Positions 1-33,412 of a stretch of DNA of 33,412 nucleotides are shown in pieces. How positions within the stretch are numbered: position 1 is the stretch's first letter; every line of letters begins with the position of its first letter. This DNA comes from a virus, in the IMG/VR virus record IMGVR_UViG_3300007631_000004, positions 1-33,412 of that record; one strand, written 5' to 3'. The notes beneath the pieces are model-generated. The model worked only from the letters and a program-made list of their open reading frames with translations. It ran no database searches and was not told the origin of the DNA. The position numbers were made by a program, and so were the translations under genes.

Positions 1-3
1 ATT

Positions 4-252
4 GTGAAAATTGACCGTCTGCACGTCTCCGGCGAGCACCCGAGTCGTCTCGACAACGGCCGTGGTACTAAGCTCGTGAAGGCGAAGACCATCAACCTGA
101 ACGGGATGCACGTCGCGCACCTCGCAAGCGGCACAGAAATCGGCTCACGGAACAGCGGCGAGATAACCATCGTCATTGACTACGACTGGCACGACGAGGA
201 GAAAGCGGCGCATGTGTGGGTGTTCCTTAATGAACCGGAGGCCGACCGATGA
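4..252 (+). CDS. Small acidic protein of unknown function (82 aa, possibly 5'-incomplete)
   Basis: I do not recognise this protein. The frame opens with GTG at 4, but the window starts only 3 bases upstream, so the true start may lie outside. The central stretch (about residues 28-60) has the pattern TINLNGMHVAHLASGTEIG followed by GEITIVI. It resembles residues 60-90 of the leftward protein at 16741-17031 (ALNVNGMAIAGNFSIGEHNETITLV), so the two may be distant paralogs with the same beta-rich fold. This is my reading of a short alignment, not a search result. It is the first of several rightward genes. Confidence 0.7.
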   Translation: MKIDRLHVSGEHPSRLDNGRGTKLVKAKTINLNGMHVAHLASGTEIGSRNSGEITIVIDYDWHDEEKAAHVWVFLNEPEADR

Positions 253-907
253 GCGGCAATTTGCTATAGCGTCATACGGTTTATGCGTCGACGGACAGAC
301 CGCCGACCGCGGACAAGTCAGGGACTGGCGGTGCGTGGACGAGCGCCGGCCGACCCCCAGCCCTCCCCCGCGGGTGGGGTATTCGTGATTGGACGAGAGA
401 GGGGCTGAGGCTTCTAAAAGGGGAGTTGACCCCAGCGAAAGACGGAAAATTTTTTGACTATAGGCATGGGCGAAGCAACCCTATGGAGCCCCCGTGTACC
501 CCTCGTTCACGGGACTTTCAAACCCTCGTAGAAGCACAGTACAGAGCCTCTCGCAAGCATTTCCACCAAGGGGTTCTCGAAGCCAAAACCCCGGGGGTTC
601 AGGGCCTGAGAAAGGGGCTGGACGGCCTTTCAGAAGCGTCGATATGGCCACGGACACGGACTGTCGGTCGACTTCTCGACGGCGTCGACGTTCCGAGTAG
701 TGGCAAGTAAGTAACACGACTCGGACACGAATCTGGTACCACGCACACAAATAAGAGGTTGTATATGGGTACGTGGGCATACACCCCATGTTCTATATAA
801 GGCTTACCCATATCTTTAAGTAGGGGTTTTACCCTGCCGCGCGGTCTCGGAGAAGAGTCGACAGATACCTCCCCTTACACAAGGTTTATGTCCCACCCGA
901 CCCAAGG
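253..907. other. Gene-poor stretch with one half-palindrome and a promoter
   Basis: No convincing gene is seen. Short frames on both strands here have non-haloarchaeal composition (Arg/Ser/Pro-rich, basic), unlike the acidic proteins around them. The stretch holds one left-arm-only copy of the intergenic palindrome (813-837) and the promoter of the next gene (884 onward). Several GC-rich inverted tracts (for example around 580-620) are unassigned. Confidence 0.5.
813..837 (+). repeat. Intergenic palindrome, left arm only (copy 1)
   Basis: CTTTAAGTAGGGG followed by TTTACCCTGC matches the left arm of the array palindrome. No TACTTAAAGG right arm follows. It is the most diverged copy and lies upstream of a rightward gene, yet it has the same orientation as all others. 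Confidence 0.6.
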
Positions 908-913
908 GTGTAT
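884..913 (+). promoter_or_regulatory. Promoter of the 914 gene
   Basis: The box GTTTATG (884-890) is followed by TCCCACCCGACCC. The same box plus CCCAYCCGACCC pair occurs before the 1491 gene, and in related form (CCCTCCCGGCC) before most leftward genes. The predicted transcript start is about 910, so the mRNA would be leaderless or nearly so. Confidence 0.65.
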
Positions 914-1237
914 ATGGAAAGAAAATTCTCATGGGGCATATGTGATTACAAAGGATGCCACTGTCCGCTTATCGAAGCTGGGTTTACACTAGATGACGAC
1001 CAACACCATCTGGTTGACATATACGACGAATTAATGTTTCATCACGCCAATAAAACAATCGGAGTAGCAGATGAGGAGAAGGTTCAAGAGGAATGGAAGA
1101 AAGCGACAGAAGAGATGGTGAAAAGGCTTGAAGATAGTCAAAAATTTGACCAGAAAGATATAATCAAGGTACGACACCTAAGCCTCCGGGTCCAAAAGAA
1201 TCTTGGTTGGCTAGAGAACTCCGACTCGGGGGAGTAA
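914..1237 (+). CDS. Hypothetical protein, 107 aa, helical
   Basis: Unrecognised. I chose ATG 914, giving MERKFSWG, rather than GTG 908 in the same frame, because the box at 884-890 would start transcription at about 910. Residues 9-16 hold three cysteines (ICDYKGCHC), which could bind a metal. The rest is a charged helical protein (EEKVQEEWKKATEEMVKRLE). Base composition is more AT-rich and lysine-rich than neighbouring genes, which suggests separate acquisition. It is followed after 3 bases by the 39-aa zinc-ribbon peptide, probably in the same transcript. Confidence 0.7.
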   Translation: MERKFSWGICDYKGCHCPLIEAGFTLDDDQHHLVDIYDELMFHHANKTIGVADEEKVQEEWKKATEEMVKRLEDSQKFDQKDIIKVRHLSLRVQKNLGWLENSDSGE

Positions 1238-1240
1238 CAG

Positions 1241-1360
1241 ATGCCCACCTGCCCGGAGTGTGAGGGCGACATGGAGCTAGTCCTCGGAGGAAGTGCCTGC
1301 CACGACTGTCAGATATTCTTCAGCCCCTACGGGTTCAAGGAAAACTGGGAGATTCGGTAA
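1241..1360 (+). CDS. Zinc-ribbon micropeptide, 39 aa
   Basis: ATG 1241 to TAA 1358-1360. The product begins MPTCPECEGDMELV and contains CPEC (residues 4-7) and CHDC (about residues 20-23), a C-x2-C / C-x2-C zinc-ribbon. It ends in a short aromatic tail (FFSPYGFKENWEIR). It starts 3 bases after the preceding stop, so translational coupling is likely. Peptides of this kind are common in haloarchaeal and haloviral genomes. The partner, nucleic acid or protein, is unknown. Confidence 0.75.
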   Translation: MPTCPECEGDMELVLGGSACHDCQIFFSPYGFKENWEIR

Positions 1361-1375
1361 GGCGGGGTACCCCAA

Positions 1376-1400
1376 CCTTTATGTAGGGTAGTTGCCCTGC
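1376..1400 (+). repeat. Intergenic palindrome, left arm only (copy 2)
   Basis: CCTTTATGTAGGGTAG then TTGCCCTGC, with no right arm. It lies between two rightward genes in the same orientation as copies inside the leftward array. Confidence 0.75.
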
Positions 1401-1458
1401 GCTTGGACAAGATGGGGGGCAAACACACGCCGCCGACGCTTTTCTGCCGCTACCCCAG

Positions 1459-1490
1459 TCTTTATAACCCATCCGACCCATTTGTTAGAT
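1459..1490 (+). promoter_or_regulatory. Promoter of the 1491-2061 operon
   Basis: The box CTTTATAACC is followed by CATCCGACCC. Box to ATG is about 27 bases, which predicts a leaderless mRNA beginning at or near ATG 1491. Confidence 0.7.
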
Positions 1491-1754
1491 ATGGCACTGA
1501 GCCAATCCCAGATTGAGCGGTCCGAGGGCGACATATACGCCCGTCGTACCAAGGTGGCAGAAGTCATCAACGGTCGGACCGGTTCGATTACGTTCGGGCC
1601 CATGACCGTGAACCGTCACCCCTCCGGGAAGCACCTCGCGGTGTACAGCCCGGACGGGGACTTTTACGAGATTCGAATCCCCGACGAGAAGGCAGTCGAG
1701 GCCGTCGAGTACGAGATTCGAGACACGTGGGAAGAGTGGCTGGAGGCGCTGTAG
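1491..1754 (+). CDS. Hypothetical protein, 87 aa
   Basis: Unrecognised. ATG 1491 is preferred over upstream in-frame starts because it lies at the leaderless distance from the box at 1460; the upstream part overlaps the promoter and the half-palindrome. The first third is polar and helical. The middle (SITFGPMTVNRHPSGKHLAVYSPDGDFYEIRIP) looks like a small beta-sheet domain. The end is an acidic helix (EYEIRDTWEEWLEAL). The stop is one base before the start of the winged-helix gene, so the two form an operon. Confidence 0.75.
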   Translation: MALSQSQIERSEGDIYARRTKVAEVINGRTGSITFGPMTVNRHPSGKHLAVYSPDGDFYEIRIPDEKAVEAVEYEIRDTWEEWLEAL

Positions 1755-1755
1755 C

Positions 1756-2061
1756 ATGACAAAAATGGGTATCCTCGGGGAGGCGTTGCGAACGCTGGCT
1801 CACCCCGACCGACGGAAGATGATGCGAGAACTGAAGACCCACGCCGAGGCCGAGGTCGAGGCCCACGACGGTGACGTTCGACTGGCGCTCGTTCATCGAC
1901 ACCTCCCGGACCTGTCTGACGCCGGCTATCTCGACTACGAACAGTCGGGGTATCAGTTCACTATCAGACGGGGAGACAACTGGCAGGAGGCGGCCGACCT
2001 ACTCGACGCCGTGGGAGAGTGTGACCTGCCGTCGGAGAACGCAGAGGTGGCCATCATCTAA
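1756..2061 (+). CDS. Winged helix-turn-helix protein (ArsR-like), 101 aa
   Basis: Residues about 5-65 read as a haloarchaeal winged-helix domain. A helix LGEALRTLAHPDRRKMMREL corresponds to the opening helix of ArsR-type regulators. It is followed by LALVHRHLPDLSDAGYLDYE and a wing strand YQFTIRRGDN. The length and the pattern 'L..a..L...G.ldYe' are typical of small single-domain repressors in haloarchaea. It probably binds DNA as a dimer. It could be an early regulator acting on its own operon or on the palindromic operators at 2378-2442; that target is inference only. It begins one base after the previous stop. Confidence 0.7.
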   Translation: MTKMGILGEALRTLAHPDRRKMMRELKTHAEAEVEAHDGDVRLALVHRHLPDLSDAGYLDYEQSGYQFTIRRGDNWQEAADLLDAVGECDLPSENAEVAII

Positions 2062-2090
2062 GGCTGGAGTCTTCCCGTTCGATAGCAGTA

Positions 2091-2115
2091 TCTTTAAGTG
2101 AGGTAATTGCCCTGC
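2091..2115 (+). repeat. Intergenic palindrome, left arm only (copy 3)
   Basis: TCTTTAAGTGAGGTAA then TTGCCCTGC, followed by unrelated GC-rich sequence. No right arm. Confidence 0.75.
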
Positions 2116-2377
2116 GACTGGCCGCCGGGCCGCCCGCATTTCCTCTTAAAAGAAGGTCCGCATCTACCTTTGGACTAGGTAACCGCCGTCTTTTCTCTGG
2201 ACTAGGATACCGCAATGTAGAGTTGGACCAGAACAGCAAATCACAACTGGAGAGGCGTCGACTGTGTTTGCTTACTCTAAACCAGCAAACATCAGGACTT
2301 CCAAAAGACTTATGCTTACCTCGACCGCGCTCATTCCCACTTTCGTGGGCATCACATATAAACCTTTCGGTTGAACA

Positions 2378-2474
2378 GGTAATATTACCCGGTAATCGGA
2401 CCGAAAACACTTAATGAACTAACATGAACGGGTAATATTACCGTCGAATACCGGTATATCTCGATGATATTACC
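2378..2474. promoter_or_regulatory. Cluster of GGTAATATTACC palindromes (putative operators)
   Basis: Two perfect 12-bp palindromes GGTAATATTACC lie at 2378-2389 and 2431-2442. Degenerate half copies follow (CGGTAATCGG at 2390-2399; GATATTACC at 2466-2474). A box-like ATATAAAC lies at about 2354-2361 and TTAATGAAC at about 2411, so a repressor dimer bound here would cover promoters on either strand. No other copy was noticed in the window. Confidence 0.5.
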
Positions 2475-2680
2475 GACTAATATTCTCGGGCGCATACAAA
2501 CTGACTTTGGGTAGAATCAACTCTACTTGTAGAAGCGTGTGATAAGAGCCGGATGACGAGTCCGGCCCGGCAGTGACCAGATACGGTGATTCAAGTCGTG
2601 CCCGGTCGAGGGATGAGGGCCTTTCCTTGCCCTCAACTGAGTTTTGGGTCCACGGGTACTTAAGCATTGCGCCGCCGGTA

Positions 2681-2705
2681 CCTTTAAGTATAGATGTTGC
2701 CCTGC
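2681..2705 (+). repeat. Intergenic palindrome, left arm only (copy 4)
   Basis: CCTTTAAGTATAGATG then TTGCCCTGC, identical to the commonest left arm. It continues into GGTCGCGGCCGCCG but lacks the TACTTAAAGG arm. Confidence 0.85.
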
Positions 2706-2729
2706 GGTCGCGGCCGCCGAACGCGGCCG

Positions 2730-2789
2730 TCAGGCCAGCGCCATCACAAAGCCCAGTGCGAGCCCGATGGTCAGAAGTAGCGTAACTAT
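2730..2789 (-). pseudogene. Frame for a very hydrophobic 19-residue peptide without a standard start
   Basis: Directly downstream of the 172-aa gene and overlapping its TAG stop, one minus frame reads IVTLLLTIGLALGFVMALA then TGA. This looks like a single membrane segment. No ATG, GTG or TTG opens it after the upstream in-frame stop except near its end. It may be a decayed gene or use an unusual start. Similar tiny hydrophobic frames occur downstream of the genes at 14447 and 19346, which is why I record it. Confidence 0.3.
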
Positions 2790-3304
2790 GCCTTCTCACC
2801 CCCGTACCGGCGCTTGAGGTACTCCTCGATGGTGATGTAGTACCCCTGCTCGATTGCCTCCTCCTGAGTCATGTACCCCGCATGTCCTCCGTTGGTCCGG
2901 CCGTACTTCTTACAGGTGAACCCGATGGCGAAGCTGGCGCTCTCGTGAAACATCGGCTCGCCCGGGCTCATGAACGCCCCACACTCGGGGCAGTTGGGTC
3001 GTGCACCGTCCACGAAGACGCCGTAGTGGCCCGAGCCCGGGAGGTTGTGTCCCGAGAGGTACGCCGTCTCACTGGAGTTGACGAACTCCTTGATGGCGTC
3101 GTCGGTCCAGTACTCTCTGTCCGAGATGACCGTCTCGCCGTCTTCAGCCAGCATGTATACCTCCACTTCGTAGTCCTCGTAGTCCTCGAAGTTGTTGAAC
3201 CGGACGAGTCCCTCGTGACCCTTCTTGTCGGACCGCCAGAGTGCACCCATGCCGGTCGCTCCAGCAGGAGGGTCCACGTCGCCGTCAGGCAGGTCTCGCT
3301 TCAT
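2786..3304 (-). CDS. Hypothetical protein with a zinc-ribbon-like pair, 172 aa
   Basis: Unrecognised. It is strongly acidic with a repetitive run FEDYEDYEVEVYMLAEDGE (about residues 39-57). The second half has NCPECGAFM (about residue 104) and a later single cysteine in FTCKKYG, so a complete four-ligand site is uncertain. It ends in a helical tail rich in Tyr and Glu. It is the last gene of a three-gene operon (3681 to 2786); its ATG overlaps the stop of the 51-aa gene (ATGA). The operon's 3' end is the half-palindrome at 2681-2705. Confidence 0.8.
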   Translation of the reverse strand: MKRDLPDGDVDPPAGATGMGALWRSDKKGHEGLVRFNNFEDYEDYEVEVYMLAEDGETVISDREYWTDDAIKEFVNSSETAYLSGHNLPGSGHYGVFVDGARPNCPECGAFMSPGEPMFHESASFAIGFTCKKYGRTNGGHAGYMTQEEAIEQGYYITIEEYLKRRYGGEKA

Positions 3305-3456
3305 TCTGTGGCCTCCTGCGGCTTCTTCTCGTCCACCTTCTCGACTGTGAGGTTGAACGTGTACACAGTGCCGTTCTCATCTGTACGGTAGATTGTCTCT
3401 GAGTTGTCGGTCGCGGCCATGTACTGGAGCCATACCAGCGTGGGGGAGTCACTCAT
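3301..3456 (-). CDS. Hypothetical protein, 51 aa
   Basis: ATG 3454-3456 to TGA 3301-3303. The product begins MSDSPTLVWLQYMAATD and contains a beta-rich middle (ETIYRTDENGTVYTFNLTV), then a Lys/Glu-rich tail. Its function is unknown. It starts 6 bases after the 72-aa zinc-ribbon gene and overlaps the next gene by 4 bases, a tight operon with likely translational coupling. Confidence 0.8.
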   Translation of the reverse strand: MSDSPTLVWLQYMAATDNSETIYRTDENGTVYTFNLTVEKVDEKKPQEATE

Positions 3457-3462
3457 ACGTAA

Positions 3463-3681
3463 TCACTCCGAGGGGTCTTCTCGCATCGTCTTGGGCGTGT
3501 GACCACACTCGTCACAGCGGTCGGCGCTCACGGGAGAGCCACACTCGGGACAGGCGAAGGTCGACCCGAAGCCCTCCACGAACTCGACGGCCGCCACGGA
3601 GTCGGGCATACGCGCGTCGATGATTCGCTGGTCGGTCGTTCCTTCGGTGCTTGCAAGTCCTTCGGCGTTGGTCTCTGACAT
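3463..3681 (-). CDS. Zinc-ribbon protein, 72 aa
   Basis: The C-terminal half carries CPEC (residues about 44-47) and CDEC (about 56-59), a compact C-x2-C / C-x2-C zinc-ribbon of about 20 residues. The preceding TDQRIIDARMPDSVAAVEFVEGFG resembles GYLRILDARI in the 148-aa protein at 6040-6486, so the two may be distant relatives. It is the first gene of its operon. A Shine-Dalgarno-like GGAGG lies about 10 bases before ATG (TGGAGGCAACAACCTATG), unusual among these mostly leaderless cassettes. Confidence 0.8.
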   Translation of the reverse strand: MSETNAEGLASTEGTTDQRIIDARMPDSVAAVEFVEGFGSTFACPECGSPVSADRCDECGHTPKTMREDPSE

Positions 3682-3699
3682 AGGTTGTTGCCTCCATCC

Positions 3700-3743
3700 T
3701 ACTGTAGAGCCGGGAGGGATATAAAGAGTTGTGAACCAGCAAC
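3700..3743 (-). promoter_or_regulatory. Promoter of the 3681-2786 operon
   Basis: On the minus strand the box CTTTATATCC is followed by CTCCCGGC. Upstream is GTTGCTGGTTCAC, a copy of the conserved upstream motif TTGCCGGTTCAC. The box lies about 45 bases from ATG, leaving a leader of about 15-20 nt. Confidence 0.7.
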
Positions 3744-3760
3744 AAGTTCAGTAACCCCCA

Positions 3761-3785
3761 CCTTTAAGTCAGGTAATTGCCCTGC
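3761..3785 (+). repeat. Intergenic palindrome, left arm plus apex only (copy 5)
   Basis: CCTTTAAGTCAGGTAA then TTGCCCTGC and the apex GGTGCGGCCGC, which runs straight into GAAAAAAG, the oligo-T terminator of the next cassette read on the minus strand. The right arm appears cleanly deleted between the apex and the terminator. Confidence 0.8.
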
Positions 3786-3832
3786 GGTGCGGCCGCGAAA
3801 AAAGTCGTGTCAGTCAGCCAGAAGTCGTTCTC

Positions 3833-4201
3833 TCAGTCGTCCAGCGAGGCGACCGGCGTCACTCCTTCGGGTGACGCAACGGTGCTCGGCCCGTCGACCC
3901 GTAGCCCGCCTTCGATGCTCGATACGTCCGTCTCAGAAAGAGCGTCACGCTCTTCCACCATGCCAAGTGCTTGTTCATCGGTCAGATACTGGGCCTTGTT
4001 GGGGTAAGCGTCGGCCCATTCGCCCGTCTGTGCGTCCTTCTCCGCCAGCAGAACCGCCTCGTAGCCCGAGATGGTCATGGTGTCCAGCACCACCACCTCC
4101 TCGACCGAGGGGTCCGTGTTGACCGCAAATCGGTCGCCGCGAGTGTAGTCAGATGCCTGCGTCTCGTCGTCTCCGTCGTATGCGTCGTTTTCGTGCGTCA
4201 T
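3833..4201 (-). CDS. Acidic hypothetical protein, 122 aa
   Basis: Unrecognised. The first 25 residues are disordered and acidic (MTHENDAYDGDDETQASDY). A compact domain follows at about residues 24-60, with strands RFAVNTDP, EEVVVLDTMTISGYEAVLLAE. Then comes a helical segment KAQYLTDEQALGMVEERDALS and a loose tail. The gene starts 3 bases after the stop of the 53-aa gene, so the two form an operon. The stop is followed by an oligo-T tract (T6). Confidence 0.8.
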   Translation of the reverse strand: MTHENDAYDGDDETQASDYTRGDRFAVNTDPSVEEVVVLDTMTISGYEAVLLAEKDAQTGEWADAYPNKAQYLTDEQALGMVEERDALSETDVSSIEGGLRVDGPSTVASPEGVTPVASLDD

Positions 4202-4204
4202 GGT

Positions 4205-4366
4205 TTAGATGTTGATAGGGTAACCGTGGGGGTTGTCTGCCGATACATCGAGACCGAGTGTGGCGTCAGCAAACGACTCTTCGAGCAACATGGCCGACTT
4301 CATGTCGGCCGTCCGGTGTAGCTCTCGAAGAGTCTCGTTCACCGTGCCACCGTCGTTCCCTTGCAT
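4205..4366 (-). CDS. Hypothetical protein, 53 aa
   Basis: ATG 4364-4366 to TAA 4205-4207. The product begins MQGNDGGTVNETLRELHRTA and is one amphipathic helix (ETLRELHRTADMKSAMLLEESFADA) followed by a Gly/Pro-rich tail. Its function is unknown. It is the first gene of a two-gene operon and has its own box about 35 bases upstream. Confidence 0.75.
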   Translation of the reverse strand: MQGNDGGTVNETLRELHRTADMKSAMLLEESFADATLGLDVSADNPHGYPINI

Positions 4367-4384
4367 GTCTTTCTACACTCGATG

Positions 4385-4407
4385 TTTGTGCCGGGAGGGT
4401 TATAAAA
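4385..4407 (-). promoter_or_regulatory. Promoter of the 4366-3833 operon
   Basis: The box TTTTATAACC is followed by CTCCCGGC on the minus strand. The TTGCCGGTTCAC upstream motif is not evident here. Confidence 0.65.
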
Positions 4408-4459
4408 CTTGCGTGTAAATCGAGTGAACACTTAAATGAGGATGAATATTCGGGGGGTA

Positions 4460-4484
4460 TCTTTAAGTATAGATGTTGCCCTGC
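4460..4484 (+). repeat. Intergenic palindrome, left arm only (copy 6)
   Basis: TCTTTAAGTATAGATG then TTGCCCTGC, lying 36 bp from a complete copy (7). This is one of two places where a half copy and a full copy are adjacent. Confidence 0.8.
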
Positions 4485-4512
4485 GAACGGCCGGTTCTGG
4501 TACATGAAGGTA

Positions 4513-4583
4513 ACCCATAGCTTTAAGTAGGGTAGTTGCTCTGCCGAAACCGCAGGGCAGAAAGTACACTTAAAGCTATGGGT
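4513..4583 (+). repeat. Intergenic palindrome, full, with long perfect outer arms (copy 7)
   Basis: The outer arms ACCCATAGCTTTAAGT and ACTTAAAGCTATGGGT are perfectly complementary over 16 bp. The inner arms include GCTCTGC and GCAGGGC. It shows best that the element is a true inverted repeat. Confidence 0.9.
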
Positions 4584-4611
4584 GTCAAAAAGAAATAGAG
4601 CCCTCGATACC

Positions 4612-5022
4612 CTACGCTTCGGATTTGGGGTCGTTCATGAACACGGCCACCTCGTAGTAGACGTGCTCCTGATTGTTCCGTTGCTTTCTCGACGCGTTCG
4701 GCAAACTCGTCCGGTTCGAGACGACTGTCAACACGCCATCGAACCCTGTCTCCTCTCGAAAGGCCTCGACAGCGACCTTCTCGGCCATGCTCTTACCGAG
4801 ATGCTCGGCGTTGTAATCTCCGACTCGATTCGCCAACCCCATTTCGTCGTAGGCGACCGCTCGATACAGGTCCGTCCCCGTCGCGTATCGAGCCGCCGTG
4901 AACCCGTACTTCTCGTGCGGGGTTAGACTTGTCTTTTCGACTTCTGTCTTTTTGTCGAGACGTTCGTACTCGGTCTCGGTAAGGTCGTCGGGCTCGACGT
5001 GCTCGACGCCGTAATCGCTCAT
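4612..5022 (-). CDS. Hypothetical protein, 136 aa
   Basis: Unrecognised. The N-terminus is acidic and helical (DDLTETEYERLDKKTEVEKT). The centre contains AARYATGTDLYRAVAYDEMGLANRVGDYNAEHLGKSMAEKVAVEAFREETGFDGVLTVVSN, which looks like an alpha/beta domain. The C-terminus is a strand (EHVYYEVAVFMND). Its ATG overlaps the stop of the upstream 155-aa gene (ATGA), so they are coupled. Palindrome copy 7 lies after the stop. Confidence 0.8.
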   Translation of the reverse strand: MSDYGVEHVEPDDLTETEYERLDKKTEVEKTSLTPHEKYGFTAARYATGTDLYRAVAYDEMGLANRVGDYNAEHLGKSMAEKVAVEAFREETGFDGVLTVVSNRTSLPNASRKQRNNQEHVYYEVAVFMNDPKSEA

Positions 5023-5486
5023 TCCTCAGTCACCTCCTCCAGTCGGAAGTTCGACATGTCCAGTCCGTCGACAATTCGTTCGAGACGCTCCTCAGTGTAG
5101 ATGGGGCCACGGTACGGCACGTCGTTCTCGTAGTGGATGTACCACACGCCGTCGGGGGCCTTCTTTTCCGAGACGCCGTTCCGACGCTTCTGTGTATCTT
5201 CGATACGCTCAGCGTCCGCGACGGCTTCTTTGAGGTCTTCGAGATACTCCTCGGCGGCTGAGGTCTCTTTGTAGTCGGGGGCCTCGACCACGCTCGGGTG
5301 AAGCTCTCGGGGATGGTCCGGGTCCAGACCCTCTTCGAGACGCGTGACCGCCATGCTTGCTTGACCGAGTGAGAGGGTCTTAGGGTAGTCGTCCCACTCG
5401 TGGAAGATGGACCGCTTGATACGGTCTACGGTGATGTTACTTCCAGCCAGTTCGACCTTCACTTCGGTGGTGGCGTATGCCGTCAT
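5019..5486 (-). CDS. Hypothetical protein, 155 aa
   Basis: Unrecognised. It opens with a strand-rich TTEVKVELAGSNITVDRIKRSIFHEW. A helical acidic region follows (EEYLEDLKEAVADAERIEDTQKRR), then DGVWYIHYENDVPYRGPIYTEERLERIVDGLDM. It is the first gene of a two-gene operon. The start codon lies in a 6-bp inverted repeat CATACG/CGTATG that overlaps the expected transcript start. Confidence 0.8.
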   Translation of the reverse strand: MTAYATTEVKVELAGSNITVDRIKRSIFHEWDDYPKTLSLGQASMAVTRLEEGLDPDHPRELHPSVVEAPDYKETSAAEEYLEDLKEAVADAERIEDTQKRRNGVSEKKAPDGVWYIHYENDVPYRGPIYTEERLERIVDGLDMSNFRLEEVTEE

Positions 5487-5489
5487 ACG

Positions 5490-5543
5490 AGTAAACGTAT
5501 GGCCGGGAGGGTCTTAATGGGTGAGGAAGCGGTAAACACAGTG
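5490..5543 (-). promoter_or_regulatory. Promoter of the 5486-4612 operon
   Basis: The box CCATTAAGACC is followed by CTCCCGGCC and the start region ATACGT. Instead of TTGCCGGTTCAC the upstream position carries CACTGTGTTTACCGC, containing the recurring CACTGTGTTTAC motif. Confidence 0.7.
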
Positions 5544-5553
5544 GTGACCAGTA

Positions 5554-5612
5554 CCTTTATGTATAGAAGTTGCCCTGCCGTGCGGCCGCAGTGCAAGACC
5601 TTTACTTAAAGG
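5554..5612 (+). repeat. Intergenic palindrome, full (copy 8)
   Basis: Left arm CCTTTATGTATAGAAG then TTGCCCTGC; right arm GCAGTGCAAGACC then TTTACTTAAAGG. The apex is CGTGCGGCC. Confidence 0.9.
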
Positions 5613-5638
5613 TTCGGGTACGTCAAAAAGAGCCGCCG

Positions 5639-5746
5639 TCACTCCCAGTCGGCCAGTTCCGCCTGCACGCCGGGGTCGGGGTCGTCCGTGTAGTAGACCG
5701 GGCTATGGGGCGTCGGCTCGTTCGTGGCGAACTCGAAAAGTGTCAT
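5639..5746 (-). CDS. Small acidic protein, 35 aa
   Basis: ATG 5744-5746 to TGA 5639-5641. The product begins MTLFEFATNEPTPHSPVYYT and continues DDPDPGVQAELADWE. Its function is unknown. It is the third gene of an operon; it starts 3 bases before the end of the preceding 95-aa gene region, so translation is probably coupled. An oligo-T tract (CTTTTTGACG on the minus strand) follows. Confidence 0.75.
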   Translation of the reverse strand: MTLFEFATNEPTPHSPVYYTDDPDPGVQAELADWE

Positions 5747-5749
5747 GGC

Positions 5750-6037
5750 TCAGATATGCATCGGTCGGTCAGTGGGTTCGAGGTCACCGATTTCGTCCTT
5801 GAGGTCCTCCTCGGTGAGTGAGAGGGTGGTGATTAGCTCTCCGTCCCGACCGAAGTGCTTGACGTTATAACCGTCGTCGCGCATGAACTCGTCGGGATGT
5901 TCGTCCACGCAGAGGTACTCGACTTTGACGTAGCTCAGGACACGCTTTGTCTCCTGAAGCGCCTCGTCGTACTCGTCCACGTAGAGGTTCATCACCCGGT
6001 CGACGTAGTACCAGCCGAGTTCGAAGCTCTCAGGCAT
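5750..6037 (-). CDS. Hypothetical protein, 95 aa
   Basis: Unrecognised. I take ATG 6035-6037 (MPESFELGWYYV), two bases after the upstream stop, rather than the in-frame GTG 12 bases earlier. The sequence is beta-rich and aromatic at the start (GWYYVDRVMNLYVDEYDEA), then ETKRVLSYVKVEYLCVDEHPDEF and an acidic C-terminal part. It is the middle gene of a three-gene operon. Confidence 0.8.
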   Translation of the reverse strand: MPESFELGWYYVDRVMNLYVDEYDEALQETKRVLSYVKVEYLCVDEHPDEFMRDDGYNVKHFGRDGELITTLSLTEEDLKDEIGDLEPTDRPMHI

Positions 6038-6039
6038 TG

Positions 6040-6486
6040 TTACCCCCACTCCTCCGAGTCGTGAACCGTCTCACACGACGGACAGAACGTCTTCTCGTAG
6101 CCGAACTCGAAGCCGTTGGCGGAGTACTTGTACCGAGTCCGTTCGGAGTGACAGTCCGCCTCAGGGCACTTCTCGGGATACTCCACCTCGTACCCGGAGA
6201 TATGGTCGTCCGACCGCTTGGCACCGTGGCGGGGCTCCCCTCGCGTGATACGGGCGTCGAGTATCCGAAGGTAGCCGACCGTCACCGGGAACCCGATACT
6301 GGCCTCCTCCAGCACACGCACGGCGTTGACGCTGGGCAGGTCGGTCACCTCGCCGTGACGGAACTCCTCGAAGGCGTCGGCAATCTCCTCGGGCTCCGGG
6401 CCGTTGATGGCGGGAATCGAACGTCGCTCGGGACGGCGGTTGTGCATCGGTGCGGCGTCAGCGTCGTGGTGTCGGTCTCGGGTCAT
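6040..6486 (-). CDS. Zinc-binding hypothetical protein, 148 aa
   Basis: The C-terminal 50 residues contain KCPEADCHS and FCPSCETVHDSEEW, two cysteine pairs compatible with one zinc-ribbon (C-x4-C / C-x2-C). The first 40 residues are disordered and rich in His and Arg (TRDRHHDADAAPMHNRRPERRS), unusual among these acidic proteins. The centre (VTVGYLRILDARITRG) resembles part of the 72-aa zinc-ribbon protein at 3463. It is the first gene of a three-gene operon. Confidence 0.8.
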   Translation of the reverse strand: MTRDRHHDADAAPMHNRRPERRSIPAINGPEPEEIADAFEEFRHGEVTDLPSVNAVRVLEEASIGFPVTVGYLRILDARITRGEPRHGAKRSDDHISGYEVEYPEKCPEADCHSERTRYKYSANGFEFGYEKTFCPSCETVHDSEEWG

Positions 6487-6506
6487 TGTCGTCTTGCCTC
6501 AACTGT

Positions 6507-6548
6507 ACGTATGGCCGGGAGGGTTATAATACCCGGTGAATCGGCAAG
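6507..6548 (-). promoter_or_regulatory. Promoter of the 6486-5639 operon
   Basis: The box TATTATAACC is followed by CTCCCGGCCATACGT on the minus strand, with CTTGCCGATTCAC (the conserved upstream motif) directly before it. The upstream flank also has GTAAACACACG. Confidence 0.75.
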
Positions 6549-6567
6549 GCGTCGTGTGTTTACCCAA

Positions 6568-6627
6568 CCTTTAAGTAAGGTAATTGCCCTGCGGTCCGCA
6601 CCGCAGTGCGAAAACCATACTTAAAGG
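6568..6627 (+). repeat. Intergenic palindrome, full (copy 9)
   Basis: Left arm CCTTTAAGTAAGGTAA then TTGCCCTGC; right arm GCAGTGCGAAAACC then ATACTTAAAGG. The apex CGGTCCGCACCG is a GC hairpin. Confidence 0.9.
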
Positions 6628-6657
6628 TACCGACCGACAAAAAGAGAGGCCGCGGCG

Positions 6658-6753
6658 CTACTCGTCGTCCAAGGCCGGGGAGCCGACCATCTCCACGTCC
6701 TCGACATTTTCGTTCATGAGCCTGTAGCCGCCGTTGAGTGAGTCTTCGGTCAT
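6658..6753 (-). CDS. Small acidic protein, 31 aa
   Basis: ATG 6751-6753 to TAG 6658-6660. The product begins MTEDSLNGGYRLMNENVEDV and ends EMVGSPALDDE. Its function is unknown. It has its own promoter immediately after the stop of the upstream 178-aa gene, with no palindrome between the two. An oligo-T tract follows the stop within 15 bases. Confidence 0.7.
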   Translation of the reverse strand: MTEDSLNGGYRLMNENVEDVEMVGSPALDDE

Positions 6754-6786
6754 GCGTATGTTGTTTGGGTCCGGGGGTCTTAAACT
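6754..6786 (-). promoter_or_regulatory. Promoter of the 31-aa gene
   Basis: The box GTTTAAGACC is followed by CCCGGACCC, directly abutting the TAA stop of the upstream gene. This is one of the few boundaries without a palindrome. Confidence 0.65.
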
Positions 6787-7323
6787 TTACTCCTCCGTGT
6801 ACTTGTCGAGGGCTCCTTCAAGGTCACCCTCATAGTCCCACGTCGCTTCGGTCCACGCGTCTTCGCCCTCTTCGAAGGCGTAGCCACGCGTCTCACCGCT
6901 TCGGGTTTCCCACTCCGGTTCGGGGAAATCTCGGGACACCTTAACCGACCACTCGGTGTCGTCGCGTGAGTGAGGCACAGTGACCTCGTAGATGTACTCC
7001 TCGTCGCCGTGGATGTTATCAGCGGGGTTCTCGACGCCGTGACCACCGAGGAAATACGCACGGTCGTAGTTCTCCATGTCGAAGGGGTCCTCGTCGTCTT
7101 CAAGCTCGCCAGCTTTCCACGACATGGAGCCGAGCTTACGCAGGAACATGAACTGAGCGGCCGCGTAGTTGGGACCGCGGACCCAGCCCTGCTCTTCGAG
7201 AACTTCTCGCAGTTCGGCCAGTTCGGGGATGATGCTGTCGGGGTAGCCGTCGGAGTGGTTGTAAATCTGTGCGACAGTGCCGCGGTCCGGGTGAACGAAT
7301 CGGAGTTGGGTTCGGGTACTCAT
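6787..7323 (-). CDS. Conserved haloarchaeal/haloviral-type protein, 178 aa
   Basis: The frame is open much further upstream, but that part runs through the palindrome and promoter. ATG 7321-7323 (MSTRTQLRFVHPDRG) is the start at the right distance from the box. The sequence TQLRFVHPDRGTVAQIYNHSDGYPDSIIPELAELREVLE and a later FLGGHGVENPADNIHGDEEYIYEV look like a family I have seen in haloarchaeal plasmids and viruses. It carries no named function. Conserved His, Asp and Gly in GHG and IHGDEEY suggest a structured, possibly metal-binding domain. It is a single-gene cassette. Confidence 0.8.
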   Translation of the reverse strand: MSTRTQLRFVHPDRGTVAQIYNHSDGYPDSIIPELAELREVLEEQGWVRGPNYAAAQFMFLRKLGSMSWKAGELEDDEDPFDMENYDRAYFLGGHGVENPADNIHGDEEYIYEVTVPHSRDDTEWSVKVSRDFPEPEWETRSGETRGYAFEEGEDAWTEATWDYEGDLEGALDKYTEE

Positions 7324-7350
7324 TTGGTGTCTGACCTCATCTATACGTAT

Positions 7351-7390
7351 GGCCGGGTGGTACTTAATGAGTGGTGAACCGGCAATACTT
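7351..7390 (-). promoter_or_regulatory. Promoter of the 7323-6787 gene
   Basis: The upstream motif GTATTGCCGGTTCAC, 4-5 bases, then the box CATTAAGTACC, ACCCGGCC and the start region ATACGTATAG. It is a clean example of the array promoter. Confidence 0.8.
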
Positions 7391-7403
7391 GTGGTACCCC
7401 CTC

Positions 7404-7461
7404 CCTTTAAGTATAGATGTTGCTCTGCGGTCCGCCGCAGTGCAGAAACCCCACTTAAAGG
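7404..7461 (+). repeat. Intergenic palindrome, full (copy 10)
   Basis: Left arm CCTTTAAGTATAGATG then TTGCTCTGC; right arm GCAGTGCAGAAACC then CCACTTAAAGG. The apex is CGGTCCGCCG, a stem closed by a TCCG (UNCG-type) tetraloop in RNA form. Confidence 0.9.
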
Positions 7462-7489
7462 TGGTGATACCAATAAAAAATCCGACCGG

Positions 7490-8236
7490 TTACTCAAACA
7501 GCATATTCAGTTCCGGCTCGCTCATGAGCGCCCCGTCAAACCACGCCTCATGATGAGCTACCTGCGTCTCCACGTCGAGTCGGTTGGCGGTATCGGGGTC
7601 CATATTCGTTCGATTGAACCGCTGATAGTCGAATAACACCCACTGAAGGTGGTACGGGTCTAACTCCACCTCAAGCACCGGAAACAGGTCACACACGTCG
7701 GTGCACAGACTCTCATACCTATCTACCACGACGGTGGTCGGTTGGCTATCTATCCCCATAATCCGACACACGTTCGCGTCAAGGCACATTTTCTCGGTGA
7801 AACCGAGGTTGGCCAGCATGAAGGGAACTTTCACTGTACCCACGAACTTGAGACGGTCTATCGCCGTTTTGTGCATGGTATCAAGGCCTCTCTCATTGTA
7901 GTCGGTAACGAGCGTTTCCCAAATGTCGGGTTCTTGAAGGCACTGAGACAGGTACTTTTTCTTTTGACCGTTGTAGTTGACACGCTCAAGGGCCCGCTCA
8001 AGGCCGTCACCACTGAGTATGCGACGGAAAGCCTCCTCGTGGATATGCAGGGGCGTCTGTACGCTGATAACGGAGTTGACGTATGAGAGCTTGAGGTAGT
8101 CCTTCTTAGTCTCCCGGTCGGCTTTTTTGAACCGCTCACGGATAGTGTCGAGTTGCCCCCAAATACGCTGATAGGTCGCTTCATGAGTCCGGTAGTGTGC
8201 TACAATCTCTGACCGCGTGGCGTCACTTAGGTCCAT
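7490..8236 (-). CDS. Putative HhH-GPD-type DNA glycosylase/lyase, 248 aa
   Basis: Probably a base-excision-type glycosylase fold. Residues 52-70 (VNSVISVQTPLHIHEEAF) resemble the opening 'ILSQQT' helix of HhH-GPD enzymes. Residues about 127-145 (DRLKFVGTVKVPFMLANLG) have the helix-hairpin-helix pattern, with K136 where OGG1/AGOG-like enzymes carry the catalytic lysine. LDAN (D153) follows where these enzymes have the catalytic aspartate, as in LDTH. The protein is longer than most neighbours and a single-gene cassette. In a virus it might remove damaged or modified bases, or act on host DNA. The assignment rests on motifs I see, not a search; a different helical protein is possible. Confidence 0.55.
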   Translation of the reverse strand: MDLSDATRSEIVAHYRTHEATYQRIWGQLDTIRERFKKADRETKKDYLKLSYVNSVISVQTPLHIHEEAFRRILSGDGLERALERVNYNGQKKKYLSQCLQEPDIWETLVTDYNERGLDTMHKTAIDRLKFVGTVKVPFMLANLGFTEKMCLDANVCRIMGIDSQPTTVVVDRYESLCTDVCDLFPVLEVELDPYHLQWVLFDYQRFNRTNMDPDTANRLDVETQVAHHEAWFDGALMSEPELNMLFE

Positions 8237-8245
8237 GCTACACCC

Positions 8246-8290
8246 TATGCTTGAACCGGGAGGGTACTAAAGAGTGGGGAATCGGCAATA
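8246..8290 (-). promoter_or_regulatory. Promoter of the 248-aa gene
   Basis: TATTGCCGATTCCCC, then the box CTTTAGTACC, CTCCCGG and TTCAAGCATAG. ATG is about 35 bases from the box. Confidence 0.75.
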
Positions 8291-8306
8291 TTTGTAGCAC
8301 CCCCTC

Positions 8307-8366
8307 CCTTTAAGTATAGATGTTGCCCTGCCGGCCGGCCGCAGAGCAAGACCCTTACTTAAAGAT
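8307..8366 (+). repeat. Intergenic palindrome, full (copy 11)
   Basis: Left arm CCTTTAAGTATAGATG then TTGCCCTGC; right arm GCAGAGCAAGACCC then TTACTTAAAGAT. Here GCCCTGC / GCAGAGC gives an almost perfect inner stem. Confidence 0.9.
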
Positions 8367-8382
8367 GGTGGTCCAGAAAACG

Positions 8383-8580
8383 CTACCCCCAGCGCCAGCG
8401 GACTCGACGCTTCAGCCGAGTCTGGCGGTCGTCGCACTGTCCACACAGTCGACGGTCGTCGGGGTAGTAGCCGACTGCTCGGTCACCGAGGAGCACACGC
8501 CCGCACTCCTCGCACTGTACGTCCGGAAAGCACCGTTGGGGGCGCTCTCGTGTATCGTATTGGTACTGTTCAGGTCTCAC
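8383..8580 (-). CDS. Zinc-finger-like basic protein, 65 aa
   Basis: GTG start at 8578-8580 (MRPEQYQYDTRERP). It contains QCEECGRV (about residues 22-29) and LCGQCDDR (about 45-52), a C-x2-C / C-x2-C zinc site. The tail is Arg/Trp-rich (TRLKRRVRWRWG), so it is one of the few basic proteins in the array and a plausible nucleic-acid binder. It is the second gene of an operon. A perfect 8-bp hairpin lies between the upstream stop and this GTG. Confidence 0.7.
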   Translation of the reverse strand: MRPEQYQYDTRERPQRCFPDVQCEECGRVLLGDRAVGYYPDDRRLCGQCDDRQTRLKRRVRWRWG

Positions 8581-8582
8581 GG

Positions 8583-8603
8583 AGTAGGGGACTTTCCCCT
8601 ACT
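8583..8603 (-). promoter_or_regulatory. Hairpin overlapping a stop codon, before a GTG start
   Basis: The arms AGTAGGGG and CCCCTACT are a perfect 8-bp inverted repeat with a 5-base loop. The hairpin includes the TAG stop of the 118-aa gene and ends 2 bases before the GTG of the 65-aa gene. It could couple or attenuate translation, or terminate part of the transcripts. Confidence 0.5.
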
Positions 8604-8955
8604 TGTACACGACACGCCCTGTATCGTTGACCTTGTACCCGTCCTTGTCATGCTCAGCCCGGGCGTGTGCGTTGATGACCGTGAGGCCAAAGGCCTCCAT
8701 CATCAGGTTCGTGTTGGACCCATCAGCGTGTTTCATAGCGTTGTACAGGTCCCCGTCCCACATGTAGTTCCCGAACGAGCCGAACGACGTTCGACCGTAT
8801 TCGAGGACCGCCTCGGCGTTCTCACGGACGCTGTTACGCTCTCCCTCTGCGTCGTGCATTGCCAGCCGAACGAACGGGAACGAGGCACCCTGTTCGAGGA
8901 GTTCGGCAATCTGGTCTTCGGTGAGTTCATCGTATCGGCTTTCGGTTTCGCTCAT
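8599..8955 (-). CDS. Hypothetical protein, 118 aa
   Basis: Unrecognised. A helical N-terminus (YDELTEDQIAELLEQGASFPFVRLAMHDAEGE) is followed by a central region with Tyr/Phe/Gly (YGRTSFGSFGNYMWDGDLYNAMKHADGSNTNLMMEAFGLTVINAHARAEHD). Its size and composition do not match a family I know. It is the first gene of a two-gene operon with a consensus promoter. Confidence 0.8.
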   Translation of the reverse strand: MSETESRYDELTEDQIAELLEQGASFPFVRLAMHDAEGERNSVRENAEAVLEYGRTSFGSFGNYMWDGDLYNAMKHADGSNTNLMMEAFGLTVINAHARAEHDKDGYKVNDTGRVVYK

Positions 8956-8975
8956 AGTTTGTCTCGCCTCAACAG

Positions 8976-9022
8976 TACGTATGGCCGGAGGGTACTTAAT
9001 GACTCATGAACCGGCAATACTT
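8976..9022 (-). promoter_or_regulatory. Promoter of the 8955-8383 operon
   Basis: GTATTGCCGGTTCAT, then the box CATTAAGTACC, CTCCGGCC and ATACGTAC. Confidence 0.8.
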
Positions 9023-9035
9023 GTGGTACCCCCTC

Positions 9036-9094
9036 CCTTTAAGTATAGATGTTGCCCTGCGGTGCGGCCGCAGTGCAGAAACATCACTTAAAGG
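9036..9094 (+). repeat. Intergenic palindrome, full (copy 12)
   Basis: Left arm CCTTTAAGTATAGATG then TTGCCCTGC; right arm GCAGTGCAGAAAC then ATCACTTAAAGG. The GATGTT of the left arm is matched by AACATC in the right arm. Confidence 0.9.
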
Positions 9095-9120
9095 TATGGG
9101 TGTCAAAAATGCCAGCTACG

Positions 9121-9591
9121 TTACTCGAAGCCGTAGAGCTTACCCACCTTCTTGTGTTCCCGGAGAACGTTTGCGAGACCTTTTTTGTTGTCGAGGTGTC
9201 GGGCGGTGAATATGACAGTCGCGGCATCTTCGACTGTCTCTTTCGTATCACTGTTGATACCCATCGAAGCCATTACCATGCCCTCAATGGAGCCCCACGC
9301 GTTGCCGAGCTTACCCATGAACTTTGTCATGTAGTACTCCGGAGTCCCTATCTGTACGTGGTCGCGTTTCATCATACCGTCACCGCGCTTCTTGGGTCGG
9401 TAGGTCCGAAGGTACCACTCTTTGGCCGTCCCGATATTAACACTGTCCGGGTCACCGCCGTTTTCAGCCACGAGCATGGGTAGCGTCTCCAGTCGCTCAA
9501 ACAGCGGCTCACCGTGAGTCTCCCAGTTCTCGCATTGTTTCGGGGTCCAGTTCGACTTGAGGGTTTCGAGGTCGGTCTCGGGTTCCGTCAT
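9121..9591 (-). CDS. Hypothetical protein, 156 aa
   Basis: Unrecognised. Its opening MTEPETDLETL resembles that of the next cassette (MTEAETEVETV) at DNA level too. The body is helical and unusually basic in the middle (KEWYLRTYRPKKRGDGMMKRDHVQIGTPEYYMTKFMGKLGNAW), then has a helix with LDNKKGLANVLREHKKVGKLYGFE. The positive patches suggest contact with nucleic acid or the ribosome, but this is inference. Single-gene cassette. Confidence 0.8.
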   Translation of the reverse strand: MTEPETDLETLKSNWTPKQCENWETHGEPLFERLETLPMLVAENGGDPDSVNIGTAKEWYLRTYRPKKRGDGMMKRDHVQIGTPEYYMTKFMGKLGNAWGSIEGMVMASMGINSDTKETVEDAATVIFTARHLDNKKGLANVLREHKKVGKLYGFE

Positions 9592-9599
9592 GCTACACT

Positions 9600-9650
9600 C
9601 TATGCTTGGGCCGGATGGGTACTAAAGTGTTGGGAAGCGGCAAACACAGT
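9600..9650 (-). promoter_or_regulatory. Promoter of the 156-aa gene
   Basis: The box CTTTAGTACC, then CATCCGGCCCAAGCATAG. The upstream position carries CACTGTGTTTGCCGCTTCCC, a hybrid of the CACTGTGTTTAC motif and the TTGCCGGTTC motif. Confidence 0.75.
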
Positions 9651-9663
9651 GGTGCACCCACTG

Positions 9664-9721
9664 GTTTTAAGTATGGATGTTGCCCTGCGGTCCGCCGCAG
9701 TGCAGAAACATTACTTAAAGG
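9664..9721 (+). repeat. Intergenic palindrome, full (copy 13)
   Basis: Left arm TTTTAAGTATGGATG then TTGCCCTGC; right arm GCAGTGCAGAAAC then ATTACTTAAAGG. The apex is CGGTCCGCCG. Confidence 0.9.
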
Positions 9722-9749
9722 TACCTGTCGGCAAAAGAAAACGTGTTGC

Positions 9750-10250
9750 TTAGATGAACTGTCGGTCTTCGGGGTCTTCACCCTTGATGTGATTCGCTCG
9801 TTGTTTGATAGCGTCGTAAATCTCCCTTACAGCCCCCTCCTCTCCCGAGATACCGATATAGGAGGCATATCCCTCCTCTTTCTGGCGCATATCGGGGTTG
9901 GAGTATTCTCCCGTAAGGGGATTGTTACCCGTGATGAGAGCGACGTTTCGGTTGGCCCACACAAACACCCCGTAGTCACGGTCGGGGTCCTCGGGCCGTT
10001 TATCCACCTTAGAGTACTGGGGGTCCGGAACCGGGTCGTAATGGTCGGGGTTGTAGTACATGTCGGGTGAAAGGTCGAACGTGGCCAGCAGTTCTGCGAA
10101 ATTCTCGGAGTTGCCGAAGTCCGTCAGGTCAAACCCGGCCTCACAGTCAGGTTCGTTATGCTGTACCTGTATGAGACTCCCGTTCTGCGTCACGGTAATG
10201 TGTTCAACGGGTGATTCAACGGTCTCGACTTCGGTCTCGGCTTCGGTCAT
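9750..10250 (-). CDS. Acidic hypothetical protein, 166 aa
   Basis: Unrecognised. It has a disordered acidic start (TEAETEVETVESPVE), then strands ITVTQNGSLIQVQHNE. The centre is rich in Tyr/Asp/Pro (DMYYNPDHYDPVPDPQYSKVDKRPEDPDRDYGVFVWANRNVALITGNNP), and the C-terminus is helical (AVREIYDAIKQRANHIKGEDPEDRQF). Single-gene cassette whose 5' coding end shares sequence with the 156-aa gene. Confidence 0.8.
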   Translation of the reverse strand: MTEAETEVETVESPVEHITVTQNGSLIQVQHNEPDCEAGFDLTDFGNSENFAELLATFDLSPDMYYNPDHYDPVPDPQYSKVDKRPEDPDRDYGVFVWANRNVALITGNNPLTGEYSNPDMRQKEEGYASYIGISGEEGAVREIYDAIKQRANHIKGEDPEDRQFI

Positions 10251-10258
10251 GCTACACT

Positions 10259-10310
10259 CTATGCTTGGGCCGGATGGGTACTAAATTATTGGGAAGCGGC
10301 AACATAATGG
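10259..10310 (-). promoter_or_regulatory. Promoter of the 166-aa gene
   Basis: TGTTGCCGCTTCCC, then the box ATTTAGTACC and CATCCGGCCCAAGCATAG. Confidence 0.75.
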
Positions 10311-10322
10311 GTCCACCCCCTA

Positions 10323-10380
10323 CCTTTAAGTATGGATGTTGCCCTGCGGTCCGCCGCAGTGCAGAAACATTACTTAAAGG
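10323..10380 (+). repeat. Intergenic palindrome, full (copy 14)
   Basis: Left arm CCTTTAAGTATGGATG then TTGCCCTGC; right arm GCAGTGCAGAAAC then ATTACTTAAAGG. It is nearly identical to copy 13. Confidence 0.9.
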
Positions 10381-10439
10381 TACTGGTGCCATAAAAAGAG
10401 CGTCGCGTGTGTTTACTCCTCTTCGGTGAAGGGGCGAGG

Positions 10440-10589
10440 CTACTCCTCGTATTCGTCCTGTAGGTCTCCCTCCAGTGCGTGGATACGATTCCGGTACCGG
10501 ACAGCCTCCTCCTCGGATATGTCCCCCATCGCTTCGAGTTCGTCCACGTGGATGAGGAGCTTCTCGGTGTGGTCCTCTACGAAGCTCAT
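10440..10589 (-). CDS. Small acidic helical protein, 49 aa
   Basis: ATG 10587-10589 to TAG 10440-10442. The product begins MSFVEDHTEKLLIHVDELEA and continues as a likely helical hairpin (EEEAVRYRNRIHALEGDLQDEYEE). Its function is unknown. It overlaps the upstream 103-aa gene by 4 bases (ATGA), so the two are coupled. The oligo-T (CTTTTTATGG) lies about 45 bases after the stop. Confidence 0.75.
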   Translation of the reverse strand: MSFVEDHTEKLLIHVDELEAMGDISEEEAVRYRNRIHALEGDLQDEYEE

Positions 10590-10897
10590 TGTCCGACCAC
10601 CTCAAAGCCGTAATCTTCGAGCGTCTGGCGGGCGTTTTCCTCGGGGTCGGATAGCCGGCTGGGGTCGGTCGTGTTGAAGTGGTATACCTCCCCGGTGTCG
10701 ACGTTGTTATTGGGGTCCAGCGGCCACGCATTGGGGTTGTAGACGTTGAAGCCCGTCCCACCGTACCACACCGCTATCAGCGCCTTATCGGGGTGGTAGC
10801 CGATTAGCTCGGCACCGCCGAACACTCGGGCGATTACCTTCGACATGTTGAAACTGCTCGGTACGGCGGCCAGTTCTTCGGGTAGGTCTTCGGTCAT
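10586..10897 (-). CDS. Hypothetical protein, 103 aa
   Basis: Unrecognised. Residues 17-60 (NMSKVIARVFGGAELIGYHPDKALIAVWYGGTGFNVYNPNAWP) form a beta-rich core with many Gly and aromatic residues. The C-terminus (PEENARQTLEDYGFEVV) is a helix and strand. It is first in a two-gene operon. Confidence 0.8.
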   Translation of the reverse strand: MTEDLPEELAAVPSSFNMSKVIARVFGGAELIGYHPDKALIAVWYGGTGFNVYNPNAWPLDPNNNVDTGEVYHFNTTDPSRLSDPEENARQTLEDYGFEVVGQ

Positions 10898-10907
10898 GCT
10901 ACACTCA

Positions 10908-10952
10908 ATGCTTGGGCCCGGGGGTACTTAATGACTCATGAACCAGCAATTA
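10908..10952 (-). promoter_or_regulatory. Promoter of the 10897-10440 operon
   Basis: ATTGCTGGTTCAT, then the box CATTAAGTACC and CCCGGGCCCAAGCATTG. Confidence 0.75.
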
Positions 10953-10968
10953 TTACGCCGAACCCTCA

Positions 10969-11027
10969 CCTTTAAGTATATTTGTTGCCCTGCCGTGCGG
11001 CCGCAGAGCAAGACCTTTACTTAAAGG
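10969..11027 (+). repeat. Intergenic palindrome, full (copy 15)
   Basis: Left arm CCTTTAAGTATATTTG then TTGCCCTGC; right arm GCAGAGCAAGACC then TTTACTTAAAGG. The apex is CGTGCGGCC. Confidence 0.9.
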
Positions 11028-11052
11028 TATGGGTGTCAAAAAACTCCGACCG

Positions 11053-11499
11053 CTACGGCTTGTGCTCAAACTGTCGCTGAAGGCGGTGGAGAACCATATC
11101 AGCGACTTTCAGGTGGTGGTCGTCGTAGTGGGGAACGGCGTCCTCCGGGTCGATTCGAGGTTTCGCCTTGGACTCACGCAGGGCGAATTGAAGGTCCATG
11201 ACCTGTATCCACGACAGCGTGATTTTGTTCCACTGGCCCTTTGCACACTGAAGTTGTGCGTGCAGGTTGGCGTGATAGCTGTAATCCTCGCTCGGCCGCG
11301 GGTCGTACTGACGGACCCAGTTAGTCGAATCGGGGAACTTCTCGAAGTCGAACGTCTCCAGCACCATGCCGTTCAGCCGCTCACACACGAGCTTAGGAAG
11401 GTACACGTCGCGTAGTTCGGGCTCGGCGGACTGTACGGGCTTCGGGTAGGTTTCGTCGTTCTGGACCACACGCACACCGGGTCGGTCTTGCACTGACAT
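11053..11499 (-). CDS. Hypothetical protein, 148 aa
   Basis: Unrecognised. It starts MSVQDRPGVRVVQNDETYP; the first 15 coding bases match those of the genes at 15937 and 17238 (SVQD/AVQD). The body has helix LPKLVCERLNGMVLETFDFEKFP and a basic, His-rich C-terminus (HYDDHHLKVADMVLHRLQRQFEHKP). Single-gene cassette. Confidence 0.8.
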   Translation of the reverse strand: MSVQDRPGVRVVQNDETYPKPVQSAEPELRDVYLPKLVCERLNGMVLETFDFEKFPDSTNWVRQYDPRPSEDYSYHANLHAQLQCAKGQWNKITLSWIQVMDLQFALRESKAKPRIDPEDAVPHYDDHHLKVADMVLHRLQRQFEHKP

Positions 11500-11512
11500 G
11501 CTACACTTGCGT

Positions 11513-11558
11513 ATTGAGTCGGATGGGACTTAATACCCCGTGAGCCGGCAATACTTGT
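11513..11558 (-). promoter_or_regulatory. Promoter of the 148-aa gene at 11053
   Basis: GTATTGCCGGCTCAC, then the box TATTAAGTCC and CATCCGAC. Confidence 0.75.
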
Positions 11559-11570
11559 AGTACCCCCATA

Positions 11571-11628
11571 CCTTTAAGTATAGATGTTGCCCTGCGGTCC
11601 GCCGCAGTGCAGAAACCATACTTAAAGG
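11571..11628 (+). repeat. Intergenic palindrome, full (copy 16)
   Basis: Left arm CCTTTAAGTATAGATG then TTGCCCTGC; right arm GCAGTGCAGAAACC then ATACTTAAAGG. The apex is CGGTCCGCCG. It follows the 3' end of a tRNA-like gene rather than an ORF. Confidence 0.9.
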
Positions 11629-11640
11629 TTACGTATAAAA

Positions 11641-11731
11641 TGAGTCCGGCGGGACTTGAACCCGCGTCTCCTATCGGAAGGATAACCTACGCAGTACTCG
11701 TTACTTCCCACGCGCACTACCCCACGGACTC
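11641..11731 (-). tRNA. tRNA-like gene, class II size, atypical D-arm (possibly Ser-CGA)
   Basis: On the minus strand the 7-bp acceptor stem GAGTCCG/CGGACTC and T-arm GCGGG-TTCAAGT-CCCGC are perfect, with A as discriminator and no encoded CCA. The 90-nt length suits a class II tRNA with a long variable arm (a TATC/GATA hairpin is visible). A candidate anticodon arm is GAAGT-AACGAGT-ACTGC with CGA in the loop. That would read Ser, but residue 33 would be A instead of U and one stem pair is mismatched. The D-arm is not canonical. An oligo-T (TTTTATAC) follows. Its identity is uncertain; it could be degenerate. Confidence 0.6.
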
Positions 11732-11742
11732 GCAAAGTGATA

Positions 11743-11764
11743 GGGGAGAGGTTGGCCTCTCCCC
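11743..11764 (-). terminator. GC hairpin after the DDDGP micropeptide, before the tRNA-like gene
   Basis: The arms GGGGAGAGG and CCTCTCCCC are perfect over 9 bp with a 4-base loop. The same hairpin with compensating base changes (GGGGAGGGG / CCCCCTCCCC) follows the related micropeptide at 17204, there with an oligo-T. Here it may separate or process the mRNA from the tRNA. Confidence 0.6.
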
Positions 11765-11768
11765 GCTC

Positions 11769-11804
11769 CTATGGCCCGTCGTCGTCCTCTTCGGTCTCAG
11801 TCAT
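11769..11804 (-). CDS. Micropeptide ending DDDGP, 11 aa
   Basis: ATG 11802-11804 overlaps the stop of the upstream gene (TAATG). The product is MTETEEDDDGP, then TAG. Two other cassettes carry equivalent last genes, MSEKEDDDGP (17204) and MAAQDDDGP (18144), each overlapping or adjoining an upstream stop. The recurrent C-terminal DDDGP argues for translation or for a conserved RNA role of that segment. Confidence 0.5.
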   Translation of the reverse strand: MTETEEDDDGP

Positions 11805-11959
11805 TATTCGAGGTCCCCCTCGAAGACCCAGCGAGTAGCGCCTTCGTGCTCTCCGTCGAGGTAGCGGATGTGTCGCATTTCTTTACCACGGTGGGACTCC
11901 GTGTCGATGGTCTCAACTTCGGTACCGTCGTGCATCGCCTTAGCTTCGGTCACTGCCAT
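11804..11959 (-). CDS. Small hypothetical protein, 51 aa
   Basis: I chose ATG 11957-11959 (MAVTEAKAMHDGTEVE); longer in-frame versions run through the promoter and palindrome. The product has a helix at the start and a likely beta-hairpin MRHIRYLDGEHEGATRWVFEGDLE at the end. Its function is unknown. It shares a transcript with the 11-aa micropeptide and perhaps the tRNA-like gene. Confidence 0.75.
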   Translation of the reverse strand: MAVTEAKAMHDGTEVETIDTESHRGKEMRHIRYLDGEHEGATRWVFEGDLE

Positions 11960-11969
11960 TGCAATTGAA

Positions 11970-12010
11970 TCAAGGGCCGGGAGGGACTTAAACCGCACGA
12001 AGCCGGTAAT
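11970..12010 (-). promoter_or_regulatory. Promoter of the 11959 cassette (with tRNA-like gene)
   Basis: ATTACCGGCTTCGTG, then the box GTTTAAGTCC and CTCCCGGCCCTTG. Confidence 0.75.
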
Positions 12011-12027
12011 CTTGTTTCTTTCCCATA

Positions 12028-12085
12028 CCTTTAAGTATAGATGTTGCCCTGCGGTCCGCCGCAGTGTGAAAACATCACTTAAAGG
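12028..12085 (+). repeat. Intergenic palindrome, full (copy 17)
   Basis: Left arm CCTTTAAGTATAGATG then TTGCCCTGC; right arm GCAGTGTGAAAAC then ATCACTTAAAGG. The flanks ACC and GGTGTGGGTGTC extend the pairing. Confidence 0.9.
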
Positions 12086-12110
12086 TGTGGGTGTCAAAAA
12101 GAAGTGTCAG

Positions 12111-12560
12111 CTATTCCCAGCTTTCGACGCCGTAGCTGGCCAGTATCTCCTCGAAGTCGCCGCTCTCCATCGACGTATGGCCGTGCAGATAGTGAGTCAT
12201 GTCAGCCACGTAATAGGCTATCCGGTCCATGAACGGCTGGCCACCGGGAGCTTCTTTGTGGTGCTCATCTGACAGACTTTCGAGGATACTCTCCATCGTG
12301 TCGGTGAAACCCTTTTCAGGGTTTCCGTCTACCCATATGTCATCAAGTTCGACGCCCACGTCCTCAACGAAGTACGTACCGGGCTCGTCTTCGAAGTCCG
12401 GACTGACAGCGCCCGCGCGGTAAATCTCTACCACGTCGAACTCGTCATACTCAGCGTCGTACCGGACGAACCGACCACCGTGGGGCTAGGGGTTAACGTC
12501 GCCGTAGTTGGTCCACTCAGTATCGAACTCGTCGGTCGGGATTTCGGTTTGGGTCGTCAT
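12111..12560 (-). pseudogene. Hypothetical protein gene (149 codons) interrupted by one in-frame TAG
   Basis: From ATG 12558-12560, at the correct distance from a consensus promoter, the frame runs 24 codons to TAG at 12486-12488. It then continues open for 124 codons to TGA at 12111. The sequence after the TAG (PHGGRFVRYDAEYDEFDVVEIY) reads like normal protein, so this is one gene with a nonsense codon, not two genes. Other genes here end in TAG, so general recoding is unlikely. Reinitiation at GTG 12432-12434 (MVEIYRAG) would give a 107-aa product. The body is acidic and helical with no family recognised. Confidence 0.65.
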
Positions 12561-12568
12561 CTACACTC

Positions 12569-12620
12569 TATGCTTGGGCGGGGTATCACTTAATACCACG
12601 TGAACCGGCAATACTTGTGG
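12569..12620 (-). promoter_or_regulatory. Promoter of the interrupted gene
   Basis: GTATTGCCGGTTCAC, then the box TATTAAGTG and CCCGCCCAAGCATAG. Confidence 0.75.
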
Positions 12621-12628
12621 TACCCCAA

Positions 12629-12688
12629 CCTTTAAGGGTAGTTATTGCCCTGCGGTGCCGACAGCAGAGCAGAAACTACCCTTAAAGG
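12629..12688 (+). repeat. Intergenic palindrome, full (copy 18)
   Basis: Left arm CCTTTAAGGGTAGTTA then TTGCCCTGC; right arm GCAGAGCAGAAAC then TACCCTTAAAGG. The usual AAGTA has changed to AAGGGTA on the left and TACCCTT on the right, a compensated change. Confidence 0.9.
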
Positions 12689-12719
12689 TACCGGTCGGCA
12701 AAAGAAAACGTCAGTTACT

Positions 12720-13097
12720 CTAAAAGTCGACGCCGGAATACTTTTCGCGCCCCTCGCCAGCGTCGTAAGCGCCCCGTTCCCACATTTCGAGTAGTTCCGT
12801 CAGCAGGTGGTGAGCTTCCGCACGCTCCCCCTCGGCAGGTAGGTCTTCGACTTGGTGATACTCGATGACAGCAACCTCTCTGTCGACCGTGTAGGTTCCG
12901 GGTCCCGTGTCGCCGTGCCCCGCAAGCGCCCGCAGAGACGGGAGGACATTGTTCGCATAGTCGGCCGAGTCTCGGAAGTGTTCCAAGTCGAAATCACCTT
13001 CAACGTCGGCCGCAACGCCCGTGAACTTGTCGTAGCCCATTTCGTATGCCTCTTCTTCTGCGGCGTCGATATTGACGACGGGAATCGTTTGTGCCAT
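12720..13097 (-). CDS. Hypothetical protein, 125 aa (paralog family A)
   Basis: It is closely related to the protein at 13796-14173. Shared blocks are MAQ.IPVV.ID, YD.GYDKF or equivalent, FRDSADYANNVLPSLRALAGH, and ERGAYDA near the end. A more distant relative lies between them (13252). The function is unknown; conserved AY..GY..F and GAYDA motifs frame an otherwise helical acidic protein. Single-gene cassette. Confidence 0.85.
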   Translation of the reverse strand: MAQTIPVVNIDAAEEEAYEMGYDKFTGVAADVEGDFDLEHFRDSADYANNVLPSLRALAGHGDTGPGTYTVDREVAVIEYHQVEDLPAEGERAEAHHLLTELLEMWERGAYDAGEGREKYSGVDF

Positions 13098-13103
13098 TGC
13101 AAT

Positions 13104-13155
13104 CTATGCTTGGGCCCGGGGGTACTTAATGACTCATGAACCGGAAATACTTGCC
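13104..13155 (-). promoter_or_regulatory. Promoter of the 125-aa gene
   Basis: GTATTTCCGGTTCAT, then the box CATTAAGTACC and CCCGGGCCCAAGCATAG. It is almost identical to the promoter at 17038-17085. Confidence 0.8.
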
Positions 13156-13165
13156 TTACCCCCTC

Positions 13166-13224
13166 CCTTTAAGTATAGTAGTTGCCCTGCCGTGCGGCCG
13201 CAGTGCAGAAACATCACTTAAAGG
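13166..13224 (+). repeat. Intergenic palindrome, full (copy 19)
   Basis: Left arm CCTTTAAGTATAGTAG then TTGCCCTGC; right arm GCAGTGCAGAAAC then ATCACTTAAAGG. The apex is CGTGCGGCC. Confidence 0.9.
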
Positions 13225-13251
13225 TACCGGTCGACAAAAAGAACTACGCCG

Positions 13252-13635
13252 TTACTCCCCGTGGAGATGCGATACTTTACTGGTGTCGTACTCACCCTGA
13301 AGTATTGCGTCGTATGCACCCGCCTGAAAAGCGGAGTCTAAGTCCTCCGCAACGGCCGCTTCGCGCTGGAGTCTCTCGTACTCCTCTTGGGGCATGTGTG
13401 CCTCATAGAAGTCATCGATGGCCCACCAAAGGCGTTTGTTGTCCTCGCCGTTGATAAACCACTGAGCTTCGTTCATGAGGAAGTCAACAGCCATATCCCG
13501 CCCAGCTTCGCTTTGAATCGAACGGGCCTCATCGATAATATCAGCGTGTGAGTGTTCGAACGACTGATACCCGAACGCGTATGCGGACTTGATAGCTTCA
13601 CTCCACGACGTTCCGAGGTTAGGTGTTTGGCTCAT
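13252..13635 (-). CDS. Hypothetical protein, 127 aa (diverged member of family A)
   Basis: It shares the skeleton of its two neighbours. The N-terminus has SAYAFGYQSFEH in place of EAYEMGYDKFTG, and the C-terminus has AFQAGAYDAILQGEYD in place of MWERGAYDAGEGREKY. The middle differs (ARSIQSEAGRDMAVDFLMNEAQWFINGEDNKRLWWAIDDFYEAHMPQEEYERLQRE). This suggests an old duplication followed by replacement or rapid change of the core. Function unknown. Confidence 0.8.
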   Translation of the reverse strand: MSQTPNLGTSWSEAIKSAYAFGYQSFEHSHADIIDEARSIQSEAGRDMAVDFLMNEAQWFINGEDNKRLWWAIDDFYEAHMPQEEYERLQREAAVAEDLDSAFQAGAYDAILQGEYDTSKVSHLHGE

Positions 13636-13640
13636 CTACA

Positions 13641-13695
13641 CCCTATGCTTGAACCGGATGGGTATTAAAGTGTTGTGAGTAGGCAAACACAGTTG
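13641..13695 (-). promoter_or_regulatory. Promoter of the 127-aa gene at 13252
   Basis: The box CTTTAATACC, then CATCCGGTTCAAGCATAG. The upstream position carries CAACTGTGTTTGCC. Confidence 0.7.
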
Positions 13696-13704
13696 CATTC
13701 GGTA

Positions 13705-13763
13705 CCTTTAAGTATAGATGTTGCCCTGCGGTGCGACAGCAGAGCAAGACCTTTACTTAAAGA
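13705..13763 (+). repeat. Intergenic palindrome, full (copy 20)
   Basis: Left arm CCTTTAAGTATAGATG then TTGCCCTGC; right arm GCAGAGCAAGACC then TTTACTTAAAGA. The apex is GGTGCGACA. Confidence 0.9.
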
Positions 13764-13795
13764 TAGGGGTGCGATAAAAAAAAATGTCTGTCTTC

Positions 13796-14173
13796 TTAGA
13801 AGTCCAGCGTCGCGTACCGCTCCTCTCCATTTGCCGCGTCATAAGCGCCTCGTTCCCACGCTTCGAGTAGTTCGTCCAGCAAGTCACTTGCCATCGTCAC
13901 GACGCACTTAGCGGGTACGTCGTCTTCCTGATGGGCTTCGAGGATTGCCACGTCGCGGTCACCCGTCCACGTTCCGTATCCCCCATCCTCATGGCCTGCG
14001 AGCGCCCGGAGCGACGGGAGGACGTTGTTTGCGTAATCGGCGCTATCGCGGAACCCTTCCAAATCGAACGTTTCAGGGTCGTCTACCGGGACCTCGGAAA
14101 ACTTGTCGTAGCCCGTGTCATACGCCTGTTCCTTCGCGTCGTCAATCTTGACGACAGGGATTATTTGCGCCAT
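13796..14173 (-). CDS. Hypothetical protein, 125 aa (paralog family A)
   Basis: Close paralog of the 12720-13097 product, with FRDSADYANNVLPSLRALAGH identical. I start at ATG 14171-14173 (MAQIIPVV) because it aligns with its paralog. An in-frame ATG 6 bases earlier (MEMAQ) is equally reachable from the promoter and may be the real leaderless start. The C-terminus EAWERGAYDAANGEERYATLDF is conserved. Function unknown. Confidence 0.85.
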   Translation of the reverse strand: MAQIIPVVKIDDAKEQAYDTGYDKFSEVPVDDPETFDLEGFRDSADYANNVLPSLRALAGHEDGGYGTWTGDRDVAILEAHQEDDVPAKCVVTMASDLLDELLEAWERGAYDAANGEERYATLDF

Positions 14174-14186
14174 CTCCATTTAGTTC

Positions 14187-14232
14187 TATAGGCCGGGAGG
14201 GTCTTAATGGGTGGTAATGCGGCAATACTTGC
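14187..14232 (-). promoter_or_regulatory. Promoter of the 13796 gene
   Basis: GTATTGCCGCATTACC, then the box CATTAAGACC and CTCCCGGCCTATAG. The shorter distance to ATG supports a leaderless transcript. Confidence 0.75.
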
Positions 14233-14243
14233 GGTACCCCCTA

Positions 14244-14303
14244 CCTTTAAGTATAGATGTTGCCCTGCGGTGCCAACAGCAGAGCAAGACCCTTACTTAA
14301 AGA
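14244..14303 (+). repeat. Intergenic palindrome, full (copy 21)
   Basis: Left arm CCTTTAAGTATAGATG then TTGCCCTGC; right arm GCAGAGCAAGACCC then TTACTTAAAGAT. A CACTGTGTTTAC motif lies just beyond it (14316-14327). Confidence 0.9.
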
Positions 14304-14355
14304 TACCGGTGCCGGCACTGTGTTTACTACCCTTCGAAAAGAAAACCCGTCGCCG

Positions 14356-14445
14356 TTACAGCGCGGCCACGAGTACCACTGTGTAACCCATCACCATAAC
14401 GACGGCCCAGAGACCGCCGAGTGCTCTTACGTGCGTGTGGTGCAT
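14356..14445 (-). CDS. Small single-pass membrane protein, 29 aa
   Basis: ATG 14443-14445 to TAA 14356-14358, starting one base after the upstream stop (TAAGATG). The product begins MHHTHVRALGGLWAVVMVMG and continues YTVVLVAAL: a short His-rich N-terminus and one hydrophobic segment of about 20 residues. A role in the host membrane (lysis, signalling) is possible but unsupported. It is the second gene of its cassette. Confidence 0.65.
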   Translation of the reverse strand: MHHTHVRALGGLWAVVMVMGYTVVLVAAL

Positions 14446-14446
14446 C

Positions 14447-14788
14447 TTAGGCGAGCTTAGGCGGCGTGAATCGGTGTCGCTTCGGGGCGGCGTCGGTGTC
14501 CTCACCTTCTATATGCTCATCGACGTACACGTCTGAGCGAAGGCCTAACTGTCCGTACTGTTGCTTGGTTGAGATACTTCCGGACTGCCGACGGGTGTTA
14601 CTTCGGTTGGTCCAGCCCATGTATGCGGTGATATGTCCCGACGGGCTTCGGTACGCGTACACAGCGTGGCCGTAGCCGACTAAGACGGTCCCGCCGTCGT
14701 CGGTCTCATGAATCTTTACGTTCGAAGCGGTACCGGTCTTGTCACCGTCGCGGAACTTGCGGCCGAGGGTGCTTTGGGAGTGTGCCAT
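14447..14788 (-). CDS. Basic beta-rich hypothetical protein, 113 aa
   Basis: Unrecognised. Strands GTASNVKIHETDDGGTVLVGYGHAVYAYRSPSGHITAYMGW cover residues about 18-58. A polar SNTRRQSGSISTKQQYGQLGLRSDVYVDEH then follows, with a basic tail (KRHRFTPPKLA). Unlike most neighbours it is not acidic, so it may bind nucleic acid. It is the first gene of a two-gene cassette with the 29-aa membrane peptide. Confidence 0.8.
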   Translation of the reverse strand: MAHSQSTLGRKFRDGDKTGTASNVKIHETDDGGTVLVGYGHAVYAYRSPSGHITAYMGWTNRSNTRRQSGSISTKQQYGQLGLRSDVYVDEHIEGEDTDAAPKRHRFTPPKLA

Positions 14789-14798
14789 TGCAATTAGT

Positions 14799-14844
14799 CT
14801 ATGGGCCGGGAGGGTACTAAAGAGTAGGGAAGAGGTAATTATTG
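14799..14844 (-). promoter_or_regulatory. Promoter of the 14788-14356 cassette
   Basis: The box CTTTAGTACC, then CTCCCGGCCCATAG, with a weak upstream motif (AATTACCTCTTCCC). Confidence 0.7.
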
Positions 14845-14856
14845 CGGTACCCCCTA

Positions 14857-14915
14857 CCTTTAAGTATAGTAGTTGCCCTGCCGTGCGGCCGCAGTGCAGA
14901 AACTACCCTTAAAGG
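14857..14915 (+). repeat. Intergenic palindrome, full (copy 22)
   Basis: Left arm CCTTTAAGTATAGTAG then TTGCCCTGC; right arm GCAGTGCAGAAAC then TACCCTTAAAGG. Left TAGTAGTT pairs with right AACTA. Confidence 0.9.
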
Positions 14916-14945
14916 TACCGGTCGACAAAAAAAAAAACGTCTCTC

Positions 14946-15320
14946 TTACTGGGGTCGAACGTCGTAGGTGTAGGTCAGCTTACTGTTGTACGCGTTGAGT
15001 CCCCGGGGGTAGCAGTACGCTTTGTCCGCCGTGTTGGCCCACGTCGGGCAGTCTGCGAGCCAGACGGTGACCTTTGGATTCTCCAGCGGCCGGGCCCGAA
15101 CGTCTATTTCTCGGACGTTCTCCGGCGCGAGGACCTCCTCAACCGTCTCAGACGCGTCTATGCCCATCTTCTCGGCGTCTTTTCGGTTGGCTTCCAGTGA
15201 CTCCGCAACTTCCGACAGAGCGGCGTCAACGAAGCCCTGAAGCCCGCTGTGGTTGGCTTCCATGCCGACAGGTTGTGAGATATTGTACGTCGCGCCGTTG
15301 GCCTGAATCTGGTCTGCCAT
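14946..15320 (-). CDS. Hypothetical protein, 124 aa
   Basis: Unrecognised. It has a beta start (QIQANGATYNISQPV), a long helix (GFVDAALSEVAESLEANRKDAEKMGIDASETVEEVLAPENVREIDVR), then strands NPKVTVWLADCPTWANTADKAYCYPRGLNAYNSKLTYTYDV. Two cysteines could form a disulphide. The stop is followed within 15 bases by a long oligo-T tract (T11). Confidence 0.8.
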   Translation of the reverse strand: MADQIQANGATYNISQPVGMEANHSGLQGFVDAALSEVAESLEANRKDAEKMGIDASETVEEVLAPENVREIDVRARPLENPKVTVWLADCPTWANTADKAYCYPRGLNAYNSKLTYTYDVRPQ

Positions 15321-15330
15321 TGCAAGCTAA

Positions 15331-15358
15331 TCTATGTTCGGGGGGTACTTATAGATAG
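15331..15358 (-). promoter_or_regulatory. Promoter of the 124-aa gene
   Basis: The box TATAAGTACC, then CCCCGAACATAG; the upstream motif is not evident. Confidence 0.6.
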
Positions 15359-15380
15359 GGGGTATCTGGACAGACCCATA

Positions 15381-15439
15381 CCTTTAAGTATAGTAGTTGC
15401 CCTGCCGTGCGGCCGCAGTGCGAAAGGTATACTTAAAGG
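15381..15439 (+). repeat. Intergenic palindrome, full (copy 23)
   Basis: Left arm CCTTTAAGTATAGTAG then TTGCCCTGC; right arm GCAGTGCGAAAGGT then ATACTTAAAGG. The flank AGGGGGTATC precedes ten A (oligo-T terminator of the next gene on the minus strand). Confidence 0.9.
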
Positions 15440-15470
15440 TAGGGGGTATCAAAAAAAAAACGCCGGTCGC

Positions 15471-15788
15471 TCAGTTCTGGTGAATCTCGATGTGGGGCAC
15501 GGTGTCGCCGCCGGCCATGCTCTTGATACTCACTTGACCGATTTTCAGGTCGTCCTGTTCGTCTATCCACTGGAGCAGGTCCGTCCGCATACGGCTTGAG
15601 CGGGCGGTGACCATGACCACACTGGCGCTGACGTTGAGCTTTGCCTTGCCCGTGTTGTAGTCGCCCAGCAGGCCCGTGTTGTCCTTGATGAAGGCCATGC
15701 ACTTCATGATTGAAGCCGGAATTTCGGAGGCCGTGTTGAAGTCATGGTCAAACGCTTCGAGCACTTCCGCACCTTTGTGTTCTGCCAT
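15471..15788 (-). CDS. Hypothetical protein, 105 aa
   Basis: Unrecognised. It has a helical N-terminus (AEVLEAFDHDFNTASEIPASIMKCMAFIKDN), then strands KAKLNVSASVVMVTARSS, a helix TDLLQWIDEQDDL, and strands KIGQVSIKSMAGGDTVPHIEIHQ. The alpha/beta order resembles a small ferredoxin-like domain, which is only a topology guess. Strong oligo-T tract after the stop. Confidence 0.8.
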   Translation of the reverse strand: MAEHKGAEVLEAFDHDFNTASEIPASIMKCMAFIKDNTGLLGDYNTGKAKLNVSASVVMVTARSSRMRTDLLQWIDEQDDLKIGQVSIKSMAGGDTVPHIEIHQN

Positions 15789-15795
15789 TGCAAGC

Positions 15796-15824
15796 TATAC
15801 TCGGGTCGGGAGGGGTATAAACTT
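15796..15824 (-). promoter_or_regulatory. Promoter of the 105-aa gene (second class)
   Basis: The box GTTTATACCCC, then TCCCGACCCGAGTATAG. Upstream is GGTTCGGCCTTGGGACGAC, a block shared almost identically with the promoter at 17507-17535 and different from TTGCCGGTTCAC. Confidence 0.75.
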
Positions 15825-15847
15825 GTCGTCCCAAGGCCGAACCCCCA

Positions 15848-15906
15848 CCTTTAAGTATAGTTCTTGCCCTGCGGTGCGGCCGCAGTGCGAAAGGTATACT
15901 TAAAGG
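15848..15906 (+). repeat. Intergenic palindrome, full (copy 24)
   Basis: Left arm CCTTTAAGTATAGTTC then TTGCCCTGC; right arm GCAGTGCGAAAGGT then ATACTTAAAGG. The outer flanks ACCCCC and GGGGGT extend the pairing. Confidence 0.9.
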
Positions 15907-15936
15907 TAGGGGGTATCAAAAAAAAAACGGCCGGTT

Positions 15937-16179
15937 CTATCGGGTGCTCTGAACGGCCGCGCTGACACTCTCAGCGCGTTCGAAATCGTCCTCATCCGCG
16001 AGGCTGACGCCGTAGGCGCGGTCGCACTCGGGGCACGTGTGGCGCTTCTGGAGAGCCTTCGCGCTACTGAGCTTCTTGATGACGGTCCGGTCGCACTCGG
16101 GACAGCGTGCGGCGGCCGCGGGTTCGGTCGTTCGGTCGAGGTTGCTACTTCGGACTTCGCTGAGGTCTTGCACTGCCAT
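15937..16179 (-). CDS. Zinc-ribbon protein, 80 aa
   Basis: It contains RCPECDRT (residues about 25-32) and TCPECDRAYG (about 48-57), a C-x2-C / C-x2-C zinc-ribbon with a basic helix between (VIKKLSSAKALQKRH). Single-domain proteins of this form often bind nucleic acid or basal transcription factors. It opens MAVQDLSEV, like the gene at 17238 (MAVQDQTA). Single-gene cassette. Confidence 0.8.
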   Translation of the reverse strand: MAVQDLSEVRSSNLDRTTEPAAAARCPECDRTVIKKLSSAKALQKRHTCPECDRAYGVSLADEDDFERAESVSAAVQSTR

Positions 16180-16189
16180 TACATGCTAT

Positions 16190-16215
16190 TCGAGGGCCGG
16201 GAGGGTCTTAAACCC
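16190..16215 (-). promoter_or_regulatory. Promoter of the 80-aa zinc-ribbon gene
   Basis: The box GTTTAAGACC, then CTCCCGGCCCTCGAATAG. Confidence 0.7.
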
Positions 16216-16238
16216 TTCGACACAGGACCGACCCCCTA

Positions 16239-16298
16239 CCTTTAAGTATAGTTCTTGCCCTGCGGACCGCCCCGCAGTGCAGAAACCCTACATAAAGG
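16239..16298 (+). repeat. Intergenic palindrome, full (copy 25)
   Basis: Left arm CCTTTAAGTATAGTTC then TTGCCCTGC; right arm GCAGTGCAGAAACC then CTACATAAAGG. The apex is CGGACCGCCCCG. The right arm has one substitution (CATAAAGG). Confidence 0.9.
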
Positions 16299-16328
16299 TA
16301 CCGGTCGGCAAAAGAAAAGTCAACTGTC

Positions 16329-16586
16329 CTACTGGTCGTGGCCCCAGCCCGCGAGCAAGGCCCCGCACTCGCGGCACTCAATGGACTGTGAGTCCACCTC
16401 AGTGTGCGAGTGATAGATGCCCCGGTCGTAGCCACAGCGGTTACACAGCCCCTCATTGGTGATGTTACGGGACTTGTCAGTGTAGCCACTAAGAGCTACA
16501 ATACGCTCTATCGTACCCATACCCTCGTGCAGGTCGGACTTGTCAAATGGCAGTACTCCGTCGTCTGCGGTGGTCTGGCGCGTCAT
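16329..16586 (-). CDS. Zinc-binding protein, 85 aa
   Basis: Start ATG 16584-16586 (MTRQTTADDGVLPFD), at leaderless distance. It contains LCNRCGYDRG (about residue 47) and ECRECGALL (about 70), a C-x2-C / C-x2-C zinc-ribbon with a His pair (YHSHTEVD) between. The first half is helical (MGTIERIVALSGYTDKSRN). Function unknown. Single-gene cassette. Confidence 0.8.
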   Translation of the reverse strand: MTRQTTADDGVLPFDKSDLHEGMGTIERIVALSGYTDKSRNITNEGLCNRCGYDRGIYHSHTEVDSQSIECRECGALLAGWGHDQ

Positions 16587-16595
16587 CGCAATTAG

Positions 16596-16640
16596 ACACA
16601 CGTCCGGGAGGGTACTAAAGGGTGGGGAAGCGGCAACATT
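16596..16640 (-). promoter_or_regulatory. Promoter of the 85-aa gene
   Basis: TGTTGCCGCTTCCC, then the box CTTTAGTACC and CTCCCGGACG. Confidence 0.75.
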
Positions 16641-16651
16641 TCAACCCCCTA

Positions 16652-16712
16652 CCTTTAAGTATGGTTGTTGCCCTGCGGACCGCCCCGCAGTGTAGAAACC
16701 ATACTTAAAGAT
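16652..16712 (+). repeat. Intergenic palindrome, full (copy 26)
   Basis: Left arm CCTTTAAGTATGGTTG then TTGCCCTGC; right arm GCAGTGTAGAAACC then ATACTTAAAGAT. Left TATGGTT is matched by right AACCATA, a clear covariation. Confidence 0.9.
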
Positions 16713-16740
16713 ACCGGCCGGGTAAAAGAAAACGCAGTTG

Positions 16741-17031
16741 TTATCTGCTGAGAACGAGGTTCATGTAGCCACCGTCACCTTCAGTCTCTTTGACAAGAGT
16801 GATGGTTTCATTGTGCTCCCCGATTGAGAAGTTTCCTGCAATCGCCATGCCGTTGACGTTCAGCGCCGTTGCGTGAAAGGTTCGGTGTTCTTGATTCTCT
16901 GCCCCAATTGCGGTTATCTCGTACCCGCCGGACTCAGTATGCGTCTGACTGTGTTCAATGTCTGGCTGACGTTCGACATTGACGTTCATCGCTTCGAAGC
17001 TAACAGCGGGCTCGGGTTCTTGGGATGCCAT
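16741..17031 (-). CDS. Beta-rich hypothetical protein, 96 aa
   Basis: Unrecognised. Residues 9-20 (VSFEAMNVNVER) and 33-95 alternate strands and loops (GYEITAIGAENQEHRTFHATALNVNGMAIAGNFSIGEHNETITLV...GGYMNLVLSR). It may be a distant paralog of the protein at 4-252, which shares the LNxNGMxxA block. Single-gene cassette. Confidence 0.8.
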   Translation of the reverse strand: MASQEPEPAVSFEAMNVNVERQPDIEHSQTHTESGGYEITAIGAENQEHRTFHATALNVNGMAIAGNFSIGEHNETITLVKETEGDGGYMNLVLSR

Positions 17032-17037
17032 TGCAAC

Positions 17038-17085
17038 CTATGCTTGGGCCCGGGGGTACTTAATGACTCATGAACCGGCAATACT
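17038..17085 (-). promoter_or_regulatory. Promoter of the 96-aa gene
   Basis: GTATTGCCGGTTCAT, then the box CATTAAGTACC and CCCGGGCCCAAGCATAG. It is almost identical to the promoter at 13104-13155. Confidence 0.8.
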
Positions 17086-17099
17086 TGCCTTACCCCCTC

Positions 17100-17159
17100 T
17101 CTTTAAGTATAGTAGTTGCCCTGCGGTGCCGACAGCAGAGTGAAAACCTTACTTAAAGG
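17100..17159 (+). repeat. Intergenic palindrome, full (copy 27)
   Basis: Left arm TCTTTAAGTATAGTAG then TTGCCCTGC; right arm GCAGAGTGAAAACC then TTACTTAAAGG. The apex is GGTGCCGACA. Confidence 0.9.
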
Positions 17160-17177
17160 TAGGGGTCGGCAAAAATA

Positions 17178-17199
17178 GGGGAGGGGGTGGCCCCTCCCC
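17178..17199 (-). terminator. GC hairpin with oligo-T after the second DDDGP micropeptide
   Basis: The arms GGGGAGGGG and CCCCCTCCCC are followed by TATTTTTGCC on the minus strand. It looks like an intrinsic terminator and is homologous, with compensating changes, to the hairpin at 11743. Confidence 0.7.
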
Positions 17200-17203
17200 C
17201 CTC

Positions 17204-17236
17204 CTATGGCCCGTCGTCGTCTTCTTTCTCTGACAT
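17204..17236 (-). CDS. Micropeptide ending DDDGP, 10 aa
   Basis: ATG 17234-17236 to TAG 17204-17206; the product is MSEKEDDDGP. It starts one base after the upstream stop (TAACATG). The last five residues and the following hairpin match the micropeptide module at 11769. Confidence 0.5.
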   Translation of the reverse strand: MSEKEDDDGP

Positions 17237-17237
17237 G

Positions 17238-17498
17238 TTAGTTGTCCTCCGGTTGAAGGTAGACGCTTCGGTTGAGGACCGACCTGATACCCCAGCCGAA
17301 CGGCTTCAGTTCGCTATGGAAGAGCGTGCGGGGCTCTTCCACCTTGACGCCGACGTTGCCCGACTCGTACTTCTTCACCGTCGCCGTGTCGTCTAAGCTC
17401 GCGGCGACGCGTGACGCCGGAACGGTATAGCTGTCGTCGCTGTCGGTGGTGGTCGTGGTTGGTGCGTCCGTCGTAGCCGTCTGGTCTTGCACTGCCAT
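17238..17498 (-). CDS. Hypothetical protein with a Thr-rich linker, 86 aa
   Basis: It begins MAVQDQTATTDAPTTTTTDSDDS, a low-complexity Thr/Asp linker. A compact beta-rich domain follows (YTVPASRVAASLDDTATVKKYESGNVGVKVEEPRTLFHSELKPFGWGIRSVLNRSVYLQPED). Function unknown. The 5' coding end is shared with the zinc-ribbon gene at 15937. Followed by a DDDGP micropeptide. Confidence 0.8.
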   Translation of the reverse strand: MAVQDQTATTDAPTTTTTDSDDSYTVPASRVAASLDDTATVKKYESGNVGVKVEEPRTLFHSELKPFGWGIRSVLNRSVYLQPEDN

Positions 17499-17506
17499 TG
17501 CAAGCT

Positions 17507-17535
17507 ATACTCGGGCCGGGAGGGGTATAAACCTG
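17507..17535 (-). promoter_or_regulatory. Promoter of the 86-aa gene (second class)
   Basis: The box GTTTATACCCC, then TCCCGGCCCGAGTATAG. Upstream GGTTCGGCCTTGGGACGAC is as in the promoter at 15796. Confidence 0.75.
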
Positions 17536-17557
17536 TCGTCCCAAGGCCGAACCCCCA

Positions 17558-17615
17558 CCTTTAAGTATAGTTGTTGCCCTGCCTCAGCCACGCAGAGCAA
17601 TTACCTTACTTAAGG
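17558..17615 (+). repeat. Intergenic palindrome, full (copy 28)
   Basis: Left arm CCTTTAAGTATAGTTG then TTGCCCTGC; right arm GCAGAGCAATTACC then TTACTTAAGG. The right arm is one A shorter. The apex is CTCAGCCAC. Confidence 0.85.
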
Positions 17616-17651
17616 TTACGGGTAAACACAGTGACGCCACGCAATCCGGTA

Positions 17652-17676
17652 CCTTTAAGTATGGTTATTGCCCTGC
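17652..17676 (+). repeat. Intergenic palindrome, left arm only (copy 29), abutting tRNA-like gene
   Basis: CCTTTAAGTATGGTTA then TTGCCCTGC, running directly into AAAAAG, the oligo-T that follows the 3' end of the tRNA-like gene. Confidence 0.85.
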
Positions 17677-17682
17677 AAAAAG

Positions 17683-17787
17683 CGAGCGCGGCGGGAGTTG
17701 AACCCGCGCGACATGGCGGCACCCCCTTCCGGGGGGAGGGGGCTACCCTCCGCCGTCCACGCCGGCCCGTGCCGGGGTATCGCGCCC
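17683..17787 (-). tRNA. tRNA-like gene with an enlarged, GC-rich anticodon region
   Basis: On the minus strand GGGCGCG and CGCGCTC form a 7-bp acceptor stem with one G-U pair, and the T-arm is GCGGG-TTCAACT-CCCGC. A stem GGCGG/CCGCC encloses a loop of about 30 nt with its own GC hairpin (CCCCC/GGGGG). This would suit an intron in the anticodon loop, but I cannot assign exon junctions or the anticodon. The D-arm is not canonical. The total of 105 nt is long. An oligo-T (CTTTTTGC) follows. Confidence 0.5.
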
Positions 17788-17814
17788 AATACGGAGAACT
17801 TCTCTCAGCGGCCG

Positions 17815-17940
17815 TTAGAGCTTCTCTATGCCGTCCTTAGTCGGGTCCACGTGACGGTGACAGACCGTAAGCGGCTCGTCGCTGTGGTCGGTTGGTTCGG
17901 CGTACTTTGCGTCATCGTAACAGCCGGGTGCTTGGCACAT
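17815..17940 (-). CDS. Small Cys/His protein, 41 aa
   Basis: ATG 17938-17940 to TAA 17815-17817. The product begins MCQAPGCYDDAKYAEPTDHS and contains C2, C7, C27 and H28/H30 (VCHRHVDP), compatible with a single zinc site C-x4-C / C-x-H-type. It ends DPTKDGIEKL. It is the only ORF in its cassette and is followed by the tRNA-like gene, which may be co-transcribed. Confidence 0.7.
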   Translation of the reverse strand: MCQAPGCYDDAKYAEPTDHSDEPLTVCHRHVDPTKDGIEKL

Positions 17941-17946
17941 TACATC

Positions 17947-17995
17947 CTATGCTTGTACCGGGAGGGACTTATAGATAGGGGAAGGCGGCAACATT
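17947..17995 (-). promoter_or_regulatory. Promoter of the 41-aa gene and tRNA-like gene
   Basis: TGTTGCCGCCTTCCC, then the box TATAAGTCC and CTCCCGGTACAAGCATAG. Confidence 0.7.
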
Positions 17996-18006
17996 TCAAC
18001 CCCCTC

Positions 18007-18065
18007 CCTTTAAGTATAGTTGTTGCCCTGCCTCAGCCACGCAGAGCAAAACCCTTACTTAAAGG
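18007..18065 (+). repeat. Intergenic palindrome, full (copy 30)
   Basis: Left arm CCTTTAAGTATAGTTG then TTGCCCTGC; right arm GCAGAGCAAAACCC then TTACTTAAAGG. The apex CTCAGCCAC is as in copy 28. Confidence 0.9.
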
Positions 18066-18095
18066 TGTCGGACTTCGACAACGACCGACCCCCGA

Positions 18096-18120
18096 CCTTT
18101 AAGTATAGTTGTTGCCCTGC
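18096..18120 (+). repeat. Intergenic palindrome, left arm only (copy 31)
   Basis: CCTTTAAGTATAGTTG then TTGCCCTGC, 31 bp from the end of full copy 30. No ORF lies between the two copies, as if a cassette had been lost. Confidence 0.85.
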
Positions 18121-18143
18121 GAAAGCCGCCGCCGGCCGCTTGA

Positions 18144-18173
18144 CTATGGGCCGTCGTCGTCCTGTGCCGCCAT
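18144..18173 (-). CDS. Micropeptide ending DDDGP, 9 aa
   Basis: ATG 18171-18173 to TAG 18144-18146; the product is MAAQDDDGP. It starts one base after the upstream stop (TGAGATG). The third member of the DDDGP set; the downstream hairpin of the other two is absent. Confidence 0.45.
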   Translation of the reverse strand: MAAQDDDGP

Positions 18174-18174
18174 C

Positions 18175-18312
18175 TCAGGCCACCTCCGCGGTGTCCCAGT
18201 TGTGCCGCTTGACGCGGGCTATGTCCGCGGGTGCACCGCAACTTTCGCACTCACTCGAAACGTGGTCCCAGTTCATCTCGCACCGTGCACAGTAGCGCGT
18301 GGCTCGTATCAT
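18175..18312 (-). CDS. Zinc-ribbon protein, 45 aa
   Basis: ATG 18310-18312 to TGA 18175-18177. The product begins MIRATRYCARCEMNWDHVSS and contains CARC (residues 8-11) and CESC (about 22-25), a minimal zinc-ribbon. A basic segment follows (ADIARVKRHNWDT). Function unknown. It is followed by a DDDGP micropeptide. Confidence 0.75.
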   Translation of the reverse strand: MIRATRYCARCEMNWDHVSSECESCGAPADIARVKRHNWDTAEVA

Positions 18313-18321
18313 GCTACACTC

Positions 18322-18350
18322 TACTTTTGGGTCGGGTGGGGTATAAATAC
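18322..18350 (-). promoter_or_regulatory. Promoter of the 45-aa zinc-ribbon gene
   Basis: The box ATTTATACCCC, then ACCCGACCCAAAAGTAG; the upstream motif is not evident. Confidence 0.7.
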
Positions 18351-18373
18351 ATCGCTTGAGTGACGAACCCCCA

Positions 18374-18432
18374 CCTTTAAGTATAGTTGTTGCCCTGCGG
18401 GGCGACAGCAGAGCGGAAACCCTACTTAAAGG
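18374..18432 (+). repeat. Intergenic palindrome, full (copy 32)
   Basis: Left arm CCTTTAAGTATAGTTG then TTGCCCTGC; right arm GCAGAGCGGAAACC then CTACTTAAAGG. The apex is GGGGCGACA. Confidence 0.9.
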
Positions 18433-18461
18433 TAGGGGGTGTCAAAAAGAAAACCGCCGGC

Positions 18462-18623
18462 TCAGATGAGGCCCGCCGAGCGCAGGGGTGAGGTGCACCC
18501 ACACTCCCCGTGCTCGTCCAAGTCGTCCTCGCACCTGTGGCCGTGGGGGCAGATGAGGGTGCCCATGCCGTCGGTCGTCCAGTCGGTGCCTTCGAGGAAC
18601 TGCTGTTTCATAGCGTCTGTCAT
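18462..18623 (-). CDS. Cys/His-rich small protein, 53 aa
   Basis: ATG 18621-18623 to TGA 18462-18464. The product begins MTDAMKQQFLEGTDWTTDGM and contains CPHGHRC (residues about 25-31) and HGECGC (about 38-43), enough ligands for one zinc site, though the spacing is not a standard ribbon. Function unknown. Single-gene cassette. Confidence 0.75.
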   Translation of the reverse strand: MTDAMKQQFLEGTDWTTDGMGTLICPHGHRCEDDLDEHGECGCTSPLRSAGLI

Positions 18624-18629
18624 GCTACA

Positions 18630-18660
18630 CCCTATGCTTGTATCGGGTACTACTTAACAC
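18630..18660 (-). promoter_or_regulatory. Promoter of the 53-aa gene
   Basis: The box TTAAGTAGTACC, then CGATACAAGCATAG. The upstream GGTTCGGCCCTATGCCG belongs to the second promoter class. Confidence 0.6.
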
Positions 18661-18684
18661 CTTCGGCATAGGGCCGAACCCCCA

Positions 18685-18743
18685 CCTTTAAGTATAGTTG
18701 TTGCCCTGCGGGGCGACAGCAGAGCGGAAACTCTACTTAAAGG
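18685..18743 (+). repeat. Intergenic palindrome, full (copy 33)
   Basis: Left arm CCTTTAAGTATAGTTG then TTGCCCTGC; right arm GCAGAGCGGAAAC then TCTACTTAAAGG. It is nearly identical to copy 32 including flanks, as expected from a recent duplication or gene conversion. Confidence 0.9.
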
Positions 18744-18776
18744 TAGGGGGTGTCAAAAAGAAAACCGCCGGCTTGC

Positions 18777-19007
18777 TCAGTAGTCTGCGCTACGCGGGTG
18801 GCCCTCGCTGAGCCTCTCGCGCCGCGTGCGTGGTTCCGTGTTGCGGTAGGCCTCGCGTCGACGCTCGTCGGACAGGTCGTCCACGGGCGTGTAGGCGGCC
18901 CCGTAGTTGACCTCGTGGCCCATCGCCTCTTCGTGGGCGCTGGCGTCGTCTGCGTCGGTGAAGCTGGCGGTGCAGTGTCGGCAGTGTGAGTCAACCTTCT
19001 GTGCCAT
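18777..19007 (-). CDS. C2H2 zinc-finger protein, 76 aa
   Basis: Start ATG 19005-19007 (MAQKVDSHCRHC). Residues 9-31 form a classical C2H2 finger: C9-x2-C12, F16, H25-x5-H31 (CRHCTASFTDADDASAHEEA then MGHE). The C-terminal half is Arg/Glu-rich and helical (LSDERRREAYRNTEPRTRRERLSEG). It may bind DNA or RNA. Similar single-finger proteins are common in archaeal viruses. Single-gene cassette. Confidence 0.8.
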   Translation of the reverse strand: MAQKVDSHCRHCTASFTDADDASAHEEAMGHEVNYGAAYTPVDDLSDERRREAYRNTEPRTRRERLSEGHPRSADY

Positions 19008-19017
19008 TGCAGGTAAA

Positions 19018-19060
19018 CCCACGAGCGGAAGGGTACTAAAGAGTTGGGTACCGGCAACCC
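19018..19060 (-). promoter_or_regulatory. Promoter of the zinc-finger gene
   Basis: GGTTGCCGGTACCC, then the box CTTTAGTACC and CTTCCGCTCG. Confidence 0.7.
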
Positions 19061-19076
19061 AAGTGGGTACCCCCTA

Positions 19077-19101
19077 CTTTTAAGTATGGTTATTGCCCTG
19101 C
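19077..19101 (+). repeat. Intergenic palindrome, left arm only (copy 34)
   Basis: ACTTTTAAGTATGGTTA then TTGCCCTGC, followed by a GC-rich tract and a CACTGTGTTTAC motif (19119-19130). Confidence 0.8.
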
Positions 19102-19288
19102 GGTGGCCCGGCGGCGGTCACTGTGTTTACCCTCTTGGGGAAGGTCGACGGCCGTCGTGGGGAAAGCCAACCCAACCCTCGGGGATGACAGGATGGCCCC
19201 AACCCTTACCTTTAAGTATAGTTCTTGCCCTGCGCTCGCCGGCCGACAGTCAGCCGGCCTCGGGGAAGGCGGTAAACACAGTGGTGCC
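19102..19288. other. Cassette-sized gap without a visible gene
   Basis: This stretch contains half-palindrome copy 35 and an inverted pair of CACTGTGTTTAC (19119-19130) and GTAAACACAGTG (19272-19283). I see no ORF with a start, stop and promoter. It looks like the remains of one or two cassettes whose genes were lost. Confidence 0.45.
19209..19233 (+). repeat. Intergenic palindrome, left arm only (copy 35)
   Basis: CCTTTAAGTATAGTTC then TTGCCCTGC, continuing into GCTCGCCGGCCGAC with no right arm. Confidence 0.85.
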
Positions 19289-19345
19289 CTACAGGCTGGC
19301 GAGGATGCCTGCTATGAGCGTCAGTGTGAGGATGAAGGTAATCAC
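19289..19345 (-). CDS. Tiny hydrophobic peptide, 18 aa
   Basis: GTG 19343-19345 overlaps the upstream stop (TGAGTG); it ends at TAG 19289-19291. The translation VITFILTLTLIAGILASL (first residue read as Met) is entirely hydrophobic, a single membrane segment. Comparable frames follow the genes at 14447 and 2786. Its small size makes it uncertain. Confidence 0.45.
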   Translation of the reverse strand: MITFILTLTLIAGILASL

Positions 19346-19429
19346 TCAAGCCACCTCCCGAAACGTCTCCAGCGTCGTCTCAGCGCCTATGTCTGTGGCT
19401 GTTCGACTACGTCGATAGCTCTCTGTCAT
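19346..19429 (-). CDS. Small protein, 27 aa
   Basis: ATG 19427-19429 to TGA 19346-19348. The product begins MTESYRRSRTATDIGAETTL and ends ETFREVA. It has a basic start and an acidic helical end. A box at leaderless distance supports the start. Function unknown. Its stop overlaps the GTG of the hydrophobic peptide. Confidence 0.55.
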   Translation of the reverse strand: MTESYRRSRTATDIGAETTLETFREVA

Positions 19430-19437
19430 GCGTTCGT

Positions 19438-19480
19438 CTCTTGGGGGCGGTTGGGTATCAAAAGTGGGGAAGGGGCAAGC
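19438..19480 (-). promoter_or_regulatory. Promoter of the 27-aa gene
   Basis: The box CTTTTGATACCC, then AACCGCCCCC; TTGCCCCTTCCCC lies upstream as a weak form of the conserved motif. Confidence 0.55.
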
Positions 19481-19496
19481 TAGTCGCCTACCCCTT

Positions 19497-19544
19497 CCTT
19501 TAAGTATAGTTGTTGCCCTGCACAACGAACAGCAGGGCAAGACC
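19497..19544 (+). repeat. Intergenic palindrome with decayed right outer arm (copy 36)
   Basis: Left arm CCTTTAAGTATAGTTG then TTGCCCTGC. The inner right arm GCAGGGCAA is a perfect complement, but the outer CTTAAAGG is replaced by CCAAATATAAAAAAC. It is the rightmost copy. Confidence 0.8.
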
Positions 19545-19550
19545 AAATAT

Positions 19551-19592
19551 AAAAAACTCCCACCCTCCCCTCGTGAAAGAGGAAGGTGGGGG
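19551..19592 (-). terminator. Intrinsic terminator of the 21342-19610 operon
   Basis: On the minus strand CCCACCTTCC pairs with GGAGGGTGGG (10 bp, one G-T), followed by AGTTTTTTATATTT. Confidence 0.75.
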
Positions 19593-19609
19593 TAAGTGGG
19601 CCGTCTGCC

Positions 19610-20098
19610 CTAGAGTGACTCCATCGTATCGATGGAGTATTTGAACTCGAAGTCAGTGTAGTGGCCACCGTTTGCCATGCTCCCGGCGCTCACCTCTTGG
19701 AAGGTGAACGCCGCGTCAAGCTCCTCTTCGAGCGTCGTCAGTGCCTCGTCAAGCCGGGGCCCGAGGTCGGTCGGGCTGGTCGCTTGTTGCGGTGCAATCG
19801 CGTTCACTCCAGCCGGGGCAAGCGTGAACTCGTTGTCTAGCTCTGACTCGTGGAAGTTGAGTTCGAGTAGCTGAGTCCCGAAGCTCGTAACCTCCCAATC
19901 GATTGAGCAGATTATGTCGTCAATCCGCTCAATGCTCGCGTTCCAGAGGTTGCGCTCTTCCATCTCGTCGCGGTCGTCCGCAACGATGCGAGTGTCAGTG
20001 TCGTACACCGTGATACGTCCCTCGTCCTCGTCAGAGGAGTTGATGTGCTCACGGAGCGATGCAACGACGTTGCGCTTGTCGGCGTAGCGTTCGTTCAT
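19610..20098 (-). CDS. Acidic hypothetical protein, 162 aa
   Basis: Unrecognised. An N-terminal helix with basic residues (NERYADKRNVVASLREHINSS) is followed by strands GRITVYDTDTRIVAD. A domain with IERIDDIICSIDWEVTSFGTQLLELNFHESELDNEFTLAPAGV comes next, then a helix LDEALTTLEEELDAAFTFQEV and strands HYTDFEFKYSIDTM. It is the last gene of a three-gene operon and is preceded by a GC hairpin leader (20104-20165), not by its own box. Confidence 0.8.
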   Translation of the reverse strand: MNERYADKRNVVASLREHINSSDEDEGRITVYDTDTRIVADDRDEMEERNLWNASIERIDDIICSIDWEVTSFGTQLLELNFHESELDNEFTLAPAGVNAIAPQQATSPTDLGPRLDEALTTLEEELDAAFTFQEVSAGSMANGGHYTDFEFKYSIDTMESL

Positions 20099-20103
20099 TG
20101 TAG

Positions 20104-20165
20104 TTCCCTCGACCGGGCACAGTGCCGCTCACTGCGCCCGTAAGCCGGGGAAGAGGGCCGGTCCC
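20104..20165 (-). repeat. Hairpin leader repeat, copy A
   Basis: On the minus strand it holds CGGGCGCAGTG, a 5-base loop, and CACTGTGCCCG (11 bp with one G-T), then GTCGAGGGA about 10 bases before the ATG at 20098. The same block of about 60 bp recurs at 20421-20484 in front of the next gene. It may act as a translational or processing element within the operon; GAGGG could serve as Shine-Dalgarno. Confidence 0.7.
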
Positions 20166-20414
20166 TCAGATTATGTCCGGGCCACCGGCCTTGAGGCACG
20201 GTGGGAGTGGCCTATCGGTGCCCGCCCGGTCGCAGTTGGCACAGAGGTCGTCAACCTCCGGTGCCTCCTCAGTCTCGTACACGTCCACGTTGTCTTGCCG
20301 CTCGTGCACGTGTAGGCCACAAGCCGTCTGCTGGAAGTGCCCAGCAACACTCGTGTAGCCTTTGTCAGTGACTCGGTGCGTCTTGCCGTCGGAAAGCGTG
20401 GTGTATTCCGTCAT
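20166..20414 (-). CDS. Zinc-binding hypothetical protein, 82 aa
   Basis: Start ATG 20412-20414 (MTEYTTLSDGKTHRVTDKGY). It contains ACGLHVHERQ (about residue 32) and LCANCDRAG (about 57), giving C, H, H and C-x2-C candidate ligands. The beta-rich N-terminus (KTHRVTDKGYTSVAGHFQQTACG) looks like haloarchaeal small zinc proteins. The middle gene of a three-gene operon, between the two hairpin leader repeats. Confidence 0.75.
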   Translation of the reverse strand: MTEYTTLSDGKTHRVTDKGYTSVAGHFQQTACGLHVHERQDNVDVYETEEAPEVDDLCANCDRAGTDRPLPPCLKAGGPDII

Positions 20415-20420
20415 TGGAAT

Positions 20421-20484
20421 CCCTCGACCGGGCACAGTGCCGCTCACTGCGCCCGTCAGCCGGGGATGAGGGCCCGTGCCCTCA
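20421..20484 (-). repeat. Hairpin leader repeat, copy B
   Basis: Nearly identical to copy A, including CGGGCGCAGTG / CACTGTGCCCG and GTCGAGGGA. It sits between the 286-aa gene and the 82-aa gene. The flanking CCCTCATC/CCCTCTTC differs slightly from copy A. A 15-bp piece (GTGCCCGGTCGAGGG) also occurs alone at 2598-2612 on the plus strand. Confidence 0.7.
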
Positions 20485-21342
20485 GTCGTTCCGCTCTATC
20501 GTAAGCCGGGCGTCGCGCCCCGCTTTGCCGTCGTTGTCCGGTGCGTGATACCGGGCAATCCAGTCTGCCTCGCAATCCCGAAGGTTGCCTCCGGAGCCCC
20601 GTTTCACCTGAACGGTGGTGTCCCGTTCAGGGAGGTAGAGGTCAATCCCCTTTGCCTCCGGGGTATCAATCCCCGTCGCCTCACTCACTTTCTCAGAGTG
20701 GGCAATCCACTCATCGTCATTGAGCGCCTCGCAGAGGACTTCTCCGGCAAGTTCCTCCACGCGGGCCCCCATGTAGACTTGGTACACCGTCTTGTACCAG
20801 ACGGCGTAATCAGTCATTTCACGGAGGTCTGAGCCCTCTTTCGCCTCCTCGTAGTTACCGTACTCAGGGAGGCGGTTTTCGCTAAGGGCCTTAAACTCCT
20901 CACCCACCTTGTAAGCGGCGTCGAAAACCGTCTTCTCAGAGGCGCTAAGGCGCTCTGCGACGCTTTCGCCGGTTGGGGTTCGGGCGTTACTCACTTGGGC
21001 CGTGAATTGCCATTCAGTGAGCGTATCGGCGTTCGTGGCGTGGTACTTATCCACCAGCCAGAAGCCGTGAGACGCCATATTACCGGCGTCTGACTCTGCG
21101 ACCTTTGCCAGTATGAGGTCCGCAAAGGACGAAAGCCCAAATTTCTGTTTGGGACTTGGGTTATCAGTCCTAATCTCACTCAGCTCAGACTCAAGGTCAT
21201 GAGCTGGTGGGATATGGACGACCGTACCCTCAGAGTCCACGTCAGAGACGCTGAGACCGCTTATCTCAGCCTCAAAGACGTGCGAATTGTCGTTGTCGGT
21301 TTGAAGGTCAGTACCTCGTAGGTAGCTTGGTTTGTCAGTCAT
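20482..21342 (-). CDS. Putative PD-(D/E)xK nuclease domain protein, 286 aa
   Basis: The C-terminal part has GIDLYLPERDTTVQVKRGS (residues 232-250), which fits the D-x(n)-(E/Q)xK signature of PD-(D/E)xK nucleases in the QxK form known from Mrr-like enzymes (D234, Q245, K247). E196/E197 lies in a preceding helix (ARVEELAGEVLCEAL). The N-terminal 180 residues are acidic with no recognised domain and include SEIRTDNPSPKQKFGLSSFADLILAKV and ASHGFWLVDKYHATNADTLTEWQFTAQVS. It could be a restriction-like nuclease acting on host DNA or a recombination enzyme. First gene of its operon. Assignment by motif only. Confidence 0.5.
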   Translation of the reverse strand: MTDKPSYLRGTDLQTDNDNSHVFEAEISGLSVSDVDSEGTVVHIPPAHDLESELSEIRTDNPSPKQKFGLSSFADLILAKVAESDAGNMASHGFWLVDKYHATNADTLTEWQFTAQVSNARTPTGESVAERLSASEKTVFDAAYKVGEEFKALSENRLPEYGNYEEAKEGSDLREMTDYAVWYKTVYQVYMGARVEELAGEVLCEALNDDEWIAHSEKVSEATGIDTPEAKGIDLYLPERDTTVQVKRGSGGNLRDCEADWIARYHAPDNDGKAGRDARLTIERND

Positions 21343-21371
21343 TGTTGAATCACCGTATACGGCCTATCCGA

Positions 21372-21417
21372 CTAAACTTAGTGACGACGCCCGCAAGCGT
21401 TAAGCCGTAAAACGCTT
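21372..21417 (-). promoter_or_regulatory. Promoter and operator of the 21342-19610 operon
   Basis: The box AGTTTAGTCGG lies about 36 bases from the ATG. Just upstream is AAGCGTT, 9 bases, AACGCTT (21395-21417), a perfect 7-bp inverted repeat in operator position. The array motif TTGCCGGTTCAC is absent, so this operon is regulated differently. Confidence 0.6.
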
Positions 21418-21730
21418 GATTTGACCACTTTCGCAATTTCCTAACCCTCTGTCTTAGGTCCAGTTAGACCACCTTAGACCGCCTAAGGCACACGTTGGGC
21501 CCCTTAGTGGGGCGCTCGCTTACATCATATTCCCAGTTACCCCGGAGGGCACAGGTGGAATACTCATCTTACCTGCCTGCCAGCAAATTAGCAGAGGGAC
21601 GGGTATCATATATATCTGTCGCATTAGGACGGAGGGCTAATTCGGCCGATTTCAGCAGGTACTGGGTCGCTACCCCCAGAATCCTATCTATAATGAACAA
21701 TCATGATATTTAGAGGCGGGCGGTCGCTCT

Positions 21731-21770
21731 ATGTACAGATGTGTACATCGATGTACAGATGTGTACACTC
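21731..21770 (+). repeat. Tandem 20-bp repeat of TGTACA palindromes
   Basis: ATGTACAGATGTGTACATCG is followed immediately by a second copy differing only in its last two to three bases. Each unit contains two TGTACA palindromes, giving four evenly spaced sites. It could be an operator array or replication iterons. Confidence 0.8.
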
Positions 21771-22128
21771 AGATTTGGTGATTCACAAAAATTCGTTTTG
21801 CTCAAGCGCAGATATTTTGGGGCGCACCCAAAAAATCTTGAGCTGTCAGTTTTTTTTTAAAATAAATAATTCACGCCGCGCCGCGAAAGAAGGCTACCGC
21901 TCACAGAAAATTACCTGTTCTCAAGCCCAGTTTTAGGTCATTTCGCTTCACTGACACTGACACCGTAACTCGGGGACGGCAAGGGTCTAAGATTCTCTGA
22001 GAGACCACACCCGGCGCAGTGTACCTACTCGAAATTGAATTTCACTCACCTGAGAGCCGGAACAGTCTCTTATCAAAGAACTGACATTGCGCTTGGGGAC
22101 GGAAGGATGGGCCGTGGGGAAGAATAGA

Positions 22129-22240
22129 CAAACACACTGTGCTTCTCCGGGGTGGAACAACCAAAAGACTTAAGACCCCACGGCACATTCCTTTCTTTAA
22201 AGAGAGAAGGTCCCCAAGGAGGGAGGCGCAGTGTGTTTAC
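22129..22240. repeat. Long inverted pair of the TGTGTTTAC motif
   Basis: CAAACACACTGTGC (22129-22142) and GCGCAGTGTGTTTAC (22226-22240) are inverted around about 85 bp. That interval contains the partly self-complementary CCTTTCTTTAAAGAGAGAAGG region (22190-22210). The same motif recurs singly across the array. Confidence 0.6.
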
Positions 22241-22309
22241 TTAATCTGAAAAAAGCATGACTCTCTTTGGAAAGGTAATGCAGTACTTGTCGAAGAGATA
22301 GTTCATCGA

Positions 22310-22350
22310 AAGGTTTAAGTACCCCCGGAACAAAACGCTTAAATACCTTT
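22310..22350 (+). promoter_or_regulatory. Promoter of the 22351 gene
   Basis: The box GGTTTAAGTACC is followed by CCCGGAAC, as in array promoters. A second box-like TTAAATACC lies 10 bases before ATG and is too close to serve it. Confidence 0.6.
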
Positions 22351-22920
22351 ATGTCTATGTCCGAAGAGCAAGTATCTCGTGCAGTTACACGGCTTGACGA
22401 AAAGGGGATTCAACGGGACGCAGGGAGTGGGAGTTCTGAATGGGCGGATGAGGACTTCGACACCGAGTCGTATTACGAAGATAATGGTCAGTCAAACGCC
22501 AAAACTACCTTCTTCCACTGGGACGACAGCCTTCCACGAGGGGCTGACCGGGAAAAGTGGAAGCGGCTGTCAGAACTCAACTACGGCAAGCGTGATGACG
22601 ACAATTCACATCGCGCTTGGAAGGCTGGAAAAGTAAACGACGCGCGACTTTTTTGTGACCATCTCGACTTGGACGAACGGAAAACTGAACTCGTAATCGA
22701 GATGGCCGAGGAAATAGACTTCGACAAGTTTGGCAATTATACGACCGAGCAGGTAATCGTCGCGGCCTGCTCACTCGTTTCGGACAGAGATACGACTAAT
22801 TTTGAAGACCGAATCATCACACGGGATGAGTACAAGGAACTCATGGAAGTCGCAAACATGGGCTCCAGTGAGTACCGACACATTCGTCAGGCAATCAGAG
22901 AGCGCACGGAGTACTTCTGA
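22351..22920 (+). CDS. RNA-polymerase-subunit-epsilon-like / cyclin-fold regulator, 189 aa
   Basis: The order of features recalls the haloarchaeal protein annotated as RNA polymerase subunit epsilon. These are an N-terminal SRAVTRLDEKG, then SSEWADEDFDTESYYEDNGQSN, TTFFHWDDSLPRG, HRAWKAGKVNDARLFCDHLDL, a helical block ELVIEMAEEIDFDKFGNYTTEQVIVAACSLVSDR, and a final helical pair. The C-terminal helices also resemble a cyclin/TFB-like repeat. It could reprogramme host transcription toward the head genes. I recognise the pattern from memory; no search was possible. ATG 22351 is used; ATG 22357 is equally placed. Confidence 0.5.
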   Translation: MSMSEEQVSRAVTRLDEKGIQRDAGSGSSEWADEDFDTESYYEDNGQSNAKTTFFHWDDSLPRGADREKWKRLSELNYGKRDDDNSHRAWKAGKVNDARLFCDHLDLDERKTELVIEMAEEIDFDKFGNYTTEQVIVAACSLVSDRDTTNFEDRIITRDEYKELMEVANMGSSEYRHIRQAIRERTEYF

Positions 22921-23013
22921 ATGAAAGAAGCCTTTGGGGAGTCGCTACAGCTAGAGTTTGCAACGTTCGCGGAAGTGAAGACCGCATTTTGTCGTGTCGA
23001 ATCGGAGGAGTAA
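22921..23013 (+). CDS. Small protein, 30 aa
   Basis: ATG 22921 directly follows the previous stop (TGAATG). It ends at TAA 23011-23013. The product begins MKEAFGESLQLEFATFAEVK and ends TAFCRVESEE. It may form one helix. Translational coupling with the upstream regulator is likely. Function unknown. Confidence 0.6.
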   Translation: MKEAFGESLQLEFATFAEVKTAFCRVESEE

Positions 23014-23122
23014 ATTTTGAAACAGAGTTACTGCGTTTCGAAAGAAGACAAACACACGCCGCGCCTCTCCCGACCCACAGTGTCAAGTATCCTACACGAA
23101 CAACCCCAAAGAGGTCGCTCCT

Positions 23123-23154
23123 ACTTAAAGGACCTCTGCTTACCACATTAAATG
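23123..23154 (+). promoter_or_regulatory. Head-module promoter with CCTCTGCTTACCACRTTAA element
   Basis: The box TACTTAAAGG is followed by CCTCTGCTTACCACATTAA (23133-23151). The same 19-bp element follows the box TTTAAGTATC before the protease gene at 30062. It marks a promoter class distinct from the array. An ATG at the predicted transcript start (23153) opens an 18-codon frame overlapping the start of TerS. Confidence 0.7.
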
Positions 23155-23186
23155 AAGACGCCGAGAGAACTTTTGGTGATTTTTGA

Positions 23187-23792
23187 ATGTCTAACGAAGA
23201 GCCCGTAGAAGGAAAATGTAATGCAGAGACGAGAGATGGTGGTCACTGCGCCCTCAAGTCCGGGTACAAGACCGACCATGTTGGCGAAGGGCGCTGTAAG
23301 TTCCACGGCGGTGCTGGTAGTGGTGCGCCCAAGGGGAACGTTAACGCCCAGAAACATGGGATATACACGCAACGCTCTAACTATTACGATAACCTTCCCG
23401 GTGAGGAGAAGGCGTGGGTAGACGCACTTGTAGAGTCGATGATGGAAGATGCTCCGTTCGACAAGGAGAACTTTCAAAAATTCCAGATGGTGCGCGAAAT
23501 CGCCATCGACATGCACAAGAAACGTCAGGCGAACGACTACACCTCTGATGAGGGCCTGATTCAGGAGAACATCGTCCGCGACGAGAACGGTGACCCAATG
23601 ATGCGCGAGGGTGAGCTTGTCACGGAGACTGACGAGAATCCCGTCAACATGGCCTATGACAGGCTCGACCGGACGATGACTTCGAAGATGAAGAAGCTGG
23701 GACTACTCGATGACCCAGAGTCGCAGAAGGCAGAAGCCGGTCAGAGCGTCTCAGAGCAACTGAGTCAGCTTCGTGATGAACTCGACGGATAA
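23187..23792 (+). CDS. Terminase small subunit, putative, 201 aa
   Basis: Probable DNA-recognition subunit of the packaging motor. It lies 5 bases before the large terminase. The N-terminus holds C11, C21, C37 and H40 (GRCKFHGG), then SGAPKGNVNAQKHG (residues 45-58), a motif familiar from many small terminases and packaging-associated proteins (HGG...APKGNxNAxKHG). The middle and C-terminus are helical and acidic (EEKAWVDALVESMMEDAPFDKENFQKFQMVREIAIDMHKKRQ, KKLGLLDDPESQKAEAGQSVSEQLSQLRDEL). It could also be a zinc-binding helper, but position and motif favour TerS. Confidence 0.75.
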   Translation: MSNEEPVEGKCNAETRDGGHCALKSGYKTDHVGEGRCKFHGGAGSGAPKGNVNAQKHGIYTQRSNYYDNLPGEEKAWVDALVESMMEDAPFDKENFQKFQMVREIAIDMHKKRQANDYTSDEGLIQENIVRDENGDPMMREGELVTETDENPVNMAYDRLDRTMTSKMKKLGLLDDPESQKAEAGQSVSEQLSQLRDELDG

Positions 23793-23797
23793 TACTG

Positions 23798-25270
23798 ATG
23801 ATAGACTTCTCTGATTATACTGAAGCCGAGGCCCGTAAACTTCTCACACAGCCGTCGTTCTTCGTTGAGGAAGTCCTCGGCCAGAAACCCACAGACTATC
23901 AGAAATCGTTCCTCGATGGTCGTGGTCCGGGTCCCCAAGACCGGCGGATTTTCATCGCCGGCCGTCAGGTCGGAAAGTCACTTGCGGCATCGTGGTATGC
24001 GATTTGGTATGCTGTAACACACTCTAACTCCAATGTGCTGATTCTGGCTCGGGCACAGCGACAGGCCCTTGAGCTATTCAATACGCTCAAAGGCGAGCTT
24101 CGCAACCCCGGGGAGGGACGTTCCGGAATCGACTGGGGAATCCCTCGTGAGACGAGGAGTGAAGCCGAGTTTGCCAACGGCTCGCGCATCCTGTGTTTGC
24201 CTGTCGGCAATTCCGGTGCTAATATTCGTGGGTACAGCGCCGACCTGCTAATGGTGGACGAGGCGGCGTTCGTGGCCGACGAGATTTTCCAAGAAGTTCT
24301 GAGCCCCATGCTGGCAGTCGGGGATAACACGTTTGTCATGACCAGTACCCCACTCGGGAAACAGGGCTACTTCTATGAACGGTACCGAGAAGCCAAAGAA
24401 TCAGTCGAGAAAGGCGAAGAGCCCGACTATAACGTGACGCACGCCCAGACTGAGGAAAACCCCTACGTCGATGATAGCTTCATCGAGGAGCAACGTCAGG
24501 CGCTCTCACCGATGCAGTTTCAGCAGGAGATTCTCGGTGAGTTCGTGGAGGCGGCAGACGCCTACTTCACCACTGAAGAAGTACTACACCGGAACGATTA
24601 CGACGTTGGTGGCGTTGACGAGAGAATCTCCAGAGATGACGGTTCGAAAGCGTATCTCGGCGCTGACATTGCTCACACTGGGGATGACGCGTCGGTCTAC
24701 ATTTCGATGGATGAACACGGCAATGTCTTCGATGTTGAGTATCACCAAGGCAAAAAGCTGACCGAGGCCGCTCGGCGGATTGCGGAACTCGACGCAATTC
24801 ACGACTATGATAAGGTCGTGGTTGACGCGACTGGTCTCGGTCAGGGTGTCGTTGACATGCTCGAAGAGGACGTAGGACGAAAGGTTGAGGGATTCACCTT
24901 TACCGGTCCGAAAAAGGCGGACCTCTACAGCACACTCAAGGACGCGTTTCAGGCCAAGGAGATTCGCTTCCACTACGAGAAAAATCTTAACGAACCCGAG
25001 AACAAGATGGTCACCCAGCTTACCGCTCTCGAATACTCCTACACCCAGACGGGCCGGATGAAAATCGAGCACCCCTCTGGTGGCCACGACGACTTCTGTG
25101 ACGCACTGGCGCTCTCCAACTGGGCCCGAAACAATCGGCCGTTTACCCCATCGGACCGCGAGTCGATGCGCCTGTTTAACATGGGCGACCTGCGGTCTCA
25201 GAACGATAATCAGCGGACCAGTCGCGGTCGTTCGACCAGACGGAATGAGACGAATAGGAGATACAGGTGA
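23798..25270 (+). CDS. Terminase large subunit, 490 aa
   Basis: ATP-driven packaging motor and headful/site nuclease. The ATPase domain has Walker A GRQVGKS (residues 55-61), Walker B LLMVDEA (D154, E155) and coupling motif TSTP (182-185). The C-terminal nuclease domain has an RNase-H-like fold with acidic residues at D290 (YLGADIAHTGDDASV), D343 (VVVDATGLG) and D431/D432 (GGHDDFCDALALS). The length is typical. The Arg/Ser-rich tail is disordered. It translocates DNA into the prohead at the portal. ATG follows TerS by 5 bases. Confidence 0.95.
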   Translation: MIDFSDYTEAEARKLLTQPSFFVEEVLGQKPTDYQKSFLDGRGPGPQDRRIFIAGRQVGKSLAASWYAIWYAVTHSNSNVLILARAQRQALELFNTLKGELRNPGEGRSGIDWGIPRETRSEAEFANGSRILCLPVGNSGANIRGYSADLLMVDEAAFVADEIFQEVLSPMLAVGDNTFVMTSTPLGKQGYFYERYREAKESVEKGEEPDYNVTHAQTEENPYVDDSFIEEQRQALSPMQFQQEILGEFVEAADAYFTTEEVLHRNDYDVGGVDERISRDDGSKAYLGADIAHTGDDASVYISMDEHGNVFDVEYHQGKKLTEAARRIAELDAIHDYDKVVVDATGLGQGVVDMLEEDVGRKVEGFTFTGPKKADLYSTLKDAFQAKEIRFHYEKNLNEPENKMVTQLTALEYSYTQTGRMKIEHPSGGHDDFCDALALSNWARNNRPFTPSDRESMRLFNMGDLRSQNDNQRTSRGRSTRRNETNRRYR

Positions 25271-25331
25271 TTCAGATGCAGATTGAACTTTCAACCAATG
25301 TACACTAAAACTAACTTTCAAGTAATATACT

Positions 25332-27815
25332 ATGGCTAAAAAAGAAGCTAATCTACGTAACTTTATTGGACGGAGTGTTGGAAAGGCCTCGCTTGCTGAG
25401 GACAAAGAGCGTGAATCAACTCCTAACGTTCGACAGGACGGGGACTTTGCCAATACCCCCTTTACTGGTGGGACCTCTTTCGAGCGGGAAGAGCCCCCGA
25501 AAGACCGGATGCGGCGCTACTGGCGACAGTATGAGACAACGCCACTCGTTCGGAAGCCTATCAACTCGTTCGCTCAACAGGTTGTTGAGCCCGGCTATCG
25601 AGTTGTTGTCGAGTCAGACAGTCCGAAGTCTGAGCGTGTCAAGCCGAATCCGGAGACCGGTCTTCCAGACCCTGCCCCCGGGGAAGCAGATGACGGTTCC
25701 GGTGTGCTGAAGCCAGAAGAGAGAAAGAAACTCGAAGAATGGCTTGAGAAGAGTGCTATCATAGAAAAAGAACCGGATAAGGATATTCGTCACATGCTCA
25801 AAAAGGCGATTGTCCAGCGGGAGGTTCGTGGAACCTGTCTCATCGAGAAGGTGTACGCCGTTGAAGACGAGGAAAAGCTCTATGGGCTGGCGTTTCTTAA
25901 CGCAGAGACTGTTCGCCCGAACACCCGACCCGGACAACCATTGCTCCTGCTTCCCGACGACAAGCCCGGGGATTTTGAAGATGTTGGCGGGGAACTACCC
26001 AAGACTGATGATGGGCTGACTGCGGCGTATACGCAATATACGACAAGCTCAGGTTACGGGAGTCAGTCTCCTAACTCTGATGACGTGAACAACTTCGCAC
26101 TGAACGACGTTATCAAACTTACACGAGACTCCGACGTAAACGAAGCATGGGGAACGAGCCGCCTTGAAGCCGTTAGCTCGGAAATACAGGGCCTCAAAAA
26201 TAAGATGCGTGACCAGAACGAGGCAATCGCCTCAAAAGCGTATCCTTTGTGGCTCTTCCTCTTCGGAACGGAAGACCAGCCGTGGGACAGCGACGACATT
26301 AATCAGTTCATGCGGTCCCATGAAATGGATGAGTTTCATCCCGGCCTAAAGCAGGGTGTCCGTGGTGACGTTGACATAGAGACTATCTCTGGCGAGGTGG
26401 CGGATATTATCGACTATCTTGAATTTGACGTTGATTACATCACGTCCGCTATGCCGATGCCCAAGTACGCGCTTGGTGCCTTCGAGCAGAAGCTCAACGC
26501 CTCTGGGTCGAAAACGCAAGAGCGGATGACTCAGCGACAAATTAAGGAAGCTCGACGTGAGCTTGAGACTGAACTTTCCAGTGTCGTCCAAGAGAAGGCC
26601 ATGCAGATGTTCAATCTCAACAAAGAAGACGCTGAGAAGGTCAAGTTCAAGCTTGGAATCCCCGGTGAGGAGTATCATCGACAGAACGCCAATGATAACA
26701 ACATTAACTACAATGGTGTGAAGAACAACCAACCCGGCTCACCAAAGCAGGTTCCGAGCGAAACGCCGAGTTCCGACTCTGAAGACGATGCTGACTCAGC
26801 ACCCGCTGAGAGTCCACAGGACGGACCCAGTTCCGACGAAGAAGAGAACTCCGTGTGGGACGTGCAAGTCGAAGAACTCGATGAGAGCGTGTCCTGTGGC
26901 CGAGATGGAGATTGTGACGCCGAGGAGTTGGTCGACCCGCGGGTCGTTGGCACATCGGATATTGAGAACGACCTTGCTGGAATTATCGAATCAACCATGC
27001 TTGAGTTCCGTGACTCGACACTCGGTCGTATTCGAGGTGAGTATGCTGATGCGCCGAATGCGGCGACTCAGGCGTTTGAAGGGCTGGCAAACACACGACT
27101 CAATGCAGTTCTTCGGGACCGAGACCTCTCCGATTCTGGAGAGGTGTTGATGCGGGAGACGATTCAGCGAACGCTGGATACGCTGTCTCAGGACAACCAG
27201 AAGGTCACCCTCGACACTAACTTCGGGAACGACCACCGACAGAACGCCGCCCGGTATGGTGGTGTTGCTTCACGGGAAACCCGGGACGCGCTCGAAGAGC
27301 TTTCGTCTCGTATGGAACAGCAGTTCCGCCGTGGCGCTGAGGCCGGTGACACGCTCGAAAACATCGTCAATCGTGTCGAAAACACCTACAGTGATGAGAA
27401 GCTGGCTCAGCGAGCACAGCTTATCGCCCGGATGCAGATTCAGTCGGCTATCGAGAACACGAAGCTCACTGAGTTCGAGCGGTCCGATGACGTTGCCGGG
27501 GTCAGAATCGTCAACCCCTGTAACGAGAACACTACTCGACTGTGTGAGAACCTTGCTGGGTGTGGGGCTCGTGACGGCGCTGTTGCGGAACTTGGTGGAG
27601 AGCCGCTGGGCGAGCAGTGGGCAGACGAGGTTGGAGACAGGCTCCTGTTCCAAGGGTTTGACCCACTTCCTCCAGTTCCACCGTTCCACTTCAACTGCCG
27701 GAGTGGGATGATTCCACTTCCAGCAGAGGAGCTTGAGGATGCACAGGAAGATGATGTTACGACTGCTGATGAGCTTGCTGAAAAGTACGGCATTGATATG
27801 GAGGAAGGCGAATGA
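25332..27815 (+). CDS. Portal protein fused to a MuF-type head morphogenesis domain, 827 aa
   Basis: The portal part covers about residues 1-480: RYWRQYETTPLVRKPINSFAQQVV and later NDVIKLTRDSDVNEAWGTSRLEAVSSEIQGLKNKM plus SAMPMPKYALGAF are characteristic portal segments. An acidic low-complexity linker (about 475-530) leads to the C-terminal region. This ends in a MuF/SPP1-gp7-like domain with HRQNAARYGGVASRETRDALEEL, RLCENLAGCGARDG and the signature PPFHFNCRSG (783-792). Portal and MuF are usually separate neighbouring genes; fusion is known in some viruses. The protein forms the DNA entry vertex; the MuF part may be carried inside the head. Confidence 0.85.
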   Translation: MAKKEANLRNFIGRSVGKASLAEDKERESTPNVRQDGDFANTPFTGGTSFEREEPPKDRMRRYWRQYETTPLVRKPINSFAQQVVEPGYRVVVESDSPKSERVKPNPETGLPDPAPGEADDGSGVLKPEERKKLEEWLEKSAIIEKEPDKDIRHMLKKAIVQREVRGTCLIEKVYAVEDEEKLYGLAFLNAETVRPNTRPGQPLLLLPDDKPGDFEDVGGELPKTDDGLTAAYTQYTTSSGYGSQSPNSDDVNNFALNDVIKLTRDSDVNEAWGTSRLEAVSSEIQGLKNKMRDQNEAIASKAYPLWLFLFGTEDQPWDSDDINQFMRSHEMDEFHPGLKQGVRGDVDIETISGEVADIIDYLEFDVDYITSAMPMPKYALGAFEQKLNASGSKTQERMTQRQIKEARRELETELSSVVQEKAMQMFNLNKEDAEKVKFKLGIPGEEYHRQNANDNNINYNGVKNNQPGSPKQVPSETPSSDSEDDADSAPAESPQDGPSSDEEENSVWDVQVEELDESVSCGRDGDCDAEELVDPRVVGTSDIENDLAGIIESTMLEFRDSTLGRIRGEYADAPNAATQAFEGLANTRLNAVLRDRDLSDSGEVLMRETIQRTLDTLSQDNQKVTLDTNFGNDHRQNAARYGGVASRETRDALEELSSRMEQQFRRGAEAGDTLENIVNRVENTYSDEKLAQRAQLIARMQIQSAIENTKLTEFERSDDVAGVRIVNPCNENTTRLCENLAGCGARDGAVAELGGEPLGEQWADEVGDRLLFQGFDPLPPVPPFHFNCRSGMIPLPAEELEDAQEDDVTTADELAEKYGIDMEEGE

Positions 27816-28534
27816 AAATCGACCTTGACGAACTGGATAGCGAGACACTGACAGAACTGGGAGACCACCTCACGTTCGAGAATCGAACCCCCGCTGTGTT
27901 AGCAGAGTTTAAAGAAGGTCAAGAGGTCTCTGTCGAAGGGTACGATTCAGTTGGCGTTATTACGTCAGTGATGACCGAAACGTTTGACTTTCCGATTGGA
28001 AAGGATGAGGAAGGTGAGGCTGAGACGGAAAAAGTCGAACCAACATCAGATGAACCGGCGTATGTCGTCGGACTAGTCAGCGGTGGAATGGTTGTTGTAG
28101 ATGGTGGGAAACTATCTTCGGGAAAAATAGAAACTGATGATGATGTTGACCCAAAGAAGTTGGCGAGACAGGGCGAAGAGGCTGGTGTATACAAGTACAT
28201 AGAAGGCTCTCAAGACTCTATAGAAGAGTTTGAGCAAGCGAAAAAGGAATATATCTTCGACCATCATCAAGCCGCTCTCTCGGGCCGTGAGGTGTCTCAG
28301 ATGGAGTATGAGGAGTTAATCAACATACCGGGAGTAAAAGACCCTCATATCGGATTTTCAAGCTTACCTGATGGATGGACTCGAAAGTCCGTATTGAAGG
28401 CTTGGGCGAGCCTCGGTGGTTCATGGACTTCCTGTCGAGCAGATATGGTTGGAGAAATTCGGTCGCCTAAAAGGTTTTGCAGTGCGCTCAAAGATGAAGT
28501 TTTGATGACAACCTACTGGCGTGGACGATTCTAA
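27812..28534 (+). CDS. Conserved haloviral-type protein with C-terminal WTRKSV...RGRF domain, 240 aa
   Basis: It overlaps the portal-MuF gene by 4 bases (ATGA), so it belongs to the head operon. The N-terminal 130 residues are acidic and beta-rich (QEVSVEGYDSVGVITSVMTETFDFPIG..., YVVGLVSGGMVVVDGGKL). The last 80 residues contain SLPDGWTRKSVLKAWASLGG and TSCRADMVGEIRSPKRFCSALKDEVLMTTYWRGRF, a block I have seen at the C-terminus of several haloarchaeal (pro)viral proteins. It has no assigned function. It is possibly a portal-associated or capsid-loaded protein. Confidence 0.75.
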   Translation: MKIDLDELDSETLTELGDHLTFENRTPAVLAEFKEGQEVSVEGYDSVGVITSVMTETFDFPIGKDEEGEAETEKVEPTSDEPAYVVGLVSGGMVVVDGGKLSSGKIETDDDVDPKKLARQGEEAGVYKYIEGSQDSIEEFEQAKKEYIFDHHQAALSGREVSQMEYEELINIPGVKDPHIGFSSLPDGWTRKSVLKAWASLGGSWTSCRADMVGEIRSPKRFCSALKDEVLMTTYWRGRF

Positions 28535-28565
28535 GACAAGTTATCGAATCTTTTAGGGCGGCGCA

Positions 28566-28597
28566 AAACTTAAGCTACTGGAAATTAATTAAATAGT
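28566..28597 (+). promoter_or_regulatory. Own promoter of the HNH endonuclease gene
   Basis: The box AAACTTAAGCTAC lies about 30 bases before ATG 28598, consistent with a leaderless transcript. The flank is AT-rich (AAATTAATTAAATAGT). Confidence 0.55.
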
Positions 28598-29581
28598 ATG
28601 CCAAACAAATACAGATGTGATGAATCTGGATGTAGCTATCAGACTGATTCGAAACGTGGTCTTGGGGTTCATAAGGCTACTCACAAAGATGAGATATTTC
28701 GAACTTTGGAATGTTCTGAATGTGGGGAAGAATTTGAAAAACGAACTAAGGACATTGAACGTAGTGACAGGAACAATTTAAATCACTTTTGCTCAGTGAA
28801 ATGCAAAAATAATTTTGAGAGAGGTGGTGGAATTGATACAGAATGTTCGTGGTGTGGAAATGAAATTTACATACCTCCATCTCGTGCGTTTGAAATGGGG
28901 GAATATGAACTTATAAACCACTTTTGTGATAAAAATTGTGAGTCAGAATGGAAAGGCTCTAATTGGGTAGGTAAAGAGCATCCTTCGTGGAACGGTGGAA
29001 ATGTAGATGTTTCCTGTGATAATTGTGGTGATAAGTATACTGTTAAGCCGTCTGAAGTAGATGTAAGTAGTTTCTGTTCTAAGGAATGCAAACTTGATGC
29101 GTGGGAAACAGATGCTGTTACGAAGGAGTGTGAAGTGTGTAAGAATACTATAGAACGCAAACCATATCAGTTCAAAGGTGACGATTCGGTGTGCTCTCTG
29201 GAATGCTTTTCAGTATATATGTCAAACCAGAAGAAGGGTGAGAAAAATCCGATGTATAAGGGTGGACGAACTCTTCTATATGGTCCCAATTGGGCACAGC
29301 GACGTGAAGTAGTACTTGAGAAGTTTAATAAAGAGTGTTGGTATTGTGGAGAGAAAAGGGAAGAGCATCTTCAAAGACGAGATATGGATTTACATCTCCA
29401 TCATATTATTCCTAGAGATGAATTTGTTGAAAATGGAGAGTATGATTATGAGAGGGGTAATAGAGTAGACAATTTGGTCCCTCTTTGCCACAGTCATCAC
29501 AGTATGTGGGAGGGGGTTGAAATTAGGCCACCGATGAAGGATATTGAATATCCCGAGGTATTGAATAGCAGAATTGCTTAG
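28598..29581 (+). CDS. HNH endonuclease with multiple zinc fingers, 327 aa (likely mobile)
   Basis: N-terminal C2H2-like finger (YRCDESGCSYQTDSKRGLGVHKATH), then several C-x2-C / C-x3-C pairs (CSECGEEF, CSVKCKNNF, CSWCGNEI, CDNCGDKY, CSKECKLD, CEVCKNTI). The C-terminal HNH site is CWYC (247-250), LHLHHIIPRDEF (H268, H269), NLVPLCHSHH (297-301). It contains PMYKGGRTLLYGPNWAQRR before the HNH. The gene is clearly more AT-rich than its neighbours and has its own promoter. It interrupts the head module, all typical of a free-standing homing-type endonuclease. The zinc fingers probably recognise the target. Confidence 0.9.
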   Translation: MPNKYRCDESGCSYQTDSKRGLGVHKATHKDEIFRTLECSECGEEFEKRTKDIERSDRNNLNHFCSVKCKNNFERGGGIDTECSWCGNEIYIPPSRAFEMGEYELINHFCDKNCESEWKGSNWVGKEHPSWNGGNVDVSCDNCGDKYTVKPSEVDVSSFCSKECKLDAWETDAVTKECEVCKNTIERKPYQFKGDDSVCSLECFSVYMSNQKKGEKNPMYKGGRTLLYGPNWAQRREVVLEKFNKECWYCGEKREEHLQRRDMDLHLHHIIPRDEFVENGEYDYERGNRVDNLVPLCHSHHSMWEGVEIRPPMKDIEYPEVLNSRIA

Positions 29582-29627
29582 AAAAAACGATATTAGTTGA
29601 ATTAACGGTTTTACGAGGTAACAAAAT

Positions 29628-30032
29628 ATGGTACTTTACAACGAACGCGAACGAGCAGGCGAGAACAGCGAACAGGTATTCGAGGTAACTTTCAGCGATA
29701 CTGACAACCACGACCTCCCGGACGTGGATGGTGATGATTCGACCGGTGGTGATGGTTTTTCCGTTGAAAAGCATGATGAGACCATCGTGAAGTTAGTCAA
29801 CACACTCGACCAAGACGTGACGGCGACACTCGAAGTCACGAACTATGAGGATGGTGACTTTTCTGAGTCGGTTGAGGTGGAATCCGGCATCACTGTGTCA
29901 GCAGGTGGCGGAGTTTCGCTTCTGGGTGAGTCGTTCAATGCACCGGTTGACTACTACCGTGTCGTTGTTACAGCTAGCACCGCTCCGAGCGGGAACGGGT
30001 CGGTCAAAGCAGTGTACATGAACGGGGAGTAG
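29628..30032 (+). CDS. Acidic beta-rich protein, possibly structural, 134 aa
   Basis: ATG 29628 is preceded by GAGGTAA (Shine-Dalgarno) 8-14 bases upstream. The sequence is beta-rich and low in Cys/Trp: SEQVFEVTFSDTD, ETIVKLVNTLDQDVTATLEVTNYED, SESVEVESGITVSAGGGVSLLGESF, YYRVVVTASTAPSGNGSVKAVYMNG. This looks like one Ig-like or jelly-roll domain. It sits between the head genes, so a capsid decoration or spike role is plausible but unproven. Confidence 0.7.
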   Translation: MVLYNERERAGENSEQVFEVTFSDTDNHDLPDVDGDDSTGGDGFSVEKHDETIVKLVNTLDQDVTATLEVTNYEDGDFSESVEVESGITVSAGGGVSLLGESFNAPVDYYRVVVTASTAPSGNGSVKAVYMNGE

Positions 30033-30039
30033 GGATAAG

Positions 30040-30083
30040 TTTATAAACCCTTTAAGTATCCCCTCTGCTTACCACGTTAAGTG
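30040..30083 (+). promoter_or_regulatory. Promoter of the protease-capsid operon
   Basis: The boxes TTTATAAACC (30040-30049) and TTTAAGTATC (30051-30060) are followed by CCTCTGCTTACCACGTTAA (30062-30080). GTG 30081 lies at the predicted transcript start, the same position as an ATG in the matching promoter at 23133. Confidence 0.7.
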
Positions 30084-31814
30084 ACCGGAAACGGACGCCC
30101 GTTCCACTTACACTTATTTATGTCTGAAGAGTCGAAAGAGGCGGTTGAACTTGCGCGTCACGGCGCTCACCTTTCGTCCGAGGAAAATGAACCTTACACT
30201 GTTAGCGGTATCGCTATCGGTGAGGGAGACGTTACACTCGGGCAGAGCGGTATTAAGAAAAAGTGGACCCGTGAAGCTCTCAAACCCGCTACAGACTCAC
30301 TAGAGGGCCGTCCGCTGGTCGTTGACCACGAAAACAGCGCCTATGGCGTTGTCGGAGAGGTCACCCGAGTCGAATATCAAGATGGAGTCGGTGTTCTTTA
30401 CGAGGCAGAGCTTGACGATGAAGAGCTTGCCGAGAAGATAGAGAACGGCCGTCTTGAAGTTTCGATTCGGGGCTTCCACCCGGATGTTGAACAGATGGAA
30501 GAGGACGATGAGACCGGTGCAAAGCTCATCAAGCGGATGAAATTTGATAACCTCTCCATCGTTCCTACTGGAGCCGCTCCCTCTAATACTGTAACAATGG
30601 GAGAGATGGACCAGACAGACACAGTTGAAGCTGGAGACGGTGTGACTGTCGAGTCTGGGCCATCTACTCAATTTACAGCGGCTGAGTGTGCGGCCATGAT
30701 GTTTGAAGACTTCGAGGAGAACGCTGTCGATGCCCCGGATTGGTCCGAGGGTCAGATGGTCAATTGGCAAGTCAACCCTCAGATGATGGGGAAGATTGTC
30801 CATATTGACGAATCGAAGAAAATCGTCATGGTCGAAATTATGGAGGAAGAGGACGGCGAGATGAAGTCCTCTGGGTTTACTGTGACTGCTGGTTACGGTG
30901 ACCTTCTTCCAGCAGACTCTGAAGAAGCCGCAGAGCGGCCCGAGGGTGCTGAAAAGGAAGCTGACGATACCAAGTACGAGGAAATGCCCGAGCGATACCC
31001 TGAAGGGACTGATACCCCACGGGAAGAGGCCAGCGAGGCCGACGAGGGCGATTCTGACGAACTTGACGAAGACACGGACGGTCCTAGCACCGAATCAGAT
31101 GAACAAACCTCCCCGGACGATGACGCAGATATTTCTGAGCAGAGTCGTGGGGCAGGCGCGGGTGAGGGGCCTGAAGCAACTCTCACTAACGTTACTTTTG
31201 AGAAACAAACTATGACTGATGTAGAAGACGAACTCAGTGAATACGACGACGCCCGAGTCGTTGAGGGCGAGGACCTCGATGAGCTTCGTGAGAAGGCCTC
31301 GAAGGTCGATGAACTCGAAGCGCAGTTCGAGGAACTTAAGGAAGCACAAGAGACGACCGAGGACGAGCCCTCGGAACTCGAAGAACTCAAGGAAGACTTC
31401 TCGGCCGACCTCGAAGAACTAAAGGACCGTACTCGTGTCCTTGATGAGGTTAATCGTTCGGACGTGGAGGAACTCGCGGACCATGACGACCCGATGGTCG
31501 TGGAGGAGACCGAGTTCGAGGAGCTTCAGGAGACCGTTGACGAGGTTCGCTCGGTCTACGCAGAAGCTCTTGCCGACCACATTGCACTCGACGCTGATAC
31601 CGTCGAGGACAAGTTCGGCATTTCCGAGATGAAGGAACAGCTCGAAGAGTTTGCCGAGGCCGACGATGTGACCGAGGAACTCAGCCCCGCCCCTAAGGGC
31701 GACGACCCCGAGGAAGAGGAGCTTGAGGAAGCCGCGGATGGCGAAGAACTCTCCGAGGAAGACGAAGATGTTGAAGCGAAGCAGGCTGAGCTTCGTGAGC
31801 GGATTCTTAACTAA
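30081..31814 (+). CDS. Prohead protease fused to acidic scaffold-like region, 577 aa
   Basis: I give GTG 30081 (leaderless) as the start; ATG 30120 (MSEESKEAVELARHG) in the same frame is a strong alternative. Residues about 40-170 read as a prohead protease of XkdF type: TVSGIAIGEGDVTL, GRPLVVDHENSAYGVVGEVT (H83), LEVSIRGFHP (S128) and FDNLSIVPTGAAP. These are candidate His and Ser catalytic residues. A second small domain (about 195-285; FTAAECAAMMFEDF, GQMVNWQVNPQMMGKIVHIDE) is followed by a long acidic disordered stretch. The coiled-coil C-terminus (from about 378, MTDVEDELSEYDD) may serve as scaffold. It acts in capsid assembly before packaging. Confidence 0.8.
   Translation: MTGNGRPFHLHLFMSEESKEAVELARHGAHLSSEENEPYTVSGIAIGEGDVTLGQSGIKKKWTREALKPATDSLEGRPLVVDHENSAYGVVGEVTRVEYQDGVGVLYEAELDDEELAEKIENGRLEVSIRGFHPDVEQMEEDDETGAKLIKRMKFDNLSIVPTGAAPSNTVTMGEMDQTDTVEAGDGVTVESGPSTQFTAAECAAMMFEDFEENAVDAPDWSEGQMVNWQVNPQMMGKIVHIDESKKIVMVEIMEEEDGEMKSSGFTVTAGYGDLLPADSEEAAERPEGAEKEADDTKYEEMPERYPEGTDTPREEASEADEGDSDELDEDTDGPSTESDEQTSPDDDADISEQSRGAGAGEGPEATLTNVTFEKQTMTDVEDELSEYDDARVVEGEDLDELREKASKVDELEAQFEELKEAQETTEDEPSELEELKEDFSADLEELKDRTRVLDEVNRSDVEELADHDDPMVVEETEFEELQETVDEVRSVYAEALADHIALDADTVEDKFGISEMKEQLEEFAEADDVTEELSPAPKGDDPEEEELEEAADGEELSEEDEDVEAKQAELRERILN
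31212..31814 (+). CDS. Possible in-frame internal scaffold protein (200 aa) within the protease gene
   Basis: ATG 31212 is in frame and follows a natural break after the disordered acidic stretch. The resulting product (MTDVEDELSEYDDARVVEG...) is a coiled-coil-rich acidic protein. This resembles nested protease/scaffold pairs such as lambda C/Nu3. There is no strong Shine-Dalgarno sequence, so expression is uncertain. Confidence 0.35.
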   Translation: MTDVEDELSEYDDARVVEGEDLDELREKASKVDELEAQFEELKEAQETTEDEPSELEELKEDFSADLEELKDRTRVLDEVNRSDVEELADHDDPMVVEETEFEELQETVDEVRSVYAEALADHIALDADTVEDKFGISEMKEQLEEFAEADDVTEELSPAPKGDDPEEEELEEAADGEELSEEDEDVEAKQAELRERILN

Positions 31815-31831
31815 TTTAAAGGTGAACTAAT

Positions 31832-32230
31832 ATGGTAGAAGGAAGCTTTAACGGTCAGAACGCTGGTGACGAGACTCGTCGCTACGGCGATTACTACTAC
31901 GACACGGCAGGTGAGGCCCTTGAGGCCGGTGACCTTGTTGCAGTGACTTCGAGTGGCGTTGTGAAGGCTAACGCCGCAGACGGCCACTCGGCTATTTTCG
32001 GTGTCGCGTATATCGACGCCGAAAGTGGTGAACAGGCGACTGTCAAGACGAACGGTGGCGTTATCGCCAAGTCTGATGGTAGTCGAAGTATCGGTGAAGT
32101 GGTTGCAATTCCCGATACTAACGCGGATGGCACGGCTGGTGTTGCTTCGGGCGCTGGTGGAAGCGACTTCATCGTCGTTGCCACTGGAACTGATGCGGAC
32201 GGCAACGATGTTGTCGAACTTTCGAAGTAA
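31832..32230 (+). CDS. Capsid decoration-like protein, 132 aa
   Basis: Preceded by AAGGTGA (Shine-Dalgarno) 8-10 bases upstream. Small beta-rich, Gly/Ala-rich protein directly before the major capsid gene: GEALEAGDLVAVTSSGVVKANAADGHSAIFGVAYIDAESGEQATVKTNGGVIAKSDG..., SDFIVVATGTDADGNDVVELSK. The 'AGDLVAV...G.V..a' pattern matches DUF2190-like capsid stabilisation proteins. It would bind the outer capsid surface. Function inferred from position and pattern. Confidence 0.75.
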   Translation: MVEGSFNGQNAGDETRRYGDYYYDTAGEALEAGDLVAVTSSGVVKANAADGHSAIFGVAYIDAESGEQATVKTNGGVIAKSDGSRSIGEVVAIPDTNADGTAGVASGAGGSDFIVVATGTDADGNDVVELSK

Positions 32231-32258
32231 GATAGACTAACTTTTAGGAGATTTACTA

Positions 32259-33098
32259 ATGGCACTCAAAGCTCAGGACGTTATCACGGAGGATTTCGTC
32301 CGTGACACTGTTGAAGAACTTGTAGAGGCTGACCTCGTTTACCGAGAGGTCTTCGACCAGATTAATGCGACCAGCATCCAGTCTAACGCGTATCAGTTCA
32401 ATATCGCTGAGGACAACATGGGGCGTGTTCGCATGGTTCCGGAGGGCGCTGAAATCCCTCGGCACCAGAACACCGTTGACACGGTAACGGTGAACTTCGA
32501 TAAGTTCGCTGGTGAGATTGCTCTCACGATGGAATCGCAGGAGGACGGCCTCCTCGATATGAAGGCTCGTGAGGTTGAGGACCTTGGCCGTGCGATGGAC
32601 GAGGTGCTCAACTACGAGGCGTATCAGGAACTCGAAAACAACATCAGTCGGACTGTCGGGGACAACAACGACTCGTTCAGTTTCGCTGACATTCGTGACG
32701 GTATTATCGCTGTTCGTGAGAACGATTACAGTCCCGACACGATGATTCTCGACCTTCAGGCGTATGGTGACCTCCTCACGGACAGTAACTTCAACCGTGC
32801 GACTGCCTCCGGTGACCAAGTGGTCGCTACGGGTGAGATTGGCGAGATTGCCGGTCTGAACGTCCTTATCGACAACACTCAGTCCATCGGTACTGACAAT
32901 AGCGGAAACGAAATCGATGGTACGGGTCACGGTGCTTACCTCATCGACACCGACCGCTTCGGCTACGAACTGAGCCGTACCCCGATGGGGACCAATAGTT
33001 ACGAAGACCCCGAGCGGATGGCCGAGGTCGTACAGGCCTACACCCGGCGTAGCTGGAAGGCCCTCTTCCCGAAGGCCGCGGTCAAGATTGACGGGTAA
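32259..33098 (+). CDS. Major capsid protein, HK97-fold, 279 aa
   Basis: Preceded by TAGGAGA Shine-Dalgarno. The N-terminal helix (ALKAQDVITEDFVRDTVEELVEADLVYREVFDQINATSIQSN) leads to AYQFNIAEDNMGRVRMVPEGAEIPRHQNTVDTVTVNFDKFAGEIALTMESQEDGLLDM (N-arm/E-loop/spine region). The P and A domains follow (DTMILDLQAYGDLLTDSNF...GEIGEIAGLNVLIDNTQSIG...GAYLIDTDRFGYELSRTPM). The short length suggests no large delta domain; the upstream fused protease/scaffold would supply that function. It forms the icosahedral shell. Confidence 0.9.
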   Translation: MALKAQDVITEDFVRDTVEELVEADLVYREVFDQINATSIQSNAYQFNIAEDNMGRVRMVPEGAEIPRHQNTVDTVTVNFDKFAGEIALTMESQEDGLLDMKAREVEDLGRAMDEVLNYEAYQELENNISRTVGDNNDSFSFADIRDGIIAVRENDYSPDTMILDLQAYGDLLTDSNFNRATASGDQVVATGEIGEIAGLNVLIDNTQSIGTDNSGNEIDGTGHGAYLIDTDRFGYELSRTPMGTNSYEDPERMAEVVQAYTRRSWKALFPKAAVKIDG

Positions 33099-33159
33099 GC
33101 CCGCTAACTAATCTGTTTATTCGTTGCCCAGCACTCTAAAGCTACTTTAGTCAACTAAT

Positions 33160-33412
33160 ATGGCATACACACCGAAGTACATTACTGAAGAAAACGTCCC
33201 CGTCCAGATTCCCGATGACTACAGTCAGACGGAAAAGTTGGATGCTATTCAATTAGCTGAGAGTCTCATCGAACTGGAACTCAATGATGGGGAAACGTTT
33301 CAAACAGTTTCTTCGGTGCATGAAGCCGCTATCAAGCAACGGGCAACAGCAGAGCTTGCAAAAGGCGCTGAGGACCCCAACGACGTAACAATCGCTGACA
33401 TACGGGATGACG
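33160..33412 (+). CDS. Head-tail connector/adaptor, N-terminal part (runs off the window)
   Basis: ATG 33160; 84 codons are visible and the frame remains open at the window end. The product begins MAYTPKYITEENVPVQIPDD and continues SQTEKLDAIQLAESLIELELNDGETF..SVHEAAIKQRATAELAKGAEDP. This helical pattern and its place right after the major capsid gene fit gp6/gp15-type adaptors that assemble under the portal. A small hairpin CTAAAG/CTTTAG lies in the 61-bp gap upstream. Confidence 0.7.
   Translation, partial: MAYTPKYITEENVPVQIPDDYSQTEKLDAIQLAESLIELELNDGETFQTVSSVHEAAIKQRATAELAKGAEDPNDVTIADIRDD

Follow-up and report, generated by a model that had tools for sequence, protein, structure and literature searches.

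Repeated, probably regulatory elements between small viral genes

A conserved motif made up of a TATA-like region and an inverted repeat was described in Halogranum tailed virus 1 (HGTV-1), where it was proposed to serve in both transcription control and genome shuffling (Sencilo et al. 2013, as reported in PMC3950731). It has already been likened to the promoter early stem-loops (PeSLs) of T4-type phages (PMC3950731). PeSLs, named in PMC3950731 and PMC4503421, are repeated blocks of promoter and stem-loop between small genes to which modular shuffling is ascribed. Two further systems are pertinent. The class I intergenic repeats of HF2 act as promoters in a reporter assay (PMC8707807), and viruses of Sulfolobales (e.g. 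SIRV2) carry many small, unrelated early genes under one near-identical regulatory sequence, for which a winged-helix protein may be the repressor (PMC11065993). As far as the accessible literature goes, the dual role of the HGTV-1 repeats had been suggested on the strength of an analogy to T4. Comparative tests of it come from the relatives described below, with palindromes swapped at a kept place and single-gene units permuted.

The window, by which we mean the whole stretch of 33,412 nucleotides analysed, comes from a tailed virus of haloarchaea that is related to HGTV-1, with amino acid identities of 52% for the terminase and 61% for the MCP. Between positions 2681 and 19544 it carries an array, confirmed here as a real feature, of about 30 tiny genes in a row, each with its own copy of one palindromic element. 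Several traits mark this array as being of the HGTV-1 type: it runs leftward by the terminase module, it combines a TATA-like region with an inverted repeat, and the virion genes are related. A leftward array of tiny genes upstream of the terminase genes is also found in HGTV-1 and in at least five relatives. Our reading of the whole, which we consider likely, is that a shared operator switch governs the tiny genes and that the repeated blocks between them enable gene shuffling.

Anatomy of the array

The half-site, CTTTAAGTATRGNTNTTGCCCTGC on the + strand, is present in 33 copies between 2681 and 19544, and the whole window holds 48 matches with up to 3 mismatches, against 0 expected from 100 dinucleotide shuffles. 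An inverted second copy lies opposite 25 of the 33 half-sites, across a centre of 7–10 nt and with 16–21 of the 24 positions complementary. One more palindrome (19498..19542, - strand), upstream of a doubtful 27-aa ORF at 19346-19429, has a degenerate distal arm, and the seven others are solitary half-sites. The palindrome is not complete at every site of the window.

All complete palindromes (proximal arm, centre and distal arm) lie on the - strand, as do the solitary half-sites of the array. From the right-hand end, they are found at 18686..18742, upstream of gene 18462-18623 (53 aa), at 18375..18431 (gene 18175-18312), 18008..18064 (17815-17940), 17559..17615 (17238-17498), 17101..17158 (16741-17031), 16653..16710 (16329-16586), and 16240..16297, which precedes the zinc-ribbon-like gene 15937-16179. 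The series continues with 15849..15905 (15471-15788), 15382..15438 (14946-15320), 14858..14914 (14447-14788), 14245..14302 (13796-14179, a paralogue of 12720-13097), 13706..13762 (13252-13635), 13167..13223 (12720-13097), and 12630..12687, which precedes a short ORF (12486-12560) and a possible gene (12111-12434). The palindrome at 12029..12084 is upstream of gene 11804-11959, and this cassette, which ends at the next palindrome (11572..11627, gene 11053-11499), also contains a tRNA-Ser (CGA) at 11641..11731 on the - strand. Further leftward are 10970..11026 (10586-10897, with orthologues in HGTV-1 and G007), 10324..10379 (9750-10250), whose block is 90% identical to that of 9665..9720 (9121-9591), 9037..9093 (8599-8955, with an orthologue in HGTV-1), 8308..8364 (the DNA glycosylase-like gene 7490-8236, with orthologues in HGTV-1 and G008), and 7405..7460 (6787-7323). 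Most cassettes hold one gene. Two are found at 6569..6626 (6040-6486 and 5750-6049), at 5555..5611 (5019-5486 and 4612-5022), and at 4461, where the palindrome 4521..4575 is followed by a solitary proximal half-site (4461..4484) placed before the core promoter of 4205-4366, the second gene being 3833-4201. Three genes (3463-3681, 3301-3456, and 2786-3304) follow the solitary proximal half-site at 3762..3785, which has its own core promoter. Among the other solitary half-sites, 19078..19101 has a core promoter and precedes gene 18777-19007, 19210..19233 lies upstream of it, 18097..18120 and 17653..17676 are upstream of the palindromes at 18008 and 17559, respectively, and 2682..2705 has no clear downstream gene.

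The spacing of arm and start codon is nearly fixed. In the main series, the promoter-proximal arm is 60–82 bp (median 69) from the ATG, and a TATA-like core promoter follows this arm about 33 nt before the ATG. Read leftward, 22 of the 25 palindromes have at least four consecutive T residues in the 28 nt that lead up to the distal arm, as compared with a background of 6% of 28-mers. These counts and spacings bear out the original prediction of a leftward order of promoter, one to three tiny ORFs, oligo-T and palindrome. They also agree with its view of a modular array of one-gene units with a promoter each; a TATA-like core precedes almost every gene. Promoters, leaderless starts and timing in this virus are all read from the sequence. 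Given the distance of about 33 nt between the TATA-like core and the ATG, the transcripts are probably leaderless. No excess of bacterial sigma-70 promoters was found. The proximal arm is near-invariant (identity of 0.97–0.99 in the outer third and in the inner third) whereas the core promoters are variable (0.28–0.39), which fits a protein-binding site.

Three further half-sites, at 814, 1377 and 2092, lie outside the array. At the left end of the window, those at 814..837 and 1377..1400 are solitary, in sense orientation on the + strand, ahead of the + strand genes 914-1237 and 1491-1754, respectively. The end of the array also carries, on the + strand, a gene for a small DUF7344-like (winged-helix-like) protein (1756..2061; E 4.5e-5, below the Pfam cut-off), a candidate regulator for which the relatives searched gave no homologue. 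Almost nothing in PHROGs, Pfam or PADLOC matched the array proteins.

A kept position for different palindromes

Among the window, HGTV-1 and the relatives, the palindrome varies in sequence from virus to virus, but its position is conserved. The syntenic array of HGTV-1 has 28 palindrome cores with a sequence of their own, located 93–98 bp from most ATGs. The other relatives are metagenomic contigs, and assemblers fail at repeats. One of them, G007, was found by scanning viral contigs with the half-site pattern, and has the half-site of the window turned inside out. In L056, TTTCACCATGGTGAAA occurs 21 times, directly next to the TATA box, the palindrome of L055 is TGCACCATGGTGCA, and L039 and G008 each have their own. 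Two other viral contigs with one half-site match each were discarded, as they encode no protein related to those of the window, and a scan with gene 7490-8236 alone gave no match. A search of genome contigs with the terminase profile gave one provirus candidate, a 6.9-kb contig of a bacterial MAG that is probably misbinned. Mutual matches of the HGTV-1 genes H45678, H45137 and H35604 are probably an artefact, GTG start codons having been annotated within the palindrome.

Alternatively, the arms may be the promoters, with a TATA element and an initiator as in the HF2 class I repeats, in which case each gene would have one antisense promoter besides its tandem sense promoters, and neither an operator nor a viral regulator would be involved. 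In keeping with this, the 8-mer CTTTAAGT is common to the arms and the TATA region of the HF2 class I repeats, and the distal arms of HGTV-1 are CGAAACCTTTTTATAG, a canonical haloarchaeal BRE-TATA. However, where a solitary site precedes an array gene, the one arm kept is that facing away from the gene, both orientations of half-site and gene are found in the window and in G007, the palindromes of L056 and L055 have no TATA arms, and almost the whole 24-nt arm is conserved, which is more than a TATA box requires. We therefore hold it rather unlikely that the arms are promoters. The palindrome would most likely be a virus-specific operator that forms part of the promoter of each gene.

Gene turnover and its likely route

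Turnover of gene content and permutation of whole cassettes between relatives, as foreseen in the original prediction, are observed. HGTV-1 and G008 have 14 array genes in common, of which only 8 are collinear, and 3 of 13 adjacencies are kept, while the neighbouring virion genes keep their order. All 14 are conserved in strand. The same pair of viruses could not tell whether palindromes follow their own gene, that test being confounded by genes without a palindrome.

Cassettes of the window, whose genes are unrelated, resemble each other only in a block that begins at the oligo-T and ends at about the start codon (164 bp at 90%, 150 bp at 89%, and 136 bp at 89%). The palindrome at 15849 is a mosaic, with a distal half like that of 15382 and a proximal half like that of 17559 (96.7% identical), joined at the palindrome centre. 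This is the one join exactly at a repeat within the window, and one more was found between contigs: L039 and L040, 99.87% identical over 5.2 kb, differ by a replaced stretch, adjoining a contig end, which has one edge at a palindrome and the other inside a gene. Gene 18462-18623 is common to the window and L056 (80% nucleotide identity), with homology that ends at the start codon and shortly past the stop, and each virus has its own palindrome there. Breakpoints at palindromes are seen in the 15849 join, at the centre, and on one side of the L039/L040 stretch, at a palindrome edge, but neither on its other side nor around the gene shared with L056. The near-invariance of the proximal arm left a linkage test between palindrome halves with little power, and an apparent linkage of upstream gene ends with distal arms was due to three mis-segmented sites and disappeared once these were corrected or dropped. 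Turnover probably proceeds by homologous recombination between the repeated promoter blocks; the gene products of HGTV-1 include RadA and a Holliday junction resolvase.

These data also bear on the view that the palindromes are dedicated sites of site-specific recombination, attC-like or targeted by another recombinase, with a regulatory appearance that is secondary. The permutation of whole one-gene units and the two joins at repeats speak for it, and like integron arrays the locus has small genes, one polarity, a repeated palindromic boundary and gene turnover. Against it, 7 of the 33 sites are half-sites only, related viruses differ in palindrome sequence, one L039/L040 boundary lies within a gene, and 18462-18623 has moved without its palindrome. 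As the original prediction noted, the window shows no integrase; the tyrosine recombinase that it proposed to look for elsewhere was not found either, Pfam searches for tyrosine and serine families (PF00589 and PF00239) giving no hit in the window (itself a fragment), the relatives or the complete HGTV-1. PF00589 (IntI-type), in particular, matched nothing in G000, G003-G007 or the complete HGTV-1, whereas the control, the HF2 integrase, was detected. Nor do the sites resemble attC, since neither strand of the window contains a RYYYAAC/GTTRRRY box pair and none is found at the palindromes. Finally, integron cassettes are promoterless and expressed from one Pc, whereas each unit here has, by sequence, a core promoter to which the palindrome is tied. 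An integron-like reading is accordingly not supported, and dedicated recombination sites of any kind appear very improbable. That the palindromes act in RNA, as transcription terminators of the upstream gene or as hairpins for its processing, is hardly credible: they directly follow gene ends, downstream of the oligo-T, but the T run precedes the hairpin instead of following it, spacing is fixed with respect to the ATG that follows, intrinsic-terminator-like sites show no enrichment (12 against 18 expected), and there is no Rfam match. Since the place of the palindrome is kept while its sequence is swapped, and since 18462-18623 is shared without it, we conclude that regulation is the primary role of the palindromes.

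A model for the array

We propose that the array gathers in one block the tiny, singly promoted genes of an HGTV-1-like haloarchaeal tailed virus, and that these genes are probably accessory and expressed early. Each would have its own leaderless core promoter, with the palindrome 60–82 bp upstream of the start codon, and one DNA-binding regulator may control all palindrome copies jointly. The preceding gene would terminate at the oligo-T just before the palindrome. The same block of terminator, palindrome and promoter is repeated between all genes and may therefore serve as homology for recombination. Homologous recombination or gene conversion between blocks would keep the palindromes uniform within a genome, and through the same process single-gene units could disappear, be acquired or change places without inversion. 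More tentatively, and with less than even confidence, this could be a family-wide system in which each virus has swapped the operator palindrome before 20–40 single-gene units, kept it uniform by gene conversion and fitted it to a regulator of its own; incoming genes would then come under the local switch, and units would be permuted by recombination at the blocks.

Comparison with known systems

As in SIRV2-type viruses, many small unrelated genes are found under a common regulatory sequence, but shuffling of palindrome cassettes is not described for those different viruses (PMC11065993). Should the array genes prove to be early and to counter defence, in the manner of the genes behind the shared promoters of Sulfolobales viruses, the palindrome would be a handle to locate such genes in haloarchaeal viruses. 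HF2 (Haloferacalesvirus) belongs to the same order, Thumleimavirales, and its class I repeats are likewise repeated intergenic promoters with the same 8-mer and similar spacing; by contrast, they number only seven, are non-palindromic, and head long operons instead of single tiny genes. PeSLs, going by their description, have the same composite of promoter and stem-loop repeated between small genes, but they belong to bacterial phages, whereas the window has archaeal TATA promoters and an oligo-T that precedes the palindrome. The closest counterpart is the HGTV-1 motif, from the same virus group, at the same locus beside the terminase genes and with its elements in the same order ahead of most tiny genes. 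The window differs in its palindrome sequence and in most of its genes, and adds to that system solitary half-sites and arms with the HF2-like 8-mer.

The window and its palindrome array

The record under study is a viral contig of 33.4 kb, whose ORFs are all predicted. The right side encodes the terminase, the portal, an HNH endonuclease and the major capsid protein, and the closest named relative of the terminase and capsid proteins is Halogranum tailed virus 1 (HGTV-1), with amino-acid identities of 52% and 61%, respectively. The HNH endonuclease gene (28598-29581), located within the head module, falls in a region with a low GC content (0.43-0.44) and a strong GC skew, and is probably an inserted homing-type gene; a match 27% identical to it is found at the end of the metagenomic contig G004. 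The left two thirds of the window consist of small ORFs running leftward, for which database relatives are almost absent.

The half-site CTTTAAGTATRGNTNTTGCCCTGC has 48 matches in the window (up to 3 mismatches) and none in 100 shuffles, so the repeating palindrome array of the original prediction is borne out far above chance. The + strand carries 33 half-sites between positions 2681 and 19544. Of these, 25 face an inverted copy across a centre of 7-10 nt, 1 has a degenerate partner, and 7 stand alone. In the leftward direction, a stop codon is followed by an oligo-T (at 22 of the 25 sites; background, 6%), then by the palindrome with its distal arm, its centre, and its proximal arm (next to the downstream gene), and finally by a spacer, a TATA-like core promoter, and the ATG. 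The proximal arm is nearly invariant and keeps a fixed distance to the downstream start codon (60-82 bp in the main series) while TATA sequences vary between cassettes, a pattern that would be expected of a promoter-bound operator. The leftward array stops at the left end of the window (1-2100), where the AT skew flips and three + strand genes are found (914-1237, 1491-1754, and 1756-2061), two of them preceded by half-sites in sense orientation. The DUF7344-like protein encoded by 1756-2061 is put forward only as a candidate regulator of the array.

Several array genes deserve mention. The 7490-8236 gene has orthologues in HGTV-1 (annotated as endonuclease III), contig G008, and Haloarcula tailed virus 2, and its profile has weak matches to structures of N-glycosylase/DNA lyases (E 0.0017). 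One cassette carries a single tRNA-Ser (CGA) gene (11641-11731), which shares a putative palindrome promoter with a 51-aa gene. Genes 12720-13097 and 13796-14179 are strongly similar paralogues (E 5e-49) with unlike promoters; they lie two cassettes apart, on either side of a different gene.

Palindrome replacement in relatives

In the complete genome of HGTV-1, about forty tiny leftward genes adjoin the terminase genes. This array contains 28 palindrome cores, in most cases at a distance of 93-98 bp from the ATG, and their sequence differs from that of the window. At positions 36428, 45430, and 45761 of HGTV-1 (L026 coordinates), gene annotations begin at a GTG inside the palindrome, and the true starts are probably downstream. 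The relatives besides HGTV-1 and HF2 are metagenomic contigs, in which repeats can produce assembly errors. Contig G007 harbors the half-sites of the window inside out, also before opposite-strand genes; L056 harbors 21 copies of TTTCACCATGGTGAAA immediately next to the TATA box; the palindrome of L055 is TGCACCATGGTGCA; and those of L039 and G008 are different again. Across relatives, the place and partners of the palindrome are thus conserved, but its sequence is not. An operator co-evolving with its own regulator is free to diverge in this way, whereas a recombination site serving a whole gene pool would be expected to stay the same. The G007 array also includes a gene (L023 2592-2945) resembling, by eye, PemK/MazF-type toxins, and adjoins an 11-bp tandem repeat, ACAGCAGCAGC (L022 17819-17961).

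Gene movement

HGTV-1 and G008 have 14 array genes in common, all on the sense strand and 8 of them collinear, with 3 of 13 neighbours kept (Kendall tau 0.74). Five genes in this comparison (a, c, d, e, and f) are palindrome-flanked in both genomes, yet their order has changed, the kind of whole-unit permutation that the cassette idea had raised. Virion gene order is the same across all relatives. The window shares three clear array genes with HGTV-1, in the same order with mostly different neighbours. Orthologues resemble each other in their core promoters more than other genes do (p 0.0002), so a core promoter tends to travel with its gene. Gene 18462-18623 has a counterpart with 80% DNA identity in L056, a virus whose terminase small subunit is just 45% identical; the homology extends over the gene and some 20 nt past the stop codon, and each copy stands behind the palindrome of its own virus. 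Finally, contigs L039 and L040 show 99.87% identity over 5.2 kb, but a stretch of small genes has been replaced between them; one of its edges is within a gene and the other at a palindrome, near the ends of both contigs.

Inside the window, cassettes resemble one another from the oligo-T onward, with the similarity ending near the start codon; the genes themselves are unrelated. Site 15849 is a mosaic: from upstream through the palindrome it is 96% identical to site 15382, and from its proximal arm as far as the ATG it is 96.7% identical to site 17559. In a weak test, similarities of promoter-side segments intercorrelate, without correlation to the distal half.

Mechanism and comparison with known systems

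In the simplest account, the palindrome would be part of a shared switch, whose repeated DNA may at the same time allow homologous recombination. Genes for RadA and a Holliday junction resolvase are present in HGTV-1; a dedicated recombinase, one of the two routes envisaged earlier, was not found there, Pfam revealing neither a tyrosine nor a serine recombinase. The retained gene polarity fits exchange between direct repeats.

According to a 2014 review (PMC3950731), a motif combining a TATA-like region and an inverted repeat precedes most ORFs on one side of the HGTV-1 genome, and it was likened to the PeSLs of T4, with suggested roles in regulation and shuffling (Sencilo et al. 2013). HF2, from the same viral order, harbors repeated intergenic promoters proven by reporter assays, which have CTTTAAGT in common with the window array (PMC8707807). 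In Sulfolobales viruses, many small early genes, partly anti-defence, are under one regulatory sequence (PMC11065993). Given these earlier descriptions, the array type was already known; what is new here is the comparative evidence on palindrome replacement and unit permutation.
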